Part shown: piece by piece, positions 1 to 64,000 of the stretch | Layout of the letters: each line of letters opens with the position of its first letter | How positions within the stretch are numbered: position 1 is the stretch's first letter | DNA from: Pseudobutyrivibrio sp. | GTDB lineage: Bacteria > Bacillota > Clostridia > Lachnospirales > Lachnospiraceae | NCBI GenBank assembly: GCA_017557435.1 | Contig: JAFYYR010000002.1 | Coordinates: forward strand, 1 to 64,000 | Direction: 5' to 3' | DNA: 64,000 nt | Notes under the pieces: model-generated | The model's database searches: none | Seen by the model: the letters and a program-made list of their open reading frames with translations, nothing else | Told to the model about the DNA's origin: nothing | Program-made: the position numbers and the translations under genes

Positions 1-1
1 G

Positions 2-250
2 TTCACACTTGATGATGGTACAGGCACAGACAGAACAATCCTTTCTGGAATTCATGAGTTCTATGAGCCAGAGGAGCTTGTTGGTAAGACACTTGTAGCA
101 ATTACAAATCTTCCACCACGTGCTATGATGGGTATCGAGTCATGCGGTATGTTACTTTCAGCAGTTAACAACCTCAAGGATTCAGACGGTGAAGAGCTTC
201 ACCTTCTTATGATTGATAACCACATCCCAGCTGGTGCAAAGTTATACTAA
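2..250 (+). CDS. metG: Methionyl-tRNA synthetase, C-terminal tRNA-binding domain (partial)
   Basis: This is the last 82 codons of a gene that begins before the window. The translation contains EPEELVGKTLVAITNLPPR and a GIESCGMLLSA stretch, typical of the OB-fold tRNA-binding domain (Trbp111/EMAP-like) at the C-terminus of bacterial MetG. The family charges tRNA-Met with methionine in the cytoplasm, and the C-terminal domain dimerises the enzyme and helps bind tRNA. The catalytic part is not visible, so a stand-alone CsaA-like protein cannot be fully excluded. A strong intrinsic terminator follows 19 bases after the stop. Confidence 0.8.
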   Translation, partial: FTLDDGTGTDRTILSGIHEFYEPEELVGKTLVAITNLPPRAMMGIESCGMLLSAVNNLKDSDGEELHLLMIDNHIPAGAKLY

Positions 251-269
251 GATAATGATTAAGTTTAAG

Positions 270-299
270 GCCCTATAGCGAAAAGCTATAGGGCTTTTT
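270..299 (+). terminator. Intrinsic terminator after metG
   Basis: A perfect 10-bp stem, GCCCTATAGC with its complement, closes a GAAAA loop and is followed by five T. It lies just after the metG stop. The 200 bases from here to the next gene hold only a promoter. Confidence 0.9.
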
Positions 300-443
300 G
301 CTTTGTAACGCCCTACAGAAATGAGGCAATGTGTAGTAATCTTTTGTGTTTTAAAGTTTAAAAGTGTAAAGTGCTAATGGATTGTATTTCCTTTGTTTTA
401 AAGGCTTCCTGACCATAGCGGAACCAATTTAATCGTGATATAA

Positions 444-472
444 TTGACAACGCTGTGCGTAAAAATTAAATA
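444..472 (+). promoter_or_regulatory. Sigma-A promoter for the permease gene
   Basis: A perfect -35 TTGACA (444-449) is separated by 17 bases from TAAATA (467-472). The ribosome binding site AGAGGGAG (485-492) and the ATG at 507 follow. Confidence 0.7.
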
Positions 473-506
473 AAGAATTTATTTAGAGGGAGTATTTAAA
501 AGATAC

Positions 507-2066
507 ATGAAGGAAAAGAAATTGGGACTTATGTCTCTCATACTGATGATTTTTACATCAGTATATGGATTTAATAACATTCCAAGATCTTATTATTTGA
601 TGGGATATGCAGCAATCCCTTGGTTTGTTATTGCAGGAATTTTATTTTTTATTCCATTTGCATTTATGGTAGCAGAATTTGGTTCTGCTTTTAGAAATGA
701 GACTGGTGGAATGTATTCATGGATGTGTAAGTCGGTTGGACCAAAGTATGCATTCATTGGCACATTTATGTGGTACACATCTTATGTACTTTGGATGGTA
801 AATGTGTCATCAGGTATTTGGGTGCCTGTATCAAATGTTATTTTTGGTGAGGACACAACATCTACATGGTCATTATTTGGATCACATTTCTTATCAGGTT
901 CGAGATTGCTAGGTATCATGGCAGTTATATTCTTTATTGTAATCACATATTTTGATTCAAAGGGAATTGATAAAATAAGCACAGTTACATCTGTTGGTGG
1001 TACAGCAGTTCTTACAATCAACATTATGGTAGTAGTTGGTTCAATAATCATGATTATCGCTCGTGGTGGACTGCTTCAGCAGCCATTCGCTGGCTTTGAA
1101 TCACTTAAGACACCACTTAATGCAGCATATCAGGGAAGTCCGATAGCTATTTTGTCATTTATCGTTTATGCACTTTTTGCATACGGTGGAATAGAGGCTG
1201 TTGGTGGTCTTGTTGATAAGACAGAGAATCCTAAGAAGAATTTCCCTAAGGGAATTGTTATTGCAGCACTTGTTATTGTAGTTGGATATGCAACACTTAT
1301 TATGCTTGTAGGTTCATTTACAAATTACAAGGAGATTCTTGGAAACGATGAGATTACACTTGGAAATGTTTCTTATGTAATCATGTCAAATTTCGCTGCA
1401 GAGATTGGCAAGGCATTTGGCGCTACACCAGAGACACAGCTTGCACTTGCTCATGGATTCGCTAGAGTATATGCATGCATCATGCTTCTTGCACTTATGG
1501 GTGCTATGTTTACACTTGTTTATTCACCACTTAAGCAGATTATCGATGGTACACCAAAGGAACTTTGGCCTGGTAAAATGGGTGAGACAGCTGAGGATGG
1601 AATGCCTAAGAATGCTATGTGGATTCAGTGCACAATCGTCTCAGTAATGATTCTTCTTATTTCATTTGGTGGCGATACAATGCAGCAGTTCTTCTTGATT
1701 CTTACAGCAATGGTAAATGTTGGTATGACAGTACCTTATATGTTTATTTCATTTGCATTCCCTAAGTTCAAGAAGATGAAAGATGTAGATAGAAGCTTCG
1801 TTGTATTTAAGACACAGGCTTCAGCAAATATCTGGGGATATGTGGTAACACTTACACTTCTATTTGCCAACGCATTTGCAATTATTCAGCCAGCTCTTGA
1901 TGGCGATATTAAGACTACATTCTGGTCTTTAAGCGGCCCAGTAATTTTCGGCTTTGCCGCATGGGTAATATACACACGCTACGAAAAACGCCTTTTGGTC
2001 CAGGGGGACGGGGTTAGTGGTTCATCTGAGAAAGTAGCAGAGGAGCCAGTGGCGCAAACAGAATAG
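507..2066 (+). CDS. APC-family amino acid permease, glutamate/GABA antiporter type
   Basis: The 519-residue protein has about 12 hydrophobic segments. It begins with the APC-superfamily signature around TSVYGFNNIPRSYYLMGYAA and has the ETGGMYSWM segment of helix 2. The sequence most resembles the GadC-like glutamate:GABA antiporter branch, which exchanges amino acids across the cytoplasmic membrane, often for acid tolerance. The substrate cannot be fixed from sequence, and there is no decarboxylase gene beside it. The gene is monocistronic, with its own promoter and a terminator at 2109-2136. The last 24 residues (VQGDGVSG...) overlap a GGGGGACGGGG motif that is repeated just past the stop. 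Confidence 0.85.
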   Translation: MKEKKLGLMSLILMIFTSVYGFNNIPRSYYLMGYAAIPWFVIAGILFFIPFAFMVAEFGSAFRNETGGMYSWMCKSVGPKYAFIGTFMWYTSYVLWMVNVSSGIWVPVSNVIFGEDTTSTWSLFGSHFLSGSRLLGIMAVIFFIVITYFDSKGIDKISTVTSVGGTAVLTINIMVVVGSIIMIIARGGLLQQPFAGFESLKTPLNAAYQGSPIAILSFIVYALFAYGGIEAVGGLVDKTENPKKNFPKGIVIAALVIVVGYATLIMLVGSFTNYKEILGNDEITLGNVSYVIMSNFAAEIGKAFGATPETQLALAHGFARVYACIMLLALMGAMFTLVYSPLKQIIDGTPKELWPGKMGETAEDGMPKNAMWIQCTIVSVMILLISFGGDTMQQFFLILTAMVNVGMTVPYMFISFAFPKFKKMKDVDRSFVVFKTQASANIWGYVVTLTLLFANAFAIIQPALDGDIKTTFWSLSGPVIFGFAAWVIYTRYEKRLLVQGDGVSGSSEKVAEEPVAQTE

Positions 2067-2095
2067 TGGACCACCGGGACGGGGTTCCTGGTCCA
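2067..2095 (+). repeat. Palindromic GGGACGGGG-containing repeat
   Basis: Inverted arms TGGACCA (2067-2073) and TGGTCCA (2089-2095) enclose CCGGGACGGGG. A related half copy, GGTCCAGGGGGACGGGG, lies at about 1999-2015 inside the end of the permease gene. The layout resembles small dispersed REP-like palindromes. It begins immediately after the permease stop codon. Confidence 0.55.
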
Positions 2096-2108
2096 TTTTA
2101 AAAATACA

Positions 2109-2136
2109 TGCAGGTCGATAGCGGCCTGCATTTTTT
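2109..2136 (+). terminator. Intrinsic terminator after the permease
   Basis: A 9-bp stem with one G-T pair (2109-2117 with 2122-2130) and a four-base loop is followed by six T. Confidence 0.85.
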
Positions 2137-2161
2137 GTGCCCTTAGTTAAGCGCTTAACGA

Positions 2162-2190
2162 TTGCTAGTGTGCAATTAAATTGATATGAT
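2162..2190 (+). promoter_or_regulatory. Sigma-A promoter for the MATE gene
   Basis: TTGCTA (2162-2167) is followed by a 17-base spacer and TATGAT (2185-2190). AGGAG at 2209-2213 serves the ATG at 2220. Confidence 0.65.
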
Positions 2191-2219
2191 AGTAAAGACT
2201 GAAAAAGTAGGAGATAAAT

Positions 2220-3572
2220 ATGAGACAGGGGTTATTTTCTGATAAGGATTTTATTCATAGATTGTGGAATCTTACATTGCCACTTGCTTTCCAGAGCTTG
2301 ATGCTTGCGCTGGTTGCTGCCTGTGATGCGGTAATGCTAGGTAGAGTGGAGCAGGATTCCATGGCAGCAGTTTCGCTTGCAACGCAGATTCAGTTTATCC
2401 AAAACATGATGCTTGCGTCGGTGACTGGCTCTATAGCGATTCTTGGCGCCCAGTATTGGGGCAAGGGAGATAAGAAGACTCTCCATAAGATTTTTGGAAT
2501 GAGTCTTAGAATTGCATTCATTATCTCTATATGTTTTTGCGTGGCATGTACTTGCTTCCCAAGACAGCTGATGATGCTGTTTGCAGAGGATGAGAACCTC
2601 ATACAAATTGGAATGAGCTACTTGAGGATAGCAGGTTTTTCGTATCTTTTGACAGGATTGTCCCAGTGTTTCCTAGGCACCATGCGTGTTACAGGTCATG
2701 CTGATAGAAGCGCATTTATCAGCTCTGGTGCTGTTATTATAAATATTATTTTAAATGGAATATTTATCTTTGGATTATTTGGACTTCCAGCTATGGGAGC
2801 AAAAGGTGCAGCACTTGCAACTCTTTTTGCTAGAATAATAGAGCTTAGTGCAGCAGTTATTTCATCATTTCAAAAGGATTTTATTCATCCTACTATAAAG
2901 GATTTGTTTGTGAGAGATCATCTCTTGGCAAAAGACTACGTACGGTGTGGACTTCCACTGGCAGGTGCAGCCCTTTTCTGGGGAATAGGATTTACTTCAT
3001 ATACTGCATTTATGGGACATTTGGGACCAGATGCCGCAGCGTCTAATTCCGTGGCAGCTGTTGTAAGAGATTTGATGTGCTGCCTATGTGATGGTATCAG
3101 CGCAGCTGGTGGAATTATAGTTGGAAATGAGCTGGGCGCTGGAAACTTGGAAACTGGCAAGCTCTACGGTAGCCGTATTTCAAAGCTTTCTATTTACGTG
3201 GGATTTTTATCTACAGGTGTTATTTTGCTGGTGACACCTCTCGTTTCAAATTTCATTATTCTTACTCCTAAGGCGAAAAGCTATCTGGTAGGAATGATGG
3301 TTATAATGGCATTTTATATGATAGGAAGAGCTATCAATACAGTGGTAATTAACGGCGTGTTCGGCGCCGGTGGCGACACACTTTTTGATATATATAGTTT
3401 GGCAGTTTGTATGTGGGGCATAGCTGTGCCGCTGGCATTTTTAGGTGCATTTGTATTTAAATGGCCAGTGCTTTGGGTATACGCTTGCACATGTGTTGAT
3501 GAGGTAGGAAAATTGCCATGGGTTTACCACCACTATAAGAAATATAAGTGGGTTAAGGATTTGACTAGATAG
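2220..3572 (+). CDS. MATE-family efflux transporter
   Basis: The 450-residue membrane protein has 12 predicted helices in two pseudo-symmetric halves. The N-terminus (LPLAFQSLMLALVAACDAVMLGRVE) and the second-half repeat around AASNSVAAVVRDLMCCLCDGISAAGG are typical of MATE (NorM/DinF-like) transporters. These export cationic drugs or metabolites using a Na+ or H+ gradient. A promoter and a good Shine-Dalgarno sequence precede it. The lipase gene follows after 21 bases and is probably co-transcribed. Substrate unknown. Confidence 0.9.
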   Translation: MRQGLFSDKDFIHRLWNLTLPLAFQSLMLALVAACDAVMLGRVEQDSMAAVSLATQIQFIQNMMLASVTGSIAILGAQYWGKGDKKTLHKIFGMSLRIAFIISICFCVACTCFPRQLMMLFAEDENLIQIGMSYLRIAGFSYLLTGLSQCFLGTMRVTGHADRSAFISSGAVIINIILNGIFIFGLFGLPAMGAKGAALATLFARIIELSAAVISSFQKDFIHPTIKDLFVRDHLLAKDYVRCGLPLAGAALFWGIGFTSYTAFMGHLGPDAAASNSVAAVVRDLMCCLCDGISAAGGIIVGNELGAGNLETGKLYGSRISKLSIYVGFLSTGVILLVTPLVSNFIILTPKAKSYLVGMMVIMAFYMIGRAINTVVINGVFGAGGDTLFDIYSLAVCMWGIAVPLAFLGAFVFKWPVLWVYACTCVDEVGKLPWVYHHYKKYKWVKDLTR

Positions 3573-3593
3573 TAGAGCGCAAGAAGGGAAGAG

Positions 3594-4457
3594 ATGATGA
3601 AAAAAGGATTAGTTATGGAAGGTGGAGCAATGAGAGGGCTTTTCACCTGCGGCATTATTGATGTTTTGATGGAGAATGGTTTTGATTTTGACTGCGCGGT
3701 AGGTGTGTCTGCCGGAGCTACATTTGGCTTGAATTATAAATCAAAGCAGCCAGGAAGAGCTCTTCGTTACAACAAGACGTATTGCGGCGACAAAAGATAT
3801 GCAAGTCTTAATTCTCTGTTAAAAACTGGTGATGTTTACAACGTTCCATTTTGCTATAACACACTTCCATATGAGCTTGATTTGTGGGATACCAAGACAT
3901 TTTACAGTAATCCAATGGAATTCTATTGTGTAGTTACTGATATTAATTCGGGAAAGGCAGCATATCACAAGTGTGATAATGAGAGCCACACTCCTGATGG
4001 AATAGATATTCAGTGGATTAGAGCATCGGCTTCTATGCCAATTGTGTCCAGACCTGTGGAGATTGATGGTGGACTCTATCTTGATGGAGGCATGTCTGAT
4101 TCCATTCCACTAGAGTTTATGGAAAAGCAGGGATGCGACAAGATTCTCGTTATTGAAACTCAGACCAAGGATTACGTTAAAAAGCCTCAGGCTCACATGT
4201 GGCTTGCAAAGTTAAAGCTTGGCAAGTTCCCAAACATGCTTGATACCATGAGAAATAGATACAAGATGTATAACAAGGAAAAGGAATACATCAGAAATCA
4301 GGAGGAGGCCGGAAAGGTATTTGTTATTCGTCCAGAGGAGCCTCTTAATATAGGTCCAATCGAGAAAAATCCTGATGAACTTCAGAGAGTCTATGAATTG
4401 GGACGCGCTGCAGCAACTAGAAATCTAAAGGCTTTGAAAGCTTATTTTGAGATGTAA
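3594..4457 (+). CDS. Patatin-like phospholipase family protein
   Basis: The 287-residue soluble protein has the patatin oxyanion motif GGAMRG near residue 10, the nucleophile elbow GVSAG (Ser about residue 39) and the catalytic DGG within YLDGGMSD near residue 160. The family (YjjU/RssA branch) hydrolyses acyl esters of lipids through a Ser-Asp dyad. No signal peptide is seen, so a cytoplasmic location is likely. Tandem ATGs at 3594 and 3597 are both possible starts, with GGGAAG upstream. It follows the MATE gene closely and ends at a strong terminator. Confidence 0.88.
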   Translation: MMKKGLVMEGGAMRGLFTCGIIDVLMENGFDFDCAVGVSAGATFGLNYKSKQPGRALRYNKTYCGDKRYASLNSLLKTGDVYNVPFCYNTLPYELDLWDTKTFYSNPMEFYCVVTDINSGKAAYHKCDNESHTPDGIDIQWIRASASMPIVSRPVEIDGGLYLDGGMSDSIPLEFMEKQGCDKILVIETQTKDYVKKPQAHMWLAKLKLGKFPNMLDTMRNRYKMYNKEKEYIRNQEEAGKVFVIRPEEPLNIGPIEKNPDELQRVYELGRAAATRNLKALKAYFEM

Positions 4458-4484
4458 ATTATAGTAAAATATGGTGATTTAATG

Positions 4485-4528
4485 AGGTTCTTGTGGGGCT
4501 TGTATGAAAAGCTCACAAGAACCTTTTG
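4485..4528 (+). terminator. Intrinsic terminator after the lipase gene
   Basis: An 11-bp perfect stem, AGGTTCTTGTG (4485-4495) with CACAAGAACCT (4514-4524), is followed by a short T run. Confidence 0.8.
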
Positions 4529-4540
4529 ATTTATGGTAAG

Positions 4541-4569
4541 TAGACTGACACCATGAAAAAGTATATAAT
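4541..4569 (+). promoter_or_regulatory. Probable promoter for the sensor/HD-GYP pair
   Basis: A perfect -10 TATAAT (4564-4569) lies 17 bases after a weak -35 TAGACT (4541-4546), about 70 bases before the ATG at 4640. Confidence 0.5.
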
Positions 4570-4639
4570 CACAATATAGGGCGTTATGAAAAGTAACTAA
4601 TTTCTGCGGATAAAATAATAATAGGTTGTAGGGGACTAT

Positions 4640-5665
4640 ATGATTTATCTTATCTGTTTTTTGGTTGTATTTGTTATGCTTCTCTATCTAATAGGGTACG
4701 GGAGAAGTATAGGTATTTGGACTGTAGTTTTGACATCGTCGATTGCCATAGGTAATGGCGGATACTATGCTCTTGCTACGTCATCAAATCTTCAGGAGGC
4801 ACTTCTTGCCAACAAAATTGCTTATGTCATAGGTGTTTTTGCGCCTATCACCATTTTCTTTAGCATTTGTAATCTGTGCAGAATCACCATCTCTAAAAGG
4901 GTGAGCACAGTATTATTTTCAATTCAAACTCTCATATATCTTTCAGTATGCACAATGGGAACTAAATATACATTTTTCTACAGAGACGCCATTTTCCATG
5001 AAAGCTCTGCTGGAGCATATTTGGAGAAGAGCTATGGGCCTATGCATACCGTCTATTTGTTAGCCTTGCTGGGATACACAGCAGCAGGACTGGTTGTTAG
5101 CCTTTATTTTGTAAACAAAAGAACAATCGTTAGCCGTATCAATATTGATATGTTTATTTTTGTAGATATTCTTTCTGTAGGAGTGTATCTGATTGAGAGA
5201 TTACTGCATTTGAATATAGAATTGATGCCGGTGTCATTTACACTTTCAATTGGACTCATGCTGATTCCACTGACAAAACTATCCGTATATTCGGTAAATA
5301 ATATTAATATTTTCGCTGATGAATTGGAGAAGACAGCCTATATTCTCTTTTCGAAGAAACTAAAATACATGGGAAGCAATGAAAAGGCGGAGGAATATTT
5401 TCCTGAATTGAAAAACTGGGAATTGGAAGAAAAAATTCCTGGAAGCGGAGGGCGTTTTAACACATTTTTACGTCAGCCCCTAAATGAATTCGTCAAAGAG
5501 GGCAATTTGGAAAAAATAAATGGAAAACCATATAGATATAAGGATCAGATTTGTACATACGAAATTGGAATTCTTAGAAAAGCCAGCAAGAAGAACTGCG
5601 GTTATTATATAAAGATTTCTGATGTAACAGATGTGATAAATGAAAATGCAATGGCGGAGCAGTAA
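4640..5665 (+). CDS. Seven-helix membrane sensor with a C-terminal PAS-like region and no kinase
   Basis: The 341-residue protein has about seven N-terminal transmembrane helices (residues 1-215), resembling the 7TM sensor region found ahead of some histidine kinases and diguanylate cyclases. About 120 soluble residues follow and have PAS-like character (ELEEKIPGSGGRFNTFL...). There is no H-box, ATPase, GGDEF or EAL domain. It is three bases from an HD-GYP gene, so the pair may work as a split sensor and output module for cyclic-di-GMP turnover. The family assignment is by overall architecture only. Confidence 0.6.
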   Translation: MIYLICFLVVFVMLLYLIGYGRSIGIWTVVLTSSIAIGNGGYYALATSSNLQEALLANKIAYVIGVFAPITIFFSICNLCRITISKRVSTVLFSIQTLIYLSVCTMGTKYTFFYRDAIFHESSAGAYLEKSYGPMHTVYLLALLGYTAAGLVVSLYFVNKRTIVSRINIDMFIFVDILSVGVYLIERLLHLNIELMPVSFTLSIGLMLIPLTKLSVYSVNNINIFADELEKTAYILFSKKLKYMGSNEKAEEYFPELKNWELEEKIPGSGGRFNTFLRQPLNEFVKEGNLEKINGKPYRYKDQICTYEIGILRKASKKNCGYYIKISDVTDVINENAMAEQ

Positions 5666-5668
5666 TTG

Positions 5669-7840
5669 ATGGGGAAACGTACTAGGCAGGCAGTAGTAGG
5701 GGTCATAGATAGCATTATCCGACTGGGGGTAATGTTCATACTTGCCATAACCTTTATTATCATGGGAGTTGCTATGTGGGATAGCAATAATTCTCAGGAA
5801 CTATATAAAGGTTCTTTTAGTACGGCCACTTTGGACAGAAATTGGATACTTGTGTCTAGAGGGACTGAGAGAAAGGTGGATTTGCCCCTGAAACTTGGTA
5901 CAGAAAAAGGGGAGGAAATAGAGCTTGTAAATTCTCTTCCTGATGATTTGAGCGATGGCATGAGCCTGATGATTAGGGCAAATATGCAGGATGTGACCAT
6001 ATATGTGGATGAGGAAAAACGAGTGGAGTACACCACCGAGGCCATCAAGGATATGACCTATTACATCCCAAGTGCCTATGTAGTTATTGATTTGAATGCC
6101 AAGGATTCTGGAAAAATCATTAGAATGGTGATTTGTCCTAAGGAGCAGCCTGTAGTAAATGAAGTGCGAATCAGCTACGGCAATAATGTGTGGTTTGACG
6201 TAATTAAAAAGGGCTTGCCGGCCTCTGTTTTTGCAGTAATTATTTTGATACTAGGCGTCCTGATGGTGGTTGCAGCATTTGTTTTAAGAAAATATTTTAA
6301 TGCAAATACAGCACTGAATCTGGGATTTTTGATGATAAATATAGCGCTGTGGATTATAAGTGAGTCAGCGCTGAGACAGTTTATATTTAGTAGACCATCT
6401 CTTTCAATGTATTTTTCATATATTTTGGTGGAGTTGATAGGTGTCATAGCATGCCTCTATTTTGATGAGGTGCAGCACCGAGTATATCATAGGCTTTATC
6501 TTGTGGCTGAGTGCATAGTTCTTGGACAACTGGTTTTAAATGTTGGACTAGACATACTAAATATCGCTGAATTGTATGTGACCATGAAATTCTTCCATAT
6601 GTGGATTGCATTTTGCGCTGTGCTTGCAATAGTGACCATGGTGATAGATATTTACACAAAAAGAGGCAGGACTTATGCAATCACATTAATCGGAATGGTG
6701 TGCTTTATTATCCTGTCGCTTAATGAATTGGTGGGATTTTACCTGAATCGATTCCATGTGTTTGGTGGGTCTATCTGTATAGCTATGCTGTTTCTCATGG
6801 TGGCCACAATTATACAGACTGTATATGACGAAGTGACTGGAGTCGAAAATCGAGAAAAGATACAGACCGCCATGACAATTAACACTATTCAGACTATTGC
6901 TGGTGCTATAGATGCAAGGGACGAATATACAGGTGGCCATTCTGAGCGAGTGGGATTTTATGCTAGCCGCCTGGCTAGAGAGATGGCAGCGGATTATGAT
7001 TTGGCAGAAGAAGATATTTTGCGTGTTCACTACATTGGCTTAGTGCATGACATCGGAAAAATCGGTGTGGCTGATACAGTGCTGAATAAATCGGGAAGAC
7101 TTACTGATGAGGAATTCAGCCTTATGAAAAAGCACACGGAAATTGGATATGAGATTATGAGCTCTCTTGGCCAGGAAATAAAGGGTGTTTTGGATGGAAT
7201 CAGATATCATCACGAGCGATTTGATGGACTGGGATATCCAGATGGGCTTTCAGATACTGATATTCCGCTTATAGCCAGGATTTTGGCTCTTGCAGATAGC
7301 TATGATGCTATGACATCCAACCGTGTATATAGAAAGCGACTGACTGATGAACAGGTTAGGGAGGAAATACTGAAAAATTCAGGAACTCAGTTTGACCCAG
7401 CACTGGCTGAGATATTTATCAGGCTTATTGATAGAAAAGAGCTGAGTGTTATGACTGTAGAGGGGGCTGCCGCTGACCTATGGGGAGTGGTAAGAAAGTC
7501 GTCTATACTAGAGGATAAACTGCAAAGGGATCTGCTTGATAAAGTGGATATAACGAATCCAACGCACATCAGAATGCTTTGCTACATAATGAAACTGATG
7601 GAAAAGAAAGGCAAGGAGTATATTGTCTATTTTGCATCAGCAAAATCCATGGAAAAATTGGAGGCGCAGATTAAGGAAAACACCAGCAATCACGATGTAT
7701 TTCTCTTATATACCGATGAGCAGTATATAATCGCTCTTTACGACAAGACAGAGGAGGAGAATTTTGTATTTGTAAATAGCTTGCGAATGGGATGTCCTGA
7801 TGTGAAGATGGTGGATATCATGGATTCGCTAGAATCGTAA
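5669..7840 (+). CDS. Membrane-anchored HD-GYP cyclic-di-GMP phosphodiesterase
   Basis: The protein has 723 residues from ATG 5669; a TTG at 5666 is possible but less likely. GGAG at 5656-5659 is well placed for the ATG. An N-terminal helix (about 15-38) leads to an extracellular region (about 40-185) and then about seven helices (185-395), resembling a 7TMR-DISM layout. The HD-GYP domain spans about 405-590, with HDIGK at about 460 and HHERFDGLGYP at about 514-524, so the catalytic residues are intact. The family hydrolyses cyclic-di-GMP and usually promotes motility. About 130 further C-terminal residues are unassigned. It follows the sensor gene directly, and a sigma-D-like promoter starts just after its stop. 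Confidence 0.9.
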   Translation: MGKRTRQAVVGVIDSIIRLGVMFILAITFIIMGVAMWDSNNSQELYKGSFSTATLDRNWILVSRGTERKVDLPLKLGTEKGEEIELVNSLPDDLSDGMSLMIRANMQDVTIYVDEEKRVEYTTEAIKDMTYYIPSAYVVIDLNAKDSGKIIRMVICPKEQPVVNEVRISYGNNVWFDVIKKGLPASVFAVIILILGVLMVVAAFVLRKYFNANTALNLGFLMINIALWIISESALRQFIFSRPSLSMYFSYILVELIGVIACLYFDEVQHRVYHRLYLVAECIVLGQLVLNVGLDILNIAELYVTMKFFHMWIAFCAVLAIVTMVIDIYTKRGRTYAITLIGMVCFIILSLNELVGFYLNRFHVFGGSICIAMLFLMVATIIQTVYDEVTGVENREKIQTAMTINTIQTIAGAIDARDEYTGGHSERVGFYASRLAREMAADYDLAEEDILRVHYIGLVHDIGKIGVADTVLNKSGRLTDEEFSLMKKHTEIGYEIMSSLGQEIKGVLDGIRYHHERFDGLGYPDGLSDTDIPLIARILALADSYDAMTSNRVYRKRLTDEQVREEILKNSGTQFDPALAEIFIRLIDRKELSVMTVEGAAADLWGVVRKSSILEDKLQRDLLDKVDITNPTHIRMLCYIMKLMEKKGKEYIVYFASAKSMEKLEAQIKENTSNHDVFLLYTDEQYIIALYDKTEEENFVFVNSLRMGCPDVKMVDIMDSLES

Positions 7841-7848
7841 ATGGATTA

Positions 7849-7875
7849 TTAATAAATAGGATTTTCTGCCGATAT
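7849..7875 (+). promoter_or_regulatory. Sigma-D (sigma-28) type promoter for a small RNA unit
   Basis: TTAA (7849-7852), a 15-base spacer and GCCGATAT (7868-7875) match TAAA-N15-GCCGATAA at 10 of 12 positions. No gene lies between this promoter and the terminator at 8028-8073. Confidence 0.65.
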
Positions 7876-7881
7876 AAAGAG

Positions 7882-8073
7882 TATAAAACAAAAGAATTGC
7901 AATTTCGGCAGGAAGTCCAAATCTCCGTTGGTTGATTTAACAAAAGTTAGGTCGGTTGACGCGAAGGCACAGCGGAAAGACAATTCGAGAAAGGAACTTA
8001 ATAATGACATTATCAGTTTTCGCTTGAGAGCTGCTTTTCGATTTCAATGGAAGTTGGGAAGCAGCTCGTTTTA
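7882..8073 (+). ncRNA. Candidate structured sigma-D-dependent small RNA
   Basis: The 387-base gap between the HD-GYP gene and the glycan island contains a self-contained unit: sigma-D-like promoter, about 190 transcribed bases, and a terminator. Within it TCCGTTG pairs with CAGCGGA (7 bp), enclosing GATTTAAC paired with GTTAGGTC (8 bp, two G-U). A GACGCGAAGGC segment follows the inner hairpin. No plausible ORF with a ribosome binding site is present. GACGCGAAGGC loosely resembles part of the cyclic-di-GMP-I riboswitch, but the other conserved elements were not found. The exact 5' end is inferred from the promoter. Confidence 0.5.
8028..8073 (+). terminator. Long intrinsic terminator of the small RNA unit
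   Basis: An 18-bp arm pair (8028-8045 with 8050-8067), perfect over GAGCTGCTT and weaker with G-T pairs towards a four-base loop, is followed by GTTTT. Confidence 0.85.
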
Positions 8074-8145
8074 GTTATGGAGGGAAATAATTGAAATTCT
8101 TATGGACATTTTGTGAAGAATAGAGCTTTTTCTACAATACAATAG

Positions 8146-8172
8146 TAAAATTAAATTTGTAATAGCCGATAA
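8146..8172 (+). promoter_or_regulatory. Perfect sigma-D (sigma-28) promoter of the glycan island
   Basis: TAAA (8146-8149), exactly 15 bases, then GCCGATAA (8165-8172) is a 12 of 12 match to the flagellar sigma consensus. It lies 55 bases before the ATG at 8228. The leader contains the palindrome ATAGAATTCTAT and a small AGCC-AAGG-GGCT hairpin. Confidence 0.85.
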
Positions 8173-8227
8173 CTATCATAGAATTCTATAGTTTTTTATG
8201 AAGCCAAGGGGCTGAAAAGGAATATAT

Positions 8228-9568
8228 ATGAAAAAAGTAATTACTTACGGAACCTTTGATTTATTCCATGAAGGTCATTACAAATTATTACAAAGAGCAA
8301 AAGCACTGGGAGATTACCTGATCGTTGGGGTGACCACTGAGAGCTATGATAGACAAAGAGGTAAGCTGAATGTAGTTGATGATTTGCTTACTAGAGTAGA
8401 AAATGTGCGTAAAAGTGGTTTTGCGGATGAGATAATAATTGAAGAATCTTACGGACAAAAAGTTAGTGATATACAAAAATATGACATCGATATTTTCACA
8501 GTAGGTAGTGATTGGGTTGGCAAATTTGACTATCTCAGAGAGTACTGTGAAGTGGTATACCTTGAGCGTACCAAGGATGTTTCAAGCACTATGCTTCGCA
8601 ATGAGGCTTTTAGTATTAAAAGAATTGGCATTATAGGAAATGGTAGAATTGCCGGTCGATTTGTATCAGAGGCAGTAGGTGTATCTGGTGTAAATATACA
8701 AGGAGTATATAACCCTCATACAGAAAGTGCTGCTACTTTTGCAGAGAATTTTGATATCAACTGTTTTAAGACAGAGGAAGAACTATTTGAAAATATAGAT
8801 ATTGCATATATTGCTTGCCCACATCAGTATCATTACGAATACATCAAAAAAGCTATTGAATCTGGAAAGCATGTTATCAGTGAAAAGCCATTAGTTTTAA
8901 AAGAAGCTCAAGCTAGAGAGCTTTTTGATATGGCAAAAGAAAAGCAAGTAGTTGTTATTGAAGGTATCAAAACAGCGTACTGCCCAGGATTTACTAAGCT
9001 TATTGATGTGGCTAGAAGTGGTATTATTGGAAATATTAAGTATGTAGACGCTTGCTTCACAAAGCTTGAAAAGACAGATAGCCGCGAATTGACAGATTTA
9101 CAGTATGGTGGGAGCTTTATTGAGTTGGGAAGTTATTGTTTGCTTCCAATAATTAAGCTTTTAGGAATAGAGTACGAGGATATATCTTTTGATAGCATAC
9201 GTGGCGAGAATGGATTAGATTTGTTTACCAAGTGCTCGATGAAATTCCCAAGAGGATTGGCTACAGCAACATGTGGCCTTGGAGTTAAAAGTGAAGGACG
9301 TCTTTTGATAGCAGGTACTCTTGGATATATTGTAGTAGATGCACCTTGGTGGAAGACAACATACTTTGAAGTGCATTTTGAAGATGCGGAACATGTGGAA
9401 AAGTACTCTGAATCTTACCTTGGAGATGGACTTAGATACGAAATTGCTGACACATTAAATAGAATTAACGGAAATAGCACAAGCGAGTTCAAGCTCACAA
9501 GAAAAGAATCAATTACTATGGCTTCTGTTATGGAGAAATTCCTTATTCATGAGAATAGAGGAGTCTAA
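8228..9568 (+). CDS. Fusion of a TagD-like cytidylyltransferase and a Gfo/Idh/MocA oxidoreductase
   Basis: The 446-residue bifunctional protein has residues 1-130 as a nucleotidyltransferase with the HxGH motif (FHEGHY), the TVGSDWVGK segment and RTKDVSST, as in glycerol-3-phosphate cytidylyltransferase. Residues 135-446 form a Gfo/Idh/MocA dehydrogenase with GIIGNGRIAGR for NAD(P) and EKPLVL with the family lysine. By analogy with other paired reductase/cytidylyltransferase enzymes, it may reduce a keto-phosphate and activate the resulting polyol phosphate as a CDP-polyol. The next gene is a CDP-polyol transferase, which fits. AAAAGGA precedes the ATG. It is the first gene of the sigma-D-driven island. 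Confidence 0.88.
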   Translation: MKKVITYGTFDLFHEGHYKLLQRAKALGDYLIVGVTTESYDRQRGKLNVVDDLLTRVENVRKSGFADEIIIEESYGQKVSDIQKYDIDIFTVGSDWVGKFDYLREYCEVVYLERTKDVSSTMLRNEAFSIKRIGIIGNGRIAGRFVSEAVGVSGVNIQGVYNPHTESAATFAENFDINCFKTEEELFENIDIAYIACPHQYHYEYIKKAIESGKHVISEKPLVLKEAQARELFDMAKEKQVVVIEGIKTAYCPGFTKLIDVARSGIIGNIKYVDACFTKLEKTDSRELTDLQYGGSFIELGSYCLLPIIKLLGIEYEDISFDSIRGENGLDLFTKCSMKFPRGLATATCGLGVKSEGRLLIAGTLGYIVVDAPWWKTTYFEVHFEDAEHVEKYSESYLGDGLRYEIADTLNRINGNSTSEFKLTRKESITMASVMEKFLIHENRGV

Positions 9569-9589
9569 TAAATAGGGATTGGGCGGATA

Positions 9590-10846
9590 ATGAAAAAAGA
9601 AGATTTGTATATTTTAAAAAGAAGAATAAAAGCACTGTGCAATAGCATGTGCTTTTATTTTTGTAGAGTTTTTCCAATAGATAAAAAGCTTGTAAGTGTG
9701 TGCACATTCGAGGGAAAAGGCGGATTTGGATGCAATCCTAAATATGTGGTAGAAAAGCTTCATGAAAAGGATAATTCTCTCAAATTTGTTTGGTTCGTAA
9801 ATGCCAATGCCTGGGAAAAAGAATTCCCTGAGTATATTAAAAAGGTGCCAAATACTCTGTGGTCTAGGGCATACTATTTGACTCGCTCAAAGGTGTGGAT
9901 AGACAATTACAGAAAACCATATGGAACTGTAAAACGAAAGGGTCAGTACTACGTAAATACGAATCACTACACACTTGGAATCAAGACTGTGGGACTGTGG
10001 CGCGGAGTTGGATTTTCAAAAATGGCATATCTGGTTAGCAAGAATGATTCAGATATGATAGATGATTTAATAATCGATTCTAAATTCTGCGAGCTAGCTA
10101 GTCCAAAGGGGCTTATTTATGATGGACATTATCTCAAGACAGGTGCCCCTAGATGTGATGTACTATATGGAGATAGAAGTGAAATTAAGCAGAAATACAG
10201 AGTAAAGAATGGTCTGCCAGAGGACGCAAAGATTCTTCTTTTTGCTCCTACTTTTAGAGAGGGAGCAAAGGATGGAAAGCGCTTTGTATACTCACAGCTT
10301 TGGAGCGTAGATTTTAAGCATTTGATTGACTGCCTAGAGGAGAAATTTGGCGGAAAATGGTATATCTGCTTTAGAGTACATCCTCAGCTTGCAGCAGGAT
10401 TCTCTGATTATGAAAATGATGAAATCGCTGATAGAATCCTGAACGAAAGCCAAGCGGATGATTTGTACGAAATCATGGCAGCTATGGATGCCTACATGAC
10501 AGACTACTCTAGTGCATGTTTTGAGGCAGCCTTTGCAAAAATGCCAGTATTCATCTATGCAGACGACATAGAAAAATACGAGAGGGACAGAGGCTCTTTA
10601 TACTGGAACATGACCACAGACTCCCTTGATAAGGTCACAGCAAATCAGGAAATGTTCCCTGGAGAAGACTGGGTATTTCCATTTTCTATTGCTACTAATA
10701 ACGATGACTTGGAGCATGACATTTTGCATTTTGATCAGCAGAAATATGAGGCTAGGCTGGACGAGTTCTTTGGAAAAATTGGACTTGTGTTTGATGGCAA
10801 TGCCAGCGAGAAGGTGGCTGAGGAGATTTTGGGGAGGATGGAGTAA
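9590..10846 (+). CDS. CDP-glycerol (polyol) glycerophosphotransferase family protein
   Basis: The 418-residue protein resembles TagB/TagF-type transferases. Visible features are the FEGKGGFGCNPKYV start, the LFAPTFRE segment, FRVHPQL, and the acceptor-side YMTDYSSACFEAAF near residue 305. The family moves glycerol phosphate or ribitol phosphate from a CDP donor to a growing glycan at the inner face of the membrane. It is 21 bases downstream of the cytidylyltransferase fusion, which probably supplies its donor. Its actual polyol is unknown. Confidence 0.88.
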   Translation: MKKEDLYILKRRIKALCNSMCFYFCRVFPIDKKLVSVCTFEGKGGFGCNPKYVVEKLHEKDNSLKFVWFVNANAWEKEFPEYIKKVPNTLWSRAYYLTRSKVWIDNYRKPYGTVKRKGQYYVNTNHYTLGIKTVGLWRGVGFSKMAYLVSKNDSDMIDDLIIDSKFCELASPKGLIYDGHYLKTGAPRCDVLYGDRSEIKQKYRVKNGLPEDAKILLFAPTFREGAKDGKRFVYSQLWSVDFKHLIDCLEEKFGGKWYICFRVHPQLAAGFSDYENDEIADRILNESQADDLYEIMAAMDAYMTDYSSACFEAAFAKMPVFIYADDIEKYERDRGSLYWNMTTDSLDKVTANQEMFPGEDWVFPFSIATNNDDLEHDILHFDQQKYEARLDEFFGKIGLVFDGNASEKVAEEILGRME

Positions 10847-10895
10847 TCTTATTTCACCAAGCCATAAAAAGTTCACGAAAAGTTCATAGTTTGTC

Positions 10896-10922
10896 GAAAG
10901 TTTCAAAGGAAAAGGCCGATAA
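10896..10922 (+). promoter_or_regulatory. Near-perfect sigma-D promoter before the GT32 gene
   Basis: GAAAGTTT (10896-10903), 11 bases, then GCCGATAA (10915-10922) differs by one base from the extended enterobacterial sigma-28 consensus TAAAGTTT-N11-GCCGATAA. It begins 50 bases after the glycerophosphotransferase gene stop. Confidence 0.8.
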
Positions 10923-10928
10923 ATATGT

Positions 10929-11041
10929 TAGAATATTGCTATGGGAAATATAAGCAATACCACATAGCGGAAGCCTTTGATGCAGTGTGATTATATGGTA
11001 GTGTTTTTTGTCAGCTGGGTCGTTAGGCCCAGCTGATTTTT
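10929..11041 (+). ncRNA. Leader RNA or small RNA ahead of the long glycan operon
   Basis: From the inferred start of the sigma-D promoter, about 110 bases run to a terminator that lies 35 bases before the first codon of the GT32 gene. The segment can form ATTGCTAT...AAGCAAT and the final terminator hairpin, and contains no convincing ORF. It could be a small RNA, or a leader whose terminator controls entry into the 11-29 kb operon. Which of these applies cannot be decided from the sequence. Confidence 0.45.
11011..11041 (+). terminator. Intrinsic terminator or attenuator before the GT32 gene
   Basis: TCAGCTGGG (11011-11019) pairs perfectly with CCCAGCTGA (11028-11036), followed by five T. 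No other strong promoter was seen between it and the next start. Confidence 0.8.
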
Positions 11042-11075
11042 GTTGTTGGATATTGAAGCTTTCATGGGGAAAAGC

Positions 11076-12101
11076 ATGTTAGAAATCTTAGATTTAAATT
11101 TAAGCGAATTTAAAAACTATGTAGTGGAAAATAAGGTTTATATATTTGGAGCAGGAATTCAGGGGCAGCGTTGGATGCATGTGCTTGAGGACTGGAATCT
11201 TAATATGTCTATAGCAGGATTTATAGATAATGATAGTGGAAAATGGGGCACAGTTCTTAGTGGAGACAAGGACAGCTATGTGGTCAATCCAATATCTGAG
11301 ATAAAAAAACAGAAAGATATATCTATATTTGTCACTAGCATACATTTCGAAGAAATATGTACTCAATTAGCGGATGAGAGCGATGATACAAATTGGAAGG
11401 TTATTGTAGCTGATAAAATAGCTGAAAAGCAGATGAAAGTATCTGATTACGAATCCGTAATAAAAGAGAGTGAGCAAGAGCTTATTCCTAGAATCATCCA
11501 TTATGCTTGGTTTGGTGGAGAAATGCCAGATGTATATAAGAGAAATATAGATGAATGGCAGAAGAGGTGCCCTGATTTTGAGTTTAAGTTCTGGAATGAA
11601 AAAAATTATGATGTGACTAAGAATCGCTATATGAGTGAGGCTTATGATTCAAAAAAGTGGGCTTTTGCATCAGATTATTTCAAACTAGATGTTATATATA
11701 ACCAAGGCGGAATTTATCTAGATACAGATATTAAAATGGTAAAAAATCCAAGCCAGCTGTTGTATCAAAAAGCGTTTGGATGCGTCGATTGTACTATGAC
11801 ATTGAATATTGGTAGTGGATTTGGTGCCGCTCCAAAAAGTAAATTGGTTAAAAAGCTTTTAGATGACTATGAGAACGCAAGGTTTATTAGAGAAGATGGT
11901 TCTCTAGATAATACTTCATGCAATACAAGACAGTATATGGTAATTAGAAAAATGGGGTTTGTACTAGGAGATAATCAGCAAAAAGTGATGGATATGAATA
12001 TTTATCCGATGATTTTTCAAGGGGCTTGTTCACATACAAAAACTATAAGAAAAACGGACAAGACATTCTGGATTCATTACGAAAATATGAGTTGGTTGTA
12101 G
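11076..12101 (+). CDS. GT32-type glycosyltransferase with N-terminal Rossmann module
   Basis: The protein has 341 residues from ATG 11076, which is preceded by GGGGA; ATG 11064 is an in-frame alternative. Residues about 20-115 form the Rossmann-like module: VYIFGAGIQG, then AGFIDNDSGKWG, then ISIFVTS. Residues about 138-341 form a glycosyltransferase sugar-binding domain of the GT32/OCH1-like type, with PRIIHYAWFGG, WAFASDYFKLDVI and the metal-binding DTD of GGIYLDTDIKM at about 217-219. It probably transfers an unknown sugar from a nucleotide donor. The next gene starts ten bases downstream. Confidence 0.85.
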   Translation: MLEILDLNLSEFKNYVVENKVYIFGAGIQGQRWMHVLEDWNLNMSIAGFIDNDSGKWGTVLSGDKDSYVVNPISEIKKQKDISIFVTSIHFEEICTQLADESDDTNWKVIVADKIAEKQMKVSDYESVIKESEQELIPRIIHYAWFGGEMPDVYKRNIDEWQKRCPDFEFKFWNEKNYDVTKNRYMSEAYDSKKWAFASDYFKLDVIYNQGGIYLDTDIKMVKNPSQLLYQKAFGCVDCTMTLNIGSGFGAAPKSKLVKKLLDDYENARFIREDGSLDNTSCNTRQYMVIRKMGFVLGDNQQKVMDMNIYPMIFQGACSHTKTIRKTDKTFWIHYENMSWL

Positions 12102-12111
12102 GAGAAGATTT

Positions 12112-13296
12112 ATGAGTTCTACATTGGTTAGTGTTATTGTACCCGTATACAATGCAGAAAAATATTTGCAAGAATGTATAGATTCTATATTGGGTCAGAC
12201 ATACGAAAATATAGAAATATTGGTTACGGATGATGGCTCAAATGACAAGAGTTATTGTATTATGGAAAACTATGCAACCAAGGATTCTAGAGTTCACATT
12301 TTTAGACAAGAAAACCAAGGCCCTAATGCAGCTAGATTAAATGGTTTAGAACATTCGAATGGAGAATATGTAATATTTGTTGACGCAGATGATTATATGG
12401 AACCTGAGTTAGTTGAGACTCTTATAAAAATAGCGAATACAAAAAATTACGATATTGTATTATCTAATGTTAAAACAAAAAGCTTAATTGGTTCTTATTA
12501 TAGTCCGGAAGTCTTTGTAGAAGGGGATTATTCTGGAAGAGAAATGTCTGAGAAGATGATAGATATAGAAAATTTCTTTCGAATGAATGTTAGGATTACA
12601 TTTTATCCGCATCTTTTAAGAAGCTCTATTATAAAGCCAATAATGGAAAACTTTGACATGAAGATATCAATGGCTGAAGATGTAGCATGTTTGATGTTGG
12701 CATGTATGGATTCTAATAGAGTTTTTAGTACTTCACAGAGTTTGTACATAAATAGGATGAATGATGATTCCTTAATGCATCAACATAAGAAAAGTTATTA
12801 TTCTTCAATGAAGCATTTATATGCTTATATGATGAGGGAATTGAGCATAAGAGATGCATCGAATGAAATATATAGGGAATTAGAGATATTAATAATTAGG
12901 GTATTACTTATATCTGGATACACAGAAGCATTTGGAAAGTTAGATGAATTGTATCCTTTTGAGGGAGTGAAAAGGGGTAGTAGAGTAATTGTATATGGTG
13001 CAGGTGCGTTTGGTATAGAGCTTATTCAGTTTTTTAAGAGTACCAATTTATATAGATTAGTTGGATGGCTAGATCGCGATTGGAGGAAGCTTTCGAGAAG
13101 CGAAGAAAAGATAGAATCACCGGAAACAATACAGAATCTAGAGTATGACTATGTGTTGATAGCTAATACAAAAGATAAGCAGATTGAACAAATAGAAGAT
13201 GCTTTAATTCAATTACATGTTGATGGAGAAAAAATAAAACGCATAGATTTAGATAAAATATGTTATAGCTATTTGCCAAAAGATTATAAAGAGTAG
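12112..13296 (+). CDS. GT2 glycosyltransferase with C-terminal Rossmann module
   Basis: The protein has 394 residues. Residues 1-230 are a classic GT-A family 2 domain with VSVIVPVYNAEKYL, TDDGSNDKS and the DAD metal site in IFVDADDYMEP near residue 93. From about residue 287, SRVIVYGAGAFGIEL, LVGWLDRD and YDYVLIANT form the same Rossmann-like module seen elsewhere in this island. Donor and acceptor are unknown. A GAGAAG site precedes ATG 12112. It is co-directional with and close to its neighbours. Confidence 0.88.
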   Translation: MSSTLVSVIVPVYNAEKYLQECIDSILGQTYENIEILVTDDGSNDKSYCIMENYATKDSRVHIFRQENQGPNAARLNGLEHSNGEYVIFVDADDYMEPELVETLIKIANTKNYDIVLSNVKTKSLIGSYYSPEVFVEGDYSGREMSEKMIDIENFFRMNVRITFYPHLLRSSIIKPIMENFDMKISMAEDVACLMLACMDSNRVFSTSQSLYINRMNDDSLMHQHKKSYYSSMKHLYAYMMRELSIRDASNEIYRELEILIIRVLLISGYTEAFGKLDELYPFEGVKRGSRVIVYGAGAFGIELIQFFKSTNLYRLVGWLDRDWRKLSRSEEKIESPETIQNLEYDYVLIANTKDKQIEQIEDALIQLHVDGEKIKRIDLDKICYSYLPKDYKE

Positions 13297-13308
13297 ATGA
13301 GGTAAAAA

Positions 13309-15009
13309 ATGAAATATGCAATATATGGAATAAATAGAGTTGCCAAAGATTTTATCTATATTTTTGAAGATCTAGATATCATATATTTATTAGATGATGG
13401 TTGCAATACGGATAGAATTTGGGGAATTAAGGTAAAAAATATAAATGAGCTCAGTGAGATAAAAAAAGAAATTGATAAAATAATCATTTGTGACTTTTAT
13501 AAGAACAAGAATGTAAAAAAAGAGCAATTAGAAAGATTCGGCTTATCGTATGGCAATGATTTTTTATTCGAAGAAGATTTATTTAAAGATTTAGACGAAA
13601 ACTATTTTGAAATTAATGGAAAAAAAATTGTTATATGGGGAACAGGGCAACGTGCTGAAATATTATACAATTGGGCCAATGAGACAAAAGTTGATTTAAC
13701 TAGAGTTACATATATAGATACATATAAAGCAGGACAAGGGTTTAAAGGACATAAAATATTAAGTCCATCGGATATACATTTCGATAACACTTTTTTTATA
13801 GTGGCAGTTGCAAGAGATCAAGAGATAATTGAATTATTGGAAAACAATGATCTTAAATGGGGAAAAGACTTTTGTACTTCTGCAGAGTTTATGAGTCGTC
13901 CGTCTTTAATGCTTAAGCAGACTATTTTTGATACTAAATGTTATGACTTTAAATGTCATACGATGTTAAATCATGCAGAAATTATAGGTGGGGGGAATAT
14001 GATTTGCTGTTGCTCCACTTATATAACTAATGCACTAGGGCGTGTTTCTGATGGTGATAGTGTGAGAACAATGTGGCAATCTATGCAACATAAAATAATG
14101 TGTTTATCTAATGAGAATAGAACATATTCGTTTTGCAGAAAAAATATGTGTCCATTTTTTATAGGTAAAAAAGATGATTGTCAGTACGATTTAAATACAG
14201 ATTACCAAAGAATGACAAAGTCACCAACAACGGTTGCAGTGGGACATGATACAACATGTAATTTATTCTGCATTACTTGTAGAGATAATATATGTGTTGA
14301 AAAAGGGAAAAAACTAGAAAAGAAGATTGGTTTATCGGATGCAATTAATAAAGAGGTATTACCAGGTTGTGAGTTCTTAATAATGGCTGGTGATGGAGAA
14401 GTATTTCTGAGTAAAGCATATGAGAGGATATATACATCTGATGCCATGAAGAATATTAAAAATTTGCGTTTTTTAACAAATGGAATGCTATTTAATGAAC
14501 GCAAGTGGAATGAAATTAGGAAATTTACAGATGCAAAAATAATGATGACGGTATCAATCGATGCAGCTACAAAAGAGTCTTATGAGTCAATTCGTAGGGG
14601 TGGTAACTTCGATATATTGCAAAAGAACATGGAATATGCAGCTCAGCTAAGAAAAAAAGGCGATTTATCGTATTTACGTTTCAATTTTGTTGTCCAAAAG
14701 ATGAATTACAAAGAAATGCCTCAATTCGTTAAATGGGGAATGGATTTAGGGATTGATGAAGTGTTCTTTACTAAAATATTAAATTGGGGAACATATACAA
14801 CTGAAGAATTCAAAGAAATTAGCATGATGGAGGAAGATGGAATTACTCCAAAACCAGAATTGGAGGAGATATTAAAAAATCCAATAATGGATGAATCAAT
14901 TGTAGATTTGGGAACAATAAGATTCAATCATTGCCCTGTAAATATCGAAGAGGTTGATAATTATTACAGGTGGGAACTTCAAAGAAAAGTTGGTGAGTTA
15001 TTTGATTGA
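13309..15009 (+). CDS. Radical SAM enzyme with two Rossmann modules and an upstream SPASM-like Cys region
   Basis: The protein has 566 residues. Residues 1-95 and about 104-195 are two tandem degenerate copies of the Rossmann-like module (YAIYGINRVA; KIVIWGTGQRAE). Residues 211-291 form a Cys-rich region (C211, C216, C233-235, C265, C276, C281, C291) with the GRVSDGDSVRTMWQS pattern of SPASM iron-sulfur domains. The radical SAM core follows, with the cluster motif C317-x3-C321-x2-C324 (CNLFCITC). The SPASM-like part thus lies before the core instead of after it. It probably makes a radical modification of a sugar or lipid-linked intermediate; the substrate is unknown. Confidence 0.8.
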   Translation: MKYAIYGINRVAKDFIYIFEDLDIIYLLDDGCNTDRIWGIKVKNINELSEIKKEIDKIIICDFYKNKNVKKEQLERFGLSYGNDFLFEEDLFKDLDENYFEINGKKIVIWGTGQRAEILYNWANETKVDLTRVTYIDTYKAGQGFKGHKILSPSDIHFDNTFFIVAVARDQEIIELLENNDLKWGKDFCTSAEFMSRPSLMLKQTIFDTKCYDFKCHTMLNHAEIIGGGNMICCCSTYITNALGRVSDGDSVRTMWQSMQHKIMCLSNENRTYSFCRKNMCPFFIGKKDDCQYDLNTDYQRMTKSPTTVAVGHDTTCNLFCITCRDNICVEKGKKLEKKIGLSDAINKEVLPGCEFLIMAGDGEVFLSKAYERIYTSDAMKNIKNLRFLTNGMLFNERKWNEIRKFTDAKIMMTVSIDAATKESYESIRRGGNFDILQKNMEYAAQLRKKGDLSYLRFNFVVQKMNYKEMPQFVKWGMDLGIDEVFFTKILNWGTYTTEEFKEISMMEEDGITPKPELEEILKNPIMDESIVDLGTIRFNHCPVNIEEVDNYYRWELQRKVGELFD

Positions 15010-15019
15010 AAGGGAAAGT

Positions 15020-16069
15020 ATGGACGTATTAAATCTAACAAAAAAAATCTATTCAAAAATGCAAGATGAAGAATCAAAAGAAATATATGGTAACAGATGT
15101 CTTTTTAATATGACTGGCGATAAAAAATATTTAATAAAGATGTTATATGCTGCTGATTCACCATACGTAGCAATTGATAGATTTATAGATAGTAACATAG
15201 ACAAAAAAATCTATATATATGGAGCGGGTGCTCGTGGTAAAAAGATATACAAGCATTTTGCAGAAAAATGTGAAGGCTTTATCGATAAAAAAATATATGA
15301 ATTAGAAGGACTATCAGGGGGCACACCTGAAGAATTTTTTAATGAAAAAATAGATGATAAAGCGGTAATAATTTCGCTTAAAAATGGCGGTGAAGCAATA
15401 GCAGACCAACTTAGTAAAATCGGGTATGAGTCAGATTCATTTTTATTGACTGCAAAATACTGGGACAAGGGTTTGGAGTATTTTGAAAACTTTATGGAAC
15501 ATTCGGATGATGAAATATTTGTTGATGCTGGAGTATATGATGGTGGCTCTACATTAGATTTTGTCAAATGGACAAATGGGAAATATAAGAAAATATATAT
15601 GTTTGAGCCATCGAAAGAGTATCATGAGCGCTTTTTTAAAAATGTTAAGGATTTAGATAACTTGGAATGGGTTAAGAAAGGTCTTTGGAGCAAGACGGAT
15701 TCTCTTAAATTTTTTGAGCGCTCAGATTCTGATATAAGTGTAGAGCAGAATTTAAATGGTGTAGTAGGTGACTATGAGTATTCTGGAGGGCAATATCAAA
15801 CGATTGATGTTACATCTTTGGATGAATATCTAGGCGATGAGAAAGTGACTTTTATAAAAATGGACATCGAGGGCTCTGAGTGTGAGGCACTAAAAGGCGC
15901 TGAGAAAATAATTAGGAAAAATAAACCTAAGCTTGCAATTTGCATATATCATAAATTAGATGATTTATGGACTATTCCAGAAATAATTATGAATTATCGA
16001 GATGATTACAAGTTTTATATAAGACATTATGGAATGGAAGCTTTAGATACTGTTCTATATGCAATCTAA
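15020..16069 (+). CDS. FkbM-family methyltransferase with N-terminal Rossmann module
   Basis: The protein has 349 residues from ATG 15020, with AAGGGA just upstream; a longer TTG-started frame would overlap the previous gene and is less likely. Residues about 55-150 contain KIYIYGAGARGKKI and CEGFIDKK, the shared module. Residues about 165-335 are a FkbM-type SAM-dependent methyltransferase: EIFVDAGVYDGGSTLDFV (SAM site), YMFEPSKEYH, and FIKMDIEGSECEALKGA. FkbM enzymes O-methylate hydroxyls on sugars and polyketides. It is likely to cap or decorate the glycan made here. Confidence 0.88.
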   Translation: MDVLNLTKKIYSKMQDEESKEIYGNRCLFNMTGDKKYLIKMLYAADSPYVAIDRFIDSNIDKKIYIYGAGARGKKIYKHFAEKCEGFIDKKIYELEGLSGGTPEEFFNEKIDDKAVIISLKNGGEAIADQLSKIGYESDSFLLTAKYWDKGLEYFENFMEHSDDEIFVDAGVYDGGSTLDFVKWTNGKYKKIYMFEPSKEYHERFFKNVKDLDNLEWVKKGLWSKTDSLKFFERSDSDISVEQNLNGVVGDYEYSGGQYQTIDVTSLDEYLGDEKVTFIKMDIEGSECEALKGAEKIIRKNKPKLAICIYHKLDDLWTIPEIIMNYRDDYKFYIRHYGMEALDTVLYAI

Positions 16070-16080
16070 TGGGAGAAGTG

Positions 16081-17580
16081 ATGGAACCAAAAGTAATTGC
16101 TTTATATTTACCACAATTTCATAGGACACCCGAAAATGATGAATGGTGGGGAGAGGGGTTTACTGAATGGACTACTGTAAGACAGGCTGAATCTTTATTT
16201 GAGGGCCATCAACAGCCTAATGTTCCGCTTAATGGAAATTATTATAATCTACTGGAAAAGGATACATTGGAGTGGCAGGCATCGTTGATGCATAAATATG
16301 GGCTATATGGTATGTGCTTCTACCATTATTATTTCAAGGATGGCAGAAAAATATTAGAAAAGCCGGCAGAAAACCTTTTGCAATGGAAGGATATTAATAT
16401 GCCTTTCTGCTTTTCTTGGGCAAATGAAACTTGGGCAAGAAGCTGGAGTAAACTACAGGATAAAAATGTATGGAGCAATTTGGAAGAAAAATCCAATAAT
16501 CAAGGCGTTAAAGACGATGGGATTTTGCTTTTACAGGACTATGGAGGGAAAAAGGAATGGATTGACCATTTTAACTATTTGCTTCCTTTTTTCAAGGATG
16601 AGAGATATATAAAAATGGATGGGAAACCTATTTTTCTAATATACAAATCCTTACAGATACCATGTCTAGTTAAGATGATTAATTGTTGGCAAAAACTAGC
16701 TTTAGATAACGGATTTAAGGGGATATATTTTATATCAGTTAACAGTAAAAATGACTCAATGGATGCTGTTATGTACCAAGAACCGCAGCATATTTTTCAG
16801 ACACAAGGATCATCTAAATATGATAAAGATAATCAGGTAGTTCAGAATGTTTTTGATTACAAGGAAACTTGCTTAAAAAGTATAACAAAGACGAAATTAG
16901 AAAATGAATATTTTTGTGCCTTCCCAGGTTATGATGACACACCTCGAAGGGGTAAGAGCGGCATGCTTTATGCTAATCGCAATCCAGAAACTTTTGGGGA
17001 CACATTGACACAAATGTTAGCCATTAGCCGGAATAGCCAAAGAGAGTTTGTATTTATAAATGCCTGGAATGAATGGGGCGAAGGTATGTATTTGGAGCCT
17101 GATGAAAGATTTGGATATAAGTATTTAGAGGCTGTAAAGAATGCTTTAGAAAATTACAAAACAATTACCATTGCAGATTCTGACTTGCAATCTGAAATAG
17201 AAGGCTATGAGAGAAAGCTTCAGCAGTATAGATCTTACTGGGAAACTTTTGATAAATGGATGACCTTGAAGGAACAAGGCAGAAAAGCCACAGATTTTTT
17301 GGAGAAGCAAGGCGTAAAGAATATTGCAGTCTATGGGCTAGGTATGATTGGAAATCATTTCCTAGAAGAATTGAGAAAATCTAATCTTCAAATAGTGTGT
17401 GGAATAGATGGGAAGGGAGATTCAATTCATATGGAATTTCCTGTTATAACCATAAATGATGATATCCCTGATGTGGATGCTATTGTTGTGACAGTTACAT
17501 ACAATTATGGTGGTATTTATGAAAAGCTGAAGGAAAAGTGTCAGGGAAAGATTTATTTGATTAATGAGTTGATGGGATAA
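16081..17580 (+). CDS. WbsX / GH99-like glycan protein with C-terminal Rossmann module
   Basis: The protein has 499 residues from ATG 16081, chosen because GGGAG (16071-16075) is five bases away; ATG 16069 overlaps the previous stop and lacks a site. Residues 1-350 match the WbsX family of O-antigen/rhamnan loci: IALYLPQFHRTPENDEWWG, EGFTEWT, FSWANETWARSW and FINAWNEWGEGMYLEP. The domain is related to GH99-like TIM barrels, and its exact reaction is not settled. Residues about 415-499 (NIAVYGLGMIGNHFL, VCGIDGKG, DAIVVTVT) are the shared module. Confidence 0.87.
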   Translation: MEPKVIALYLPQFHRTPENDEWWGEGFTEWTTVRQAESLFEGHQQPNVPLNGNYYNLLEKDTLEWQASLMHKYGLYGMCFYHYYFKDGRKILEKPAENLLQWKDINMPFCFSWANETWARSWSKLQDKNVWSNLEEKSNNQGVKDDGILLLQDYGGKKEWIDHFNYLLPFFKDERYIKMDGKPIFLIYKSLQIPCLVKMINCWQKLALDNGFKGIYFISVNSKNDSMDAVMYQEPQHIFQTQGSSKYDKDNQVVQNVFDYKETCLKSITKTKLENEYFCAFPGYDDTPRRGKSGMLYANRNPETFGDTLTQMLAISRNSQREFVFINAWNEWGEGMYLEPDERFGYKYLEAVKNALENYKTITIADSDLQSEIEGYERKLQQYRSYWETFDKWMTLKEQGRKATDFLEKQGVKNIAVYGLGMIGNHFLEELRKSNLQIVCGIDGKGDSIHMEFPVITINDDIPDVDAIVVTVTYNYGGIYEKLKEKCQGKIYLINELMG

Positions 17581-17583
17581 TAA

Positions 17584-18705
17584 ATGGTTAATTTAAAGAA
17601 TTGCAGTATCGAAAAATTATATAATATATGTAAGAAAAGGCGAATGTTTTTGTTTGGACTATCTAAAACGCTAGATTCTCAGATTGTATATAGAACACCA
17701 GATTATGACGTTAGAGAAGTCGCAGATGGAATAATAGATAATGATATTAATAAGCATGGAAACATAATAGAAACTACATCAGGAAAGCAACTAAAAATTT
17801 ATTCATTAGAAAAAATAAAAAATGGTATTAGGCCAACGGATATAGTGTTGATTACTTCTATTCATTATTGTGAATTAATAGAACAACTTGATGCAGAAAG
17901 AAGTTTTGATCAGATTGATTGTTATATATTATATTTTGTTAATGACTGTATGGATGCATTTACAGATGTGAATGTTCTCAGAAAAGCAGATCATAAATCA
18001 TATATAATTCCACCAATAATTCACTTTTGTTGGTTTGGACAGAAACAAATTCCAGAAAAATATTTAGAGTACATGAGTACATGGAAAAAGTATTGTCCAA
18101 ATTATGAGATAGTAAAATGGGATGAAACTAATTTTGATGTAAATCAGCATCCGTATACTAAATGGGCATATGAAAATGAAAAATGGCCTTTTATCTCGGA
18201 TTATGCAAGATTAAATGTATTGTTTAATCATGGTGGTATTTATCTAGATACTGATGTTGAACTAATAAAAAGCTTAGATGATTTAAGAAGATACAGGGCA
18301 TTTATAGGGTATGAATCGTATCAGATGGTGGCGACTGGCTTGGGGATAGGAGCTTGTAAAGGAAATAGTATTATAAAGGAAATGTTGGATGATTATGACA
18401 ATGTTGATATTAATCACATAAGCGATTATCCATGTACGGTATATCAGTCGAATTATCTTGAAAAAAGGGGGTTGAGAAGAAATAATACATTTCAAATATT
18501 AGACGATGGTGAATGTGTAGTACTTCCTTCGGATTATCTTTGTGGAATAAGGCTGTATACACGCGTACGACAGATTACAGAACATACAGTTTCTCTTCAC
18601 CATTATCTTGGAAACTGGGCTGGAGAGCAGCAATATACCGAGAAAGAGATTTATGATAAGAATTTGATGTTATGGAAAAGAATAGAGGAAAATATCATTG
18701 AATAA
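17584..18705 (+). CDS. GT32-type glycosyltransferase with N-terminal Rossmann module (second copy)
   Basis: The protein has 373 residues. Residues about 18-120 carry a divergent form of the shared module (RRMFLFGLSKTLD, ADGIIDNDINKHG, DIVLITSIHY). Residues about 140-373 are a GT32-like domain with PPIIHFCWFGQKQIPEKY, WPFISDYARLNVL and the DTD metal site in GGIYLDTDVELI. It is a paralogue of the 11076 enzyme with the same domain order. It is three bases from the previous gene and overlaps the next by eight. Confidence 0.85.
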   Translation: MVNLKNCSIEKLYNICKKRRMFLFGLSKTLDSQIVYRTPDYDVREVADGIIDNDINKHGNIIETTSGKQLKIYSLEKIKNGIRPTDIVLITSIHYCELIEQLDAERSFDQIDCYILYFVNDCMDAFTDVNVLRKADHKSYIIPPIIHFCWFGQKQIPEKYLEYMSTWKKYCPNYEIVKWDETNFDVNQHPYTKWAYENEKWPFISDYARLNVLFNHGGIYLDTDVELIKSLDDLRRYRAFIGYESYQMVATGLGIGACKGNSIIKEMLDDYDNVDINHISDYPCTVYQSNYLEKRGLRRNNTFQILDDGECVVLPSDYLCGIRLYTRVRQITEHTVSLHHYLGNWAGEQQYTEKEIYDKNLMLWKRIEENIIE

Positions 18706-19813
18706 AAATTTTGTATTGTTACTTACAGGAACTATAAAACCGTTTGAAGGTATTCCTTATCTAAAAATTAAGGATTATGAAACAAGAAAAAAACAATACT
18801 TGGAAACAATTCATTATTATGTGAAGAATAGGGTTTCAAATAATATAGTTTTTTGTGAGAATTCAAATGAAAATCTGGATAAAGAACTAACGCCTATTAA
18901 ATTACTTGCTCAAAAAAATAGTATTAAATTCGAATACATAACTTTTCAAGGTAGTAAAAAGACTATTAAAATCGGTAAATCATATGGTGAATCGGAAATT
19001 ATAGATTATGCAATGAGTAATAGTAGTTTAATGAAGAAAAATAAATATTTTATTAAAGTCACTGGAAGAATTATCATTACTAATATTACATTATTAAGAT
19101 TAATTATAAAGGATTATAAATCATATTTCTTAACATATGGCGATACAGTCTTAAATAACGTAGATACAAGATGTTTTTGTATGCCTATAGATGTATATAA
19201 AAGACATTTTGCAAATATATATTTAAAAAGGAATGTTAAAACGGAAACTTCCATAGAACAGTTATATGCTGAAGAAATGAAGGCTGGATATATTAACCTT
19301 TCATCTATACCAATTAGATTGAATTATACTGGCGTGTCAGGAGGACAAGGTGGAGTTTATGAAACCAGTAAAATAGAGCTGGTAATAGATTCACTTGATA
19401 AATTGATACGTACAAGATTTGGCAGTAGATTGTATTTGGAATATGGTGGTTTATTTCAAAGTGATATGATTATTCCACCAAACGTATGGAATAATTATTT
19501 CAAAATAATTGAAAATAAAAGGATAATAATATGCGGTGCAGCAATGTATGGATGTTGGTTTTTTAATACAGCAAGAAAAAAAACAAAAGTGGTTGGTTGG
19601 GCCGATAAATCTTTTAATAAAATAAAAAAAATAATGCATTATCATATTGAATCTTATGAAAGTGTCGTGACGAAAAAATTTGATTATGTAGTAATTGCTG
19701 TTTATAGCAATAAAGCATTTGAAGAGATACAAGAGATTTTAGTTAATTATGGAGTGGAAAAAAAGAAAATAATTAATGTGGGGAGTATATTCAATGAATG
19801 CATGGGCAGGTAG
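18698..19813 (+). CDS. Putative glycosyltransferase of unassigned family with C-terminal Rossmann module
   Basis: The 371-residue protein has a TTG start at 18698 supported by AGAGGA eight bases upstream, overlapping the preceding gene by eight bases. The N-terminal ~260 residues are not confidently assignable; segments such as KYFIKVTGRIIITN and DTRCFCMPIDVYK suggest a GT-A-like fold. Residues about 272-371 (KRIIICGAAMYGCWFF, VVGWADKSFNK, DYVVIAVYS) are the shared module. A glycosyltransferase role is inferred from context. Confidence 0.55.
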   Translation: MNKNFVLLLTGTIKPFEGIPYLKIKDYETRKKQYLETIHYYVKNRVSNNIVFCENSNENLDKELTPIKLLAQKNSIKFEYITFQGSKKTIKIGKSYGESEIIDYAMSNSSLMKKNKYFIKVTGRIIITNITLLRLIIKDYKSYFLTYGDTVLNNVDTRCFCMPIDVYKRHFANIYLKRNVKTETSIEQLYAEEMKAGYINLSSIPIRLNYTGVSGGQGGVYETSKIELVIDSLDKLIRTRFGSRLYLEYGGLFQSDMIIPPNVWNNYFKIIENKRIIICGAAMYGCWFFNTARKKTKVVGWADKSFNKIKKIMHYHIESYESVVTKKFDYVVIAVYSNKAFEEIQEILVNYGVEKKKIINVGSIFNECMGR

Positions 19814-19837
19814 TTTGATATAAAAAACGAGGTGGAA

Positions 19838-20950
19838 ATGAAAAGGGTAGTTTTATTTGCGTATTATAATGAAAGGGGAATAGTAGATGAAGCAACTATA
19901 TACTTGCTTAAATCATTAAGAACAATTTGTGAAGCAGTGATAGTAGTAGTAAATGGAAGGATTATAGACAAAGATAAAAAACGATTAAATGAAATTGCTA
20001 GCAAAATCTATGAAAGAAATAATAGAGGTTATGATTGGGGTGCATATAAAGATTACATTTTAAAATATGGAAAAGAACTAGTAGATAAATATGATGAATT
20101 GATACTATCAAATAACTCATATTGGGGTCCTTTTTTTCCGTGGGATGAGAGCTTTGCTTTAATGGAAAAAGTTGATGTGGATTTTTGGGGAATCACACGC
20201 TATCCCGAATCACGGGGAGATAAAATAGATGAACACATTCAGGGCTATTTCATAGTAATACGTAAGAATATGTTGCAAAGCAGAGATTTTATCGAGTTTT
20301 GGAGAAAAATTAAATATGCAAATAGCTACTCTGAAGCTGTAAGGTATAATGAGATATATTTTACAACCTATAACAAAAATATTGGATACTCGTATGGTGC
20401 GTTAATTGATTTCAGAAGCGGGGATAAAAAAAGAGGATATGATTCGACATATGCAGAACATCCATTTAAAAATATCATTGACTTGAAGATTCCTATTTTG
20501 AAAAAGACAGAAGTGAATCCATTTAAAAATATAGAAGAAATACAAGAGTTCTTTGAATGGGTTGAGGGGAATTCTATGTATCCATTAGAGATATTGTTAA
20601 ATTCTTTAAAAAATATGGATGAATCTAATCTGATATCACCGTATGGTTTTTTGGAATTAGAGAATTTTTGTCGCACTCATGAAAAAATATATTTAGCAGG
20701 TGCAGGCTTTTTGGGACATAGAATAGAAAAGTATCTAAACTCGAAATCAATTGAGATAAAGGGGTTTTTGGTTACGGAAAAGAAAAAAGATGATGAACAA
20801 AATATTATTGAGTGGAATAATATTGCTTTAGAAGGAAATGAAGGAGTTATAATTTGTAGTCGAAAGTATTCCGAAGCAATATTAAAAATAGCAAAAATAA
20901 AAATATCAGAAGAAAATATACTGGTGCCAAGAAATACTCGAAAAATATAG
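19838..20950 (+). CDS. RgpF-type (rhamnan synthesis F) protein with C-terminal Rossmann module
   Basis: The protein has 370 residues from ATG 19838, which has GAGG at 19829-19832. Residues 1-230 match the RgpF family (VVLFAYYNERGIVDEATIYLL, NNRGYDWGAYKDYI, LSNNSYWGPFFP, GITRYPE, HIQGYFIVIRK). RgpF acts in assembly of rhamnose-glucose polysaccharides, apparently as a glycosyltransferase. Residues about 283-370 (KIYLAGAGFLGHRIEKYL, IKGFLVTEKK, GVIICSRK) are the shared module. No rhamnose nucleotide pathway genes are in the window. Confidence 0.85.
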   Translation: MKRVVLFAYYNERGIVDEATIYLLKSLRTICEAVIVVVNGRIIDKDKKRLNEIASKIYERNNRGYDWGAYKDYILKYGKELVDKYDELILSNNSYWGPFFPWDESFALMEKVDVDFWGITRYPESRGDKIDEHIQGYFIVIRKNMLQSRDFIEFWRKIKYANSYSEAVRYNEIYFTTYNKNIGYSYGALIDFRSGDKKRGYDSTYAEHPFKNIIDLKIPILKKTEVNPFKNIEEIQEFFEWVEGNSMYPLEILLNSLKNMDESNLISPYGFLELENFCRTHEKIYLAGAGFLGHRIEKYLNSKSIEIKGFLVTEKKKDDEQNIIEWNNIALEGNEGVIICSRKYSEAILKIAKIKISEENILVPRNTRKI

Positions 20951-20967
20951 AAAACTAGGAGAAAAAG

Positions 20968-21930
20968 ATGGGGAAGAAGATATTAGTATATGGGTTGGGG
21001 GAGAGATTTGAACGATATAGAGATATACTAACTAATTCGAATTGTTTAGGCGGTGAAATAGTGGCTTTTTGTGACAAAAATCCCAAAAAAAATATTTCTA
21101 GATATATAAAACCTCAAAATATTAAAGATTTAATAATAGATTTAGTAATAGTAACATGTGCAGAATATGAGACGGTAACGAAATATTTAAGAGAAGAGAT
21201 TGGGATAAAAGAAGAAATAATTAGCTTTTTTGATTATATGTACAAAGAATGGAATGTTGATAGGAGAGCTGTGAAATTTCTGAATCCCGCGTTTATATCA
21301 GAAGTTTTATTGGTTGATAGATTAGTAAGTATAAATAGTTTTTTGGAGATAGGAGCAAATTTTGCTCAAGATGCCACATTAGTGAAGAAACTATGCAATA
21401 TTCAAGATGATAATATAACAGTTTTTGAAGCGCATCCAGATTTATTTAAAGAAATCAGCAATAGATATAATTACAATGCGTACAATTACGCCGTATCAAA
21501 TTCTGATGGGAAAACACATTTTATCATTTGCGATATTGATAAGGTTAAAAATAATGGTATGTCAAGCTTGAAGTATTCAAAAGCCCTTTACAAAGATAAT
21601 GATTATAGTGAAGTTGAGATAGATAAGATTAGAATCGATTCTATATGGAATGATTTAAAACTTAAAGAAATTGATTTTTGCAAGATTGATGTTGAAGGTA
21701 ACACTTGGGAAGTATTAAAAGGTTTTGGCAATAAGATAAGAAATGTTAAATGTTTTCAAATAGAAGCAGATTATTACCCTTATTGGGAGAACGAAGTGTT
21801 AGCTAAAGAGATTTTTTCATTTTTAAATGAGAATGGATTTGAAATGATAAAGCTAAATGCGACTGATGATTTAAAAGAAACAGATTCTTTGTGGTTAAGA
21901 AGAGATTTAATGGGGTTTGAAAAATTATAA
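20968..21930 (+). CDS. FkbM-family methyltransferase with N-terminal Rossmann module (second copy)
   Basis: The protein has 320 residues. Residues about 3-95 (KKILVYGLGERFERY, IVAFCDKNPK, DLVIVTCAEYE) are the shared module. Residues about 115-315 are a FkbM-like methyltransferase with FLEIGANFAQDATLV, VFEAHPDLFKEI and FCKIDVEGNTWEVLKGF. It has the same domain order as the 15020 gene but is quite divergent, so the two probably methylate different positions. GGAGAAA precedes the ATG. Confidence 0.85.
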   Translation: MGKKILVYGLGERFERYRDILTNSNCLGGEIVAFCDKNPKKNISRYIKPQNIKDLIIDLVIVTCAEYETVTKYLREEIGIKEEIISFFDYMYKEWNVDRRAVKFLNPAFISEVLLVDRLVSINSFLEIGANFAQDATLVKKLCNIQDDNITVFEAHPDLFKEISNRYNYNAYNYAVSNSDGKTHFIICDIDKVKNNGMSSLKYSKALYKDNDYSEVEIDKIRIDSIWNDLKLKEIDFCKIDVEGNTWEVLKGFGNKIRNVKCFQIEADYYPYWENEVLAKEIFSFLNENGFEMIKLNATDDLKETDSLWLRRDLMGFEKL

Positions 21931-21970
21931 AGAATAATTGTATCATTATTCATGTGAGGAAAATTGTACG

Positions 21971-23029
21971 ATGAAAAAAGCTATAGTAATGAACGATTTT
22001 GATATATCAGATGGTTTTATTTGGTTTATACATACGAGTTACAATTGCATCGTTAAATACGATATTGTGCGCAATAAAGCATTTTATGAATCATACATTC
22101 CAGAAGAATATAAGGGTAAATATACTTATAAATCATTATTTGCAGATGGCAAAACAATAGTAATAATACCTAATCAGTCAAATTTTATATTGATATATGA
22201 TATTAGTGGAAAGAAATTTAGCAAAATAGAAGTATCAACTGAAAAGTATAAATATGGCTATTTTAGGTTGGGAAAAAGGATAGATAATTATATTTATTTG
22301 ATGCCCTCTCAATATGAGTATGTTTGTAAGTACGACATGAATACAAATAATTTAGTACACCTTTTTAATTGGAAATTGATTAGAAAAAATTATTCTAAAG
22401 ATAGTTATATTTGTGATGCATCGATACAAGACAACAAATATGCTTCATTTATAGTTAAACCACAGAATGATATAGTAATACTTTCTTTAACAAATACGGA
22501 TGATTACTATGTCATTAAAGGAGATGATGGGGCAAATTATACAACTTTATGTTCAATTAATAATTATATATATATAAGGGATGAGAAACGAGGTGAAATT
22601 ATTGTAATTGACAATGATCAAAGAAAAATTATCGAGAGAAAAAAAGATATTACAGATGACTTATATTATTTGTATTCATATAAAAATGAATACTTAATGA
22701 TAGATGAAATAACAAATCCACGAATGACTATTTTTGATGAGAATCTTAATAAATGCTATGAATATAACTCAGATAATGAGTCCAATGAAGAATATTGTTA
22801 TTTGGAATATACAGACAAATTAAATTATAAGGGAGAAGCAATTTGGTTTAGTAATTCAAGTAGTGAATTAGTGTTTATTAATAATGAGTTTATTGGAAAA
22901 ACTATGAAGATTTACATAGATGAGGAAGATAATACATTTAGAGAAAATTTATTGCTTAATTGTGGAATTATTGAGGAAAATGGATACATAAATTTAGATG
23001 ATTTTATACAAGTTTGTAAGAATTATTAG
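21971..23029 (+). CDS. Predicted beta-propeller-like protein of unknown function
   Basis: The protein has 352 residues from ATG 21971, preceded by GAGGA; an upstream TTG frame from 21938 is less likely. The sequence is a series of short beta-strand repeats rich in Tyr and Asn (IWFIHTSYNCIVKYDIV, KTIVIIPNQSNFILIYDI, YIYLMPSQYEYVCKYDM), as in WD/Kelch-like propellers. There is no signal peptide, transmembrane helix or Rossmann module. The family is not recognised. Its position inside the glycan operon suggests a scaffold or a sugar-binding role. Confidence 0.55.
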   Translation: MKKAIVMNDFDISDGFIWFIHTSYNCIVKYDIVRNKAFYESYIPEEYKGKYTYKSLFADGKTIVIIPNQSNFILIYDISGKKFSKIEVSTEKYKYGYFRLGKRIDNYIYLMPSQYEYVCKYDMNTNNLVHLFNWKLIRKNYSKDSYICDASIQDNKYASFIVKPQNDIVILSLTNTDDYYVIKGDDGANYTTLCSINNYIYIRDEKRGEIIVIDNDQRKIIERKKDITDDLYYLYSYKNEYLMIDEITNPRMTIFDENLNKCYEYNSDNESNEEYCYLEYTDKLNYKGEAIWFSNSSSELVFINNEFIGKTMKIYIDEEDNTFRENLLLNCGIIEENGYINLDDFIQVCKNY

Positions 23030-23049
23030 TAAATTAGTTGGAGGATATT

Positions 23050-23544
23050 ATGGTTTTAATAATAGTTTTAATTATATTGGGGATATTAGATATTTTTTTT
23101 ATTTTAAGGTTAAAAAATGTCAACTCTCAATATAAAAGAACACAATTATCATTGGAAAGAGTAAAGATAAATGAACAGATATTGAAGGAGTGGTTATTAC
23201 TAAAACAAATGGATATAAGAATATGTGATTGGTTAAGAGACAACAATATTCATAATATAGCAATTTATGGATTTGGAGATTTAGGGCAAGCATTATATAA
23301 CGAAGTAAAAAGAGACAGTATAGAATGTAGTTATATAATAGACAAAAATTATTTCAATATAGTATGTGAGGCAAAAACAATAGGGCTTGATGATATCTAT
23401 GAACTAGATGTTGATGCAATAATAATAAGTGTAATTAATTATTATGATGAAATTGAGTCAGAAATAATGAAAAGGTGTAAATTGCCCATTATCTCACTGG
23501 AAGACATCATATATGGAGTTGGAATAAATGATGACAAGCAATAG
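23050..23544 (+). CDS. Membrane-anchored stand-alone Rossmann-module protein
   Basis: The protein has 164 residues from ATG 23050, with GGAGG at 23040-23044. Residues 1-21 form a single transmembrane helix, about 22-60 a helical linker, and about 67-164 only the island's Rossmann-like module (IHNIAIYGFGDLGQALY, CSYIIDKNYFN, DAIIISVI). It has no catalytic domain. A membrane-bound copy of the module alone suggests a job in recruitment or assembly. It overlaps the next gene by 17 bases. Confidence 0.65.
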   Translation: MVLIIVLIILGILDIFFILRLKNVNSQYKRTQLSLERVKINEQILKEWLLLKQMDIRICDWLRDNNIHNIAIYGFGDLGQALYNEVKRDSIECSYIIDKNYFNIVCEAKTIGLDDIYELDVDAIIISVINYYDEIESEIMKRCKLPIISLEDIIYGVGINDDKQ

Positions 23545-24469
23545 ATTATGTATAATTACCTGGGTCTACGGGCAGAAATATCAGGGATGGATACCGTTAT
23601 ATATATATTCTATAAAAAAAAACTATCCAGAATATGATATTAAGATTTTAACCGAAAAGAAATTATCATTAAATATCGAAAGACTCATTAACAAATATAA
23701 TTTAGCATCGCAGGCAGAAATAATAAAGTTTGAAGATAAATGTATAGAATACTGTCACAATAACATAGAGAAGAGATGTTTAAGATGGTTGGTTAATTTC
23801 GAAGAATTATCTGAGAAATATGAGTATATTTATATAGGCGACATTGATATATATATTTGTGGGGAAGTGCCATCATTATTAGAGCAACATAAAAATAATA
23901 TGTTGAAATTAAGAAATAGAACTTATAGTAATGTAGTCAGATTAAGTGTCAAAGATTATATAAAAAATAAGAAAAAAATGGATAAAAGTTTATTATTTAG
24001 GCTTACTGGACTGCATTTTACCAAAACAGAACAATATTTTAAGAACGTAAAAAGAAATCAGGAAATAATAAAAAAATATTTAAAAGGAAAAAGAAATAAG
24101 ATAATAGATAAATTATTTTTTAATGATGATGAAAGATGCTTGTGGCTTGTAAACTTATTTAACGGAGAAAAATATCCCAAAGGCTCTTACCAGTTATCTG
24201 ATAAGGTTTTTAGGCCATATCATGGTGTGCATTTTGCAATTGGAAGAGAACTTAATATTTATAACAAGATGAGAGAAGAAAGTAATATTAAAGATATGCA
24301 TAAGTATTTTCTTAAATTTGTTGATGACTACAATGCAGATGAAACATTAAGGGCGTTGATATGGGATAGTCCTTTTTATATTTTGCGGCAAATATCAAAT
24401 GTATGTGTGTTTTGGGAGAGCGAATTTAGTAAAAATGAAATTAGAGATAGCAAATCCTTTTTACAATAA
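23528..24469 (+). CDS. Putative GT-A fold glycosyltransferase
   Basis: The 313-residue protein starts at ATG 23528 or the adjacent ATG 23531. N-terminal strands (LCIITWVYGQKYQGWIPLYIYSIKK, YDIKILTEKK) and a DxD-type site in YIYIGDIDIYICGEV near residue 100 suggest a GT-A glycosyltransferase, perhaps GT8-like. FRPYHGVHFAIGRE may be the acceptor end. It lacks the Rossmann module. The neighbouring genes overlap at both ends, implying tight translational coupling. Confidence 0.65.
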   Translation: MMTSNRLCIITWVYGQKYQGWIPLYIYSIKKNYPEYDIKILTEKKLSLNIERLINKYNLASQAEIIKFEDKCIEYCHNNIEKRCLRWLVNFEELSEKYEYIYIGDIDIYICGEVPSLLEQHKNNMLKLRNRTYSNVVRLSVKDYIKNKKKMDKSLLFRLTGLHFTKTEQYFKNVKRNQEIIKKYLKGKRNKIIDKLFFNDDERCLWLVNLFNGEKYPKGSYQLSDKVFRPYHGVHFAIGRELNIYNKMREESNIKDMHKYFLKFVDDYNADETLRALIWDSPFYILRQISNVCVFWESEFSKNEIRDSKSFLQ

Positions 24470-26003
24470 TAATTTTGCTAATAAAAAGATAATGATAATA
24501 ATTCCGCATCAGGATGATGAATTATTCCTATGTGGAACAATACTTGGTGCGTTAAAGCAAGTGAATTGTAAAATAAGTGTTGTGTTTGTTACCAATGGGG
24601 ATTATAGCAACTGTTTTGTTAAAAGAAAGCACGAAGCAATAAAAGCCTTAAGCAAATATGGCGTAGAGAAGAACAGCATAATATTTCTAGGCTATGGGGA
24701 TCAATATGATACACCATACGGTCATATTTATAATGCGCCAGAAGATTTGGTAGTAGTATCAAAATCAAATCATGTGCAAACCTTTGGTGAAGATAATATA
24801 TATGGAAATAACATTCATCATCAATACACTCGCAGGAATATTTATAATGATATAAAAGAAACAATACAAAAAATACATCCGGATGTATTTTTTTATAATG
24901 ATTTGGATTGGCATCCTGACCATAGAGCAGTTTCACTATTGGTAGATAGAGCATTAGGGGAAATATTAAAACAGGAAATTGTATATAGACCTATGGTATT
25001 TAAAGGATTCGTTTACTATTTGGGATGGGATGGTCGATTTGATTATACGCCTATCAATCTTTCATCTACGAAAAAGCCTAATCGGATATATAGTTGTGAC
25101 AAACGGTTTGAATTTGGAAATCCATATTTAAAATGGAATGAACGAATAAGATTTCCAGTTGATAATCATCTATTAAAAACAAAAAAAAATATTTTATTTA
25201 GAGCCATTAATCAATATCGTTTTTCCCAAAATGCAAAAAAATATTTTTTCAGCATGATGAATTCGGATGCTGTTTTTTGGAAAAAGGAAACAAATAATTG
25301 GGCGTTATCAGCTTCTGTAAATGTGAGTAGTGGAGAGGCAAGCTTTCTTAATGATTTTATGATTATTGATTCAAATAACATAGCAAAACGAAAAATGCAA
25401 TATGATGCAGGAGTTTGGTTTCCGGATAGCGACGATAAGAATCCAATGATAACCTTTATGCTGAATGAAAGTAAAGCGGTAAACAAGTTAGTCTTCTATA
25501 GAGACATATATAGTTATGGTTGTGGTGAGATATTTATAGATATTAACTTTGTAGTTGATGAAAATTATAGGACCCTGACGGAAAAATATAAGTTAAAAAT
25601 AGGAAAATATGATGTTAAAGGTGTATTATCTCTTTCACGTAGTATAAAAATAAAAGCGATAAATATAAATGTTACAGGCGAATGTAGATATGGGTTCTCG
25701 GAAATAGAAATATTGAGCGAAGAAAAGTGGAAGTTTAATAAATTGATGGTCGGAAATGATTTTATATATCATTACTATGTTACAAAAAAATGTAATAAAT
25801 TACCACTGACGGTATATCAAGGGGATAAGTTGGATGATTATAAAATAAATTTGATAGTTAGTAAAAATAATAAAGAATATGTAACATTAAAAAATGACGT
25901 ACTATATATGAAAAGTGGATTTAAAAAATGCGAATTATTATTACAAAGTTGTAACCATAGGGAAGTGTGGGATAAGGTCATAATTGAAAGAAGGGCAAGA
26001 TAA
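24435..26003 (+). CDS. PIG-L family deacetylase with C-terminal beta-sandwich
   Basis: The protein has 522 residues from ATG 24435; an upstream ATG at 24399 lies inside the previous gene. Residues about 17-200 are a LmbE/PIG-L zinc deacetylase: PHQDDE at 24-29 (usual form PHPDDE) and the metal-binding HPDH at 160-163. The family removes N-acetyl groups from GlcNAc-type sugars. Residues about 310-430 look like a discoidin/F5-8C-type beta-sandwich ending in YGFSEIEIL, which may bind carbohydrate. The last ~90 residues are unassigned. It probably de-N-acetylates a sugar of the glycan. Confidence 0.82.
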   Translation: MKLEIANPFYNNNFANKKIMIIIPHQDDELFLCGTILGALKQVNCKISVVFVTNGDYSNCFVKRKHEAIKALSKYGVEKNSIIFLGYGDQYDTPYGHIYNAPEDLVVVSKSNHVQTFGEDNIYGNNIHHQYTRRNIYNDIKETIQKIHPDVFFYNDLDWHPDHRAVSLLVDRALGEILKQEIVYRPMVFKGFVYYLGWDGRFDYTPINLSSTKKPNRIYSCDKRFEFGNPYLKWNERIRFPVDNHLLKTKKNILFRAINQYRFSQNAKKYFFSMMNSDAVFWKKETNNWALSASVNVSSGEASFLNDFMIIDSNNIAKRKMQYDAGVWFPDSDDKNPMITFMLNESKAVNKLVFYRDIYSYGCGEIFIDINFVVDENYRTLTEKYKLKIGKYDVKGVLSLSRSIKIKAININVTGECRYGFSEIEILSEEKWKFNKLMVGNDFIYHYYVTKKCNKLPLTVYQGDKLDDYKINLIVSKNNKEYVTLKNDVLYMKSGFKKCELLLQSCNHREVWDKVIIERRAR

Positions 26004-26045
26004 TAGAATAATCATGCGCTAACAGTTCTATTGGAGGATTAGAAG

Positions 26046-26729
26046 TTGCGAAAAGTAATAATAATGTTAATAAGATGGAATTTGATTATTAGTCATCATT
26101 TGATGAGATTTGTTCACCATAGGACATTGGATGAAGCAACAGATAGAGTTTATATAGATAAATATGTTGAATCCTGTATCGAATATATAAAAGAGAGTCC
26201 GAATATATTGGAATTTGATGGGGGAAAAGTCTATGCAGAAAGGATATTACAAAAGAGAGGTGGTATTGTTACATACGCTACTAAGCGCGGCAGAATAGAA
26301 CATAATAACAATATAGGTTTAGAATTAGATTTAAACATAGATAAAAAATATTCTGGTACTCAAAAATATGATGTGATAATAGCTACGCAAGTAATTAGTT
26401 CTTTTGTGGATCCAATTTCAGTTTTAATGATTTTAAGGGAAATGCTTGTAGAAGATGGATTATTAATAATTACAACATCAGGTCCTTCATATCCTAGAAT
26501 TAGGGGGCAAGTAAATTTTTTTTCAAAAGAGGGATTAGTCAAAGTTTGTAGCTCAGTATTTACGCGTAAAAATATATTTAATGTTCAATCATATGGGGAC
26601 TATTTATCTTCAATTTGCATGATGAATTATGTAGATAAACGTATTTTTATGAATCATGAAGTTGAAAATAGTGATTATAAGCACGATGTGATAGTTGGTT
26701 GTCTGTGTAAAAATTATAGAAATATTTAA
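26046..26729 (+). CDS. Divergent class I methyltransferase-like protein
   Basis: The 227-residue protein has a TTG start supported by GGAGG at 26033-26037. The later methyltransferase motifs are visible (YDVIIATQVISSFVDP, LREMLVEDGLLIITTSG, VNFFSKEGL), but the usual glycine-rich SAM motif is replaced by LEFDGGKVYAERIL. It could be an active divergent enzyme or a degenerate partner. The region is very AT-rich, like its neighbours. It is 42 bases from the PIG-L gene. Confidence 0.6.
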   Translation: MRKVIIMLIRWNLIISHHLMRFVHHRTLDEATDRVYIDKYVESCIEYIKESPNILEFDGGKVYAERILQKRGGIVTYATKRGRIEHNNNIGLELDLNIDKKYSGTQKYDVIIATQVISSFVDPISVLMILREMLVEDGLLIITTSGPSYPRIRGQVNFFSKEGLVKVCSSVFTRKNIFNVQSYGDYLSSICMMNYVDKRIFMNHEVENSDYKHDVIVGCLCKNYRNI

Positions 26730-26749
26730 TTTGCTGAGGAAAATATTGT

Positions 26750-27793
26750 ATGTATAAAATAGTTGTATTTGGAGCTGGAGCAAATGGATTAAAGTTTATT
26801 AATAATAAGCAGGAATATTTTGAGACATTGATTATTGCTGTAATAGATAATAATAAAAATCGGTGGGGAGATTGTTTGGAGAATTATTTTGTGGAACCGC
26901 CTCAAAATATTAACAATAAACAATATGACTATGTAGTAATTACGACGTCTAATGGAGACAGTAAAAGCTCAATTCGGTCACAGTTAAAAAAAATGGGAGT
27001 ACCGGATGAAAAAATTTATGATATAGAAGAATATAGGCGTAAAGTATTTGTTGATAATATATATTTGACAAGAAATTATTTACCAAAGAAAAAAACTACA
27101 TTAAATGGGAAAAAAATAATTATTTATTCTGCAATAATGGGAGATTATGAAGGAATAAAGGATATAGAAAAGAATTGGCAGCAGTATGATAATATTGATG
27201 TGAAATATATATTCTTTACAGACAACGAAAAAATATCGTCTAATACGTGGGATATAAGAGTGATTAAAGATGGTAGTCTATCTAGTAGGTATTTAAGCAA
27301 ACATATAAAGCTATTCCCAGAATTATATTTGGAAAAATGTGATTATTCGATATGGGTTGATGGAAAATTTCAAATAGTTGGTAATTTAATTGAGTATCTA
27401 GAACAATATTTAAGAAATAGCACAATGTTATTCTTTCCACATTTTGCGAGGAAAGATATATATGAAGAGGCAAAAACCTGTATTGAAATGGGTGTAGGAA
27501 AAAAAGACGATATAATAAGACAAATTGAATATTATAAGACGGATGGATTTCCCGCAAATAGTGGATTATATGAGGGTGGTTGTATAGTAAGAAAATATGG
27601 AGATAGTGAAGTTAAATATTTAATGAAACAATGGTGGGACGAAATAATGAAGTTCTCCTACAGAGATCAGATTAGCTTACCATATATTTTATGGAAAAAT
27701 AACTTTATCCCAGATATAAGCGGCGAGGATTTATATAATAATAAATGGTTGAGATGTTGTAGAAACTTTAATATAAAGGAGGAAATAAAATGA
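26750..27793 (+). CDS. DUF616-type glycosyltransferase with N-terminal Rossmann module
   Basis: The protein has 347 residues. Residues 1-105 (YKIVVFGAGANGLKFI, IIAVIDNNKNRWGD, YDYVVITTS) are the shared module. Residues about 120-340 match the DUF616 (TOD1/MUCI70-like) glycosyltransferase domain: IIIYSAIMGDYEGIKDI, YIFFTDNE, SRYLSKHIKLFPELYL, CDYSIWVDGKFQI. It overlaps the next gene by an ATGA. Confidence 0.82.
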   Translation: MYKIVVFGAGANGLKFINNKQEYFETLIIAVIDNNKNRWGDCLENYFVEPPQNINNKQYDYVVITTSNGDSKSSIRSQLKKMGVPDEKIYDIEEYRRKVFVDNIYLTRNYLPKKKTTLNGKKIIIYSAIMGDYEGIKDIEKNWQQYDNIDVKYIFFTDNEKISSNTWDIRVIKDGSLSSRYLSKHIKLFPELYLEKCDYSIWVDGKFQIVGNLIEYLEQYLRNSTMLFFPHFARKDIYEEAKTCIEMGVGKKDDIIRQIEYYKTDGFPANSGLYEGGCIVRKYGDSEVKYLMKQWWDEIMKFSYRDQISLPYILWKNNFIPDISGEDLYNNKWLRCCRNFNIKEEIK

Positions 27794-28755
27794 AAAAAGT
27801 TGTTATTTATGGACTTGGAAAGGCTTTTGATAACGACTTTTTTTTGTATGAGCAACTACCAAAACTTCGTGAAAAATATGATGTTATTTGTGGCTGTGAT
27901 AAAATATATAAAAATATAGAAAAATATGGGATAGATTATATAGAGAGAGGCGAGCATTTAAATAAATACGACAAAATTATTGTGACAAGCAATAGATATT
28001 ATAGAGAAATACGAACGGATTTAATTGTAAATTTTGGTATTGATTTTAAAAAAATAGTATCAATTGAAAACGAGTGGGCTACTATTTTGGGAGAATGTTT
28101 TAATGCTGAGTTTTTTATCAAAAAAAATGGCGTAGAGATAGGAGGACCATCCGATATTTTTGATACTATCTATAGGAAGGTAAAGACTTGCGATGGAGTA
28201 AATTTCCAGAGTAGTACAGAATGGTGGATAGATAGTGGGAAAGGTTATAAATATAAAGATAAATATTTGGGGAAAGTTATTATAGAAGACGCAGTAAATA
28301 TGTCGTCTATAAAGGGGGAACAGTATGATTTTTGTATCTCATCAAATAATCTTGAACATATTGCAAATCCACTTAAAGCAATACAGGAATTCAAAAGAAT
28401 AGTTAAGAAAAATGGATTAATATTAATTGTGGTTCCCAAAAAAGAGAGTAACTTTGATCATAGACGTTCAGTTACGAAAATGGAACATATTATTGATGAT
28501 TATTTAAATGATATATCCGAGGAGGATTTAACACACTTAGATGAAATCATGAAACTTCATGATTTTGATATGGATATAGGCGTTAGTAGTTCAGAAAATT
28601 TTTATGACAGGGCAATTAAGAATTATGATAACAGGTGCTTACATCAGCATGTATTTGATGAACAATTGTTGATAGAAATTTTTAAATACATGGATATTAA
28701 TATTATCAAATCGGGGGCACTTTATTATAATTATTATATTTTAGGCGAAAAATAG
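27790..28755 (+). CDS. Class I methyltransferase with N-terminal Rossmann module
   Basis: The protein has 321 residues. Residues 1-95 (KKVVIYGLGKAFDNDFF, VICGCDKIYKN, DKIIVTSN) are the shared module. Residues about 100-320 resemble type-11 methyltransferases of glycan loci, with YDFCISSNNLEHIANPLKAI and RIVKKNGLILIVVPKK. Motif I is weak. It starts within an ATGA overlap, so it is translationally coupled to the DUF616 gene. It is the last of the tightly packed genes. Confidence 0.75.
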   Translation: MKKVVIYGLGKAFDNDFFLYEQLPKLREKYDVICGCDKIYKNIEKYGIDYIERGEHLNKYDKIIVTSNRYYREIRTDLIVNFGIDFKKIVSIENEWATILGECFNAEFFIKKNGVEIGGPSDIFDTIYRKVKTCDGVNFQSSTEWWIDSGKGYKYKDKYLGKVIIEDAVNMSSIKGEQYDFCISSNNLEHIANPLKAIQEFKRIVKKNGLILIVVPKKESNFDHRRSVTKMEHIIDDYLNDISEEDLTHLDEIMKLHDFDMDIGVSSSENFYDRAIKNYDNRCLHQHVFDEQLLIEIFKYMDINIIKSGALYYNYYILGEK

Positions 28756-28783
28756 AGATGGCTGAGGTTTACTTTAGAAATAA

Positions 28784-28828
28784 GATAATATGAATTTAGC
28801 CTAAAATACGGTTAGATATTATCGTTTG
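28784..28828 (+). terminator. Possible weak terminator at the end of the packed operon
   Basis: GATAATAT (28784-28791) pairs with ATATTATC (28816-28823), and an inner TAGCC/GGTTA pairing extends the stem. The T run is short, so termination may be partial. Confidence 0.3.
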
Positions 28829-28867
28829 TGTAGGCTTAAGATGTTAATGTAATGACTGGAGTGGTGT

Positions 28868-29956
28868 ATGCAAAGAATAGATTTGAAAAATCGAACTATA
28901 CTAATTACTGGTTCGGCAGGTTTTATTGGTAGTAATCTTGTAATGAGATTATTGAGAATGCAATCTCCAATTACTATTATTGGTATAGATAATTTAAATG
29001 AGTATTATGATGTTAGTATAAAAAAATGGAGACTAGCGCAGATAGAGAAATGTGTGGACGAACATTCAGATTCGACATATGTTTTTTTTAAAGGGGATAT
29101 TTCCGATACAGAGTTTGTTTTTGAAATGTTTAACAAATATAAACCGAATGTGGTCGTTAATTTGGCGGCTCAGGTTGGTGTTCGAAATTCTATTATTAAT
29201 CCAGATGCATATATTAATTCGAATCTTATTGGGTTTTATAATATTTTAGAAGCTTGTCGACATTCTTATGATGGGGGAAAAGAGGGAGTGCAACATCTTG
29301 TCTATGCTTCATCTTCTTCGGTGTATGGAAAAAATAAAAATGTTCCATATTCTATTAAAGATAATGTTGATAATCCAGTGTCGTTATATGCAGCAACAAA
29401 AAAAAGCGATGAGTTGATGGCACATGCTTACTCCAAATTATACAATATACCATCTACAGGATTACGGTTTTTTACAGTTTATGGCCCTGCAGGGCGTCCA
29501 GATATGGCGTATTTTAGTTTTACAAATAAGCTGGTAAATGGTGATAATATTAAGATATTTAATTATGGAAATTGTGAGAGGGATTTTACATACGTAGATG
29601 ATGTTGTAGAGGGTGTGGCACGTGTAATGCAAGGTGCACCTGATAAAATAATGGGCGACGATGGATTACCGATTCCTCCATATGCAATATATAATATAGG
29701 AAACAGTCATCCGGAGAATCTATTAGATTTTATTCAAATACTACAAGAGGAATTGATAGCTGCTGGAGTATTACCACTTGATTATGATTTTGAAATCCAC
29801 AAGGAACTTGTAGCCATGCAATCAGGTGATGTCTCAGTAACATATGCCGATACAAGCGAATTGGAGAGAGATTATGGATTTAAGCCTAATACACCTTTAC
29901 GGAAAGGGCTTAAGTTATTTGCAGAGTGGTATAAATCATATTATAACAACACCTGA
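28868..29956 (+). CDS. NAD-dependent epimerase, UDP-glucuronate 4-epimerase type
   Basis: The 362-residue extended short-chain dehydrogenase/reductase has TGSAGFIGSNLV for NAD binding near residue 13, GIDNLNEYYDVSIKK as in UDP-glucuronate 4-epimerases, the catalytic S-x-Y-K set with YAATKK near residue 175, and GPAGRPDMAYFSFT. It probably makes UDP-galacturonate from UDP-glucuronate as a precursor for the island's glycan. It is 112 bases downstream of the packed operon. The IS fragment starts six bases after its stop. Confidence 0.87.
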   Translation: MQRIDLKNRTILITGSAGFIGSNLVMRLLRMQSPITIIGIDNLNEYYDVSIKKWRLAQIEKCVDEHSDSTYVFFKGDISDTEFVFEMFNKYKPNVVVNLAAQVGVRNSIINPDAYINSNLIGFYNILEACRHSYDGGKEGVQHLVYASSSSVYGKNKNVPYSIKDNVDNPVSLYAATKKSDELMAHAYSKLYNIPSTGLRFFTVYGPAGRPDMAYFSFTNKLVNGDNIKIFNYGNCERDFTYVDDVVEGVARVMQGAPDKIMGDDGLPIPPYAIYNIGNSHPENLLDFIQILQEELIAAGVLPLDYDFEIHKELVAMQSGDVSVTYADTSELERDYGFKPNTPLRKGLKLFAEWYKSYYNNT

Positions 29957-29961
29957 AAGTG

Positions 29962-30015
29962 GAGGGTGCGGACAAAATCCTGGACCTAAAAAGGAGGAGT
30001 CCCCACCATGTACAC
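29962..30015 (+). mobile_element. Orphan terminal fragment of the same IS3-family element
   Basis: These 54 bases reproduce the transposase-proximal end of the IS at 32151-33766 (reverse complement): the GAGGGTGCGGAC terminus, the AAAAGGAGGAGT ribosome site and the start of the transposase (ATGTACAC). The matching sequence then stops. It is a decayed or deletion-derived copy. Confidence 0.85.
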
Positions 30016-30166
30016 TCAGTAAGCCCTCAATCATGAGTATGGTAGAATTGTAAGGTACGAGTGATTGAGGGCTTACATTGAAATTGCGGATAGGCTGGGA
30101 ATAAGCGAAAGAACAGCATATAGACTTAAAAAATATTACGAGGAGCTTAAAGAAGTCAAAGGATAA
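30008..30166 (+). pseudogene. Decayed IS-type orfA frame with a helix-turn-helix
   Basis: From the ATG of the IS fragment one frame runs 53 codons to the TAA at 30164. It is interrupted by in-frame stops at codons 5 and 19. Its end encodes EIADRLGISERTAYRLKKYY, a clear helix-turn-helix. It looks like the remnant of a transposase-type or other DNA-binding protein fused to the IS end. Confidence 0.6.
30019..30076 (+). repeat. Perfect 15-bp inverted repeat with 28-base loop
   Basis: GTAAGCCCTCAATCA (30019-30033) and TGATTGAGGGCTTAC (30062-30076) are perfect complements inside the IS-derived fragment, about 105 bases before the next gene. No T run follows, so it is not a standard terminator. Confidence 0.8.
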
Positions 30167-30180
30167 AGGGGTGTAGATCC

Positions 30181-31530
30181 ATGCGTAAACATTTTAAAGA
30201 CCAATGCTTCGAAACCATACAGGGTTTAGAGGAGCTACATTCAGAAATCGAAAAAGGAATTTCAACGGGAAGTTTTGCTCAGGTAGCAGAGCTTTTGGAA
30301 CTATGCCAACAGGCAGCGATTGGAATTGGTACTCTTATCGAAAAATCTGAAGGTGAAGGAACTGAGGCTGTATCACAGCTTGAGAAATACTGCGATTACA
30401 CTTATGAGCTTCATCAGCAGGTCCTTGACGAACCAGCCGTTCAAGTTAATACAAACAAGGCAATGAAGAATCTTAGAACCTTCATTCAAAAGACGGTCAA
30501 TGAGTTGAATAATACAATTCCTACAACAAAAGAAATAGTTTTTTTACCATATAAGGCCGCAATGTGGGATTCACTGGAAACTGTATGGAAAAAGTTTGAC
30601 GAGGATCCTAATTGCACAGCCCTTGTTTTGCCAATCCCATATTTTGATAAAAATCCAGATGGCTCATTTGCTAGGATGTATTATGAGAAAGACCAGTTCC
30701 CTGAAAATGTTCCGACGTACAGTTTTGAAGCGTATGATTTTGAGGGACGTCATCCAGATGCTATTTATATTCATAATCCATATGATGATATGAATTATGT
30801 TACTAGCATTGAACCATTCTTCTATTCCGAAAATCTTAAAAAATATACAGATCAGCTAGTATACATACCGTACTTTGTCCTTTGGGGACTAGAGCCGGGG
30901 CAACCATGTCCTTTAGAAAGAGCTAGAGACTATGCACTAACTAAGGGGGTGATCAATGCTGATAGGGTTATTCTTCAGTCAGAAGAGGTCAAGGTGGCTT
31001 ATGTGCAGGCTTTGACAGAATATTTTGGAGAGGAAACAAGGTTACATTGGGAGGCCAAGATAGAGGGGACAGGTTCTCCAAAGATTGAAAAGGTAAAAAC
31101 GTTGCGAAAGGAAGATTACAGCATTCCTGATACTTGGAAAAATATTATTGCTAAACTAGATGGAACTAGTAAAAAAGTAATCTTTTACAACACTAGCCTT
31201 AAGGCTTTTTTGGCAGACACAAATGCTATGCTTCACAAGATTCAACGCACTCTTCAGTTTTTTGAAGAGGAAAAGGATGAGGTGGTCCTTTGGTGGAGGC
31301 CACATCCTCTGTTTAAATCCACTGTAAGTTCTATGCATCCTGAGGCTTGGGAAGTTTATAGTGCTTTGGTTGCGGATTATATAAAAAAGGGTTGGGGAAT
31401 CTATGATGATTCACCTGATTTAGATAGAGCAATAGCATATAGCGATGCTTATTATGGGGATGGTAGTTCTGTAGTTGAACTGTACACTCATACGGGGAAA
31501 CCTGTTATGATTCAGAATACATCCGTTTAA
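30181..31530 (+). CDS. Glycan-assembly protein resembling glycerophosphotransferases, probably C-terminally truncated
   Basis: The 449-residue protein has an N-terminal ~110 residues that are helical. The middle and C-terminal parts (AALVLPIPYF-type strands, VIFYNTSLKAFL, VVLWWRPHPLFK, YYGDGSSVVELYTHTGKPVMIQN) resemble the CDP-polyol transferase/GT-B C-terminal half, including a RPHP motif and an acceptor DGSS segment. The ORF ends abruptly at NTSV, just before a sequence duplicated at 34512, so the end has probably been lost in a rearrangement. AAGGGG precedes the ATG. Base composition is closer to the chromosome than to the island. Confidence 0.55.
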   Translation: MRKHFKDQCFETIQGLEELHSEIEKGISTGSFAQVAELLELCQQAAIGIGTLIEKSEGEGTEAVSQLEKYCDYTYELHQQVLDEPAVQVNTNKAMKNLRTFIQKTVNELNNTIPTTKEIVFLPYKAAMWDSLETVWKKFDEDPNCTALVLPIPYFDKNPDGSFARMYYEKDQFPENVPTYSFEAYDFEGRHPDAIYIHNPYDDMNYVTSIEPFFYSENLKKYTDQLVYIPYFVLWGLEPGQPCPLERARDYALTKGVINADRVILQSEEVKVAYVQALTEYFGEETRLHWEAKIEGTGSPKIEKVKTLRKEDYSIPDTWKNIIAKLDGTSKKVIFYNTSLKAFLADTNAMLHKIQRTLQFFEEEKDEVVLWWRPHPLFKSTVSSMHPEAWEVYSALVADYIKKGWGIYDDSPDLDRAIAYSDAYYGDGSSVVELYTHTGKPVMIQNTSV

Positions 31531-31555
31531 GTTTGGCTTGACAACTAAGCTTAGT

Positions 31556-31801
31556 ATGATAATGCAACGGGCTCGCGATAAAGAAGAATGGAGGAATGAA
31601 TATATGACATTACTTCAAAGAGATAGAGAAAAATATGAGGAAGGCAAGGTAGAAGGAAGGGCTGAAGGAAAAGCTGAAGGAAAGGCTGAAGCTTTAATAG
31701 CGCTAGTAACCGATGGACTTCTTGATATTGATATAGCAGCTAAGAGACTTAATAAATCTCCAGAGGAATTATTAGAAATAATTAACAATAATAGAAAGTA
31801 A
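31556..31801 (+). pseudogene. C-terminal fragment of an Rpn/PD-(D/E)XK nuclease-type protein (copy 1)
   Basis: The 81-codon remnant contains the charged repeat GKVEGRAEGKAEGKAEA followed by a helical tail ending SPEELLEIINNN, as at the C-terminus of Rpn family recombination-promoting nucleases. The nuclease domain is missing. Most of it lies in the direct repeat also found at 34512-34734. Confidence 0.65.
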
Positions 31802-31812
31802 AAGAATTATAG
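31566..31812 (+). repeat. Direct repeat, copy 1 (247 bp)
   Basis: It begins AACGGGCTCGCGATAAAG and ends AAAAGAATTATAG. Copy 2 lies at 34512-34734, with scattered substitutions and 24 fewer bases in the EGKAEG-coding part. Confidence 0.9.
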
Positions 31813-31863
31813 CTTCTCATGTATGCAAGCATGCATGAGGGGCATTTTCTATATGAGGAAGTT

Positions 31864-32136
31864 ATGATTATTTTTAGAGCAGATGGAAATGATAAAATAG
31901 GCGCAGGGCATGTGATGCGGTGCTTGAATATGGCAGAGCAATATATTGATGAAGGAATTGAGGTATTGTTTCTGACAGCAGATGAAAGTTTTAGCCAACG
32001 TATAGCCGAAGCAGGCTGCAATCATATAATACTTAATTCTGGCTACAATAATATGATAGAAGAAATAGAGCAAATTGAAAGTATAGTGGATGAATATAAT
32101 CCTACTATGTTTATTGTAGATTGTGAATGTCAATGA
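31864..32136 (+). pseudogene. pseG: pseG N-terminal half (disrupted)
   Basis: Translation from ATG 31864 gives MIIFRADGNDKIGAGHVMRC, the nucleotide-binding start of PseG, the UDP-sugar hydrolase of pseudaminic acid synthesis. It ends at a stop 14 bases before the IS insertion at 32151. The C-terminal half follows the IS in another frame. The segments on either side of the IS both encode an IVD motif (MFIVDCE and VYIVDSY), so the gene was probably rearranged or frameshifted before or during the insertion. Confidence 0.75.
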
Positions 32137-32150
32137 ATTTGTTTACCACT

Positions 32151-33766
32151 GAGGGTGCGGACGTTTTCTTGGACTAAGCAATTAATCCAAGACTACGTCT
32201 ATACTCAATTGGACTCATAGCTCCAAGTGACATTTTTATCCTGCTTGTTGAGTACCAACGTATATAGTTATCTAAAATATTAATAAATTCATCAAGCGAA
32301 ACATTTGCCCAAGAATGATTATAAAACATTTCATTTTTAAGACGACCGAAGAATGCTTCACAAGCTGCATTGTCTGGAGAACAACCCTTTTTAGACATTG
32401 AGCGGGTGAGTCCGGCATTTTCCATTCGATCAATCCAACCTGGCCATCTATAGTGACAGCCTCTATCAGAATGGATGATTGGATGAGCTCCAGTCGGCAA
32501 TGTTTTTATAGCTGTATCCAACATTGTGTTTACTAATTCAGCATTAGGTGATGTTCCTATAGTCCATGCTACAGGGAGACCATCAAAACAATCAATTATT
32601 GGAGATAAATAAACTTTCCCTGCAGGTATATGGAACTCAGTAATATCGGTAAGCCATTTTTGATTTGGGCTAGTCGCTTTAAAGTTACGATTAATTAGAT
32701 TAGGTGCAGCATCAGATATTTCCCCCATATATGAGCAGTATTTACGTATCCTAACCTTTTTTATTACAAGTTTTTCTTCTTTCATAATACGTCGAATGAC
32801 CTTTTCTGAAAGAGTAATAGATTTGCGTTTTAGTATTGCGTGAACTCTACGATAACCGTAAGTATCACCTGATTCAGTGAAGATATTTGATATTTCTTGT
32901 CTCAAATCTTTATATTTATCAGGATTGTTCATCGCGTTATGCTGATAAAAATAGCTACTTTTTGATATTTCAAAAAGACTAAGTAATTCCTTAAGGCAAT
33001 ACTTATTTCGTAGGGCATCAATTATTATTGCCTTTTCGTAATTCGATAACTTTTGCAGATTGATGCCCTTTGCTTTTTTTATTAATTCAGCAGCTTTTTC
33101 AAGTGCGTCTTTTTCTAATTGAAGCTTATGTACTTCTTTTTGTAACAGAATAGCTTGACGTTTTAACTCGGCTATTTCTGCATTTAGTTCTACATTGTTA
33201 TCAGCTTCTTTAGACATTTTCAGGCACTCTCCATGAGGTATTAATTGTCTTTTCCATTTATAGAGAGAAGTCCTGCTAATTTGAGTTTCTTGAACTAGTT
33301 CTTCTGCAGGGCCTTCTCTACATGTAAGTTTTATGGATGCAATCACTTTATCATTATACGAATATTTCTTTAGAGAGGAACCCTTTAGTATAGATTTATT
33401 AGTTCTATCTGGGTAATATTCATCAAGCCATTTAGATAAAACATAGCGACAAGGATAACCTAGATCATTACATGTTTTAGTTATGTTCATTCCATTTGAA
33501 GCCCAATATTCAACAGCTCTTTTTATTTCTTCTTCAGAATAACGAGATTTTGGTGTTTTTCGTTTAGGCTCAAGAACATAGCCAAATACATTATATTCGT
33601 CAATCCATTGTTGTAAGGTAACTCTAGCTCCAGGATAACCAAGATTACGAATCGTCTTTCGTAGACTACCAATTTTACGGTAGGTTTCAACAGCTAACTG
33701 TTTTTGTTCAAGGGTGTACATGGTGTGACTCCTCCTTTTTAGGTCCAGGATTTTGTCCGCACCCTC
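32151..33766 (-). mobile_element. Complete IS3-family insertion sequence, 1616 bp
   Basis: The ends GAGGGTGCGGAC (left) and GTCCGCACCCTC (right) are inverted repeats that extend imperfectly to about 25 bp (TTGGAC against CTGGAC). They are flanked by 3-bp direct repeats ACT (32148-32150 and 33767-33769), the target duplication typical of IS3 elements. The element carries one long transposase frame on the minus strand and interrupts a pseG-like gene. Confidence 0.92.
32174..33721 (-). CDS. IS3-family transposase (single frame)
   Basis: The protein has 515 residues from the ATG at 33721, with GGAGGAG seven bases upstream; a longer frame past the IS end is not meaningful. Two N-terminal helix-turn-helix segments (about 1-130) are followed by a third HTH and leucine-zipper-like coiled coil (about 145-235) and a HTH_21 region. 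The DDE integrase core has WLTDITEF, HSDRGCHYR and NAACEAFFGRLKNE carrying D, D and E. Usual IS3 elements make this by frameshift between orfA and orfB; here both are in one frame. Confidence 0.92.
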   Translation of the reverse strand: MYTLEQKQLAVETYRKIGSLRKTIRNLGYPGARVTLQQWIDEYNVFGYVLEPKRKTPKSRYSEEEIKRAVEYWASNGMNITKTCNDLGYPCRYVLSKWLDEYYPDRTNKSILKGSSLKKYSYNDKVIASIKLTCREGPAEELVQETQISRTSLYKWKRQLIPHGECLKMSKEADNNVELNAEIAELKRQAILLQKEVHKLQLEKDALEKAAELIKKAKGINLQKLSNYEKAIIIDALRNKYCLKELLSLFEISKSSYFYQHNAMNNPDKYKDLRQEISNIFTESGDTYGYRRVHAILKRKSITLSEKVIRRIMKEEKLVIKKVRIRKYCSYMGEISDAAPNLINRNFKATSPNQKWLTDITEFHIPAGKVYLSPIIDCFDGLPVAWTIGTSPNAELVNTMLDTAIKTLPTGAHPIIHSDRGCHYRWPGWIDRMENAGLTRSMSKKGCSPDNAACEAFFGRLKNEMFYNHSWANVSLDEFINILDNYIRWYSTSRIKMSLGAMSPIEYRRSLGLIA

Positions 33767-33769
33767 ACT

Positions 33770-34553
33770 GGTCAACTTTTATAATAGCGTTTACATTGTA
33801 GATTCATATTTTGTGACAGATGAATATATGCGCCGAGTAAAACGCGCATGCAACGATAAAGGGTGTAAGCTCACATATATAGATGATGTTTTGGCCTTTG
33901 CATATCCCTGCGATTTATTAATAAATTACAATATATATGGTCCAGATTGTAAAGCAGAGTACGAGCAAATGTATTCAGCTGCTAATGTTTCATTACCGGA
34001 ATTAAAACTTGGATTAGAGTATTTACCACTCAGAAAAGAATATAGAAATATACCGCCAAGAATGGAAAAAGGAGAAATCGAAGATGTCCTTATTTCTACT
34101 GGAGGAGCTGATACAGAGCATATAGGTCTTGCTTTATTGAAATATATAAAAAGAAATTCCGTCTTAGATAAATATAATTTTCATTTTGTTATTGGTGCAG
34201 TAAATACAGATAAAGAAAAGATAGGAAAAATTGCAAAAGAGCAAAGCAATATTATCACATATTTTGATTTAACAAGTCTTAAGAATTTAATGCTTAAATG
34301 CGATGTTGCAATCAGTGCGGCTGGAAGTACTCTTTATGAATTATATGCCACACATACACCGACAGTTACGTACATCGTAGCGGACAATCAAATTCGAGGA
34401 GCTAGAGGATTTGAAAAAGCTGGATTAATGAAGTGTTGCGGCGATATACGAGAATTAGGGGCAACAGTATTGGCTGAGCGATTATTGGAAGAGGTACTAT
34501 CTTCTAAATTTAACGGGCTCGCGATAAAGAAGAATGGAGGAATGAATATATGA
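33770..34553 (+). pseudogene. pseG: pseG C-terminal half (disrupted and chimeric)
   Basis: The open frame resumes after the IS with VYIVDSYFVTDEYMRR. It continues through DVLISTGGADTEHIGLALL, NFHFVIGAVN, DVAISAAGSTLYELYATHTPTVTYI and EKAGLMKCCGDI, the GT28-like C-terminal half of PseG. The last residues (NGLAIKKNGGMNI) are out-of-frame translation of the direct repeat starting at 34512, so the natural end is also lost. Confidence 0.75.
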
Positions 34554-34734
34554 CATTACTTCAAAGAGATAGAGAAAAATATGAGGAAGGCAAGGTAGAA
34601 GGAAAGGCTGAAGTTTTAATATCGCTAGTCGCCGATGGACTCCTTGATATTGATATAGCAGCTAAAAGGCTTAATAAATCGCCAGAGGAATTATTAGAAA
34701 TAATTAACAACAATAGAAAGTAAAAGAATTATAG
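34512..34734 (+). repeat. Direct repeat, copy 2 (223 bp)
   Basis: This is the second copy of the 31566-31812 segment, with the same left boundary AACGGGCTCGCGATAAAG. Each copy follows a different truncated gene. Confidence 0.9.
34550..34723 (+). pseudogene. C-terminal fragment of an Rpn/PD-(D/E)XK nuclease-type protein (copy 2)
   Basis: The 57-codon frame (MTLLQRDREKYEEGKVEGKA...) is nearly identical to the end of copy 1 but has a shorter EGKAEG repeat. No catalytic domain is present. Confidence 0.6.
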
Positions 34735-34775
34735 TTTCAGAGTTCTTGACTCAAATTTTACTTTACACACCATAA

Positions 34776-34815
34776 AACTCCGCATAATCAATATACATAA
34801 TTATGCGGAGTTATT
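34776..34815. terminator. Bidirectional terminator
   Basis: AACTCCGCATAAT (34776-34788) and ATTATGCGGAGTT (34800-34812) form a 13-bp perfect stem with T-rich sequence on both outer sides. It separates the convergent pseG remnant side and the AAA ATPase gene. Confidence 0.85.
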
Positions 34816-35853
34816 TTAATAGTAATTATTCAACACATACTGCTCAAACAAAGGCAATATAAATTTTAAATGTCCGTGTTCACTGCCATCAATGATACCG
34901 CGCTTGATAAGGCGATCTCTGTATGGTGTATATTCATTGTTTTCTATAGATAGTTCTGCTTTGATTTCACTGGCTTTTCCTGTTTCAGATTTGGCAATTC
35001 CATAAGCTAGTTTTCTATCGCCAGAAGAAAGCTCAGACCAGATTTTTTCATATACGTAGTCCTCTAGGTATTGTTGGTAATCTGGCAGAGCAGCTTTGTA
35101 GTCACCATTTTCTTTCCAAGTAAAATATCCTAAAACCTGAAAAGCAAATGAATAGCCCTTTGTCATCTTTGCCATTTCAAGTCCTGCAGCGGCATCTAAA
35201 GAGAAGGTCTTCTTATAATTATTAGAAATAGTAGTAATATTAAGAGGCTTAAGTTCTACTTTTGGTGCACGATATAGGAATGTTAAATTTTTCTCGTTTT
35301 GAAGATTATTAATATTCTCAAATAAGCCAGTCATTATAAGAAAGAGTGGCAAGTCTTGACGCACGAAAATCTGGTATGCGCTGGCAAAAGCTCGCATAGC
35401 ATCTGTCGATGTGACCTCATCAATACAAATTAAAACTCTTTTCCCGTTTTTCTTAATGCTTTCAAGCATCTTAGTAATGGCAACTTGTATATTAGTAATA
35501 GGGACACTCCCTTTAACTTCTAATCCTATGCCAAAAAACGAAAGATTAATGCTGGATTTCTGGAAAAGCTGAGCTAGATGATTCTCACTAGCCAGTGCAG
35601 CAGCTAAATCTGATAATAAATCCTGCGAAGAGTTGAGCTCAACTATAATCCATTTATCATCCTGAGATAAGGTCTTTGCGATTTCTGTCATAAAAACAGT
35701 TTTACCACAACCTCTAACGCCGGTGATCATATATATTTGTTGAGATGGAATATCAGCTTGAAAAGAGTCTATTATTTCATTCATCTGAGCAGCACGTGAA
35801 ATAGTCTGTTGTGGTTCCTTCCCGAATAAAAGGGAATAAGGATTCTGTGACAT
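34816..35853 (-). CDS. AAA+ ATPase (archaeal-ATPase/orc-like ATP-binding protein)
   Basis: The protein has 345 residues from the ATG at 35853, with AGGAGG just upstream; the in-frame longer start is less likely. Walker A is GVRGCGKT at about residues 44-51 and Walker B is VLICIDEV near 145. A winged-helix-like C-terminal part includes YTPYRDRLIKRGIIDG. It resembles the ATP-binding proteins of the archaeal ATPase family common in Lachnospiraceae, whose roles are mostly unknown. The gene stands alone, with 29-bp tandem repeats directly upstream. Confidence 0.75.
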   Translation of the reverse strand: MSQNPYSLLFGKEPQQTISRAAQMNEIIDSFQADIPSQQIYMITGVRGCGKTVFMTEIAKTLSQDDKWIIVELNSSQDLLSDLAAALASENHLAQLFQKSSINLSFFGIGLEVKGSVPITNIQVAITKMLESIKKNGKRVLICIDEVTSTDAMRAFASAYQIFVRQDLPLFLIMTGLFENINNLQNEKNLTFLYRAPKVELKPLNITTISNNYKKTFSLDAAAGLEMAKMTKGYSFAFQVLGYFTWKENGDYKAALPDYQQYLEDYVYEKIWSELSSGDRKLAYGIAKSETGKASEIKAELSIENNEYTPYRDRLIKRGIIDGSEHGHLKFILPLFEQYVLNNYY

Positions 35854-35864
35854 AAACGACCTCC

Positions 35865-35951
35865 TTTTATCATTCTTTATCATTTTAATTGGATTTTATC
35901 ATTCTTTATCATTTTTTACAACTTTTATCATTCTTTATCATTTTTTATCAG
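35865..35951 (-). repeat. Three 29-bp tandem repeats upstream of the AAA ATPase
   Basis: The core TTTTATCATTCTTTATCATT starts at 35865, 35894 and 35923, an exact 29-base period, with a partial copy ending at 35950. Each core itself contains two TTTATCATT halves. The position next to the ribosome binding site suggests operator-type or transcript-level control. Confidence 0.85.
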
Positions 35952-35987
35952 ACTTAGAAAATAGAAATATTTTGTGAAAAACCAGTG

Positions 35988-36013
35988 CCTCTCCTTGAAA
36001 AGGAGAGGTTTTT
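35988..36013 (+). terminator. Intrinsic terminator upstream of pgi
   Basis: CCTCTCCTT and AAGGAGAGG (9 bp, loop GAA) are followed by five T. It reads in the pgi direction although no forward gene precedes it, so it could be an attenuator in a pgi leader or the end of a short transcript. Confidence 0.75.
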
Positions 36014-36088
36014 ATTATAAAATTTTCTCCGAAAGACGAAATCGTTAAAGTGTTCACAAAATCAATGTTTTTATAAAGGAGTAACAAA

Positions 36089-37672
36089 ATGGTAGAATGG
36101 AAAAATTTCGACAAGCTTAACTCATTCAAGAAGCTTCAGGGCCTCAAGAATCAGGTAGAGCTTAAGACAGCTATGGCAGGAGCAAATGGTGCAAAGCGTG
36201 TTGCTGAGTACTGCGTTCCTATGTCAAATGGCATGGTTTTCAATTACGCTTCAAAGCAGGTGGATGACACAGTTCTTGATGCACTAGCAGAGCTTGCAGA
36301 GGAGACACAGCTTACAGAGAAGTATTCAGCACTTTTCAATGGTGAGGTTATCAATACAGGCGAGAAGAGACTTGTTCTTCACCAGCTTACACGTGGTCAG
36401 CTTGGCTCAGATGTAGTTGCTGATGGCGTTAATAAGAGAGAGTTCTACGTAGAGCAGCAGAATAGAATCGCAGAGTTTGCTAAGAAAGTTCACGCAGGTG
36501 AGATTGCAAACGAAAAGGGCGAGAAGTTCACAACAGTAGTTCAGATCGGTATCGGTGGTTCAGACCTTGGCCCACGTGCTATGTATCTTGCACTTGAGAA
36601 CTGGGCAAAGGTTACAGGTACATTCAAGATGGAAGCTCGTTTCATCTCAAATGTAGACCCAGATGATGCTGCTTCAGTACTTGCAGGCGTTGATGTTGCA
36701 CATTCTATCTTTATTCTTGTATCTAAGTCAGGTACAACACTTGAGACACTTACAAATGAGTCATTTGTTAAGGATGCTCTTAAGAACGCAGGTCTTGATG
36801 CTTCTAAGCACATGATCGCTGTTACATCTGATGCATCTCCACTTGCTAAGTCATCTGATTACCTTGATGCATTCTTCATGGATGATTACATCGGTGGCCG
36901 TTACTCATCTACATCTTCAGTAGGTGGCGCAGTGCTTTCACTTGCATTTGGTCCAGATGTATTTGCTAGATTCTTAAATGGTGCAGCAGCTGAGGATGCT
37001 CTTGCTAAGAATGCAGATATCCGCAAGAACCCAGCTATGCTTGATGCACTTATTGGTGTTTATGAGAGAAATATCCTTGGCTACGAGTCAACAGCTGTTC
37101 TTCCATATTCACAGGCACTTAGCCGTTTCCCAGCTCACTTACAGCAGCTTGACATGGAGTCAAACGGTAAGAGCGTTAACAGATTCGGGGAGCCAGTTGA
37201 TTATGTTACTGGTCCAGTTATTTTTGGTGAGCCAGGTACAAATGGTCAGCACAGCTTCTACCAGTTATTACACCAGGGAACAAACATCATCCCACTTCAG
37301 TTCGTAGGCTTCAAGAAGAGCCAGATGGCTACAGATGTAGTTATCGAGAACAGCACATCACAGCAGAAGCTTAAGGCTAATGTAGCAGCTCAGATCATGG
37401 CATTTGCTTGTGGTAAGGATGATGATAATAGAAATAAGTATTTCCAGGGCAACCGCCCATCATCAATCATCGTTGGCGAGCAGCTTACACCAGAGACACT
37501 TGGTGCTCTTCTTGCTCACTTCGAGAACAAGGTTATGTTCCAGGGATTTGTATGGAATCTTAACTCATTCGATCAGGAAGGTGTTCAGCTTGGTAAGGTC
37601 CTTGCAAAGAAGGTTCTTTCAGGCGATACATCAGATGCTCTTGCAGCATACGCTAAGCTTCTTGATATCTAA
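36089..37672 (+). CDS. pgi: Glucose-6-phosphate isomerase
   Basis: The 527-residue enzyme interconverts glucose 6-phosphate and fructose 6-phosphate in glycolysis. It has two SIS folds; visible motifs are VQIGIGGSDLGPRAMY, SKSGTTLET, GGRYSSTSSVGG and GEPGTNGQHSFYQLLHQGT. The length and motifs fit the longer E. coli-type branch, not the ~450-residue Bacillus type. Codon use is strongly biased, as expected for a highly expressed gene. AAGGAG precedes the ATG, and a terminator follows. Confidence 0.97.
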   Translation: MVEWKNFDKLNSFKKLQGLKNQVELKTAMAGANGAKRVAEYCVPMSNGMVFNYASKQVDDTVLDALAELAEETQLTEKYSALFNGEVINTGEKRLVLHQLTRGQLGSDVVADGVNKREFYVEQQNRIAEFAKKVHAGEIANEKGEKFTTVVQIGIGGSDLGPRAMYLALENWAKVTGTFKMEARFISNVDPDDAASVLAGVDVAHSIFILVSKSGTTLETLTNESFVKDALKNAGLDASKHMIAVTSDASPLAKSSDYLDAFFMDDYIGGRYSSTSSVGGAVLSLAFGPDVFARFLNGAAAEDALAKNADIRKNPAMLDALIGVYERNILGYESTAVLPYSQALSRFPAHLQQLDMESNGKSVNRFGEPVDYVTGPVIFGEPGTNGQHSFYQLLHQGTNIIPLQFVGFKKSQMATDVVIENSTSQQKLKANVAAQIMAFACGKDDDNRNKYFQGNRPSSIIVGEQLTPETLGALLAHFENKVMFQGFVWNLNSFDQEGVQLGKVLAKKVLSGDTSDALAAYAKLLDI

Positions 37673-37691
37673 TAAAATAGTTTACAAAAAT

Positions 37692-37720
37692 GGCCTCTGC
37701 TTATTGCGGAGGCCCATTTT
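37692..37720 (+). terminator. Intrinsic terminator after pgi
   Basis: GGCCTCTGC and GCGGAGGCC (9 bp with one G-T) with a five-base loop, then CATTTTTT. Confidence 0.85.
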
Positions 37721-37764
37721 TTCGTTTAGGATAAAGTAAGTTAAAACTATAAGGAAGTATTACT

Positions 37765-38373
37765 ATGGGAAACAAATACAATGACAGCGAGCAGGAGTCA
37801 GTGACTAAATCCTGGGCAGGTGAGCGGGCCAAGCTAGCTCAGATGACAGGCAAGGAAAAGGCCGATTACATTTTTACCTATTATAAGATACATATAATTG
37901 TAATCATCGGAATCATTATTGCTTTAGCCTGGTTCATCCATCATGCCATGACTTATGTGGACTATGAGTTCTTTGGAATGGTTATCAATGGTGAATCGGT
38001 AAATGAGGAGCGAGAGCAGGAGATTACAGAGTATCTTGGTATGACAGGCCATGAGGCGGCAGATTTGTCTGCAGGCCTTGCAACTGATGAAGATGTGGCA
38101 GGAGGCTATGGTACACGTCTTAGCGTTCTTGTTATGGCAGGTCAGCTTGATTTTGCATTTACTGATGAGGATGGAGTTGAGTACCTGACTAACTACGGAA
38201 TAGTGACAGAGGACAATCAGCCAATCGATATTTCAGATAGTCCAATACATGAGTATTTTGGTCTAGATGACAATATTAAATACTTGGTTTGGGCCGGACT
38301 TTCAGGCAACAGAGAGTATCTAGATTCTATGATGCAGATGATGGATGACATCGAAAGCGGTAAGATAAAATAA
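37765..38373 (+). CDS. Hypothetical single-pass membrane protein
   Basis: The 202-residue protein has about 45 charged cytoplasmic residues, one transmembrane helix (HIIVIIGIIIALAWFIHHAM, about 43-63) and an acidic extracellular part of about 140 residues. No family is recognised with confidence. It is 18 bases upstream of a YesL-like gene and probably forms an operon with it. Confidence 0.7.
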   Translation: MGNKYNDSEQESVTKSWAGERAKLAQMTGKEKADYIFTYYKIHIIVIIGIIIALAWFIHHAMTYVDYEFFGMVINGESVNEEREQEITEYLGMTGHEAADLSAGLATDEDVAGGYGTRLSVLVMAGQLDFAFTDEDGVEYLTNYGIVTEDNQPIDISDSPIHEYFGLDDNIKYLVWAGLSGNREYLDSMMQMMDDIESGKIK

Positions 38374-38391
38374 ATTTAAGGAGTAATAATT

Positions 38392-39030
38392 TTGGGAAGA
38401 TTTTTTAACAGCAGATTCTTTGAGGGAATCACAAAAGCCACTGATGTTTTACTTATTGGCTTCTACTTTATTATTTGTTCATTGCCTATTTTTACAATAG
38501 GCGCCAGCACTACAGCACTCTACTATGCAATTCACAAGTGCACATTCAAAGGAAAGGGATATACTACAGAGTTTTTCCATTCCTTTAAATCAAATTTCAA
38601 GCAGGCAACATTGTCGTGGCTTATCTTCATCGTATTATTTATTGTTTTAGGTGGAGATATCTACATCACAAGAAATATGCTTCAGCCAGACAATCCACTT
38701 GCTGCAGCATCAATGTTCTTTACCGTTTTACTTGCATTTACAGTGGTATGGTCAATATATCATTTTGCCTACGTTGCACGCTTTGAAAATGGATTCAAGG
38801 AATCATTTAAGGTGTCTGCAATAATTATGATTGCTAATCTTGGCTGGACATTAGTAATAATGGCCATTGCCATGGCAGCAAGTGTACTTGTCTATCTCTA
38901 TATATTCTTATATGTATTCATGCCGGGAATTATGGCATGTATACTTCATCCAATTCTTGAGAAAGTGTTCCGTAAGTACATGACTCCTGAGGATTTGGCC
39001 GCCGAGGAAGAAGACCTCAGGGAAATTTAA
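38392..39030 (+). CDS. YesL/DUF624-family membrane protein
   Basis: The 212-residue protein has about five transmembrane helices. Its start (GRFFNSRFFEGITKATDVLLIGFYFIICSLPIFTIGASTTALYY) is the hallmark of DUF624/YesL proteins. These are often found with sugar ABC transporters, but their function is not established. A TTG start at 38392 is supported by AAGGAG (38378-38383), eight bases away. Confidence 0.82.
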   Translation: MGRFFNSRFFEGITKATDVLLIGFYFIICSLPIFTIGASTTALYYAIHKCTFKGKGYTTEFFHSFKSNFKQATLSWLIFIVLFIVLGGDIYITRNMLQPDNPLAAASMFFTVLLAFTVVWSIYHFAYVARFENGFKESFKVSAIIMIANLGWTLVIMAIAMAASVLVYLYIFLYVFMPGIMACILHPILEKVFRKYMTPEDLAAEEEDLREI

Positions 39031-39036
39031 TAAAAC

Positions 39037-39086
39037 TTGACATAAAAACGCGTTTGTGATACAAGTGTATTAGGACACGTAATACA
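39037..39086 (+). promoter_or_regulatory. Promoter and GntR-type operator
   Basis: TTGACA (39037-39042), 17 bases, TACAAG (39060-39065). The inverted repeat TGTATTA (39066-39072) / TAATACA (39080-39086), spaced by seven bases, sits right at the start of transcription. It fits autoregulation by the GntR protein encoded next. Confidence 0.65.
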
Positions 39087-39104
39087 GCACAGGGGAGGTA
39101 TTAG

Positions 39105-39491
39105 ATGATCCAATTAAATTATAGAGATTCTAAGCCTATTTATGAGCAAATTAAAGATGGTCTACGACGTCTGGTGGTGTCTGGTGCAGTTCGCACCGAC
39201 GAAAAGTTACCTAGTGTAAGGGAACTGGCTACCAGTCTGTCTATCAATCCCAATACCATCCAGAAAGCTTATAGGGAGCTAGAGCAGGAAGGCTACATTT
39301 ACACAATTGCGGGCAAGGGTAGTTACGCTGCACAGCGAGCTGATGTTGCCACAGGGAGGAATGAAGAATTGATGAAAGAATTCGATGAGATTGTGAAGGA
39401 ACTTCTGTATCTATGCGAGGATAAGAATATCCTCATTGAAAGAATTGAAGAACTTGCGAAGGGAGGTGCCAAGAGTGATTCAGGTAAATAA
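39105..39491 (+). CDS. GntR-family regulator, YtrA type
   Basis: The 128-residue protein has an N-terminal winged helix (YEQIKDGLRRLVVSGAVRTDEKLPSVRELATSL is the family signature region) and a short helical tail instead of an effector domain, as in the YtrA subfamily. Such proteins usually repress an adjacent ABC transporter operon and themselves. The next two genes are that transporter. GGGGAGG precedes the ATG. Confidence 0.88.
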   Translation: MIQLNYRDSKPIYEQIKDGLRRLVVSGAVRTDEKLPSVRELATSLSINPNTIQKAYRELEQEGYIYTIAGKGSYAAQRADVATGRNEELMKEFDEIVKELLYLCEDKNILIERIEELAKGGAKSDSGK

Positions 39492-40374
39492 TGTCACTAA
39501 AAAGTTTGGTGATTTTCCAGCACTTGACGGATTGAACATGCATGTTGAGCGTGGAGCAATCTATGGACTTGTTGGCCCTAATGGTGCAGGTAAATCAACA
39601 ATCATTCGTCACCTTTGCGGAGTTTATAAACAGGATGCTGGTGAGATTTTAATCGAGGGCCAGCCAGTATTTGAGAATGAATTGCTTAAGCAGAAAATGG
39701 CAATTATTCCAGACGACATTTTTTTCTTCTTACAGGCTAACACTAAGGATATGATGAAATTCTATAAGAATATGTATCCTAAATTTGATGAAAAGCTTTT
39801 CTTCAAAATTGCGGAGTGTTTTCCTGAGATTAATATGAAGAAAATGGTTCGTAGTCTTTCAAAGGGAATGCAAAAGCAGGTGGCTTTTATGCTTGCAATA
39901 GCTAGCCGCCCAGAAGTTATGATTTTGGATGAGCCAGTTGATGGTCTTGATCCAGTTATGCGTCGTCAGGTGTGGAGCCTTATTATGTCTGATGTGGCAG
40001 AGACAGGAGTAACAGTTCTTGTCAGCTCACACAACTTACGAGAGCTTGAGGATGTATGTGACCATGTAGGTATTATGAACCATGGCAAGCTTCTTATCGA
40101 GCGTTCACTTGACGATTTACAGACATCCATCACAAAAGTTCAGGTGGCTTTTGAAGGTGAGATGCCGGAATTGCCTGAGGAGATTCAGGTTCTTAAAAAG
40201 ATTTCAAACGGTAGAGTTCATACTCTTATTGTTAAGGGAGAGCCTAGAGCGGCAGAGCAGAGAATTGCAGCCCTCAATCCACTTTTGATGGATGTGCTTC
40301 CGCTTACACTTGAAGAGATCTTTATTTATGAGTTGGGAGGTGAGGATTATGCAGTCAAAGACATCATTTTTTAA
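39475..40374 (+). CDS. ABC transporter ATP-binding protein
   Basis: The protein has 299 residues from GTG 39475, with GGGAGG (39461-39466) upstream and a 17-base overlap with the GntR gene. Walker A is GPNGAGKST, the signature is LSKGMQKQ and Walker B is VMILDEPVDGLD. It energises the permease encoded next. The family exports peptides, antibiotics or lipids; the substrate is unknown. Confidence 0.9.
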   Translation: MIQVNNVTKKFGDFPALDGLNMHVERGAIYGLVGPNGAGKSTIIRHLCGVYKQDAGEILIEGQPVFENELLKQKMAIIPDDIFFFLQANTKDMMKFYKNMYPKFDEKLFFKIAECFPEINMKKMVRSLSKGMQKQVAFMLAIASRPEVMILDEPVDGLDPVMRRQVWSLIMSDVAETGVTVLVSSHNLRELEDVCDHVGIMNHGKLLIERSLDDLQTSITKVQVAFEGEMPELPEEIQVLKKISNGRVHTLIVKGEPRAAEQRIAALNPLLMDVLPLTLEEIFIYELGGEDYAVKDIIF

Positions 40375-42355
40375 CAAGGGACTGTATAAGAAAAATATAA
40401 GCAGAACTTGGATTGCTGGACTGCTGTATTTAATTATACTTCTATTACTCATGCCGGTTTCTTATATTATCAGCATTGCAGATTGGGACAATACCTACTT
40501 TGTAGATGTAGGTATTTCAAAGGGTATGTGTCTATTTATGCATATTGCTGATATGCCAACAGCGGGATTGGCAGCATTTATAGTGATAGTTCTTTCAGCT
40601 ATCACTTTTTGGTATTTATTTTACAAGCGCGACACTTATATGATGCATGCTTTCCCAATTAGCAGAAAGAGTGCATATTTTACTGGAATGGCATCTATTC
40701 TTACAGTTGCCGTTATTCCAGTTGTAGTTGTGTCTATAATAATGACAATTATTGCACTTACCGTAGACACAATTGCATTGGCAGGCATTTGGTATTGGGC
40801 ACTTATAGTAATTGTTTCAACAGTACTTTTCCTATCTATAGCAATGTTTGCCCTTATGGTATCAGGCCAGCTCATTACAGGAATAGTTTTCTACGGCATC
40901 TTTGTTATGCTTTACTACTTGATGGAGCTAGCATTTAGAATTACTTCTTCTATGCTTTTATTTGGTATGGGAGCTAGTTTGCAGAGCCAGAGGGTGAGAA
41001 TTTTAAGCCCACTGCAGTTTATTCCTGGTAATTGCAAAGTTGATTATGTTGCACGCTACACAGATAGCGGTTACTTAAGAACATTGGTTATGAAATTGGA
41101 AGGTGCAGAGTACCTTGCGATTTATTTCGTGGCAGCATTAGTTTTACTTACCGTTTCATTTCTCCTTTATAAATATAAAAAGCTCGAAACAGTTCACGAT
41201 TTTATCGCGGTACCTTTTATGAAGCCTGTATTTACCATTGGAATGGCATTCTTCATTTCAATGGTTGCAGGTGCCTTCGTAAGCGGAATGTATGAAGCAA
41301 CAGGTAACCATACATACGGAAGCAAGTTTGCAGTTGCAATTATTTCATCTATCATTATTGGCGCAATCATTTTCTTTGCGACACAGATGATGATTGAAAA
41401 GACAATCAGAGTATTCAGCGCGAAAAAAGCAATGTATTGTGCGGGATATTCCGTTGCAGCACTTGCAGTATTACTATGCCTTAGATTTGATGTATTTAAG
41501 GTGGAGAATAAAGTGCCAAAGGCATCAGAGGTTGCTTGGGTTGGCATTGAGTCTCAGTACACTATGGTGTTTACAAGTGAAGATGAGATTAATACAGCTA
41601 TTTCTCTTCACAAGAACTTCTTGGCTGACAAGAAGGAACTTAGAGATGTAAATGTTAAATACGAAGATGTTAGTGGTACTTTCTTTACTATCAAGTACAA
41701 GCTTAAAAATGGTGATACAATAACTCGTCAGTACCAAGTAGTTGATACTGAGTCACCAGATGTAAGTGCAGAATATGTGGCAGCTACACAGCCTATATTA
41801 GATTTCCTTAACAATCCTACTATTATTAAGGAACATGTAATAGGAAATATTTGGGACGATTGTCATGTTAGAGATATGTATTTTAATACAGTGACATATG
41901 ATGATGTCCACAATCAGTTCAACTATTATACAGAATACTTCATGAATCTCAGTGAATATGAGAGAATGCAGAAATACGAAAAAGTATATCAGGCACTTCT
42001 CAAGGACATTGATGATGGTAAGGTATTTAGGACTACATTTTCAGGATATTCAATGGAAAATGAAACCAAGTCACTATACAACGACTTAAGCTTTACCGTA
42101 TTAAATGGAGATGTTCCATATTTCTCAGATGTAGATACATTCTATGAAGAACAATATGACCCTAGAACTAAATATGATAGTGATGGCCAGAGATATGAGC
42201 AGAGCATTTATTGTTCGTTGAACATAGATTGTAAAAATACACTTAAAGCACTTAAGGATGAAGGCTTCTATTATTCAGATGATCAGGTTATTACCTGGGA
42301 CGAATATGATAAGCTAATGGGTTATAGTGAATATGAGGACCCAGAGGCATATTAG
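40349..42355 (+). CDS. ABC transporter permease with large soluble C-terminal part
   Basis: The protein has 668 residues from ATG 40349, with GGGAGGTGAGG upstream and a 26-base overlap with the ATPase gene. About eight transmembrane helices occupy residues 20-400. The remaining ~260 residues are acidic and probably extracellular. It is the membrane partner of the preceding ATPase in a GntR-ABC module. Confidence 0.82.
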   Translation: MQSKTSFFNKGLYKKNISRTWIAGLLYLIILLLLMPVSYIISIADWDNTYFVDVGISKGMCLFMHIADMPTAGLAAFIVIVLSAITFWYLFYKRDTYMMHAFPISRKSAYFTGMASILTVAVIPVVVVSIIMTIIALTVDTIALAGIWYWALIVIVSTVLFLSIAMFALMVSGQLITGIVFYGIFVMLYYLMELAFRITSSMLLFGMGASLQSQRVRILSPLQFIPGNCKVDYVARYTDSGYLRTLVMKLEGAEYLAIYFVAALVLLTVSFLLYKYKKLETVHDFIAVPFMKPVFTIGMAFFISMVAGAFVSGMYEATGNHTYGSKFAVAIISSIIIGAIIFFATQMMIEKTIRVFSAKKAMYCAGYSVAALAVLLCLRFDVFKVENKVPKASEVAWVGIESQYTMVFTSEDEINTAISLHKNFLADKKELRDVNVKYEDVSGTFFTIKYKLKNGDTITRQYQVVDTESPDVSAEYVAATQPILDFLNNPTIIKEHVIGNIWDDCHVRDMYFNTVTYDDVHNQFNYYTEYFMNLSEYERMQKYEKVYQALLKDIDDGKVFRTTFSGYSMENETKSLYNDLSFTVLNGDVPYFSDVDTFYEEQYDPRTKYDSDGQRYEQSIYCSLNIDCKNTLKALKDEGFYYSDDQVITWDEYDKLMGYSEYEDPEAY

Positions 42356-42409
42356 TATAAGTGCACAAAATAAATTTAATAATTTTGTAAAAAAGTTTTC
42401 CAAAAGCTA

Positions 42410-42437
42410 TAAAGTTTTTCCAGCCGCGTTCCGATAA
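42410..42437 (+). promoter_or_regulatory. Sigma-D (sigma-28) promoter of the flgM operon
   Basis: TAAAGTTT (42410-42417) and TCCGATAA (42430-42437) match the flagellar sigma consensus, with a 16-base TAAA-to-CCGATAA spacer and one mismatch. It lies 80 bases before flgM. Confidence 0.8.
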
Positions 42438-42516
42438 ATGAAATGTAAAGAAAAATGTAACTAGAGAATACGGACATAACTGACTGAACATAAAGGGAGG
42501 AAAGGAGTGTTGAGAT

Positions 42517-42798
42517 ATGCGTATTGAGGCTTACAATCAGGTAGCGCAGCTCTATCAGACATCAAACAACAAAAATGTTACACAGTCTGCTAAGGCTAAT
42601 AGTATGGGTCGCGATGAAGTTCAGATTTCATCAGCAGGTAAGGATTACCATACAGCAAAGGCAGCTGTTGCTGAGGCAGCAGACATCAGAGAGGACCTTG
42701 TTGCGGACATTAAGGCCCGTATCAAGGACGGTACTTATGACGTAAATCCTGATGATTTTGCAGAGAAATTATTGTCTCAGGTAGGCTCTATATTTTAA
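42517..42798 (+). CDS. flgM: Anti-sigma-28 (sigma-D) factor FlgM
   Basis: The 93-residue protein has a disordered N-terminal half and the conserved sigma-binding helices IREDLVADIKARIKDG and DPDDFAEKLL-like NPDDFAEKLLSQV at the end. FlgM holds sigma-D inactive until the hook is complete and is then exported. It heads the late flagellar operon and lies behind a sigma-D promoter, giving feedback control. The same control would apply to the glycan island promoters. Confidence 0.9.
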   Translation: MRIEAYNQVAQLYQTSNNKNVTQSAKANSMGRDEVQISSAGKDYHTAKAAVAEAADIREDLVADIKARIKDGTYDVNPDDFAEKLLSQVGSIF

Positions 42799-42880
42799 TT
42801 AGCACCCATACACAAGCCCGGTAAGTCTGCGGTTTTGTGAAGGGATGCAATAGAGCGTTAGTTTAAGCGAGGTATGATGC

Positions 42881-43393
42881 GTGGCTAGTTTAATGGAAGA
42901 ATTGCTCTTAACTATGGATGGTGAGAGGTCGCTCTATGAAAAGTTAATCAGTCTTAATGATGAGAAGAAGGATTCAATCATCTATAAGAAGCTTGACGTA
43001 CTGGAGGCTATTACCGTTCAGGAGCAGGCCATTGCGGACGCCTTATTGGAACTGGAAAAAAAGCGCCAGGGATTGATGCAGAGTATTGCAGCAGTCATGG
43101 GGCATGAAAACGACCAAATTACAGTTTCATGGATGATCGATAATTTGGCTGGACAACCTGTAGAACAGAAAAAGCTTATTACAGCTAGAGGAAAACTTAG
43201 GGAAGCGGCAGACAATGCCCAGATATTGAACTTCCAGACACAGAACTTGCTTAGGCAGGCTATTGAAATGGTGGAATTTGATATTACCCTCCTGAAGAGT
43301 GTCAAACAGGCACCTCAGACTTCTAACTATGGTAAGAATGCAGAGACTACAGGAGATTTGTTAGGTAATAGAGGATTTGATGCTAAGCAGTAG
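42881..43393 (+). CDS. flgN: FlgN-family flagellar chaperone
   Basis: The 170-residue, mostly helical coiled-coil protein has the FlgN pattern (MEELLLTMDGERSLYEKLISLNDEKKDSIIYKKLDVLEAITVQEQ) and a position between flgM and flgK. FlgN is the cytoplasmic export chaperone for the hook-filament junction proteins FlgK and FlgL. A GTG start at 42881 follows GAGGT (42869-42873); ATG 42893 is an alternative. Confidence 0.87.
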   Translation: MASLMEELLLTMDGERSLYEKLISLNDEKKDSIIYKKLDVLEAITVQEQAIADALLELEKKRQGLMQSIAAVMGHENDQITVSWMIDNLAGQPVEQKKLITARGKLREAADNAQILNFQTQNLLRQAIEMVEFDITLLKSVKQAPQTSNYGKNAETTGDLLGNRGFDAKQ

Positions 43394-43462
43394 GAAACGG
43401 ATGTCCTTGAAGTATTAGCAGAGTTTCTTTGTGGAGACTCATTTACTTTGGAGGATTGACGT

Positions 43463-45280
43463 ATGGCTAATAGTTTTGGAAGCTTATATGTTGGGGCATC
43501 AGGCCTACAGTCTGCATCACATGGATTAAATACAACAGCAAACAACCTTACAAACGTTAATACCGAGGGGTATGTACGTCAGCAGGTTGTTTATGAAGAT
43601 AGAGATTATAGAAAAATAGGTAACGCTTCGGTCAGCACACAGTATGCTGGCCTCGGCGTGCAAGTAGGAACAATCGTCCATACTCGCGATATCTTTTTAG
43701 ACAAGGCATATCGTACAGAGAGTGGGCGATATTCTTTTTATCAAGCTAGCTCAGAGGCAGTGCAGGAGGTTTACACTCATCTGCAGGAGTCTGACGGCGT
43801 ACAATTTGAGAAAGCCATCGAGGATTTCGAGGGCGCTTTTGAAGAGTTCGCCAAGGACCCATCAGATACAGTAAACCAGAACCTGGTATTGCAGAAGGCT
43901 AGCCTTTTTTTGGCCCGCGCACAGGCGGTTCAAGATGGATTTGAAGACTATCAAACTATTATCAATTCTAAAATCAGAGAAAAGCTAGACAGAATCAACG
44001 AGATTGGAAAAGAAATAGTTGATTACAATAAAAGAATTCAGGCCATTGAGGCAGCACATGTTGAAAAAGCTATGGATTTAAGAGATAAGAGAGACCTTCT
44101 CTTAGACGAGCTGTCAGGTCTTGTTCGTATGAGCTACAGCGAAGACAACACAGGTGTTGTTAAAGTTGAAATCGAGGGCGTTGAATTTATTGATGAAATC
44201 AATTGCCACTACGTAGGTATTTTGACAAACAAGAGAACAGGATATGTGACACCATACTGGCCACAGCTTTCTGATCTCAAGCATGAAAATGAAGAGGATA
44301 ATTACTATTATCCAATTTTTGATACAACAAATGTCAGTGCCGAGAAGAACTCAGATATTGGAGAAATCAAAGCACTTATCATGGCAAGAGGAACTGGCTG
44401 GAGTAATTACCTTGATTACTTTGATGAGAATGGCCAGTATCTCACACCAGAAGCATATGAATCTGGAATAGCAAATTCAATTATGATGAATTCTGAGGCA
44501 GAGCTTGATACTCTTATTCATCAGCTGGTTACTACAATCAATGATTTGTACAGCCCAATTACAGAAGCATCATCAGCATTTGAAAATGCTAAGACAATCA
44601 GCTACAAGATTCAGGATGTTAATGGAAATGAGATAACAATTACTGAAGACGCTGACAAATTTAGAATTCTTGACGAGAAAAACTGTTCAGTAGGTACTGA
44701 CGGTAAGCTCCCTCCAAGAGAGCTTTTCGTAAGAAATGGTACAGAAAGATACACAGCAAGAGAGATTACTATATACGATGAAAATAATGTAGAAATAGGA
44801 ACACAGCTTGTATATGCATACAATGAGGAAGACCCAGAGGATACATCAATGTGCTATACATTAAAGTCTCTCAAAATAAATGAAGAGCTTGTTAAGCAGG
44901 AGTCTTACTTACCACATCGTGTATTTTCTGACCAAAGTCAGATAGATCAAAAGCTTGGTACAAACCTTAGTTTAATTTGGACAAAGCAGACATTTAACTT
45001 GAATCCAAGCGATACAACACCTTGTGGATTCTCAGGATTCTATGTTAAGTGGATTGGCGAAATTGGTAACACAGGTAGTGTTTACAAGACTACAGCCAAA
45101 TCCCTTGAGGGCACCAAAGAGGAAATCGAATTTTCTCGCCAGGGTGTCATCGGAGTATCTTCAGACGAAGAACTTACAACAATGATTAAATATCAGTCAG
45201 CTTACAATGCAGCTAGCCGATATATAAATGTAGTTAACGAAATGATTGAACACCTAGTGACATCACTTGGACACGTATAA
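43463..45280 (+). CDS. flgK: Flagellar hook-associated protein 1, FlgK (first copy)
   Basis: The 605-residue protein has the axial-protein N-terminus (FGSLYVGASGLQSASHGLNTTANNLTNVNTEGYVRQ) and C-terminal helix (YQSAYNAASRYINVVNEMIEHLV). These ends pack in the hook-filament junction. The middle is variable. It is one of two tandem FlgK genes; the other starts 25 bases downstream. The two copies differ strongly in the middle region. Confidence 0.92.
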   Translation: MANSFGSLYVGASGLQSASHGLNTTANNLTNVNTEGYVRQQVVYEDRDYRKIGNASVSTQYAGLGVQVGTIVHTRDIFLDKAYRTESGRYSFYQASSEAVQEVYTHLQESDGVQFEKAIEDFEGAFEEFAKDPSDTVNQNLVLQKASLFLARAQAVQDGFEDYQTIINSKIREKLDRINEIGKEIVDYNKRIQAIEAAHVEKAMDLRDKRDLLLDELSGLVRMSYSEDNTGVVKVEIEGVEFIDEINCHYVGILTNKRTGYVTPYWPQLSDLKHENEEDNYYYPIFDTTNVSAEKNSDIGEIKALIMARGTGWSNYLDYFDENGQYLTPEAYESGIANSIMMNSEAELDTLIHQLVTTINDLYSPITEASSAFENAKTISYKIQDVNGNEITITEDADKFRILDEKNCSVGTDGKLPPRELFVRNGTERYTAREITIYDENNVEIGTQLVYAYNEEDPEDTSMCYTLKSLKINEELVKQESYLPHRVFSDQSQIDQKLGTNLSLIWTKQTFNLNPSDTTPCGFSGFYVKWIGEIGNTGSVYKTTAKSLEGTKEEIEFSRQGVIGVSSDEELTTMIKYQSAYNAASRYINVVNEMIEHLVTSLGHV

Positions 45281-45304
45281 GACTTAGGGCAGGAGGAATA
45301 GCCT

Positions 45305-47218
45305 ATGTCATCAACATTTTTTGGATTGACGATAGCAGCATCTGGACTGAATACATCTCAGGCTCAGATCAATACAACTGCAAATAATATTTCAAACGTA
45401 AATACAACAGGCTATAGCCGTCAGGTTGTAAATACTGTGGCATCATCTGCTTTACGTTGCTATCAGAGCTGGGGTACTACTGGTACTGGTGTAGAAGCAA
45501 CAGGTGTTACTCAGCGCAGAGATTTATACTACGATGAGAAATACTGGAACAATCAGTCAGCTCTCGGTTTCTATGACAAAAAGCAGTATTACATGGCTCA
45601 GATTGAAGACTATTTCAATGAGAATAACAATAACGCCGGTTTCACAACCATTTACACAAAGATGTTTAATGCTATGAGTACTCTTCAGGGTAGCCCAGGA
45701 GATGACACAGTTAGAAAGCAGTTTATATCAAATGCTAAGCAGCTTACAGAGTATTTCAATCAGCTTGCAACTAAGCTTGATGATTTACAGAGTTCTATAA
45801 ATGATGAAATTAAAACAGCTGTTGATGATATCAACGCTATATCAGAAAAAGTTGCTATATTAACAAAGCAGATAAACACAATCGAGCAGGGTGGCGGACG
45901 TGCTAATGAGCTTCGTGACCAGCGAGCACTTTTGATTGATAATCTTTCAAAGATAGTAGATGTAAAGGTTCAGGAGACAGAAGTATTAAATAGTAACGAC
46001 CCTGATATGTACACTGGAGCAACATACTACACTGTATATATCAATGGACAGATTCTTGTTGATACATACGAGCACAACACACTTGCAGTTAAGTCTCGCG
46101 AGTTAGACCAGAATCATAACCAGACTGATATCGACGGTTTATATGAAATCGTTTGGTCAAAGGACGGAGATAGATTTAATGCTACACCAAGTTCAAGCGG
46201 TGGTTCGTTAAAGGCCATGTTCGAGGTCCGTGATGGTAACAATAACGAGAATATGCACGCTACAGTTACAGGTGCTACAGCTAATTCCATCACAATCACA
46301 AACTTAAGTATTACCGACATCAATGAACTAAACATGCCTACGAGAGGCTCACTTGATACAAATAATACTGAGTATACCTATGACAGCTTTTCATTTGAGA
46401 CAGATGATAATGGCAAGGTTAAGTCAGTGACTTTCTACATCAACCAGACACTTACAGTGGCTGACCAGAACAATTTATATGGTCAGGCTCTTCAGGTAGG
46501 TGATGATGTGGATTACATGGGTATTCCTTATTATCAGAATCAGATGAACCTGTTCTTAAGAAACTTCTGCGAGAGATTTAACCATATTGAAATCGGACCA
46601 GAGGATGATTACACAGTGGACCCACCAATTCTTAGCCCTGACAGAGGCTATGATTTAAATGGTGATCCAATGAATGCCTTCTTCATTTCTAGAGATAAAA
46701 TTGACCTTGCTGTTGAGCATCAGATGAGAGACGGCACAATTAATGCCACAATGTATAGTGGTAAGGATTCTGGCGATGATAGCAAAAAATATGAGTCATA
46801 TTATCTTATGACTGCAAAGAATGTTGGCATCGCTACAAAGATAGATAAGGATTCTTCAAAGTTTGCTACAACAACACGTGAAAACTACAATTCAGGTGTT
46901 GATGCAGCTGATTTAGTAGTAAAGCTTCAGGCTCTTCAGAGCAAGACGAAGTTATTTAGAGGTGGCGGCGGAAATGCATTCCTCCAGTGTATCTACTCAG
47001 ATGTAACTGTTGATACTCAGGAGTGTAAGATTTTCCAGACCAACTTTACAAACATCGAAAAGACTATAGGCAACCAGCGTACATCAATTTCTGGAGTTGA
47101 TGAGGATGAAGAGGCTTTAGACTTAATGAAATTCCAGAATGCCTACAATTTGGCGTCTAAATGTATTTCTACATTTGCCGAAATATATGATAGGTTGATA
47201 CTTAATACGGGTGTTTAA
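45305..47218 (+). CDS. flgK: Flagellar hook-associated protein 1, FlgK (second copy)
   Basis: The 637-residue protein has the N-terminal motif FGLTIAASGLNTSQAQINTTANNISNVNTTGYSRQ and the C-terminal LMKFQNAYNLASKCISTFAEIYDRL. It matches the general FlgK consensus more closely than the first copy. It forms the junction between the hook and the filament. Having two FlgK genes in tandem is uncommon. Confidence 0.93.
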   Translation: MSSTFFGLTIAASGLNTSQAQINTTANNISNVNTTGYSRQVVNTVASSALRCYQSWGTTGTGVEATGVTQRRDLYYDEKYWNNQSALGFYDKKQYYMAQIEDYFNENNNNAGFTTIYTKMFNAMSTLQGSPGDDTVRKQFISNAKQLTEYFNQLATKLDDLQSSINDEIKTAVDDINAISEKVAILTKQINTIEQGGGRANELRDQRALLIDNLSKIVDVKVQETEVLNSNDPDMYTGATYYTVYINGQILVDTYEHNTLAVKSRELDQNHNQTDIDGLYEIVWSKDGDRFNATPSSSGGSLKAMFEVRDGNNNENMHATVTGATANSITITNLSITDINELNMPTRGSLDTNNTEYTYDSFSFETDDNGKVKSVTFYINQTLTVADQNNLYGQALQVGDDVDYMGIPYYQNQMNLFLRNFCERFNHIEIGPEDDYTVDPPILSPDRGYDLNGDPMNAFFISRDKIDLAVEHQMRDGTINATMYSGKDSGDDSKKYESYYLMTAKNVGIATKIDKDSSKFATTTRENYNSGVDAADLVVKLQALQSKTKLFRGGGGNAFLQCIYSDVTVDTQECKIFQTNFTNIEKTIGNQRTSISGVDEDEEALDLMKFQNAYNLASKCISTFAEIYDRLILNTGV

Positions 47219-47303
47219 AAAGGTGATCCTGGATGAGTGTGTCTTCCCGTTTTCTTGTTAGGCGGTATTCAACCTAGGTCTTATAAAGGAAAGAGGTACT
47301 ATT

Positions 47304-48866
47304 ATGAGAGTTACAAACAAAATGATAATGAACAACGCAGCTTCAAATATCAACTCTACAAAAGAGATTGTAAATCAGCGTAATACTCAGATGACAACTC
47401 AGAAAAAGATTGATAAGCCATCAGATGATCCTGTAATTGCAGTTCGTTCACTCAGATTGTCTACAACTCTTTCACAGGTAACACAGTACTATCAGAAGAA
47501 TATTCCTGATGCATCTAGCTGGATTGAGGTTACTGAGACTTCACTTTTAAATATCAGAGACTTGATTACAGATTGCAAGACTCTTTCTGATAAGGGTGCC
47601 AATGGTTCTTTGAATCAGGAAGATAGAAATACAATTATCACTCAGCTTGAATCTCTTCAGAAGGCTGTTTTCAAAGAGGGAAATGCTGACTATGCTAACC
47701 GTACAGTTTTCACTGGTTATAGAACTAACAGTGACTTAGTATTCACAAAAAATGAGACAGATACTGAGTATCAGATTACTCAGACTCTTTCTATCGAGAA
47801 GAATATGGAAGAGCACAGATATTATAACGGAATCACTAAGGTCCCTACTACAAAGACAGAGGTTGCAGCAACTAATAATATCAACGATATGGCTCAGACA
47901 AACTATTACCGAGTACGTCTCAACTATGATGATGTGCTTTCACGTGACAATTTTGTAGTAACAGGCGCAGATGGTAATGAAATAACAGTAGATATTACAG
48001 ATTTTGCAAATGAGACAGAGTGGGCTGATTACCAGGTGGCAGATGGGGCAAATCCAGGCGAATTCCTTAAGAAGCAGGGCGAGAAGACTGTACCTGATGA
48101 TTCCATCTATTTCATTAGAGAGACTGGCGATATCATTTTAGGAAATAATATTGCAGCTCAGCTCAAGGCAGCAGATGCAAAAATTGACATTACATATACT
48201 AAAAAAGGATTTAAAGAGGGTGAACTTCGCCCAGAGTATTACTACAACTGTACAAAGACAGCAGATCCACTTGATGTAAATGTTCCAGTTGAATACAAGA
48301 AATTTACACCAGATGGAGAAACTATCCACTATGATATTCAGTATACTGTTGCAGCAGGACAGACAATAAATATCAATACAGAGGCATCAGATGTATTTAA
48401 CAGTGATGTTTTACGTGATATTACAGAGATGCTTGATGCGGTCAAGAATGCACGAAATGCTCATAACAAGCTTGATGAAATCAAAAAAATGAAGGACGAA
48501 TCACAGTATGCAAATGAAGATGACCAAGCATACTTAAAGCAGTGGGAGGACGCTCTCAAAAAAGAGGTAGATTTCTTTGATGACAACTTGAAAAAACTTT
48601 TCTCAACAGAAATAGGCAAAACTGCTAAGTATTGTGATAAAATAAGTTTAAGTATTACTGATTTGGGTTGTAAGAAAGATTCTTTGGATCTAACTAAGAT
48701 TCGTGTTGGTGATCAGAGACAGACAGTTCAGGGACTTCAGTCTACAAATGATGATGTTGATCTATCTCAGATTATTATTGATTACACAGCGGCTTACACA
48801 GCATATCAGGCATCGCTTACAGCAGCTGGAAAGCTGGGCGATTCAACACTACTAAATTATCTTTAA
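47304..48866 (+). CDS. flgL: Flagellar hook-associated protein 3, FlgL
   Basis: The 520-residue protein starts MRVTNKMIMNNAASNINST and has the conserved KKIDKPSDDPVIAVRSLRL segment and the C-terminal helical end ADYTAAYTAYQASLTAAGKL-like (here DYTAAYTAYQASL). It joins FlgK to the flagellin filament. It is longer than the ~300 residues usual for FlgL, with an inserted domain at roughly residues 170-400 likely to be surface-exposed. Confidence 0.92.
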   Translation: MRVTNKMIMNNAASNINSTKEIVNQRNTQMTTQKKIDKPSDDPVIAVRSLRLSTTLSQVTQYYQKNIPDASSWIEVTETSLLNIRDLITDCKTLSDKGANGSLNQEDRNTIITQLESLQKAVFKEGNADYANRTVFTGYRTNSDLVFTKNETDTEYQITQTLSIEKNMEEHRYYNGITKVPTTKTEVAATNNINDMAQTNYYRVRLNYDDVLSRDNFVVTGADGNEITVDITDFANETEWADYQVADGANPGEFLKKQGEKTVPDDSIYFIRETGDIILGNNIAAQLKAADAKIDITYTKKGFKEGELRPEYYYNCTKTADPLDVNVPVEYKKFTPDGETIHYDIQYTVAAGQTININTEASDVFNSDVLRDITEMLDAVKNARNAHNKLDEIKKMKDESQYANEDDQAYLKQWEDALKKEVDFFDDNLKKLFSTEIGKTAKYCDKISLSITDLGCKKDSLDLTKIRVGDQRQTVQGLQSTNDDVDLSQIIIDYTAAYTAYQASLTAAGKLGDSTLLNYL

Positions 48867-48887
48867 TTCGCAGGAGGAGAAGGGACG

Positions 48888-49340
48888 ATGCGCGTAAAAA
48901 CTAGATTGTTTGGCGAAATTGAAATTGTTGATGACAAGATCATCAATCTCGTTCATGGACTAATAGGTTTTCCAGACATGAAGAGATACACCCTTATTTT
49001 TGATGAGGAGAAGAAAAACAAGGGCAACATCATGTGGCTTCAATCCCTTGATGAGACGGATTTTGCAATGCCAGTTATGCTTCCACATCTTGTGAAGCCT
49101 GACTATGCACCACAGCTTAATGAGGATTCACTTCAGCAGCTAGGAGATCTTACACCAGAGAATACTTATGTATTAGTTACTGTTAGAGTTCCTAAGAACC
49201 CTAAGGAAGCCTCTATTAATCTTAAGGCTCCTATTATTATCAATGCCGACACAAATGTGGGCGACCAGATAATAATTGAGGGCTCAGAACCAGTCCGTTA
49301 TTTGATTCATGATGCAATACACGGAAAGGATGGTGAGTAG
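48888..49340 (+). CDS. fliW: Flagellar assembly factor FliW
   Basis: The 150-residue protein has GLIGFPDMKRYTLIFDEEKKN and MWLQSLDETDFAMPVMLP, typical of FliW. FliW binds flagellin and CsrA. When flagellin is exported, FliW is freed and relieves CsrA repression of flagellin mRNA. It lies two bases before csrA, the classic arrangement. Confidence 0.95.
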   Translation: MRVKTRLFGEIEIVDDKIINLVHGLIGFPDMKRYTLIFDEEKKNKGNIMWLQSLDETDFAMPVMLPHLVKPDYAPQLNEDSLQQLGDLTPENTYVLVTVRVPKNPKEASINLKAPIIINADTNVGDQIIIEGSEPVRYLIHDAIHGKDGE

Positions 49341-49342
49341 CG

Positions 49343-49576
49343 ATGTTGGCATTAACACGAAAAACAGGCGATGCAATTATGATCAACAACAACATCGAGA
49401 TTACAGTCCTTGAGGTTCGCGGTGATCAGGTTAAAATTGGTATTTCAGCACCAAAAGAAGTATCTATCTACAGAAAAGAAGTATATTTAGAGATTCAGAA
49501 GGAAAACGAGGCAGCAACAGAGGCTGCTCAGGCAATCAGCTTAGACGATATCGAAGCTCTCAAGAATCTCTTATAA
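49343..49576 (+). CDS. csrA: Carbon storage regulator CsrA
   Basis: The 77-residue protein starts MLALTRKTGDAIMINNNIEITVLEVRGDQVKIGI, the diagnostic CsrA beta-sheet. It binds GGA motifs in mRNA leaders, including flagellin mRNA, and is held by FliW. The GGA pair in the CGGAAAGGATGG leader overlaps its own start region and may mediate autoregulation. It ends the flagellar operon. Confidence 0.96.
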   Translation: MLALTRKTGDAIMINNNIEITVLEVRGDQVKIGISAPKEVSIYRKEVYLEIQKENEAATEAAQAISLDDIEALKNLL

Positions 49577-49599
49577 AATCAATATTTATAAAAGATAAT

Positions 49600-49626
49600 G
49601 GCGGTCAGATAACTGGCCGCCTTTTA
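49600..49626 (+). terminator. Intrinsic terminator after csrA
   Basis: GGCGGTCA (49600-49607) pairs with TGGCCGCC (49614-49621, one G-T) and is followed by TTTT. Confidence 0.85.
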
Positions 49627-49658
49627 TGCTATAATTGTATATAAGTGGGAACAAATGT

Positions 49659-49686
49659 TTGACATATTGACAGGCTGTGATATAAT
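49659..49686 (+). promoter_or_regulatory. Strong sigma-A promoter for uvrB
   Basis: TTGACA (49659-49664), 16 bases, TATAAT (49681-49686). A second TTGACA at 49667 is too close to the -10 to serve. No clear LexA box was identified. Confidence 0.8.
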
Positions 49687-49727
49687 TCTTTCATACGATT
49701 GTGTGCAATTAATTATTGGTGATTAAA

Positions 49728-51716
49728 ATGGATTTTAAATTACATTCAGAATATAAACCTACAGGTGATCAGCCTCAGGCTATTGAGGATTTGGTGAGAG
49801 GTTTTAAGGAAGGCAATCAGATGCAGACACTGCTTGGTGTTACAGGCTCTGGTAAGACATTTACCATGGCTAATGTAATAGAGCAGCTTAATAAGCCGAC
49901 TCTTATTATCGCCCACAATAAGACACTTGCAGGTCAGCTTTACAGCGAGTTCAAGGAATTTTTCCCTGAGAATGCTGTGGAGTATTTTGTATCTTACTAC
50001 GATTACTATCAGCCGGAGGCCTATGTGCCTAGCACTGATACATATATTGCTAAGGATTCATCTATTAATGATGAGATAGATAAGCTGCGTCTTTCTGCCA
50101 CAGCTTCACTTTCTGAGCGACGAGACGTAATTATTGTGTCATCGGTTTCTTGTATTTATGGTATTGGTGAGCCTGATGATTTCCAGAACATGATGGTAAG
50201 CCTTCGTCCTGGCGATTTTAAGGACAGAGATGATGTTATTCACGAGCTGATTAACATCCAGTACATGCGCAATGACATGGATTTTGACCGTGGTACATTT
50301 AGAGTTCGAGGAGATGTGTTAGAGGTAATCCCTGCCATCACTAAGGACTACGCCATCCGCATTGAGTTCTTTGGAGATGAAATCGATAGAATTTGTGAGA
50401 CGGATATTATGACAGGTCAGGTAAAAAGAGAGCTTGAGCATGTGGCCATTTTCCCTGCCAGTCACTATGTTATTCCTCAGGACAAAATCAACTCAGCCTG
50501 CGCTAGCATTGAGGCGGAACTGGAGGAGCGAGTTAAGTTTTTCAAGTCAGAGGATAAATTAATCGAGGCTCAGCGAATTGCAGAGCGTACTAATTTTGAT
50601 ATAGAGATGCTTCGTGAGACAGGATTCTGCTCCGGCATTGAGAATTACAGTAGGCACATGACTAGCCAGCAGCCTGGTGAGCCACCTAAGTGTCTTATTG
50701 ATTATTTCGGTGACGATTTCTTGATTATCGTAGATGAGAGTCATATTACATTGCCACAGGTGCGAGGTATGTTTGCAGGTGATCAGGCCAGAAAGCGTAC
50801 CCTTGTGGAGTATGGATTTAGACTTCCATCTGCACTTGATAACAGACCTCTTAATTTCGGTGAGTTTGAGTCTAAGCTTGACCAGATTATGTTTGTTTCC
50901 GCTACACCTGGTGAGTACGAAGAGGAGCATGAGATGCTTCGTACGGAGCAGGTTATCAGACCTACAGGACTGCTTGATCCTGAGGTGGAGGTGCGCCCTG
51001 TAGAGGGTCAGATTGATGACCTTTACAAGGAGATTAAAAAGGAAACAGCTGGCGGCCACAAGGTAATGATTACTACACTGACTAAGCGTATGGCGGAGGA
51101 TTTGACAGACTATCTTGCTGAGCTTGGCGTTCGTGTTAAATACATGCATTCAGATATTGATACCATGGAGAGAGCAGAGATAATCAGGGATTTACGACTT
51201 GATGTGTTCGATGTTCTAGTAGGTATCAATTTGCTTCGAGAGGGTCTTGATATTCCAGAGATTACGCTGGTTGCTATTTTAGATGCAGATAAGGAGGGCT
51301 TCCTTCGTAGTGAGCGCTCCCTGATTCAGACTATCGGTCGTGCTGCAAGAAATAGTGAGGGCCATGTTATAATGTATGCCGATACCATGACAGAGTCCAT
51401 GGAGAAGGCCATCAGCGAGACTGAGCGTCGTCGTCAGATTCAGATGGCATATAATGAGGCTCACGGCATCACTCCTACCACTATCCAGAAATCAGTCAGA
51501 GAGCTTATTTCAATTGGAAAAGCTATCGCTAAAAAGGAACTTCAGTTTAAGAAGGACCCAGAGGAAATGGATAGTAAGGAGCTTGAGAAGCTTATTGCTG
51601 ACATTCAGAAGAAGATGAAGAAGGCCGCAGCTGAGCTTAACTTCGAGGCTGCAGCTGAGTATCGTGACAAGATGGTAGAACTTAAACAGATGATGCAGCA
51701 GATGTCAGAAGAGTAG
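49728..51716 (+). CDS. uvrB: Excinuclease ABC subunit UvrB
   Basis: The protein has 662 residues from ATG 49728; TTG 49716 and GTG 49719 are in-frame but the ATG fits the family N-terminus ([19 protein letters not shown]). Walker A is GVTGSGKT, the beta-hairpin is [18 protein letters not shown], the helicase motif is [14 protein letters not shown], and a C-terminal UVR motif binds UvrC. It verifies DNA damage after loading by UvrA in nucleotide excision repair. Confidence 0.97.
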
Positions 51717-51733
51717 TTTATTATCTTGAGACA

Positions 51734-51798
51734 TCTAATAACATGAGGGATTTGTTTGCAAATTCCCAAGGATTATTAGACTTGTGAAACAAGTTTTT
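51734..51798 (+). other. Structured spacer between uvrB and uvrA
   Basis: TCTAATAA (51734-51741) pairs with TTATTAGA (51773-51780) around an inner GGGA/TCCC hairpin. A small ACTTG/CAAGT hairpin with TTTTT follows. It could be a mild attenuator or a leader for uvrA. This is a low-confidence structural observation. Confidence 0.3.
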
Positions 51799-51812
51799 AT
51801 GAGGATATAGAA

Positions 51813-54638
51813 ATGAAAGAAAAGAAATATATAAAAATTAAGGGGGCCAACGAGCACAACCTGAAAAATATCAGCTTGGACATCCCACGTGATGAGTTTG
51901 TTGTACTTACTGGTTTATCAGGTTCTGGTAAGTCATCCCTTGCATTTGACACTATTTTTGCAGAGGGACAGAGACGCTATATGGAGTCACTTTCTTCATA
52001 TGCTAGACAGTTCCTTGGCCAGATGGAAAAGCCTAATGTAGAGCACATGGAGGGCATGCCACCAGCTATTTCCATTGACCAGAAGAGTACCAATCACAAT
52101 CCACGTTCTACTGTAGGTACAGTCACAGAGATTTATGATTATATGAGACTTCTCTACGCTAGGTGCGGTGTGCCACACTGTCCTAATTGCGGCAAGCCTA
52201 TCAGCAAGCAGACAGTGGACCAGATGGTAGATGCCATTATGGCACTTCCTGAGCGTACCAAGATTCAGCTTCTTGCTCCAGTAGTTAGAGGCCGCAAGGG
52301 TACACATGAGAAGCTTTTTGAGAAGGCTAAAAAGTCAGGCTATGTTCGTGTAAATGTAGATGGAAGTGTTTATGACCTTTCAGAAGAAATTAAGCTAGAT
52401 AAGAATATTAAGCACAATATCGAGGTTGTGGTTGATAGACTTGTAATAAAAGAGGGCATTGAAAAGCGTCTTACAGATTCTATCGAGTCAGTTCTTAAAT
52501 TGGCTGATGGACTTATGATTGTAGATGTAATTGACGGTGAGCCTATCCGATTTTCTGAGGGATTTTCATGTCCTGATTGTGGAATCAGTATTGATGAAGT
52601 AGAGCCACGTAGTTTCTCATTCAACAATCCATTTGGTGCTTGCCCAGAGTGTTTTGGTCTTGGTTACAAGATGGAATTTGATGAGGATCTTATGATTCCA
52701 GACAAGAGTCTTTCATTTAATCAGGGCTGTGTGCAGGTTATTGGTTGGCAGTCTGCTAATAAATCCACAAGCTTTGCACATGCATTGTTGGAGGCGCTTG
52801 CTAAGGAATACAAGTTTTCTCTTGATACACCTTATAAGGATCTTCCAGAGAAAATTAGACATATGTTTATTCATGGATTTGACCGCTCAGTAGATGTGGA
52901 GTACGAGGGCCAGAGAGGCAGAGGCGTATATCCTACAGTATTTGAGGGACTTATCGAGAATGTTAATCGTCGATACAAGGAGACATTCTCAGAGAATCAA
53001 AAGCGTGAATACGAAGAGTTCATGTTCTACAGTGAGTGTCCATGCTGTCACGGCCAGCGACTTAAAAAGGAATCACTTGCGGTTACTATTGCCGACAAGA
53101 ACATTTTCGAGATGACTCAGTACCCAGTTCACGAGCTCTATGATTTGATTGATAACTTAGAGCTTACAGAGCAGCAGAAAAAAATTGGTGCTGTAGTGTT
53201 AAAGGAGATTAGAAATCGTCTTAAGTTCATGGTGGATGTAGGACTTGATTATCTTACACTTGCTAGAGCAACAGCCACACTTTCCGGTGGTGAGGCACAG
53301 CGTATTCGACTTGCTACACAGATTGGTTCTGGACTTGTTGGCGTTGCATACATTTTGGATGAGCCATCAATCGGTCTTCACCAAAAGGATAATGACAAAT
53401 TGCTAGCTTCCCTTAAGGGACTTCGCGATTTGGGAAATACACTTATTGTGGTTGAGCACGATGCTGATACTATGCGTGCTGCAGACTATCTTGTGGATAT
53501 CGGCCCTCGCGCCGGCAAGGACGGTGGAGAAGTCATTGCTGCAGGTACTCCTGAGGAGATTATGGCATGCCCTGATTCAATTACAGGCCAGTATTTAAGT
53601 GGCAAGCTATGTATTCCAGTTCCATCTGAGCGCAGAGAGCCAAAGGGATGGCTGACTATTAAGGGCGCTAGGGAGCACAACCTTAAAAATATTGATGTGG
53701 ATATTCCACTTGGTATTATGACGGTAGTCACAGGTGTGTCAGGCTCCGGCAAGAGCTCACTTGTGAATGAGATTCTTTATAAGGATTTGGCTAAGAGACT
53801 TAACAGAGCAAGAAAAATATCTGGTAAGCATGATGATATTTTAGGAACAGAGGCTCTTGATAAGGTTATCGATATTGACCAGTCTCCAATTGGACGTACA
53901 CCACGTTCTAACCCAGCTACATACACTGGCGTATTTGATTTAATACGTGATTTATTTGCGGGTACAACCGAGGCCAAGGAGCGAGGCTACAACAAAGGCC
54001 GCTTCTCCTTCAATGTAAAGGGAGGCCGCTGCGAGGCATGTTCTGGTGATGGTATCATCAAAATCGAGATGCACTTTTTACCAGATGTATATGTTCCATG
54101 TGAAGTATGCGGTGGTAAGAGATATAATAGAGAGACTCTTGAGGTTCACTACAAGGGCAAGACTATCTACGATGTGCTTGATATGACAGTTGAGGAGGCA
54201 GTTGAATTCTTCAAAAACGTACCAAGTATCGCTAATAAGATTCAGGCCCTCTACGATGTAGGCTTAGGCTACATCAAGCTAGGCCAGCCAAGTACCACAC
54301 TTTCTGGTGGCGAGGCTCAGCGTATTAAGCTTGCTACAGAGCTTTCTCGTCGCGCCACAGGCAAGACCATCTACATTTTGGATGAGCCTACCACAGGTTT
54401 ACATTTCGACGACGTTAACAAGCTAGTTGAAATCATGCGCAAGCTCTCAGACTCTGGTAACACAGTTGTAGTAATCGAGCACAACTTGGACGTAATCAAG
54501 TGTGCAGACTACATCATAGATATGGGACCAGACGGTGGCGACCGCGGCGGCACAGTAATCGCCAAGGGCACTCCAGAGGAGATCGTAAAGGTTAAGAAGA
54601 GCTACACAGGCCAGTATCTGAAGGAATATTTAAAGTAA
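51813..54638 (+). CDS. uvrA: Excinuclease ABC subunit UvrA
   Basis: The 941-residue ABC-type ATPase has two nucleotide-binding halves: Walker [10 protein letters not shown] near residue 35 and GVSGSGKSS in the second half, and zinc fingers CPNCGKPI...CPDC and CEACSGDG...CEVCGGK. It recognises bulky DNA lesions and loads UvrB. GAGGA precedes the ATG, 96 bases after uvrB. Confidence 0.97.
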
Positions 54639-54652
54639 ATAAGTATTGATTT

Positions 54653-54680
54653 AGAGGTGGATATTGTCCACCTCTTTTCT
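54653..54680 (+). terminator. Intrinsic terminator after uvrA
   Basis: AGAGGTGGA (54653-54661) and TCCACCTCT (54667-54675) form a 9-bp stem followed by TTTCT. Confidence 0.85.
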
Positions 54681-54734
54681 TTTGTTAAAATGATAGATAA
54701 TATTATAGACAGAATGATAAATGGGAGGGGTTTC

Positions 54735-55301
54735 ATGAAAAAATGGTCAGTTATAAATAGGTGTTTTACATTGTTTGTACTAGGAATAGGGGTTATTTTT
54801 CTTATATCCTGTGGAAAGCAGAACTCTGAAAAAATAAGATATTCTAAATTAAATGACGAAGACTTAAACACTATAGAATACGTAAATGAAAATATAGATT
54901 GCGGATATAAACTTTTGGAAGAAATGGATGCTACTGAAAAATCAGTTGAAGCTCCATACACAGATATTAGCGAATCTGGAGATGTAAAGAGTTATGGTGT
55001 CTATATAAATGAAAAGAATGCTGCATTAAGGACTGCTATTGACATAAAAAATGAATCTGAGAGTACTATTTTTGGAGTTACATATGGTGACAAATATGGG
55101 GCTGCACGTGAGAGAATAGAGGATGCAGGTTTTGAGCTAGAAGAAGAGAAATTATTTAACAGTGATTTGACTACAATTACTTTCAAAAAGGGAATTGTAA
55201 GGATATGCTTGCAAGTTAAAAAAGAGGGTGAAGCAGGCATAGAAGATGATGTTATTGAGGTTATAGGAGTTAGCCTTCCAATTATGGAGGAAGAAAAGTA
55301 A
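54735..55301 (+). CDS. Predicted lipoprotein of unknown function
   Basis: The protein has 188 residues from ATG 54735, with GGGAGGGG nearby; the longer frame from 54657 crosses a terminator and is rejected. It has a signal sequence with lipobox LISC (Cys about residue 26), so it is probably anchored to the outer face of the membrane. The rest has no recognised domain; YGDKYGAARERIEDAGFELEEE suggests a small alpha/beta fold. It ends at a bidirectional terminator. Confidence 0.72.
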   Translation: MKKWSVINRCFTLFVLGIGVIFLISCGKQNSEKIRYSKLNDEDLNTIEYVNENIDCGYKLLEEMDATEKSVEAPYTDISESGDVKSYGVYINEKNAALRTAIDIKNESESTIFGVTYGDKYGAARERIEDAGFELEEEKLFNSDLTTITFKKGIVRICLQVKKEGEAGIEDDVIEVIGVSLPIMEEEK

Positions 55302-55328
55302 ATTTCTTAAATTGGGAATCAAAGAGAT

Positions 55329-55354
55329 AAGGCACGCCAGCTGGCGTGCCTTTT
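55329..55354. terminator. Bidirectional terminator between convergent genes
   Basis: A perfect 20-bp palindrome, GGCACGCCAG/CTGGCGTGCC (55331-55350), is flanked by AA on the left and TTTTA on the right. It separates the lipoprotein and GH13 genes. Confidence 0.88.
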
Positions 55355-55366
55355 ATACAGTAAAAA

Positions 55367-57031
55367 TTAGTCCGTGATAATCTCATAAGAATAATCTCTG
55401 AGATTTGCGCGAAGCTCGGCATGGTGACCATCTTTTTCCCAAGCAAGCTTAAGCATAAATCCATTGGATTCAGCTGTAAGGGTGCTGTCAAAGCTAAAGG
55501 CTGGATGCGTGTTTCTCAAACGTAATAATTCTAGCTGCTTTTTAACTACGTCATTTTTAAGGGCAACTTCAATCATTTCTGCAGATAGATTAGTTCGGTT
55601 GATTTCCTTGTGGCCGCCTACACCTGCGTGGGCAACGGCTTCGTGGTCATTTCTACCAGCAAATAAATCAAGATACCATACCTGTGGCTTGCCTGGCATA
55701 AACATCTGGATAGCGCGAGCTAAAAGCATTTTGCTATCATTCTCACCCAGGGCACTATAGTAGGTTGCATTGACCTGATAGTACATATTTTTCTGTCCAT
55801 GGAGATCCTTAACATATCCGCCACGACCAACAATTGTATCAATAAGCTCCTGGATTTCTGTCTCATCAAGCATTCCCTTTAAATCGAGAAGAGGAATTCC
55901 GTCATGACAACCAAGCATGTTTACAACTCGAATATTCTTTTCTGTAAGTTCCCGGGCCCAATCAACTAAAAGCTTTCCTGATTGCTTCTCAAGAGTGTAG
56001 ATGAGAAGACCTGGAAGGAAGAAATCATAGGTCATATAGCCCTTAGAGGCGATAGTTTCATAGGTACCTTCACCGTATGTGGCGTGTATCTCAGGTAAAA
56101 GAGAAAGTCCATATTCATTGGCAATATCTTTTACTCGTTCCAGCACATCCCATGTGTCCGGCTCGTTAAGGAAATTCTTCTTACCTGGCTCCTTAGGTGC
56201 GTATGCAAATGCATCAAGTCTGACGATTTTAGCACCATATTCAGAAAGAGTCTTAAGAGTATTTCTATAATGCTCCCATACAAGGTCAGATTTGATATTC
56301 AAATCCATCTGGCCCAAGTAACGTCTGCTTGCTTCTAGGTAATTGATAACATCATCTTTGTATTCTTCATAACCAGCGAAATCAATTTCAGAAGGGGTCT
56401 TGCCCTTATCAAGTGAAGCGCAAATGCGCTGAGCTAGATTTGTTGCTGCAAGATATTGCATACCAGCAGCTTCTATTAAGTCAGCAGCATCAGGTCTCTT
56501 GTAGCGAACCTCCTGATAGAAAGTGTTCCAATATGGCACATCCTTGCCATCAGGCATTCTCACCATAAGAATTGGAAGACCAGGCTTTCTGAAAAACATA
56601 TCCTTGATATATTTATCATCTGGCTTAATATAGCCTTCTTCAGTCATTTCTCCGCAACCTTCCCAAAATTTGTTCCAGTTGATAAAGAAGTCGGCGTATT
56701 TAGAATTCTCACCATTTTTTATTAAATCCTGAAACTGAGGTGAGAGAACAGAAGCGTGATTTAAAATAAAATCCAGCTTCAAATCGATTCCCAAATCAGA
56801 AAGAGCTTCAATGGCTTCCTGAGAACCCAGCTCCTTATTGATGCCGTAATCTATTACAGAAAAACCCCTATCTAAGTCAGTGTTGTAGATACTAGGTAAA
56901 ATATAAAATGACTGGAATACATCTTTAAACTCAGGCTTCTTAAGAACCTTGATGATGTCCTCGAGTCTCTTACCCATGCTGTCAGGATAAGCATTCAGCA
57001 TAGGTCCATTATCATTGCGTGTGTTACTCAT
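55367..57031 (-). CDS. GH13 sucrose phosphorylase-family enzyme
   Basis: The 554-residue enzyme starts at the ATG with AAGGAG upstream. It has the GH13_18 motifs: LDFILNHASVLSPQF, IVRLDAFAYA (nucleophile Asp), LLPEIHATYG (acid/base Glu) and MLGCHDGIPLLDLKG (transition-state Asp). The family phosphorolyses sucrose or related glucosides such as glucosylglycerate or sucrose 6-phosphate, giving glucose 1-phosphate. Which substrate applies cannot be read from the sequence. A kinase-like protein precedes it by 15 bases. Confidence 0.85.
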   Translation of the reverse strand: MSNTRNDNGPMLNAYPDSMGKRLEDIIKVLKKPEFKDVFQSFYILPSIYNTDLDRGFSVIDYGINKELGSQEAIEALSDLGIDLKLDFILNHASVLSPQFQDLIKNGENSKYADFFINWNKFWEGCGEMTEEGYIKPDDKYIKDMFFRKPGLPILMVRMPDGKDVPYWNTFYQEVRYKRPDAADLIEAAGMQYLAATNLAQRICASLDKGKTPSEIDFAGYEEYKDDVINYLEASRRYLGQMDLNIKSDLVWEHYRNTLKTLSEYGAKIVRLDAFAYAPKEPGKKNFLNEPDTWDVLERVKDIANEYGLSLLPEIHATYGEGTYETIASKGYMTYDFFLPGLLIYTLEKQSGKLLVDWARELTEKNIRVVNMLGCHDGIPLLDLKGMLDETEIQELIDTIVGRGGYVKDLHGQKNMYYQVNATYYSALGENDSKMLLARAIQMFMPGKPQVWYLDLFAGRNDHEAVAHAGVGGHKEINRTNLSAEMIEVALKNDVVKKQLELLRLRNTHPAFSFDSTLTAESNGFMLKLAWEKDGHHAELRANLRDYSYEIITD

Positions 57032-57046
57032 AAAAACTCCTTTGGA

Positions 57047-58021
57047 CTAAGCCATTAATTTGCTAAAAGTATCAAAATCGATTAATTCGCCGCTTTTAGT
57101 GATGATGATTTTTGCTTTTTTGGCCTGTGATTTAATCTTCTCTTGCTCAATGTTAAGGATAAGCATTGTAAATGGGCTGTCTAATTTGCCATCTCTATTT
57201 CTAGAGCGTCTATGCTCGAGAGTCTCCTCTGGAGTAGAGTTCAAAAGTATAGGAATATCCACATTTGAAAGATAATCACTATTACCGTGGGTCCATTCAA
57301 GTATTAGTACCTTAGTATCGGTCATGTCCACTTCGTCATACCATAAAGAGGCTTCATCGCGGCCCATTCTCTTAAGCCACAGCTTGTCTGCGCCATTTAA
57401 AAATGATGAAAGAATTGAGTCAACTTCCTCAAAATCGATTTCCTTAGGTGTGCCTAGATAATTCTCTAAGGCCATCTTGCCACCATCTAAGTAAGTTTTA
57501 AACCAATCGTACTTAGCAATATTAGCATCATTGGCGTCATCCTCGGCCTTTTGAAGCTCCTGAAGCTCAGAAATAATAGTAGGATCACTAAGTCTAGAAG
57601 CAGCAAGAGCTCTTACGCCACCTTCTCTAAAAGTGTGGAGACGCTCAGCATCATTGTACATTGGAATACGATGTGGATAGTTGTCACCAGACATTGTGTA
57701 GCTTTTGATTCCAGCGGAAGTAAGCATATATGAGAGGATAGAAGCAATCTCACTTTTGCCTACACCAGAACCACCATGAACACAAACGACTGCACGTCCA
57801 AAGCTATTAGCAGAAGCGGCATTTTTAAGCTGTTCCACTAAAGCTGGGAAAATAGTACGTGCCTTGGCGATATGTGAATCACCAATTTCGATTTTATCTC
57901 CTGGCATATCACCATGTGGAATGTCAGCAGGAATATTAAGTCCATCGATGACAGTCAAAGAAGTGTTAAGCTTCTCTAAAACTGATGCATCTGTTGCAAT
58001 CTTATTGAATTTACTGTTCAT
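57047..58021 (-). CDS. P-loop kinase-like protein coupled to the GH13 enzyme
   Basis: The protein has 324 residues from the ATG at 58021, with GAGGGAG upstream; the longer frame is less likely. The Walker A-like VHGGSGVGKSE is near residue 90, with YTMSGDNYPHRI and ILEWTHGNSDYL following. It resembles uridine kinase/phosphoribulokinase-type P-loop enzymes. Its place in a sucrose-phosphorylase operon suggests that it phosphorylates a sugar or its product. This is inferred only. Confidence 0.65.
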   Translation of the reverse strand: MNSKFNKIATDASVLEKLNTSLTVIDGLNIPADIPHGDMPGDKIEIGDSHIAKARTIFPALVEQLKNAASANSFGRAVVCVHGGSGVGKSEIASILSYMLTSAGIKSYTMSGDNYPHRIPMYNDAERLHTFREGGVRALAASRLSDPTIISELQELQKAEDDANDANIAKYDWFKTYLDGGKMALENYLGTPKEIDFEEVDSILSSFLNGADKLWLKRMGRDEASLWYDEVDMTDTKVLILEWTHGNSDYLSNVDIPILLNSTPEETLEHRRSRNRDGKLDSPFTMLILNIEQEKIKSQAKKAKIIITKSGELIDFDTFSKLMA

Positions 58022-58075
58022 TTTAACTCCCTCACTACAAAAAATTATGAAAAAACTGCAAAAACCCGCATAAAC

Positions 58076-58105
58076 TTGACACCTTATGCGCGTAAGTGCT
58101 ATTAT
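58076..58105 (+). promoter_or_regulatory. LacI-controlled promoter with operator
   Basis: TTGACA (58076-58081), 18 bases, TATTAT (58100-58105). The near-palindrome CTTATGCGCGTAAG (58083-58096) fills the spacer and matches an operator at 59262-59275. It lies between the divergent kinase and lacI genes and could repress both. Confidence 0.75.
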
Positions 58106-58154
58106 GTTTTCACAATACAATACAATCGAATTTTTGTAAAGGGGTTTTTGTCAA

Positions 58155-59192
58155 ATGATAACTATCAAGGAAATAGCTCAGAGACTCAATATGTCCACAA
58201 CCACAGTATCTAACGTGATTCACGGCAAGGCTGGAGAAGTTTCTGAGGAGACCAGACGTCGCGTAGAAGAATTTCTTAAGGAAGTAGACTACGTGCCTAA
58301 TATCAATGCTAGAAATTTGGCTCAGAACGAGTCTAAAATCATTGGACTTGCGCTAAAAGCTCGCGTTGATAAGTATGAGAACCTTATCATGGATCCCTTT
58401 GTTGCAGAACTTATCGGTGGTATTGAAGAGACTATTAGGAATGCTGGATATTTCATGATGCTCTATATTTCTAGGGATACAGAGAAGATTATGCGCCATG
58501 TTTCAACCTGGAATGTGGATGGTCTTATTCTATTTGGTATGCTGGATGATGACGGAGTACGTGTAAGTAAAAAGTATAAGAAACCAATAGTTTGCCTTGA
58601 TACATATAGTATGGAGGGATTAAAGCACTTCACCAATGTAGGCCTTGACGATGAGCAAGGTGCCTACAATATGGTAAAATACATCATTTCTTGCGGTCAC
58701 GAACGTATTGCTTTCCTATCAGACAATACCAAGGGCGTAGACTTAGCCCGTTTAAATGGCTATAAGAGGGCCCTTGAAGAAGCAGGAATTGAATACAGTG
58801 AAAAGGATTTCTTGAAAATACGCCCAGCAAGCGCAGAAATTGAGGCCAGCTTGGACGAAATATGCCACAGAGCTCTTGATTATACTGCAATTATGTGCGT
58901 ATCTGATTTGTATGCAGTTACACTTATGTCAGCTCTTACAGATCGTGGAATCCGTGTGCCAGAGGGCATTTCTATAGCTGGATTCGATGATAATATGCTT
59001 GGCAGTCTGTATAGACCAGCCCTTACTACCGTTCACCAGGACGTTAAGCAAAAGGGAGTAGTGGCTGCAGAGACACTTCTTAAGAAACTTCGTGGGGAAG
59101 AAACAGAAGCCCAAATAACATTACCAACTCGACTTGTTATCCGTGATACCGTCACAAAGCCTAGAAAATCAAGCTTTATGGGACGTTTTTAA
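58155..59192 (+). CDS. LacI-family transcriptional regulator
   Basis: The 345-residue protein has the N-terminal LacI helix-turn-helix (TIKEIAQRLNMSTTTVSNVIHGK) and a periplasmic-binding-like effector domain (about 60-335). Both operator copies are next to genes it is likely to control: the divergent GH13/kinase pair and the sugar transporter. The inducer is probably the transported sugar. Confidence 0.92.
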   Translation: MITIKEIAQRLNMSTTTVSNVIHGKAGEVSEETRRRVEEFLKEVDYVPNINARNLAQNESKIIGLALKARVDKYENLIMDPFVAELIGGIEETIRNAGYFMMLYISRDTEKIMRHVSTWNVDGLILFGMLDDDGVRVSKKYKKPIVCLDTYSMEGLKHFTNVGLDDEQGAYNMVKYIISCGHERIAFLSDNTKGVDLARLNGYKRALEEAGIEYSEKDFLKIRPASAEIEASLDEICHRALDYTAIMCVSDLYAVTLMSALTDRGIRVPEGISIAGFDDNMLGSLYRPALTTVHQDVKQKGVVAAETLLKKLRGEETEAQITLPTRLVIRDTVTKPRKSSFMGRF

Positions 59193-59218
59193 TTAAAAAT
59201 GGATTTCAGAAATGGGGG

Positions 59219-59275
59219 TTGACCCTTTAGAAAAGTTGTGTTATGTTTTACTTATAACAAACTTATGCGCAAAAG
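59219..59275 (+). promoter_or_regulatory. Promoter and LacI operator for the transporter operon
   Basis: TTGACC (59219-59224), 17 bases, TATGTT (59242-59247). The operator CTTATGCGCAAAAG (59262-59275) lies just past the start of transcription and matches the one at 58083. A small TGTGCA/TGCACA hairpin follows in the leader. Confidence 0.65.
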
Positions 59276-59375
59276 TTAGCTAATCAAAACAAGGGTAATT
59301 GTGCACCATGCACAATAAAAGGTAGATTTTTTCTACACAATTAACATTTTACATGTTATGGGAGGGATTATTGAA

Positions 59376-60662
59376 ATGAGAAAGAGATTACTTTCGGTAC
59401 TTATGGTAGGCGCTATGGCCAGCAGCCTCGTAGCTTGTGGTCAGCCTAACACAGCAAACAATGGAGGTTCTAACTCACAGGGTGGAGGAGCATCAGCAGA
59501 TAGCTCAGCAGTTAGACTTCTAAATGGTAAGCCAGAGATTGATTCTCAGCTTCAGGATTTAGCTAAGCTTTACAAGGAGGAGACAGGTAACGAGCTCATC
59601 GTTGAGACAATCGGTGGTGATACTAATGCTTCTGACGAGCTTAAGAAGATGTATCAGGCAGGCAACATGCCAGACATTTTCGTAATCGAAGCTAACCAGG
59701 CTGCTTCATGGGACGGCAAGTTAGCAGATCTTAAGGGTGAGGATTGGACAAATAATACTGAGTTTGAACTTGTTGATGACTCAATGGGAACAATCGGATT
59801 CCCTTACACAGTAGAGGCTACAGCACTTGGCTACAACGCAGACGTGCTTAAGGCAGCAGGCGTTGATCCTTCAACACTTACAAGTCCAGATGCTTATGCA
59901 GAGGCGTTTAAGAAACTTGATAGTAAGAAGGATGAGCTTGGAATTAAGGCAGTTCTCGGTTGGTGTGCAGAGCCATCTAACCTTGGATGGTCTTCAGGTA
60001 CTCATGTATTTGGACAGTATCTTGATGCAGGTCTTGCAGCTGATGATACTACATATATTGATTTACTTAACGACGGTGGTCAGGTTGATCATGACAGAAT
60101 GCTTGCATTCGCAGAGTTCGTTGGCATGATGAACCAGTATTCAGATCCAGATCTTCTTGTAGATGGTACTTATGATGAGCAGGTAGCTGGCTTCAAGGCT
60201 GGTGACTATGCATTCATCACACAGGGTAACTGGTGTGTAACATCTCCTGATGATGTTGATTTTGAGTGTGGATTTGCTCCATACGCATTTGAGGATGGCA
60301 TTGATACAATCATCGCTGGTCCACCAAGCTACTGGGTAGCATATGCAGATGGTAATGTTGATGGCGCTAAGGCATTCTTTAACTGGTGCGCAGGTGACTC
60401 TGCTCAGAATATTCTTGTAAATGATGCAGGTCTTGTTTCTCCATTTAGTGATTGCCAGTACGAAGCTGTTAATCCATTCTACGCTAGCATGAAGACATAC
60501 ATCGACGCTGGTAAGTTCAGCGGATGGCATACAATGCTTAAGAAGGATGGACTTCAGAATCAGACATGTCAGGTATTTGCTGATTATGCTCAGGGCAAGC
60601 TTGACGCTGAAAGCTTCACAACAACAATTGAGCAGGTAATCAAGGATTACTATGCAAACTAA
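59376..60662 (+). CDS. Sugar ABC transporter substrate-binding lipoprotein
   Basis: The protein has 428 residues from ATG 59376, with GGGAGG (59360-59365) upstream. The signal peptide ends in the lipobox LVAC (Cys about residue 21). The mature protein is a family-1 extracellular solute-binding protein (MPDIFVIEANQAASWDGKL, IGFPYTVEATALGYNADVL, YAFITQGNWC). It captures an oligosaccharide or sugar outside the cell for the permeases encoded downstream. Confidence 0.92.
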   Translation: MRKRLLSVLMVGAMASSLVACGQPNTANNGGSNSQGGGASADSSAVRLLNGKPEIDSQLQDLAKLYKEETGNELIVETIGGDTNASDELKKMYQAGNMPDIFVIEANQAASWDGKLADLKGEDWTNNTEFELVDDSMGTIGFPYTVEATALGYNADVLKAAGVDPSTLTSPDAYAEAFKKLDSKKDELGIKAVLGWCAEPSNLGWSSGTHVFGQYLDAGLAADDTTYIDLLNDGGQVDHDRMLAFAEFVGMMNQYSDPDLLVDGTYDEQVAGFKAGDYAFITQGNWCVTSPDDVDFECGFAPYAFEDGIDTIIAGPPSYWVAYADGNVDGAKAFFNWCAGDSAQNILVNDAGLVSPFSDCQYEAVNPFYASMKTYIDAGKFSGWHTMLKKDGLQNQTCQVFADYAQGKLDAESFTTTIEQVIKDYYAN

Positions 60663-60677
60663 TTAAGTAATAGCTTT

Positions 60678-60707
60678 GGGGCAGGGCTAAATGCGCTGCC
60701 CCTTTTT
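60678..60707 (+). terminator. Partial terminator between the binding protein and the permeases
   Basis: GGGGCAG (60678-60684) and CTGCCCC (60696-60702) with five T. This placement usually lets the binding protein be made in excess over the membrane parts. Confidence 0.75.
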
Positions 60708-60751
60708 ATCTTCATTTTGTAAGAGTTGGTAGGAGAGAAAGGAGATTAGTT

Positions 60752-61807
60752 ATGGGTGATTTCTCCGTGAGACGAAAAATCTTTTCCTTCGGATGTATGG
60801 TTATAGGTGTGGCCATGATGATTGCGGGATTATATATGGCTATCACACTTACAGACTTCTGGGGAGTTAGAGGCACATTAATAATTGCAGGTTGTGTTGC
60901 ATTTTTTGTGGGGTTATATTTTTTCCCTACATTCAAGCATCATAGAGGGATAATTAATTTTATGTTTTTATTTCCACTGTTATTTGCCTTTGCAGTAACA
61001 GTGATCATTCCGCTTGTTTTAGGTATTGGATATTCTTTCACAGATTGGGATGGAATTACATTAAATAAATTTGTTAAATTCGATAATTATACAAGAATGT
61101 TCCATGAGCCACAGTTCTTATGGTCAGTATTAATTACATTCTTGTTTGTAGTATTAAATATAGTTCTTGTAAATTTAGTAGCATTTTTACTTGCTTTGTT
61201 ATGTACATCAAAGCTTAAGGGACTAGGATTCTTTAGAGCAGCATATTTCGTGCCAAACCTTATCGGTGGTATCGTACTTGGTTACATTTGGCAGTTTATC
61301 TTCTCTAAGGTAGTAACTGAGATTCTAAACTCTCAGGCATCTATGCTGACTGAGACAAAGACAGCCCTTATAGGAATCGTACTTGTATATGTATGGCAGT
61401 ATGCTGGTTACATCATGCTTATTTACATCACAGGTCTAAACACTGTACCTGGTGATGTGCTTGAAGCTTCATCAATTGACGGTGCAAATTCATGGCAGAC
61501 ACTTTTCCAGATAAAGATTCCAATGATTGCTCCAACAATTACTATTTGTACATTCCTTACACTTACTAGTGCATTCAAGCAGTTCGATGTTAACTTGTCA
61601 TTAACAAATGGTACTGGCTCAGTTAACTTCATGGGTAAGTTCTTATCAAAGGGTACACAGATGCTGGCTCTTAATATTTACGATACAGCATTTGTTAACA
61701 ATGAATATGCATACGGCGAGGCGAAGGCAGTATTCTTCTTTATTATTCTTGCTATTGTGTCTATTTGCCAGGTTCGTATTTCAAATAAAAAGGAGGTGGA
61801 ATTGTAA
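60752..61807 (+). CDS. Sugar ABC transporter permease, MalF type
   Basis: The 351-residue protein has about eight transmembrane helices, the first two forming an N-terminal extension. The EAA loop EASSIDGANSWQTLFQIKIP contacts the ATPase. It pairs with the MalG-type gene, whose ATG overlaps its stop as TAATG. No ATPase gene is in the operon, so a shared MsmX-type ATPase elsewhere is likely. Confidence 0.92.
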   Translation: MGDFSVRRKIFSFGCMVIGVAMMIAGLYMAITLTDFWGVRGTLIIAGCVAFFVGLYFFPTFKHHRGIINFMFLFPLLFAFAVTVIIPLVLGIGYSFTDWDGITLNKFVKFDNYTRMFHEPQFLWSVLITFLFVVLNIVLVNLVAFLLALLCTSKLKGLGFFRAAYFVPNLIGGIVLGYIWQFIFSKVVTEILNSQASMLTETKTALIGIVLVYVWQYAGYIMLIYITGLNTVPGDVLEASSIDGANSWQTLFQIKIPMIAPTITICTFLTLTSAFKQFDVNLSLTNGTGSVNFMGKFLSKGTQMLALNIYDTAFVNNEYAYGEAKAVFFFIILAIVSICQVRISNKKEVEL

Positions 61808-62676
61808 TGAAAATAAAAGAGAAAACCTCCAAAGTAGTTATAAAGATGATAATCGCAATTGTGATTGCCCTTTATGTATTGTTCCCATTTTTCCTTGTTG
61901 TGATTAATTCATGCAAGCAGACAGCGGATATTACAGCTAATCCAATTGGACTTAATGGTGTGTCATTAACGAATTTATACCAGAATTTGTCAGATGTAAT
62001 TAACAACACTCATTTTCTTTTCTGGTCAGCATTTACATCATCAGCCGTAATTACAATTCTTTCACTAGTATTGTTAGCTCTCCTTGGAGCTATGGCTGCA
62101 TGGGTAATCTGCAGAAATAAAACAAAATGGTCAGTGGTAATTTACTTTACATTTATTGCATCAATGATTATTCCATTCCAGGTAGTAATGCTTCCACTTA
62201 TCTCTACATTTAGAGATGTAGGAAATTTTGTTGGTATTCCTATGATTCAATCAATACCAGGTATCGTATTTGCGTATCTTGGATTTGGTGGTGCCATGAC
62301 AGTGTTTATCTTAAATGGTTTCATAAAGGGAATTCCTATGGAACTGGAAGAGGCTGCAGCTATAGATGGATGTTCACCAGAGCAGACATTCTTTATTGTA
62401 ATTCTTCCATTACTAAAGCCAGTAATCACTACAGTTACAATTCTTAATGGTATGTGGATTTGGAACGATTATTTGCTTCCATCAATCCTTCTTCAGCAGA
62501 ATGGACCAGTTAAGACTCTTCCAGTTGCTGTTCAGGCGTTTGTTGGTTCATACGTAAAACAATGGAACTTGATTTTAGGTGCTGCGTTACTTGCAATTAT
62601 TCCAATTCTCATTCTCTTCTTCATTGCTCAGAAGCAGATTATGGAAGGAATGATTGAGGGTGCTGTAAAAGGCTAA
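61807..62676 (+). CDS. Sugar ABC transporter permease, MalG type
   Basis: The 289-residue protein has six transmembrane helices and the EAA loop EEAAAIDGCSPEQTFFIVILP. It forms the heterodimeric channel with the upstream permease. It is translationally coupled by overlap with its partner. Confidence 0.92.
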   Translation: MKIKEKTSKVVIKMIIAIVIALYVLFPFFLVVINSCKQTADITANPIGLNGVSLTNLYQNLSDVINNTHFLFWSAFTSSAVITILSLVLLALLGAMAAWVICRNKTKWSVVIYFTFIASMIIPFQVVMLPLISTFRDVGNFVGIPMIQSIPGIVFAYLGFGGAMTVFILNGFIKGIPMELEEAAAIDGCSPEQTFFIVILPLLKPVITTVTILNGMWIWNDYLLPSILLQQNGPVKTLPVAVQAFVGSYVKQWNLILGAALLAIIPILILFFIAQKQIMEGMIEGAVKG

Positions 62677-62729
62677 TATTTTTGGGGAAAGTTTCCAAAT
62701 CTTCACATAGCCATCACATTGGAATGTTA

Positions 62730-62844
62730 TAAGAGAAGTGTACTAGCGAAAGCTAATACCAAATTTTTCATAACTCAGCGACCAAGGCGACTTGGTCGCA
62801 CTCCCCGACTCTTACGCGTCAGTGCACATGCGCTGGCGCTTTTA
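62730..62844 (+). ncRNA. Possible structured RNA between the transporter and mreB
   Basis: The 290-base gap holds three hairpins in a row: a GNRA-type TAGC-GAAA-GCTA stem near 62746-62757, a perfect 9-bp stem (62778-62786 with 62791-62799), and the terminator at 62816. A TATAAG box is present near 62728, but no good -35. It may be a small RNA or just the operon's 3' end. Confidence 0.35.
62816..62844 (+). terminator. Intrinsic terminator before mreB
   Basis: GCGTCAGTGC and GCGCTGGCGC form a 10-bp stem with two G-T pairs and an ACAT loop, followed by TTTTA. Confidence 0.8.
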
Positions 62845-62868
62845 TATTTTAATAAGAATATAAGAGCC

Positions 62869-62896
62869 TTGAATAATAACTGATTTTGTATATAAT
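62869..62896 (+). promoter_or_regulatory. Sigma-A promoter for mreB
   Basis: TTGAAT (62869-62874), 16 bases, TATAAT (62891-62896), followed by a GAAAGGA ribosome site at about 62952-62958 before ATG 62968. Confidence 0.7.
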
Positions 62897-62967
62897 AAGA
62901 AAGTAAAAATGCGTATTTCTGTCCAAAAGGACAGTAGACTATACTAAAACACAGAAAGGATAAGAAA

Positions 62968-63951
62968 ATGGCAGCATCAGATATCGGTATTGATTTAGGT
63001 ACAGCGAGTGTTCTTGTTTATGCAAAAGGCAAGGGCGTTGTTTTGAAAGAGCCTTCAGTAGTGGCTTTCGATAGAGATACTAACAAAATTAAAGAGATTG
63101 GTGAGGAGGCACGTCTTATGATTGGACGTACTCCTGGTAATATTGTGGCAGTTCGTCCACTTCGTCAGGGTGTTATCTCTGATTACACAGTTACAGAGAA
63201 GATGATTAAGTACTTCGTTCAGAAGGCAATGGGCAAGAAGAGCTATCGTAAGCCTCGTATTGCTGTATGTGTTCCTTCTGGAGCTACAGAGGTAGAGAAG
63301 CGTGCAGTTGAGGATGCAGCATTCGCAGCAGGCGCTCGTGAGGTTTCTATTATTGAGGAGCCTATCGCAGCAGCTATCGGTGCTGGTATCGATATTTCTC
63401 TTCCAATGGGTAATATGATTGTAGATATCGGTGGTGGTACAGCAGATATCGCTGTTATCTCACTTGGTAGCTCAGTTGTCAGCACATCTATCAAGGTGGC
63501 TGGTGATGATTTCGACGAGGCTATCGTTCGTTACATGAGAAAGAAGCACAATCTTCTTATTGGTGAGCGTACAGCCGAGGACATTAAGATTAAAATTGGT
63601 CGCTGCTTCCCACTTGGCGATTCAGAGACTATGGATGTTAGAGGACGTAACCTTGTATCTGGTCTTCCTAAGACTATTACAGTTACATCTGAGGAGACAG
63701 AGGAGGCTCTTAAGGAGTCTACAATGCAGATTGTTGAGGCTATCCACTCAGTACTTGAGAAGACTCCACCAGAACTTGCAGCCGACGTAGCAGACAGAGG
63801 TATCGTACTTACAGGTGGCGGTGCACTTCTTCGCGGCCTTGAGGAGCTTATTGAGGACCGTACAGGTATTAACACAATGACAGCTGATGAGGCTATGACA
63901 TGTGTTGCTATTGGAACTGGTCGCTATGTAGAGCTTCTTGCAGGAGATTAA
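62968..63951 (+). CDS. mreB: Actin-like rod-shape protein, MreB/Mbl family
   Basis: The 327-residue protein has the actin-fold phosphate loop DIGIDLGTASVLVYAKGKG, the EEPIAAAIGAGIDI and VDIGGGTADIAVISLG segments and the TGGGALLRGLEELI adenosine motif. It polymerises under the membrane and directs cell-wall synthesis in rod-shaped cells. It could be the Mbl paralogue; no mreC/mreD is in the window. The last 49 bases after it hold nothing recognisable. Confidence 0.9.
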   Translation: MAASDIGIDLGTASVLVYAKGKGVVLKEPSVVAFDRDTNKIKEIGEEARLMIGRTPGNIVAVRPLRQGVISDYTVTEKMIKYFVQKAMGKKSYRKPRIAVCVPSGATEVEKRAVEDAAFAAGAREVSIIEEPIAAAIGAGIDISLPMGNMIVDIGGGTADIAVISLGSSVVSTSIKVAGDDFDEAIVRYMRKKHNLLIGERTAEDIKIKIGRCFPLGDSETMDVRGRNLVSGLPKTITVTSEETEEALKESTMQIVEAIHSVLEKTPPELAADVADRGIVLTGGGALLRGLEELIEDRTGINTMTADEAMTCVAIGTGRYVELLAGD

Positions 63952-64000
63952 TTAGATTTATTTCGTTTAATAACGATACGGACCCCGATTTTTGAAAAAA

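Follow-up and report, generated by a model that had tools for sequence, protein, structure and literature searches.

A Rossmann-like module shared by most enzymes of a glycan island in Pseudobutyrivibrio and recurring in islands of its relatives

Introduction

Why do glycosyltransferases, methyltransferases, a radical SAM protein and a WbsX protein, encoded side by side and with unrelated catalytic domains, carry the same small Rossmann-like module? The question is raised by a glycan island in a Pseudobutyrivibrio genome (2.84 Mb in 29 contigs), of which one stretch of 64,000 nucleotides, positions 1-64000 of one contig and hereafter the window, was analysed. The occurrence of the module on unrelated enzymes suggests that one portable part aids the coordination of a whole pathway. 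In the reading preferred here, to which a probability of roughly 45% is assigned, the module is a portable Rossmann accessory domain, attached to most soluble enzymes of the island, that would bind nucleotides, self-associate and coordinate the pathway.

A shared module in one island

The island extends from 11040 to 28755 and comprises 16 ORFs, all on one strand, every one of which was read. Twelve of them bear the module, which is ~95 residues in size and present in 13 copies, placed N-terminally, C-terminally, in tandem or, once, alone behind a membrane helix. A sequence-only reading of the same DNA had claimed at least 11 module proteins, an understatement that missed the TM protein at 23038, and had begun the stretch at 11076, whereas the first ORF as called begins at 11040; the N-terminal, C-terminal and tandem placements that it described, the last in the radical SAM protein, are seen in the translations. 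All copies listed below are profile matches.

11097..11435, forward strand: module 1, N-terminal in a GT32-type protein (ORF 11040-12101); Gly_transf_sug in the remainder
12946..13287, forward strand: module 2, C-terminal in a GT2 protein (ORF 12112-13296); weak PglD_N and C2185-like_N matches
13309..13599, forward strand: module 3, first of the tandem in the radical SAM protein (ORF 13309-15009); GxG degenerate
13597..13899, forward strand: module 4, second of the tandem in the same radical SAM protein (ORF 13309-15009)
15179..15478, forward strand: module 5, on the N-terminal side of an FkbM methyltransferase (ORF 14954-16069)
17290..17577, forward strand: module 6, C-terminal in the WbsX protein (ORF 16069-17580); its subtype is shared with the membrane-anchored copy
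17608..17967, forward strand: module 7, N-terminal in the second GT32 protein (ORF 17584-18705); degenerate
19490..19804, forward strand: module 8, C-terminal in an unassigned protein (ORF 18698-19813); also retrieved by leave-one-out
20654..20938, forward strand: module 9, C-terminal in an RgpF-type protein (ORF 19832-20950); Val in place of Asp
20968..21246, forward strand: module 10, N-terminal in the second FkbM protein (ORF 20968-21930)
23221..23520, forward strand: module 11, stand-alone, in a 168-aa protein of TM helix, coil and module (ORF 23038-23544)
26750..27049, forward strand: module 12, N-terminal in a TOD1/DUF616 protein (ORF 26750-27793)
27790..28092, forward strand: module 13, N-terminal in a methyltransferase (ORF 27790-28755)

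Outside the module, the 12 carriers are mutually unrelated, and their partners comprise GT32 and FkbM (two each), GT2, radical SAM, WbsX, RgpF, TOD1/DUF616, a class I methyltransferase, the unassigned protein and the TM-helix and coil portion of the 168-aa protein. The module was not found in the other four of the 16 island ORFs, at 21938, 23528, 24399 (PIG-L) and 26046. The G+C content of the island, taken in 2-kb steps, is 25-38%, compared with about 34-43% in the rest of the window.

Homology and fold of the module

Profiles built with one copy left out retrieve 12 of the 13 window modules and do not retrieve shuffled sequences; the exception, module 7, is supported by fold prediction and VIA matches. 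The GxG pair is complete in 10 of the 13 copies and an Asp ends strand 2 in 12, and thus the GAGxxG...FIDN pattern given in the sequence-only reading is not universal. Across 222 copies from the window and its relatives (see below), the two glycines are preserved in 94% and 93% and the Asp in 84%, and the pocket motif (both glycines with Asp or Glu) is complete in 162 and incomplete in 60 (27%). This motif is the most conserved feature of the module, and in a column table of the 222 copies nothing conserved stands out beyond the glycines, the hydrophobic positions and the pocket. Pairwise identity is low, at 14-33% to the first row of the module alignment.

When the modules were grouped by 16 catalytic clusters, 102 of the 120 pairs of groups matched at a probability of at least 90% (median 97.1, lowest 2.7), a result favoured by the gathering of the relatives with an iterated HMM, the 13 window copies having been gathered otherwise. 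No control profile reached that level with any of the 16 groups, the medians being 5 for SDR and 11 for Gfo/Idh and the highest values 83 and 89. Ordinary Rossmann similarity was rejected on the basis of these lower control scores and of the failure of the shuffled sequences. These comparisons support a single homologous module, with shared ancestry and fold, on unrelated enzymes.

Structure models cover two of the modules, and that of module 12 (residues 1-94) has a pLDDT of 94.8. The modelled fold matches the Clostridium acetobutylicum protein 2g6t, the FlaA1-type domain 3nkl, Rex and the WbaP accessory domain, and good fold scores are obtained with Rex and SCS-alpha. The best match, 2g6t, is titled uncharacterized, and we take its N-terminal domain to be Pfam C2185-like_N (PF22674), with DUF1919. 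An 83-row module profile finds 3nkl_A, presumably a member of PF13727, at E 9e-12 and VioB at E 7e-6; with the fold matches, these bear out the relation to FlaA1/PglD-type domains that had been named in the sequence-only reading. The two modelled modules do not fall into unrelated folds, an outcome which that reading had allowed for. The module is a five-stranded beta-alpha Rossmann half, with the GxG loop after strand 1 and the acidic residue at the end of strand 2, and on the modelled fold it is predicted to belong to a Rossmann superfamily of the CoA_binding/Rex/WbaP-DUF type, with a putative nucleotide-type ligand.

Distribution across genomes and catalytic families

The module HMM was also run on stretches from relatives, as the sequence-only reading had proposed. 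In 40 stretches from 27 relatives together with the window, the iterated profile matches 221 of 583 ORFs, and 222 modules in 217 proteins (12 from the window) are left once identical and contained sequences are removed. Among the Pfam matches listed for the 205 carriers outside the window are GT2 (49), radical SAM (20), GT4 (14) and GT9 (8); those listed for the first 104 carriers include CTP_transf_like (7), RgpF (5) and TagF-like (5) domains. Several methyltransferase families, GT32, WbsX, HAD, DUF1919, DUF4422, pyruvyl transferase and MptE-like proteins are also among the matches listed. Grouped by hand from Pfam names, about 18 catalytic families carry the module in the window and its relatives.

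In a phylum sample of 398 genomes, module-profile matches occur in 139, a raw figure that overstates the spread of the module because single matches on ORFs some 210-240 aa long probably represent Rex, to judge from Rex profile matches. At 1e-8, 22 genomes besides the window's own have at least three matches, although a few of these may be Rex-only. Twenty stretches with matches, from 16 genomes of this sample, hold between 2 and 10 module ORFs each.

Module use as a property of whole islands

WbsX was used as a probe in named genomes, where at least 593 stretches matched; confirmation left 572, and the best 80 loci, with flanks of up to 8 kb, were taken further. Beside the 20 WbsX proteins that have a module, 116 of 236 other flank ORFs carry it too, compared with 28 of 685 beside the 60 that lack it (two of these 60 loci, L174 and L175, have no assigned WbsX ORF). 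At least two module neighbours are present in 19 of the 20 loci and in 4 of the 60 (Fisher p 1e-13), although the module-bearing loci are not fully independent, since they seem to form a single related group, Lachnospiraceae by most record titles. Four loci account for 26 of the 28 module ORFs beside module-less WbsX: in L142 and L186 a separate TM-plus-module ORF lies directly 3' of WbsX, in L152 a homologous, sub-threshold TM ORF has the same position, and in L167 a module ORF lies upstream. The module is thus used on about half of the genes of an island or hardly at all, and its use is supported as a convention of whole islands. Among 16 module-less Lachnospiraceae loci, chosen by record title with L155 (Robinsoniella) left out, two hold one module ORF each.

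Within catalytic families, the module is repeatedly gained and lost. On a tree of 93 GT2 and GT32 proteins its presence switches at least 15 times (18-28 in shuffles), and WbsX proteins occur with and without it; the sequence-only reading had considered that each segment might belong inherently to the enzyme family in which it occurs, and these observations do not agree with that view. Trees of the modules themselves rest on ~82 aligned residues and are poorly resolved, so that their change counts are rough. The module tree tracks the catalytic partner (46 changes, compared with 86-93 in shuffles; 156 rows) and barely tracks the genome (178, compared with 178-193; 222 rows). Recent duplication or gene conversion inside the island was rejected on this ground, and the lack of a clearly greater likeness among the modules of one genome argues against a strain-specific docking code.

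Some copies have no recognisable catalytic domain, and part of these lie behind a TM helix. At E 1e-8, stand-alone anchored modules are found in 4 of 40 module genomes, or in 5 if one without a TM part is included, and because of this restriction a membrane scaffold is not general and a universal one was rejected.

Flagellar, Maf and export genes near module islands

Downstream of the window island by 14-20 kb, the following genes were named from reading the translations.

42881..49340, forward strand: flagellar genes (FlgN-like, two FlgK, FlgL and FliW)

All of the 24 module genomes searched have a relative of this FliW ORF; in six, the window's included, it lies no more than about 20 kb from the closest module, and in 18 it is distant or on another contig. 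A Maf-type gene (PF01973) is found in 14 of 40 module genomes, three of the 14 (G008, G012 and G050) being weaker, divergent matches; 13 of the 14 are on the contig of the island, 12 within it or at most 11 kb away and one at about 22 kb, and the fourteenth is on another contig. A PF01973 search of the window's own genome gave no Maf match, and in the flanks (up to 8 kb) retrieved for 24 named module islands, single-sequence queries detected flagellar or Maf genes at none. Two flagellin ORFs adjoin the island of L102. The window island is flanked by a PseG-like ORF, which matches NCBIfam PseG at 3e-40 but falls below the cut-off and lacks the first 84 profile positions, and directly upstream by cytidylyltransferase-type and TagF-like genes (8228 and 9590). 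In the proposed type A pathway of C. difficile, a cytidylyltransferase and a TagF-like transferase act on flagellin (PMC10714395).

With TM segments counted by a simple hydropathy script, ORFs with at least six are absent from the 24 named module islands (0 of 309), compared with 76 of 690 in 56 module-less loci, the 16 Lachnospiraceae loci among which contribute 25 of 185. A Wzm-like permease, as in an ABC exporter, lies inside the islands of 2 of the 40 stretches from relatives, at least once with a Wzt-like ATPase, and an ORF with at least five TM segments is present somewhere in 7 of these 40 stretches and in none of the 20 from the phylum sample. Soluble glycosylation of flagellin fits the nearness of Maf, the PseG-like ORF, the scarcity of TM ORFs and the genes upstream. 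Weighed against the exporters and the 24 flanks, this leads to the view that many islands, though not all, act on flagellin; that of the window probably does. A strict restriction of the module to flagellin islands was rejected because two islands hold Wzm-like permeases, and is also disfavoured by those 24 flanks and by the nearness of FliW in only six of 24 genomes.

Of the relatives outside the window's own genus, 9 of the 50 with flagella and none of the 21 without have at least two module matches (one-sided p about 0.03). In the phylum sample, the 22 genomes besides the window's own that have at least three matches are all flagellated, but so are 322 of the 398 sampled, and the co-occurrence of module and flagellum is by itself weak.

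Possible roles of the module

In WbaP, the accessory domain makes most of the dimer contacts, UMP, UDP and UTP are stabilising and UDP-Gal destabilising, and the enzyme is inhibited by UMP; 'one-size-fits-all' regulation is proposed in that study (PMC10942596). For a myxobacterial relative, models and activity tests led to the proposal that a response regulator contacts the domain, favours the dimer and activates the enzyme (PMC12802240). The WbaP dimer is made by a beta-hairpin of the accessory domain (PMC10942596), and no hairpin is present in the 94-residue model of module 12, which may be cut too short to include one.

By analogy with the WbaP domain, the GxG/Asp pocket of the module may accommodate a nucleotide or nucleotide-sugar and the module may self-associate, and it is because of this analogy that nucleotide-dependent self-association is proposed. 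One common signal would then assemble the enzymes of the pathway or raise and lower their activity; degenerate copies could serve as structural partners, and in some islands a TM-anchored copy could hold some of the enzymes at the membrane. Coordination is supported by the conserved pocket, the island-level use and the stand-alone anchored copies, whereas the 27% of incomplete pockets, the rarity of the anchor and the absence of a clear likeness within genomes count against it. It is possible, and put forward tentatively, that the module is a nucleotide-gated, self-associating pathway tag on most enzymes of an island, with which glycosyltransferases, methyltransferases, radical SAM proteins and cytidylyltransferases would assemble and switch together on a shared metabolite, with anchored hubs in some islands.

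Much of the same evidence is explained if the module is purely a nucleotide sensor or binds a common acceptor. Feedback by a common by-product (such as UMP, UDP or CMP) that inhibits or activates each enzyme, with no role in assembly, would agree with the superior conservation of the pocket residues and with the regulation proposed in the WbaP study (PMC10942596), but where no catalytic domain is recognisable, as in the stand-alone copies, of which some are TM-anchored, there is nothing to regulate, and 60 of 222 pockets are incomplete; such a sensor is a somewhat unlikely explanation. If the module instead holds a substrate common to the pathway (flagellin, a lipid-linked glycan or a nucleotide-linked intermediate), the sharing of one module by all the chemistries of an island would be accounted for, as would the Maf and flagellar genes close by in some genomes. 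Fold relatives of the PglD and KijD1 type bind the nucleotide-sugar substrate. Against this view are the column table, in which no conserved column stands out beyond glycines, hydrophobic positions and the pocket, and the 24 flanks devoid of flagellar or Maf genes; acceptor or carrier binding is rather improbable.

Two simpler explanations deny the module a pathway role of its own. A spacer that aids folding or solubility, or else a domain spread by recombination hot-spots, would agree with the low identity, attachment at either end and frequent gain and loss described above, but it is hard to reconcile with pocket residues conserved over 222 copies and with near all-or-none use per island, and we give it little credence. 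The view that the module is intrinsic to each enzyme family, resembling the others as any Rossmann domain would, draws on a common superfamily, the good fold scores of Rex and SCS-alpha, and the module-profile matches of Rex and of some ordinary NAD(P)-enzymes, among them the amine dehydrogenase 7xdu (E 1e-8), which also count against the preferred reading. It is very improbable given the lower SDR and Gfo/Idh controls, the occurrence of families with and without the module, and a best match elsewhere in the window's own genome of only E 9.5e-4.

Relation to known systems

The fold and superfamily of the module are known; the convention of placing one module on most enzymes of an island appears to be new, and searches of the open-access literature by title or abstract found no shared module in glycan islands. 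The accessory domain of large phosphoglycosyl transferases such as WbaP and of PglF/FlaA1-type dehydratases (PF13727 CoA_binding_3; 3nkl) sits behind a four-TM bundle, and its role in WbaP-like enzymes is discussed for two enzyme classes (PMC10942596), unlike the module here, which is found on about 18 mostly soluble ones. Near flagellar genes, the glycosylation islands of Clostridium and the C. difficile type A locus likewise combine a proposed cytidylyltransferase and a TagF-like transferase with glycosyltransferases and methyltransferases (PMC13317340, PMC10714395); no description of a shared Rossmann module was found in these two papers, and the word 'rossmann' is absent from their main texts.

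Module-rich islands and their module-less sister loci constitute a natural experiment, and the modules are small and soluble, which suits them to experiments on what they bind and with which proteins they associate. Should they prove to assemble enzymes, such islands would be candidate material for constructing synthetic glycosylation assembly lines; should they prove to sense nucleotides, they would show a whole sugar pathway being throttled together; and a pathway tag, if confirmed, would be the sugar-pathway counterpart of the docking domains of polyketide assembly lines.

The nucleotide-sugar-binding N-terminal domain of PglD, NeuD and VioB (PF17836) has its fold and motif in common with the module, but the 12 window carriers, unlike those proteins, have no Pfam match to a hexapeptide acyltransferase (beta-helix) domain. 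The C-terminal domain of the sugar C-methyltransferases KijD1 and MtmC (PF08484) is part of one methyltransferase family, to which the present module is not confined. There is also a gain for annotation, since no window module attains a Pfam cut-off in scans of the window proteins. PF13727 is absent from their matches at E up to 1, a threshold at which the HMMER filters drop most weak matches, and the NeuD_NnaD match of the radical SAM protein has an E of 0.0079 and 15.8 of the 160.8 bits required. PF17836 is matched by 9 of the 205 carriers from relatives at E 1e-4 or better. PF22674, the 2g6t type, has four matches in the window's own genome, all below the cut-off and the best, at 26753, with 22.4 of 27 bits; one carrier from a relative (L054:18167-19036) passes it.

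Membrane-anchored module proteins

Many module islands from named genomes encode members of a recurrent family of small proteins, about 155-175 aa in length, which consist of a TM helix (often Gly-rich), followed by a coil and then the module. The loci below, all from named genomes outside the window, provide examples of this TM-coil-module family, which has further members.

Examples of TM-coil-module proteins
L142:9125-9601, TM-coil-module protein
L186:9071-9595, TM-coil-module protein
L123:3361-3849, TM-coil-module protein

Composition and gene content of the islands

The G+C content of the module island (window 10001-30000) is below that of its flanks, with a minimum of 25%, as for horizontally acquired DNA. 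Three ORFs within or adjoining this island (18698-19813, 23528-24469 and 30181-31530) have no Pfam matches above the cut-off and no NCBIfam matches; their products are possibly glycosyltransferases. The PIG-L deacetylase (24399-26003), one of the four island ORFs that lack the module, has a long C-terminal part with no Pfam matches.

Upstream of the island, a TagD-like cytidylyltransferase and a Gfo/Idh oxidoreductase are fused in a single ORF (8228-9568), which adjoins a TagF-like transferase at 9590; together, these look like a branch, via a CDP-polyol or CDP-alcohol, that serves glycan parts with phosphodiester linkages. The PseG-like ORF at 33753-34553 is missing its N-terminal part, and is abutted on the opposite strand by a transposase-like ORF (32174-33775) that reads as IS3 type.

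In the L059 stretch, which comes from a relative that has a module island, a cytidylyltransferase is fused to a PEP mutase (138-1454), pointing to phosphonate decoration. The module islands of two relatives contain a Wzm-like permease (L065:8822-10835 and L072:6699-8709), adjoined in L072 by a Wzt-like ATPase, identified from its translation, and in L065 by an ORF of similar length to that ATPase. Because the permease lies inside these two islands, with such adjoining ORFs, their glycans may be exported.
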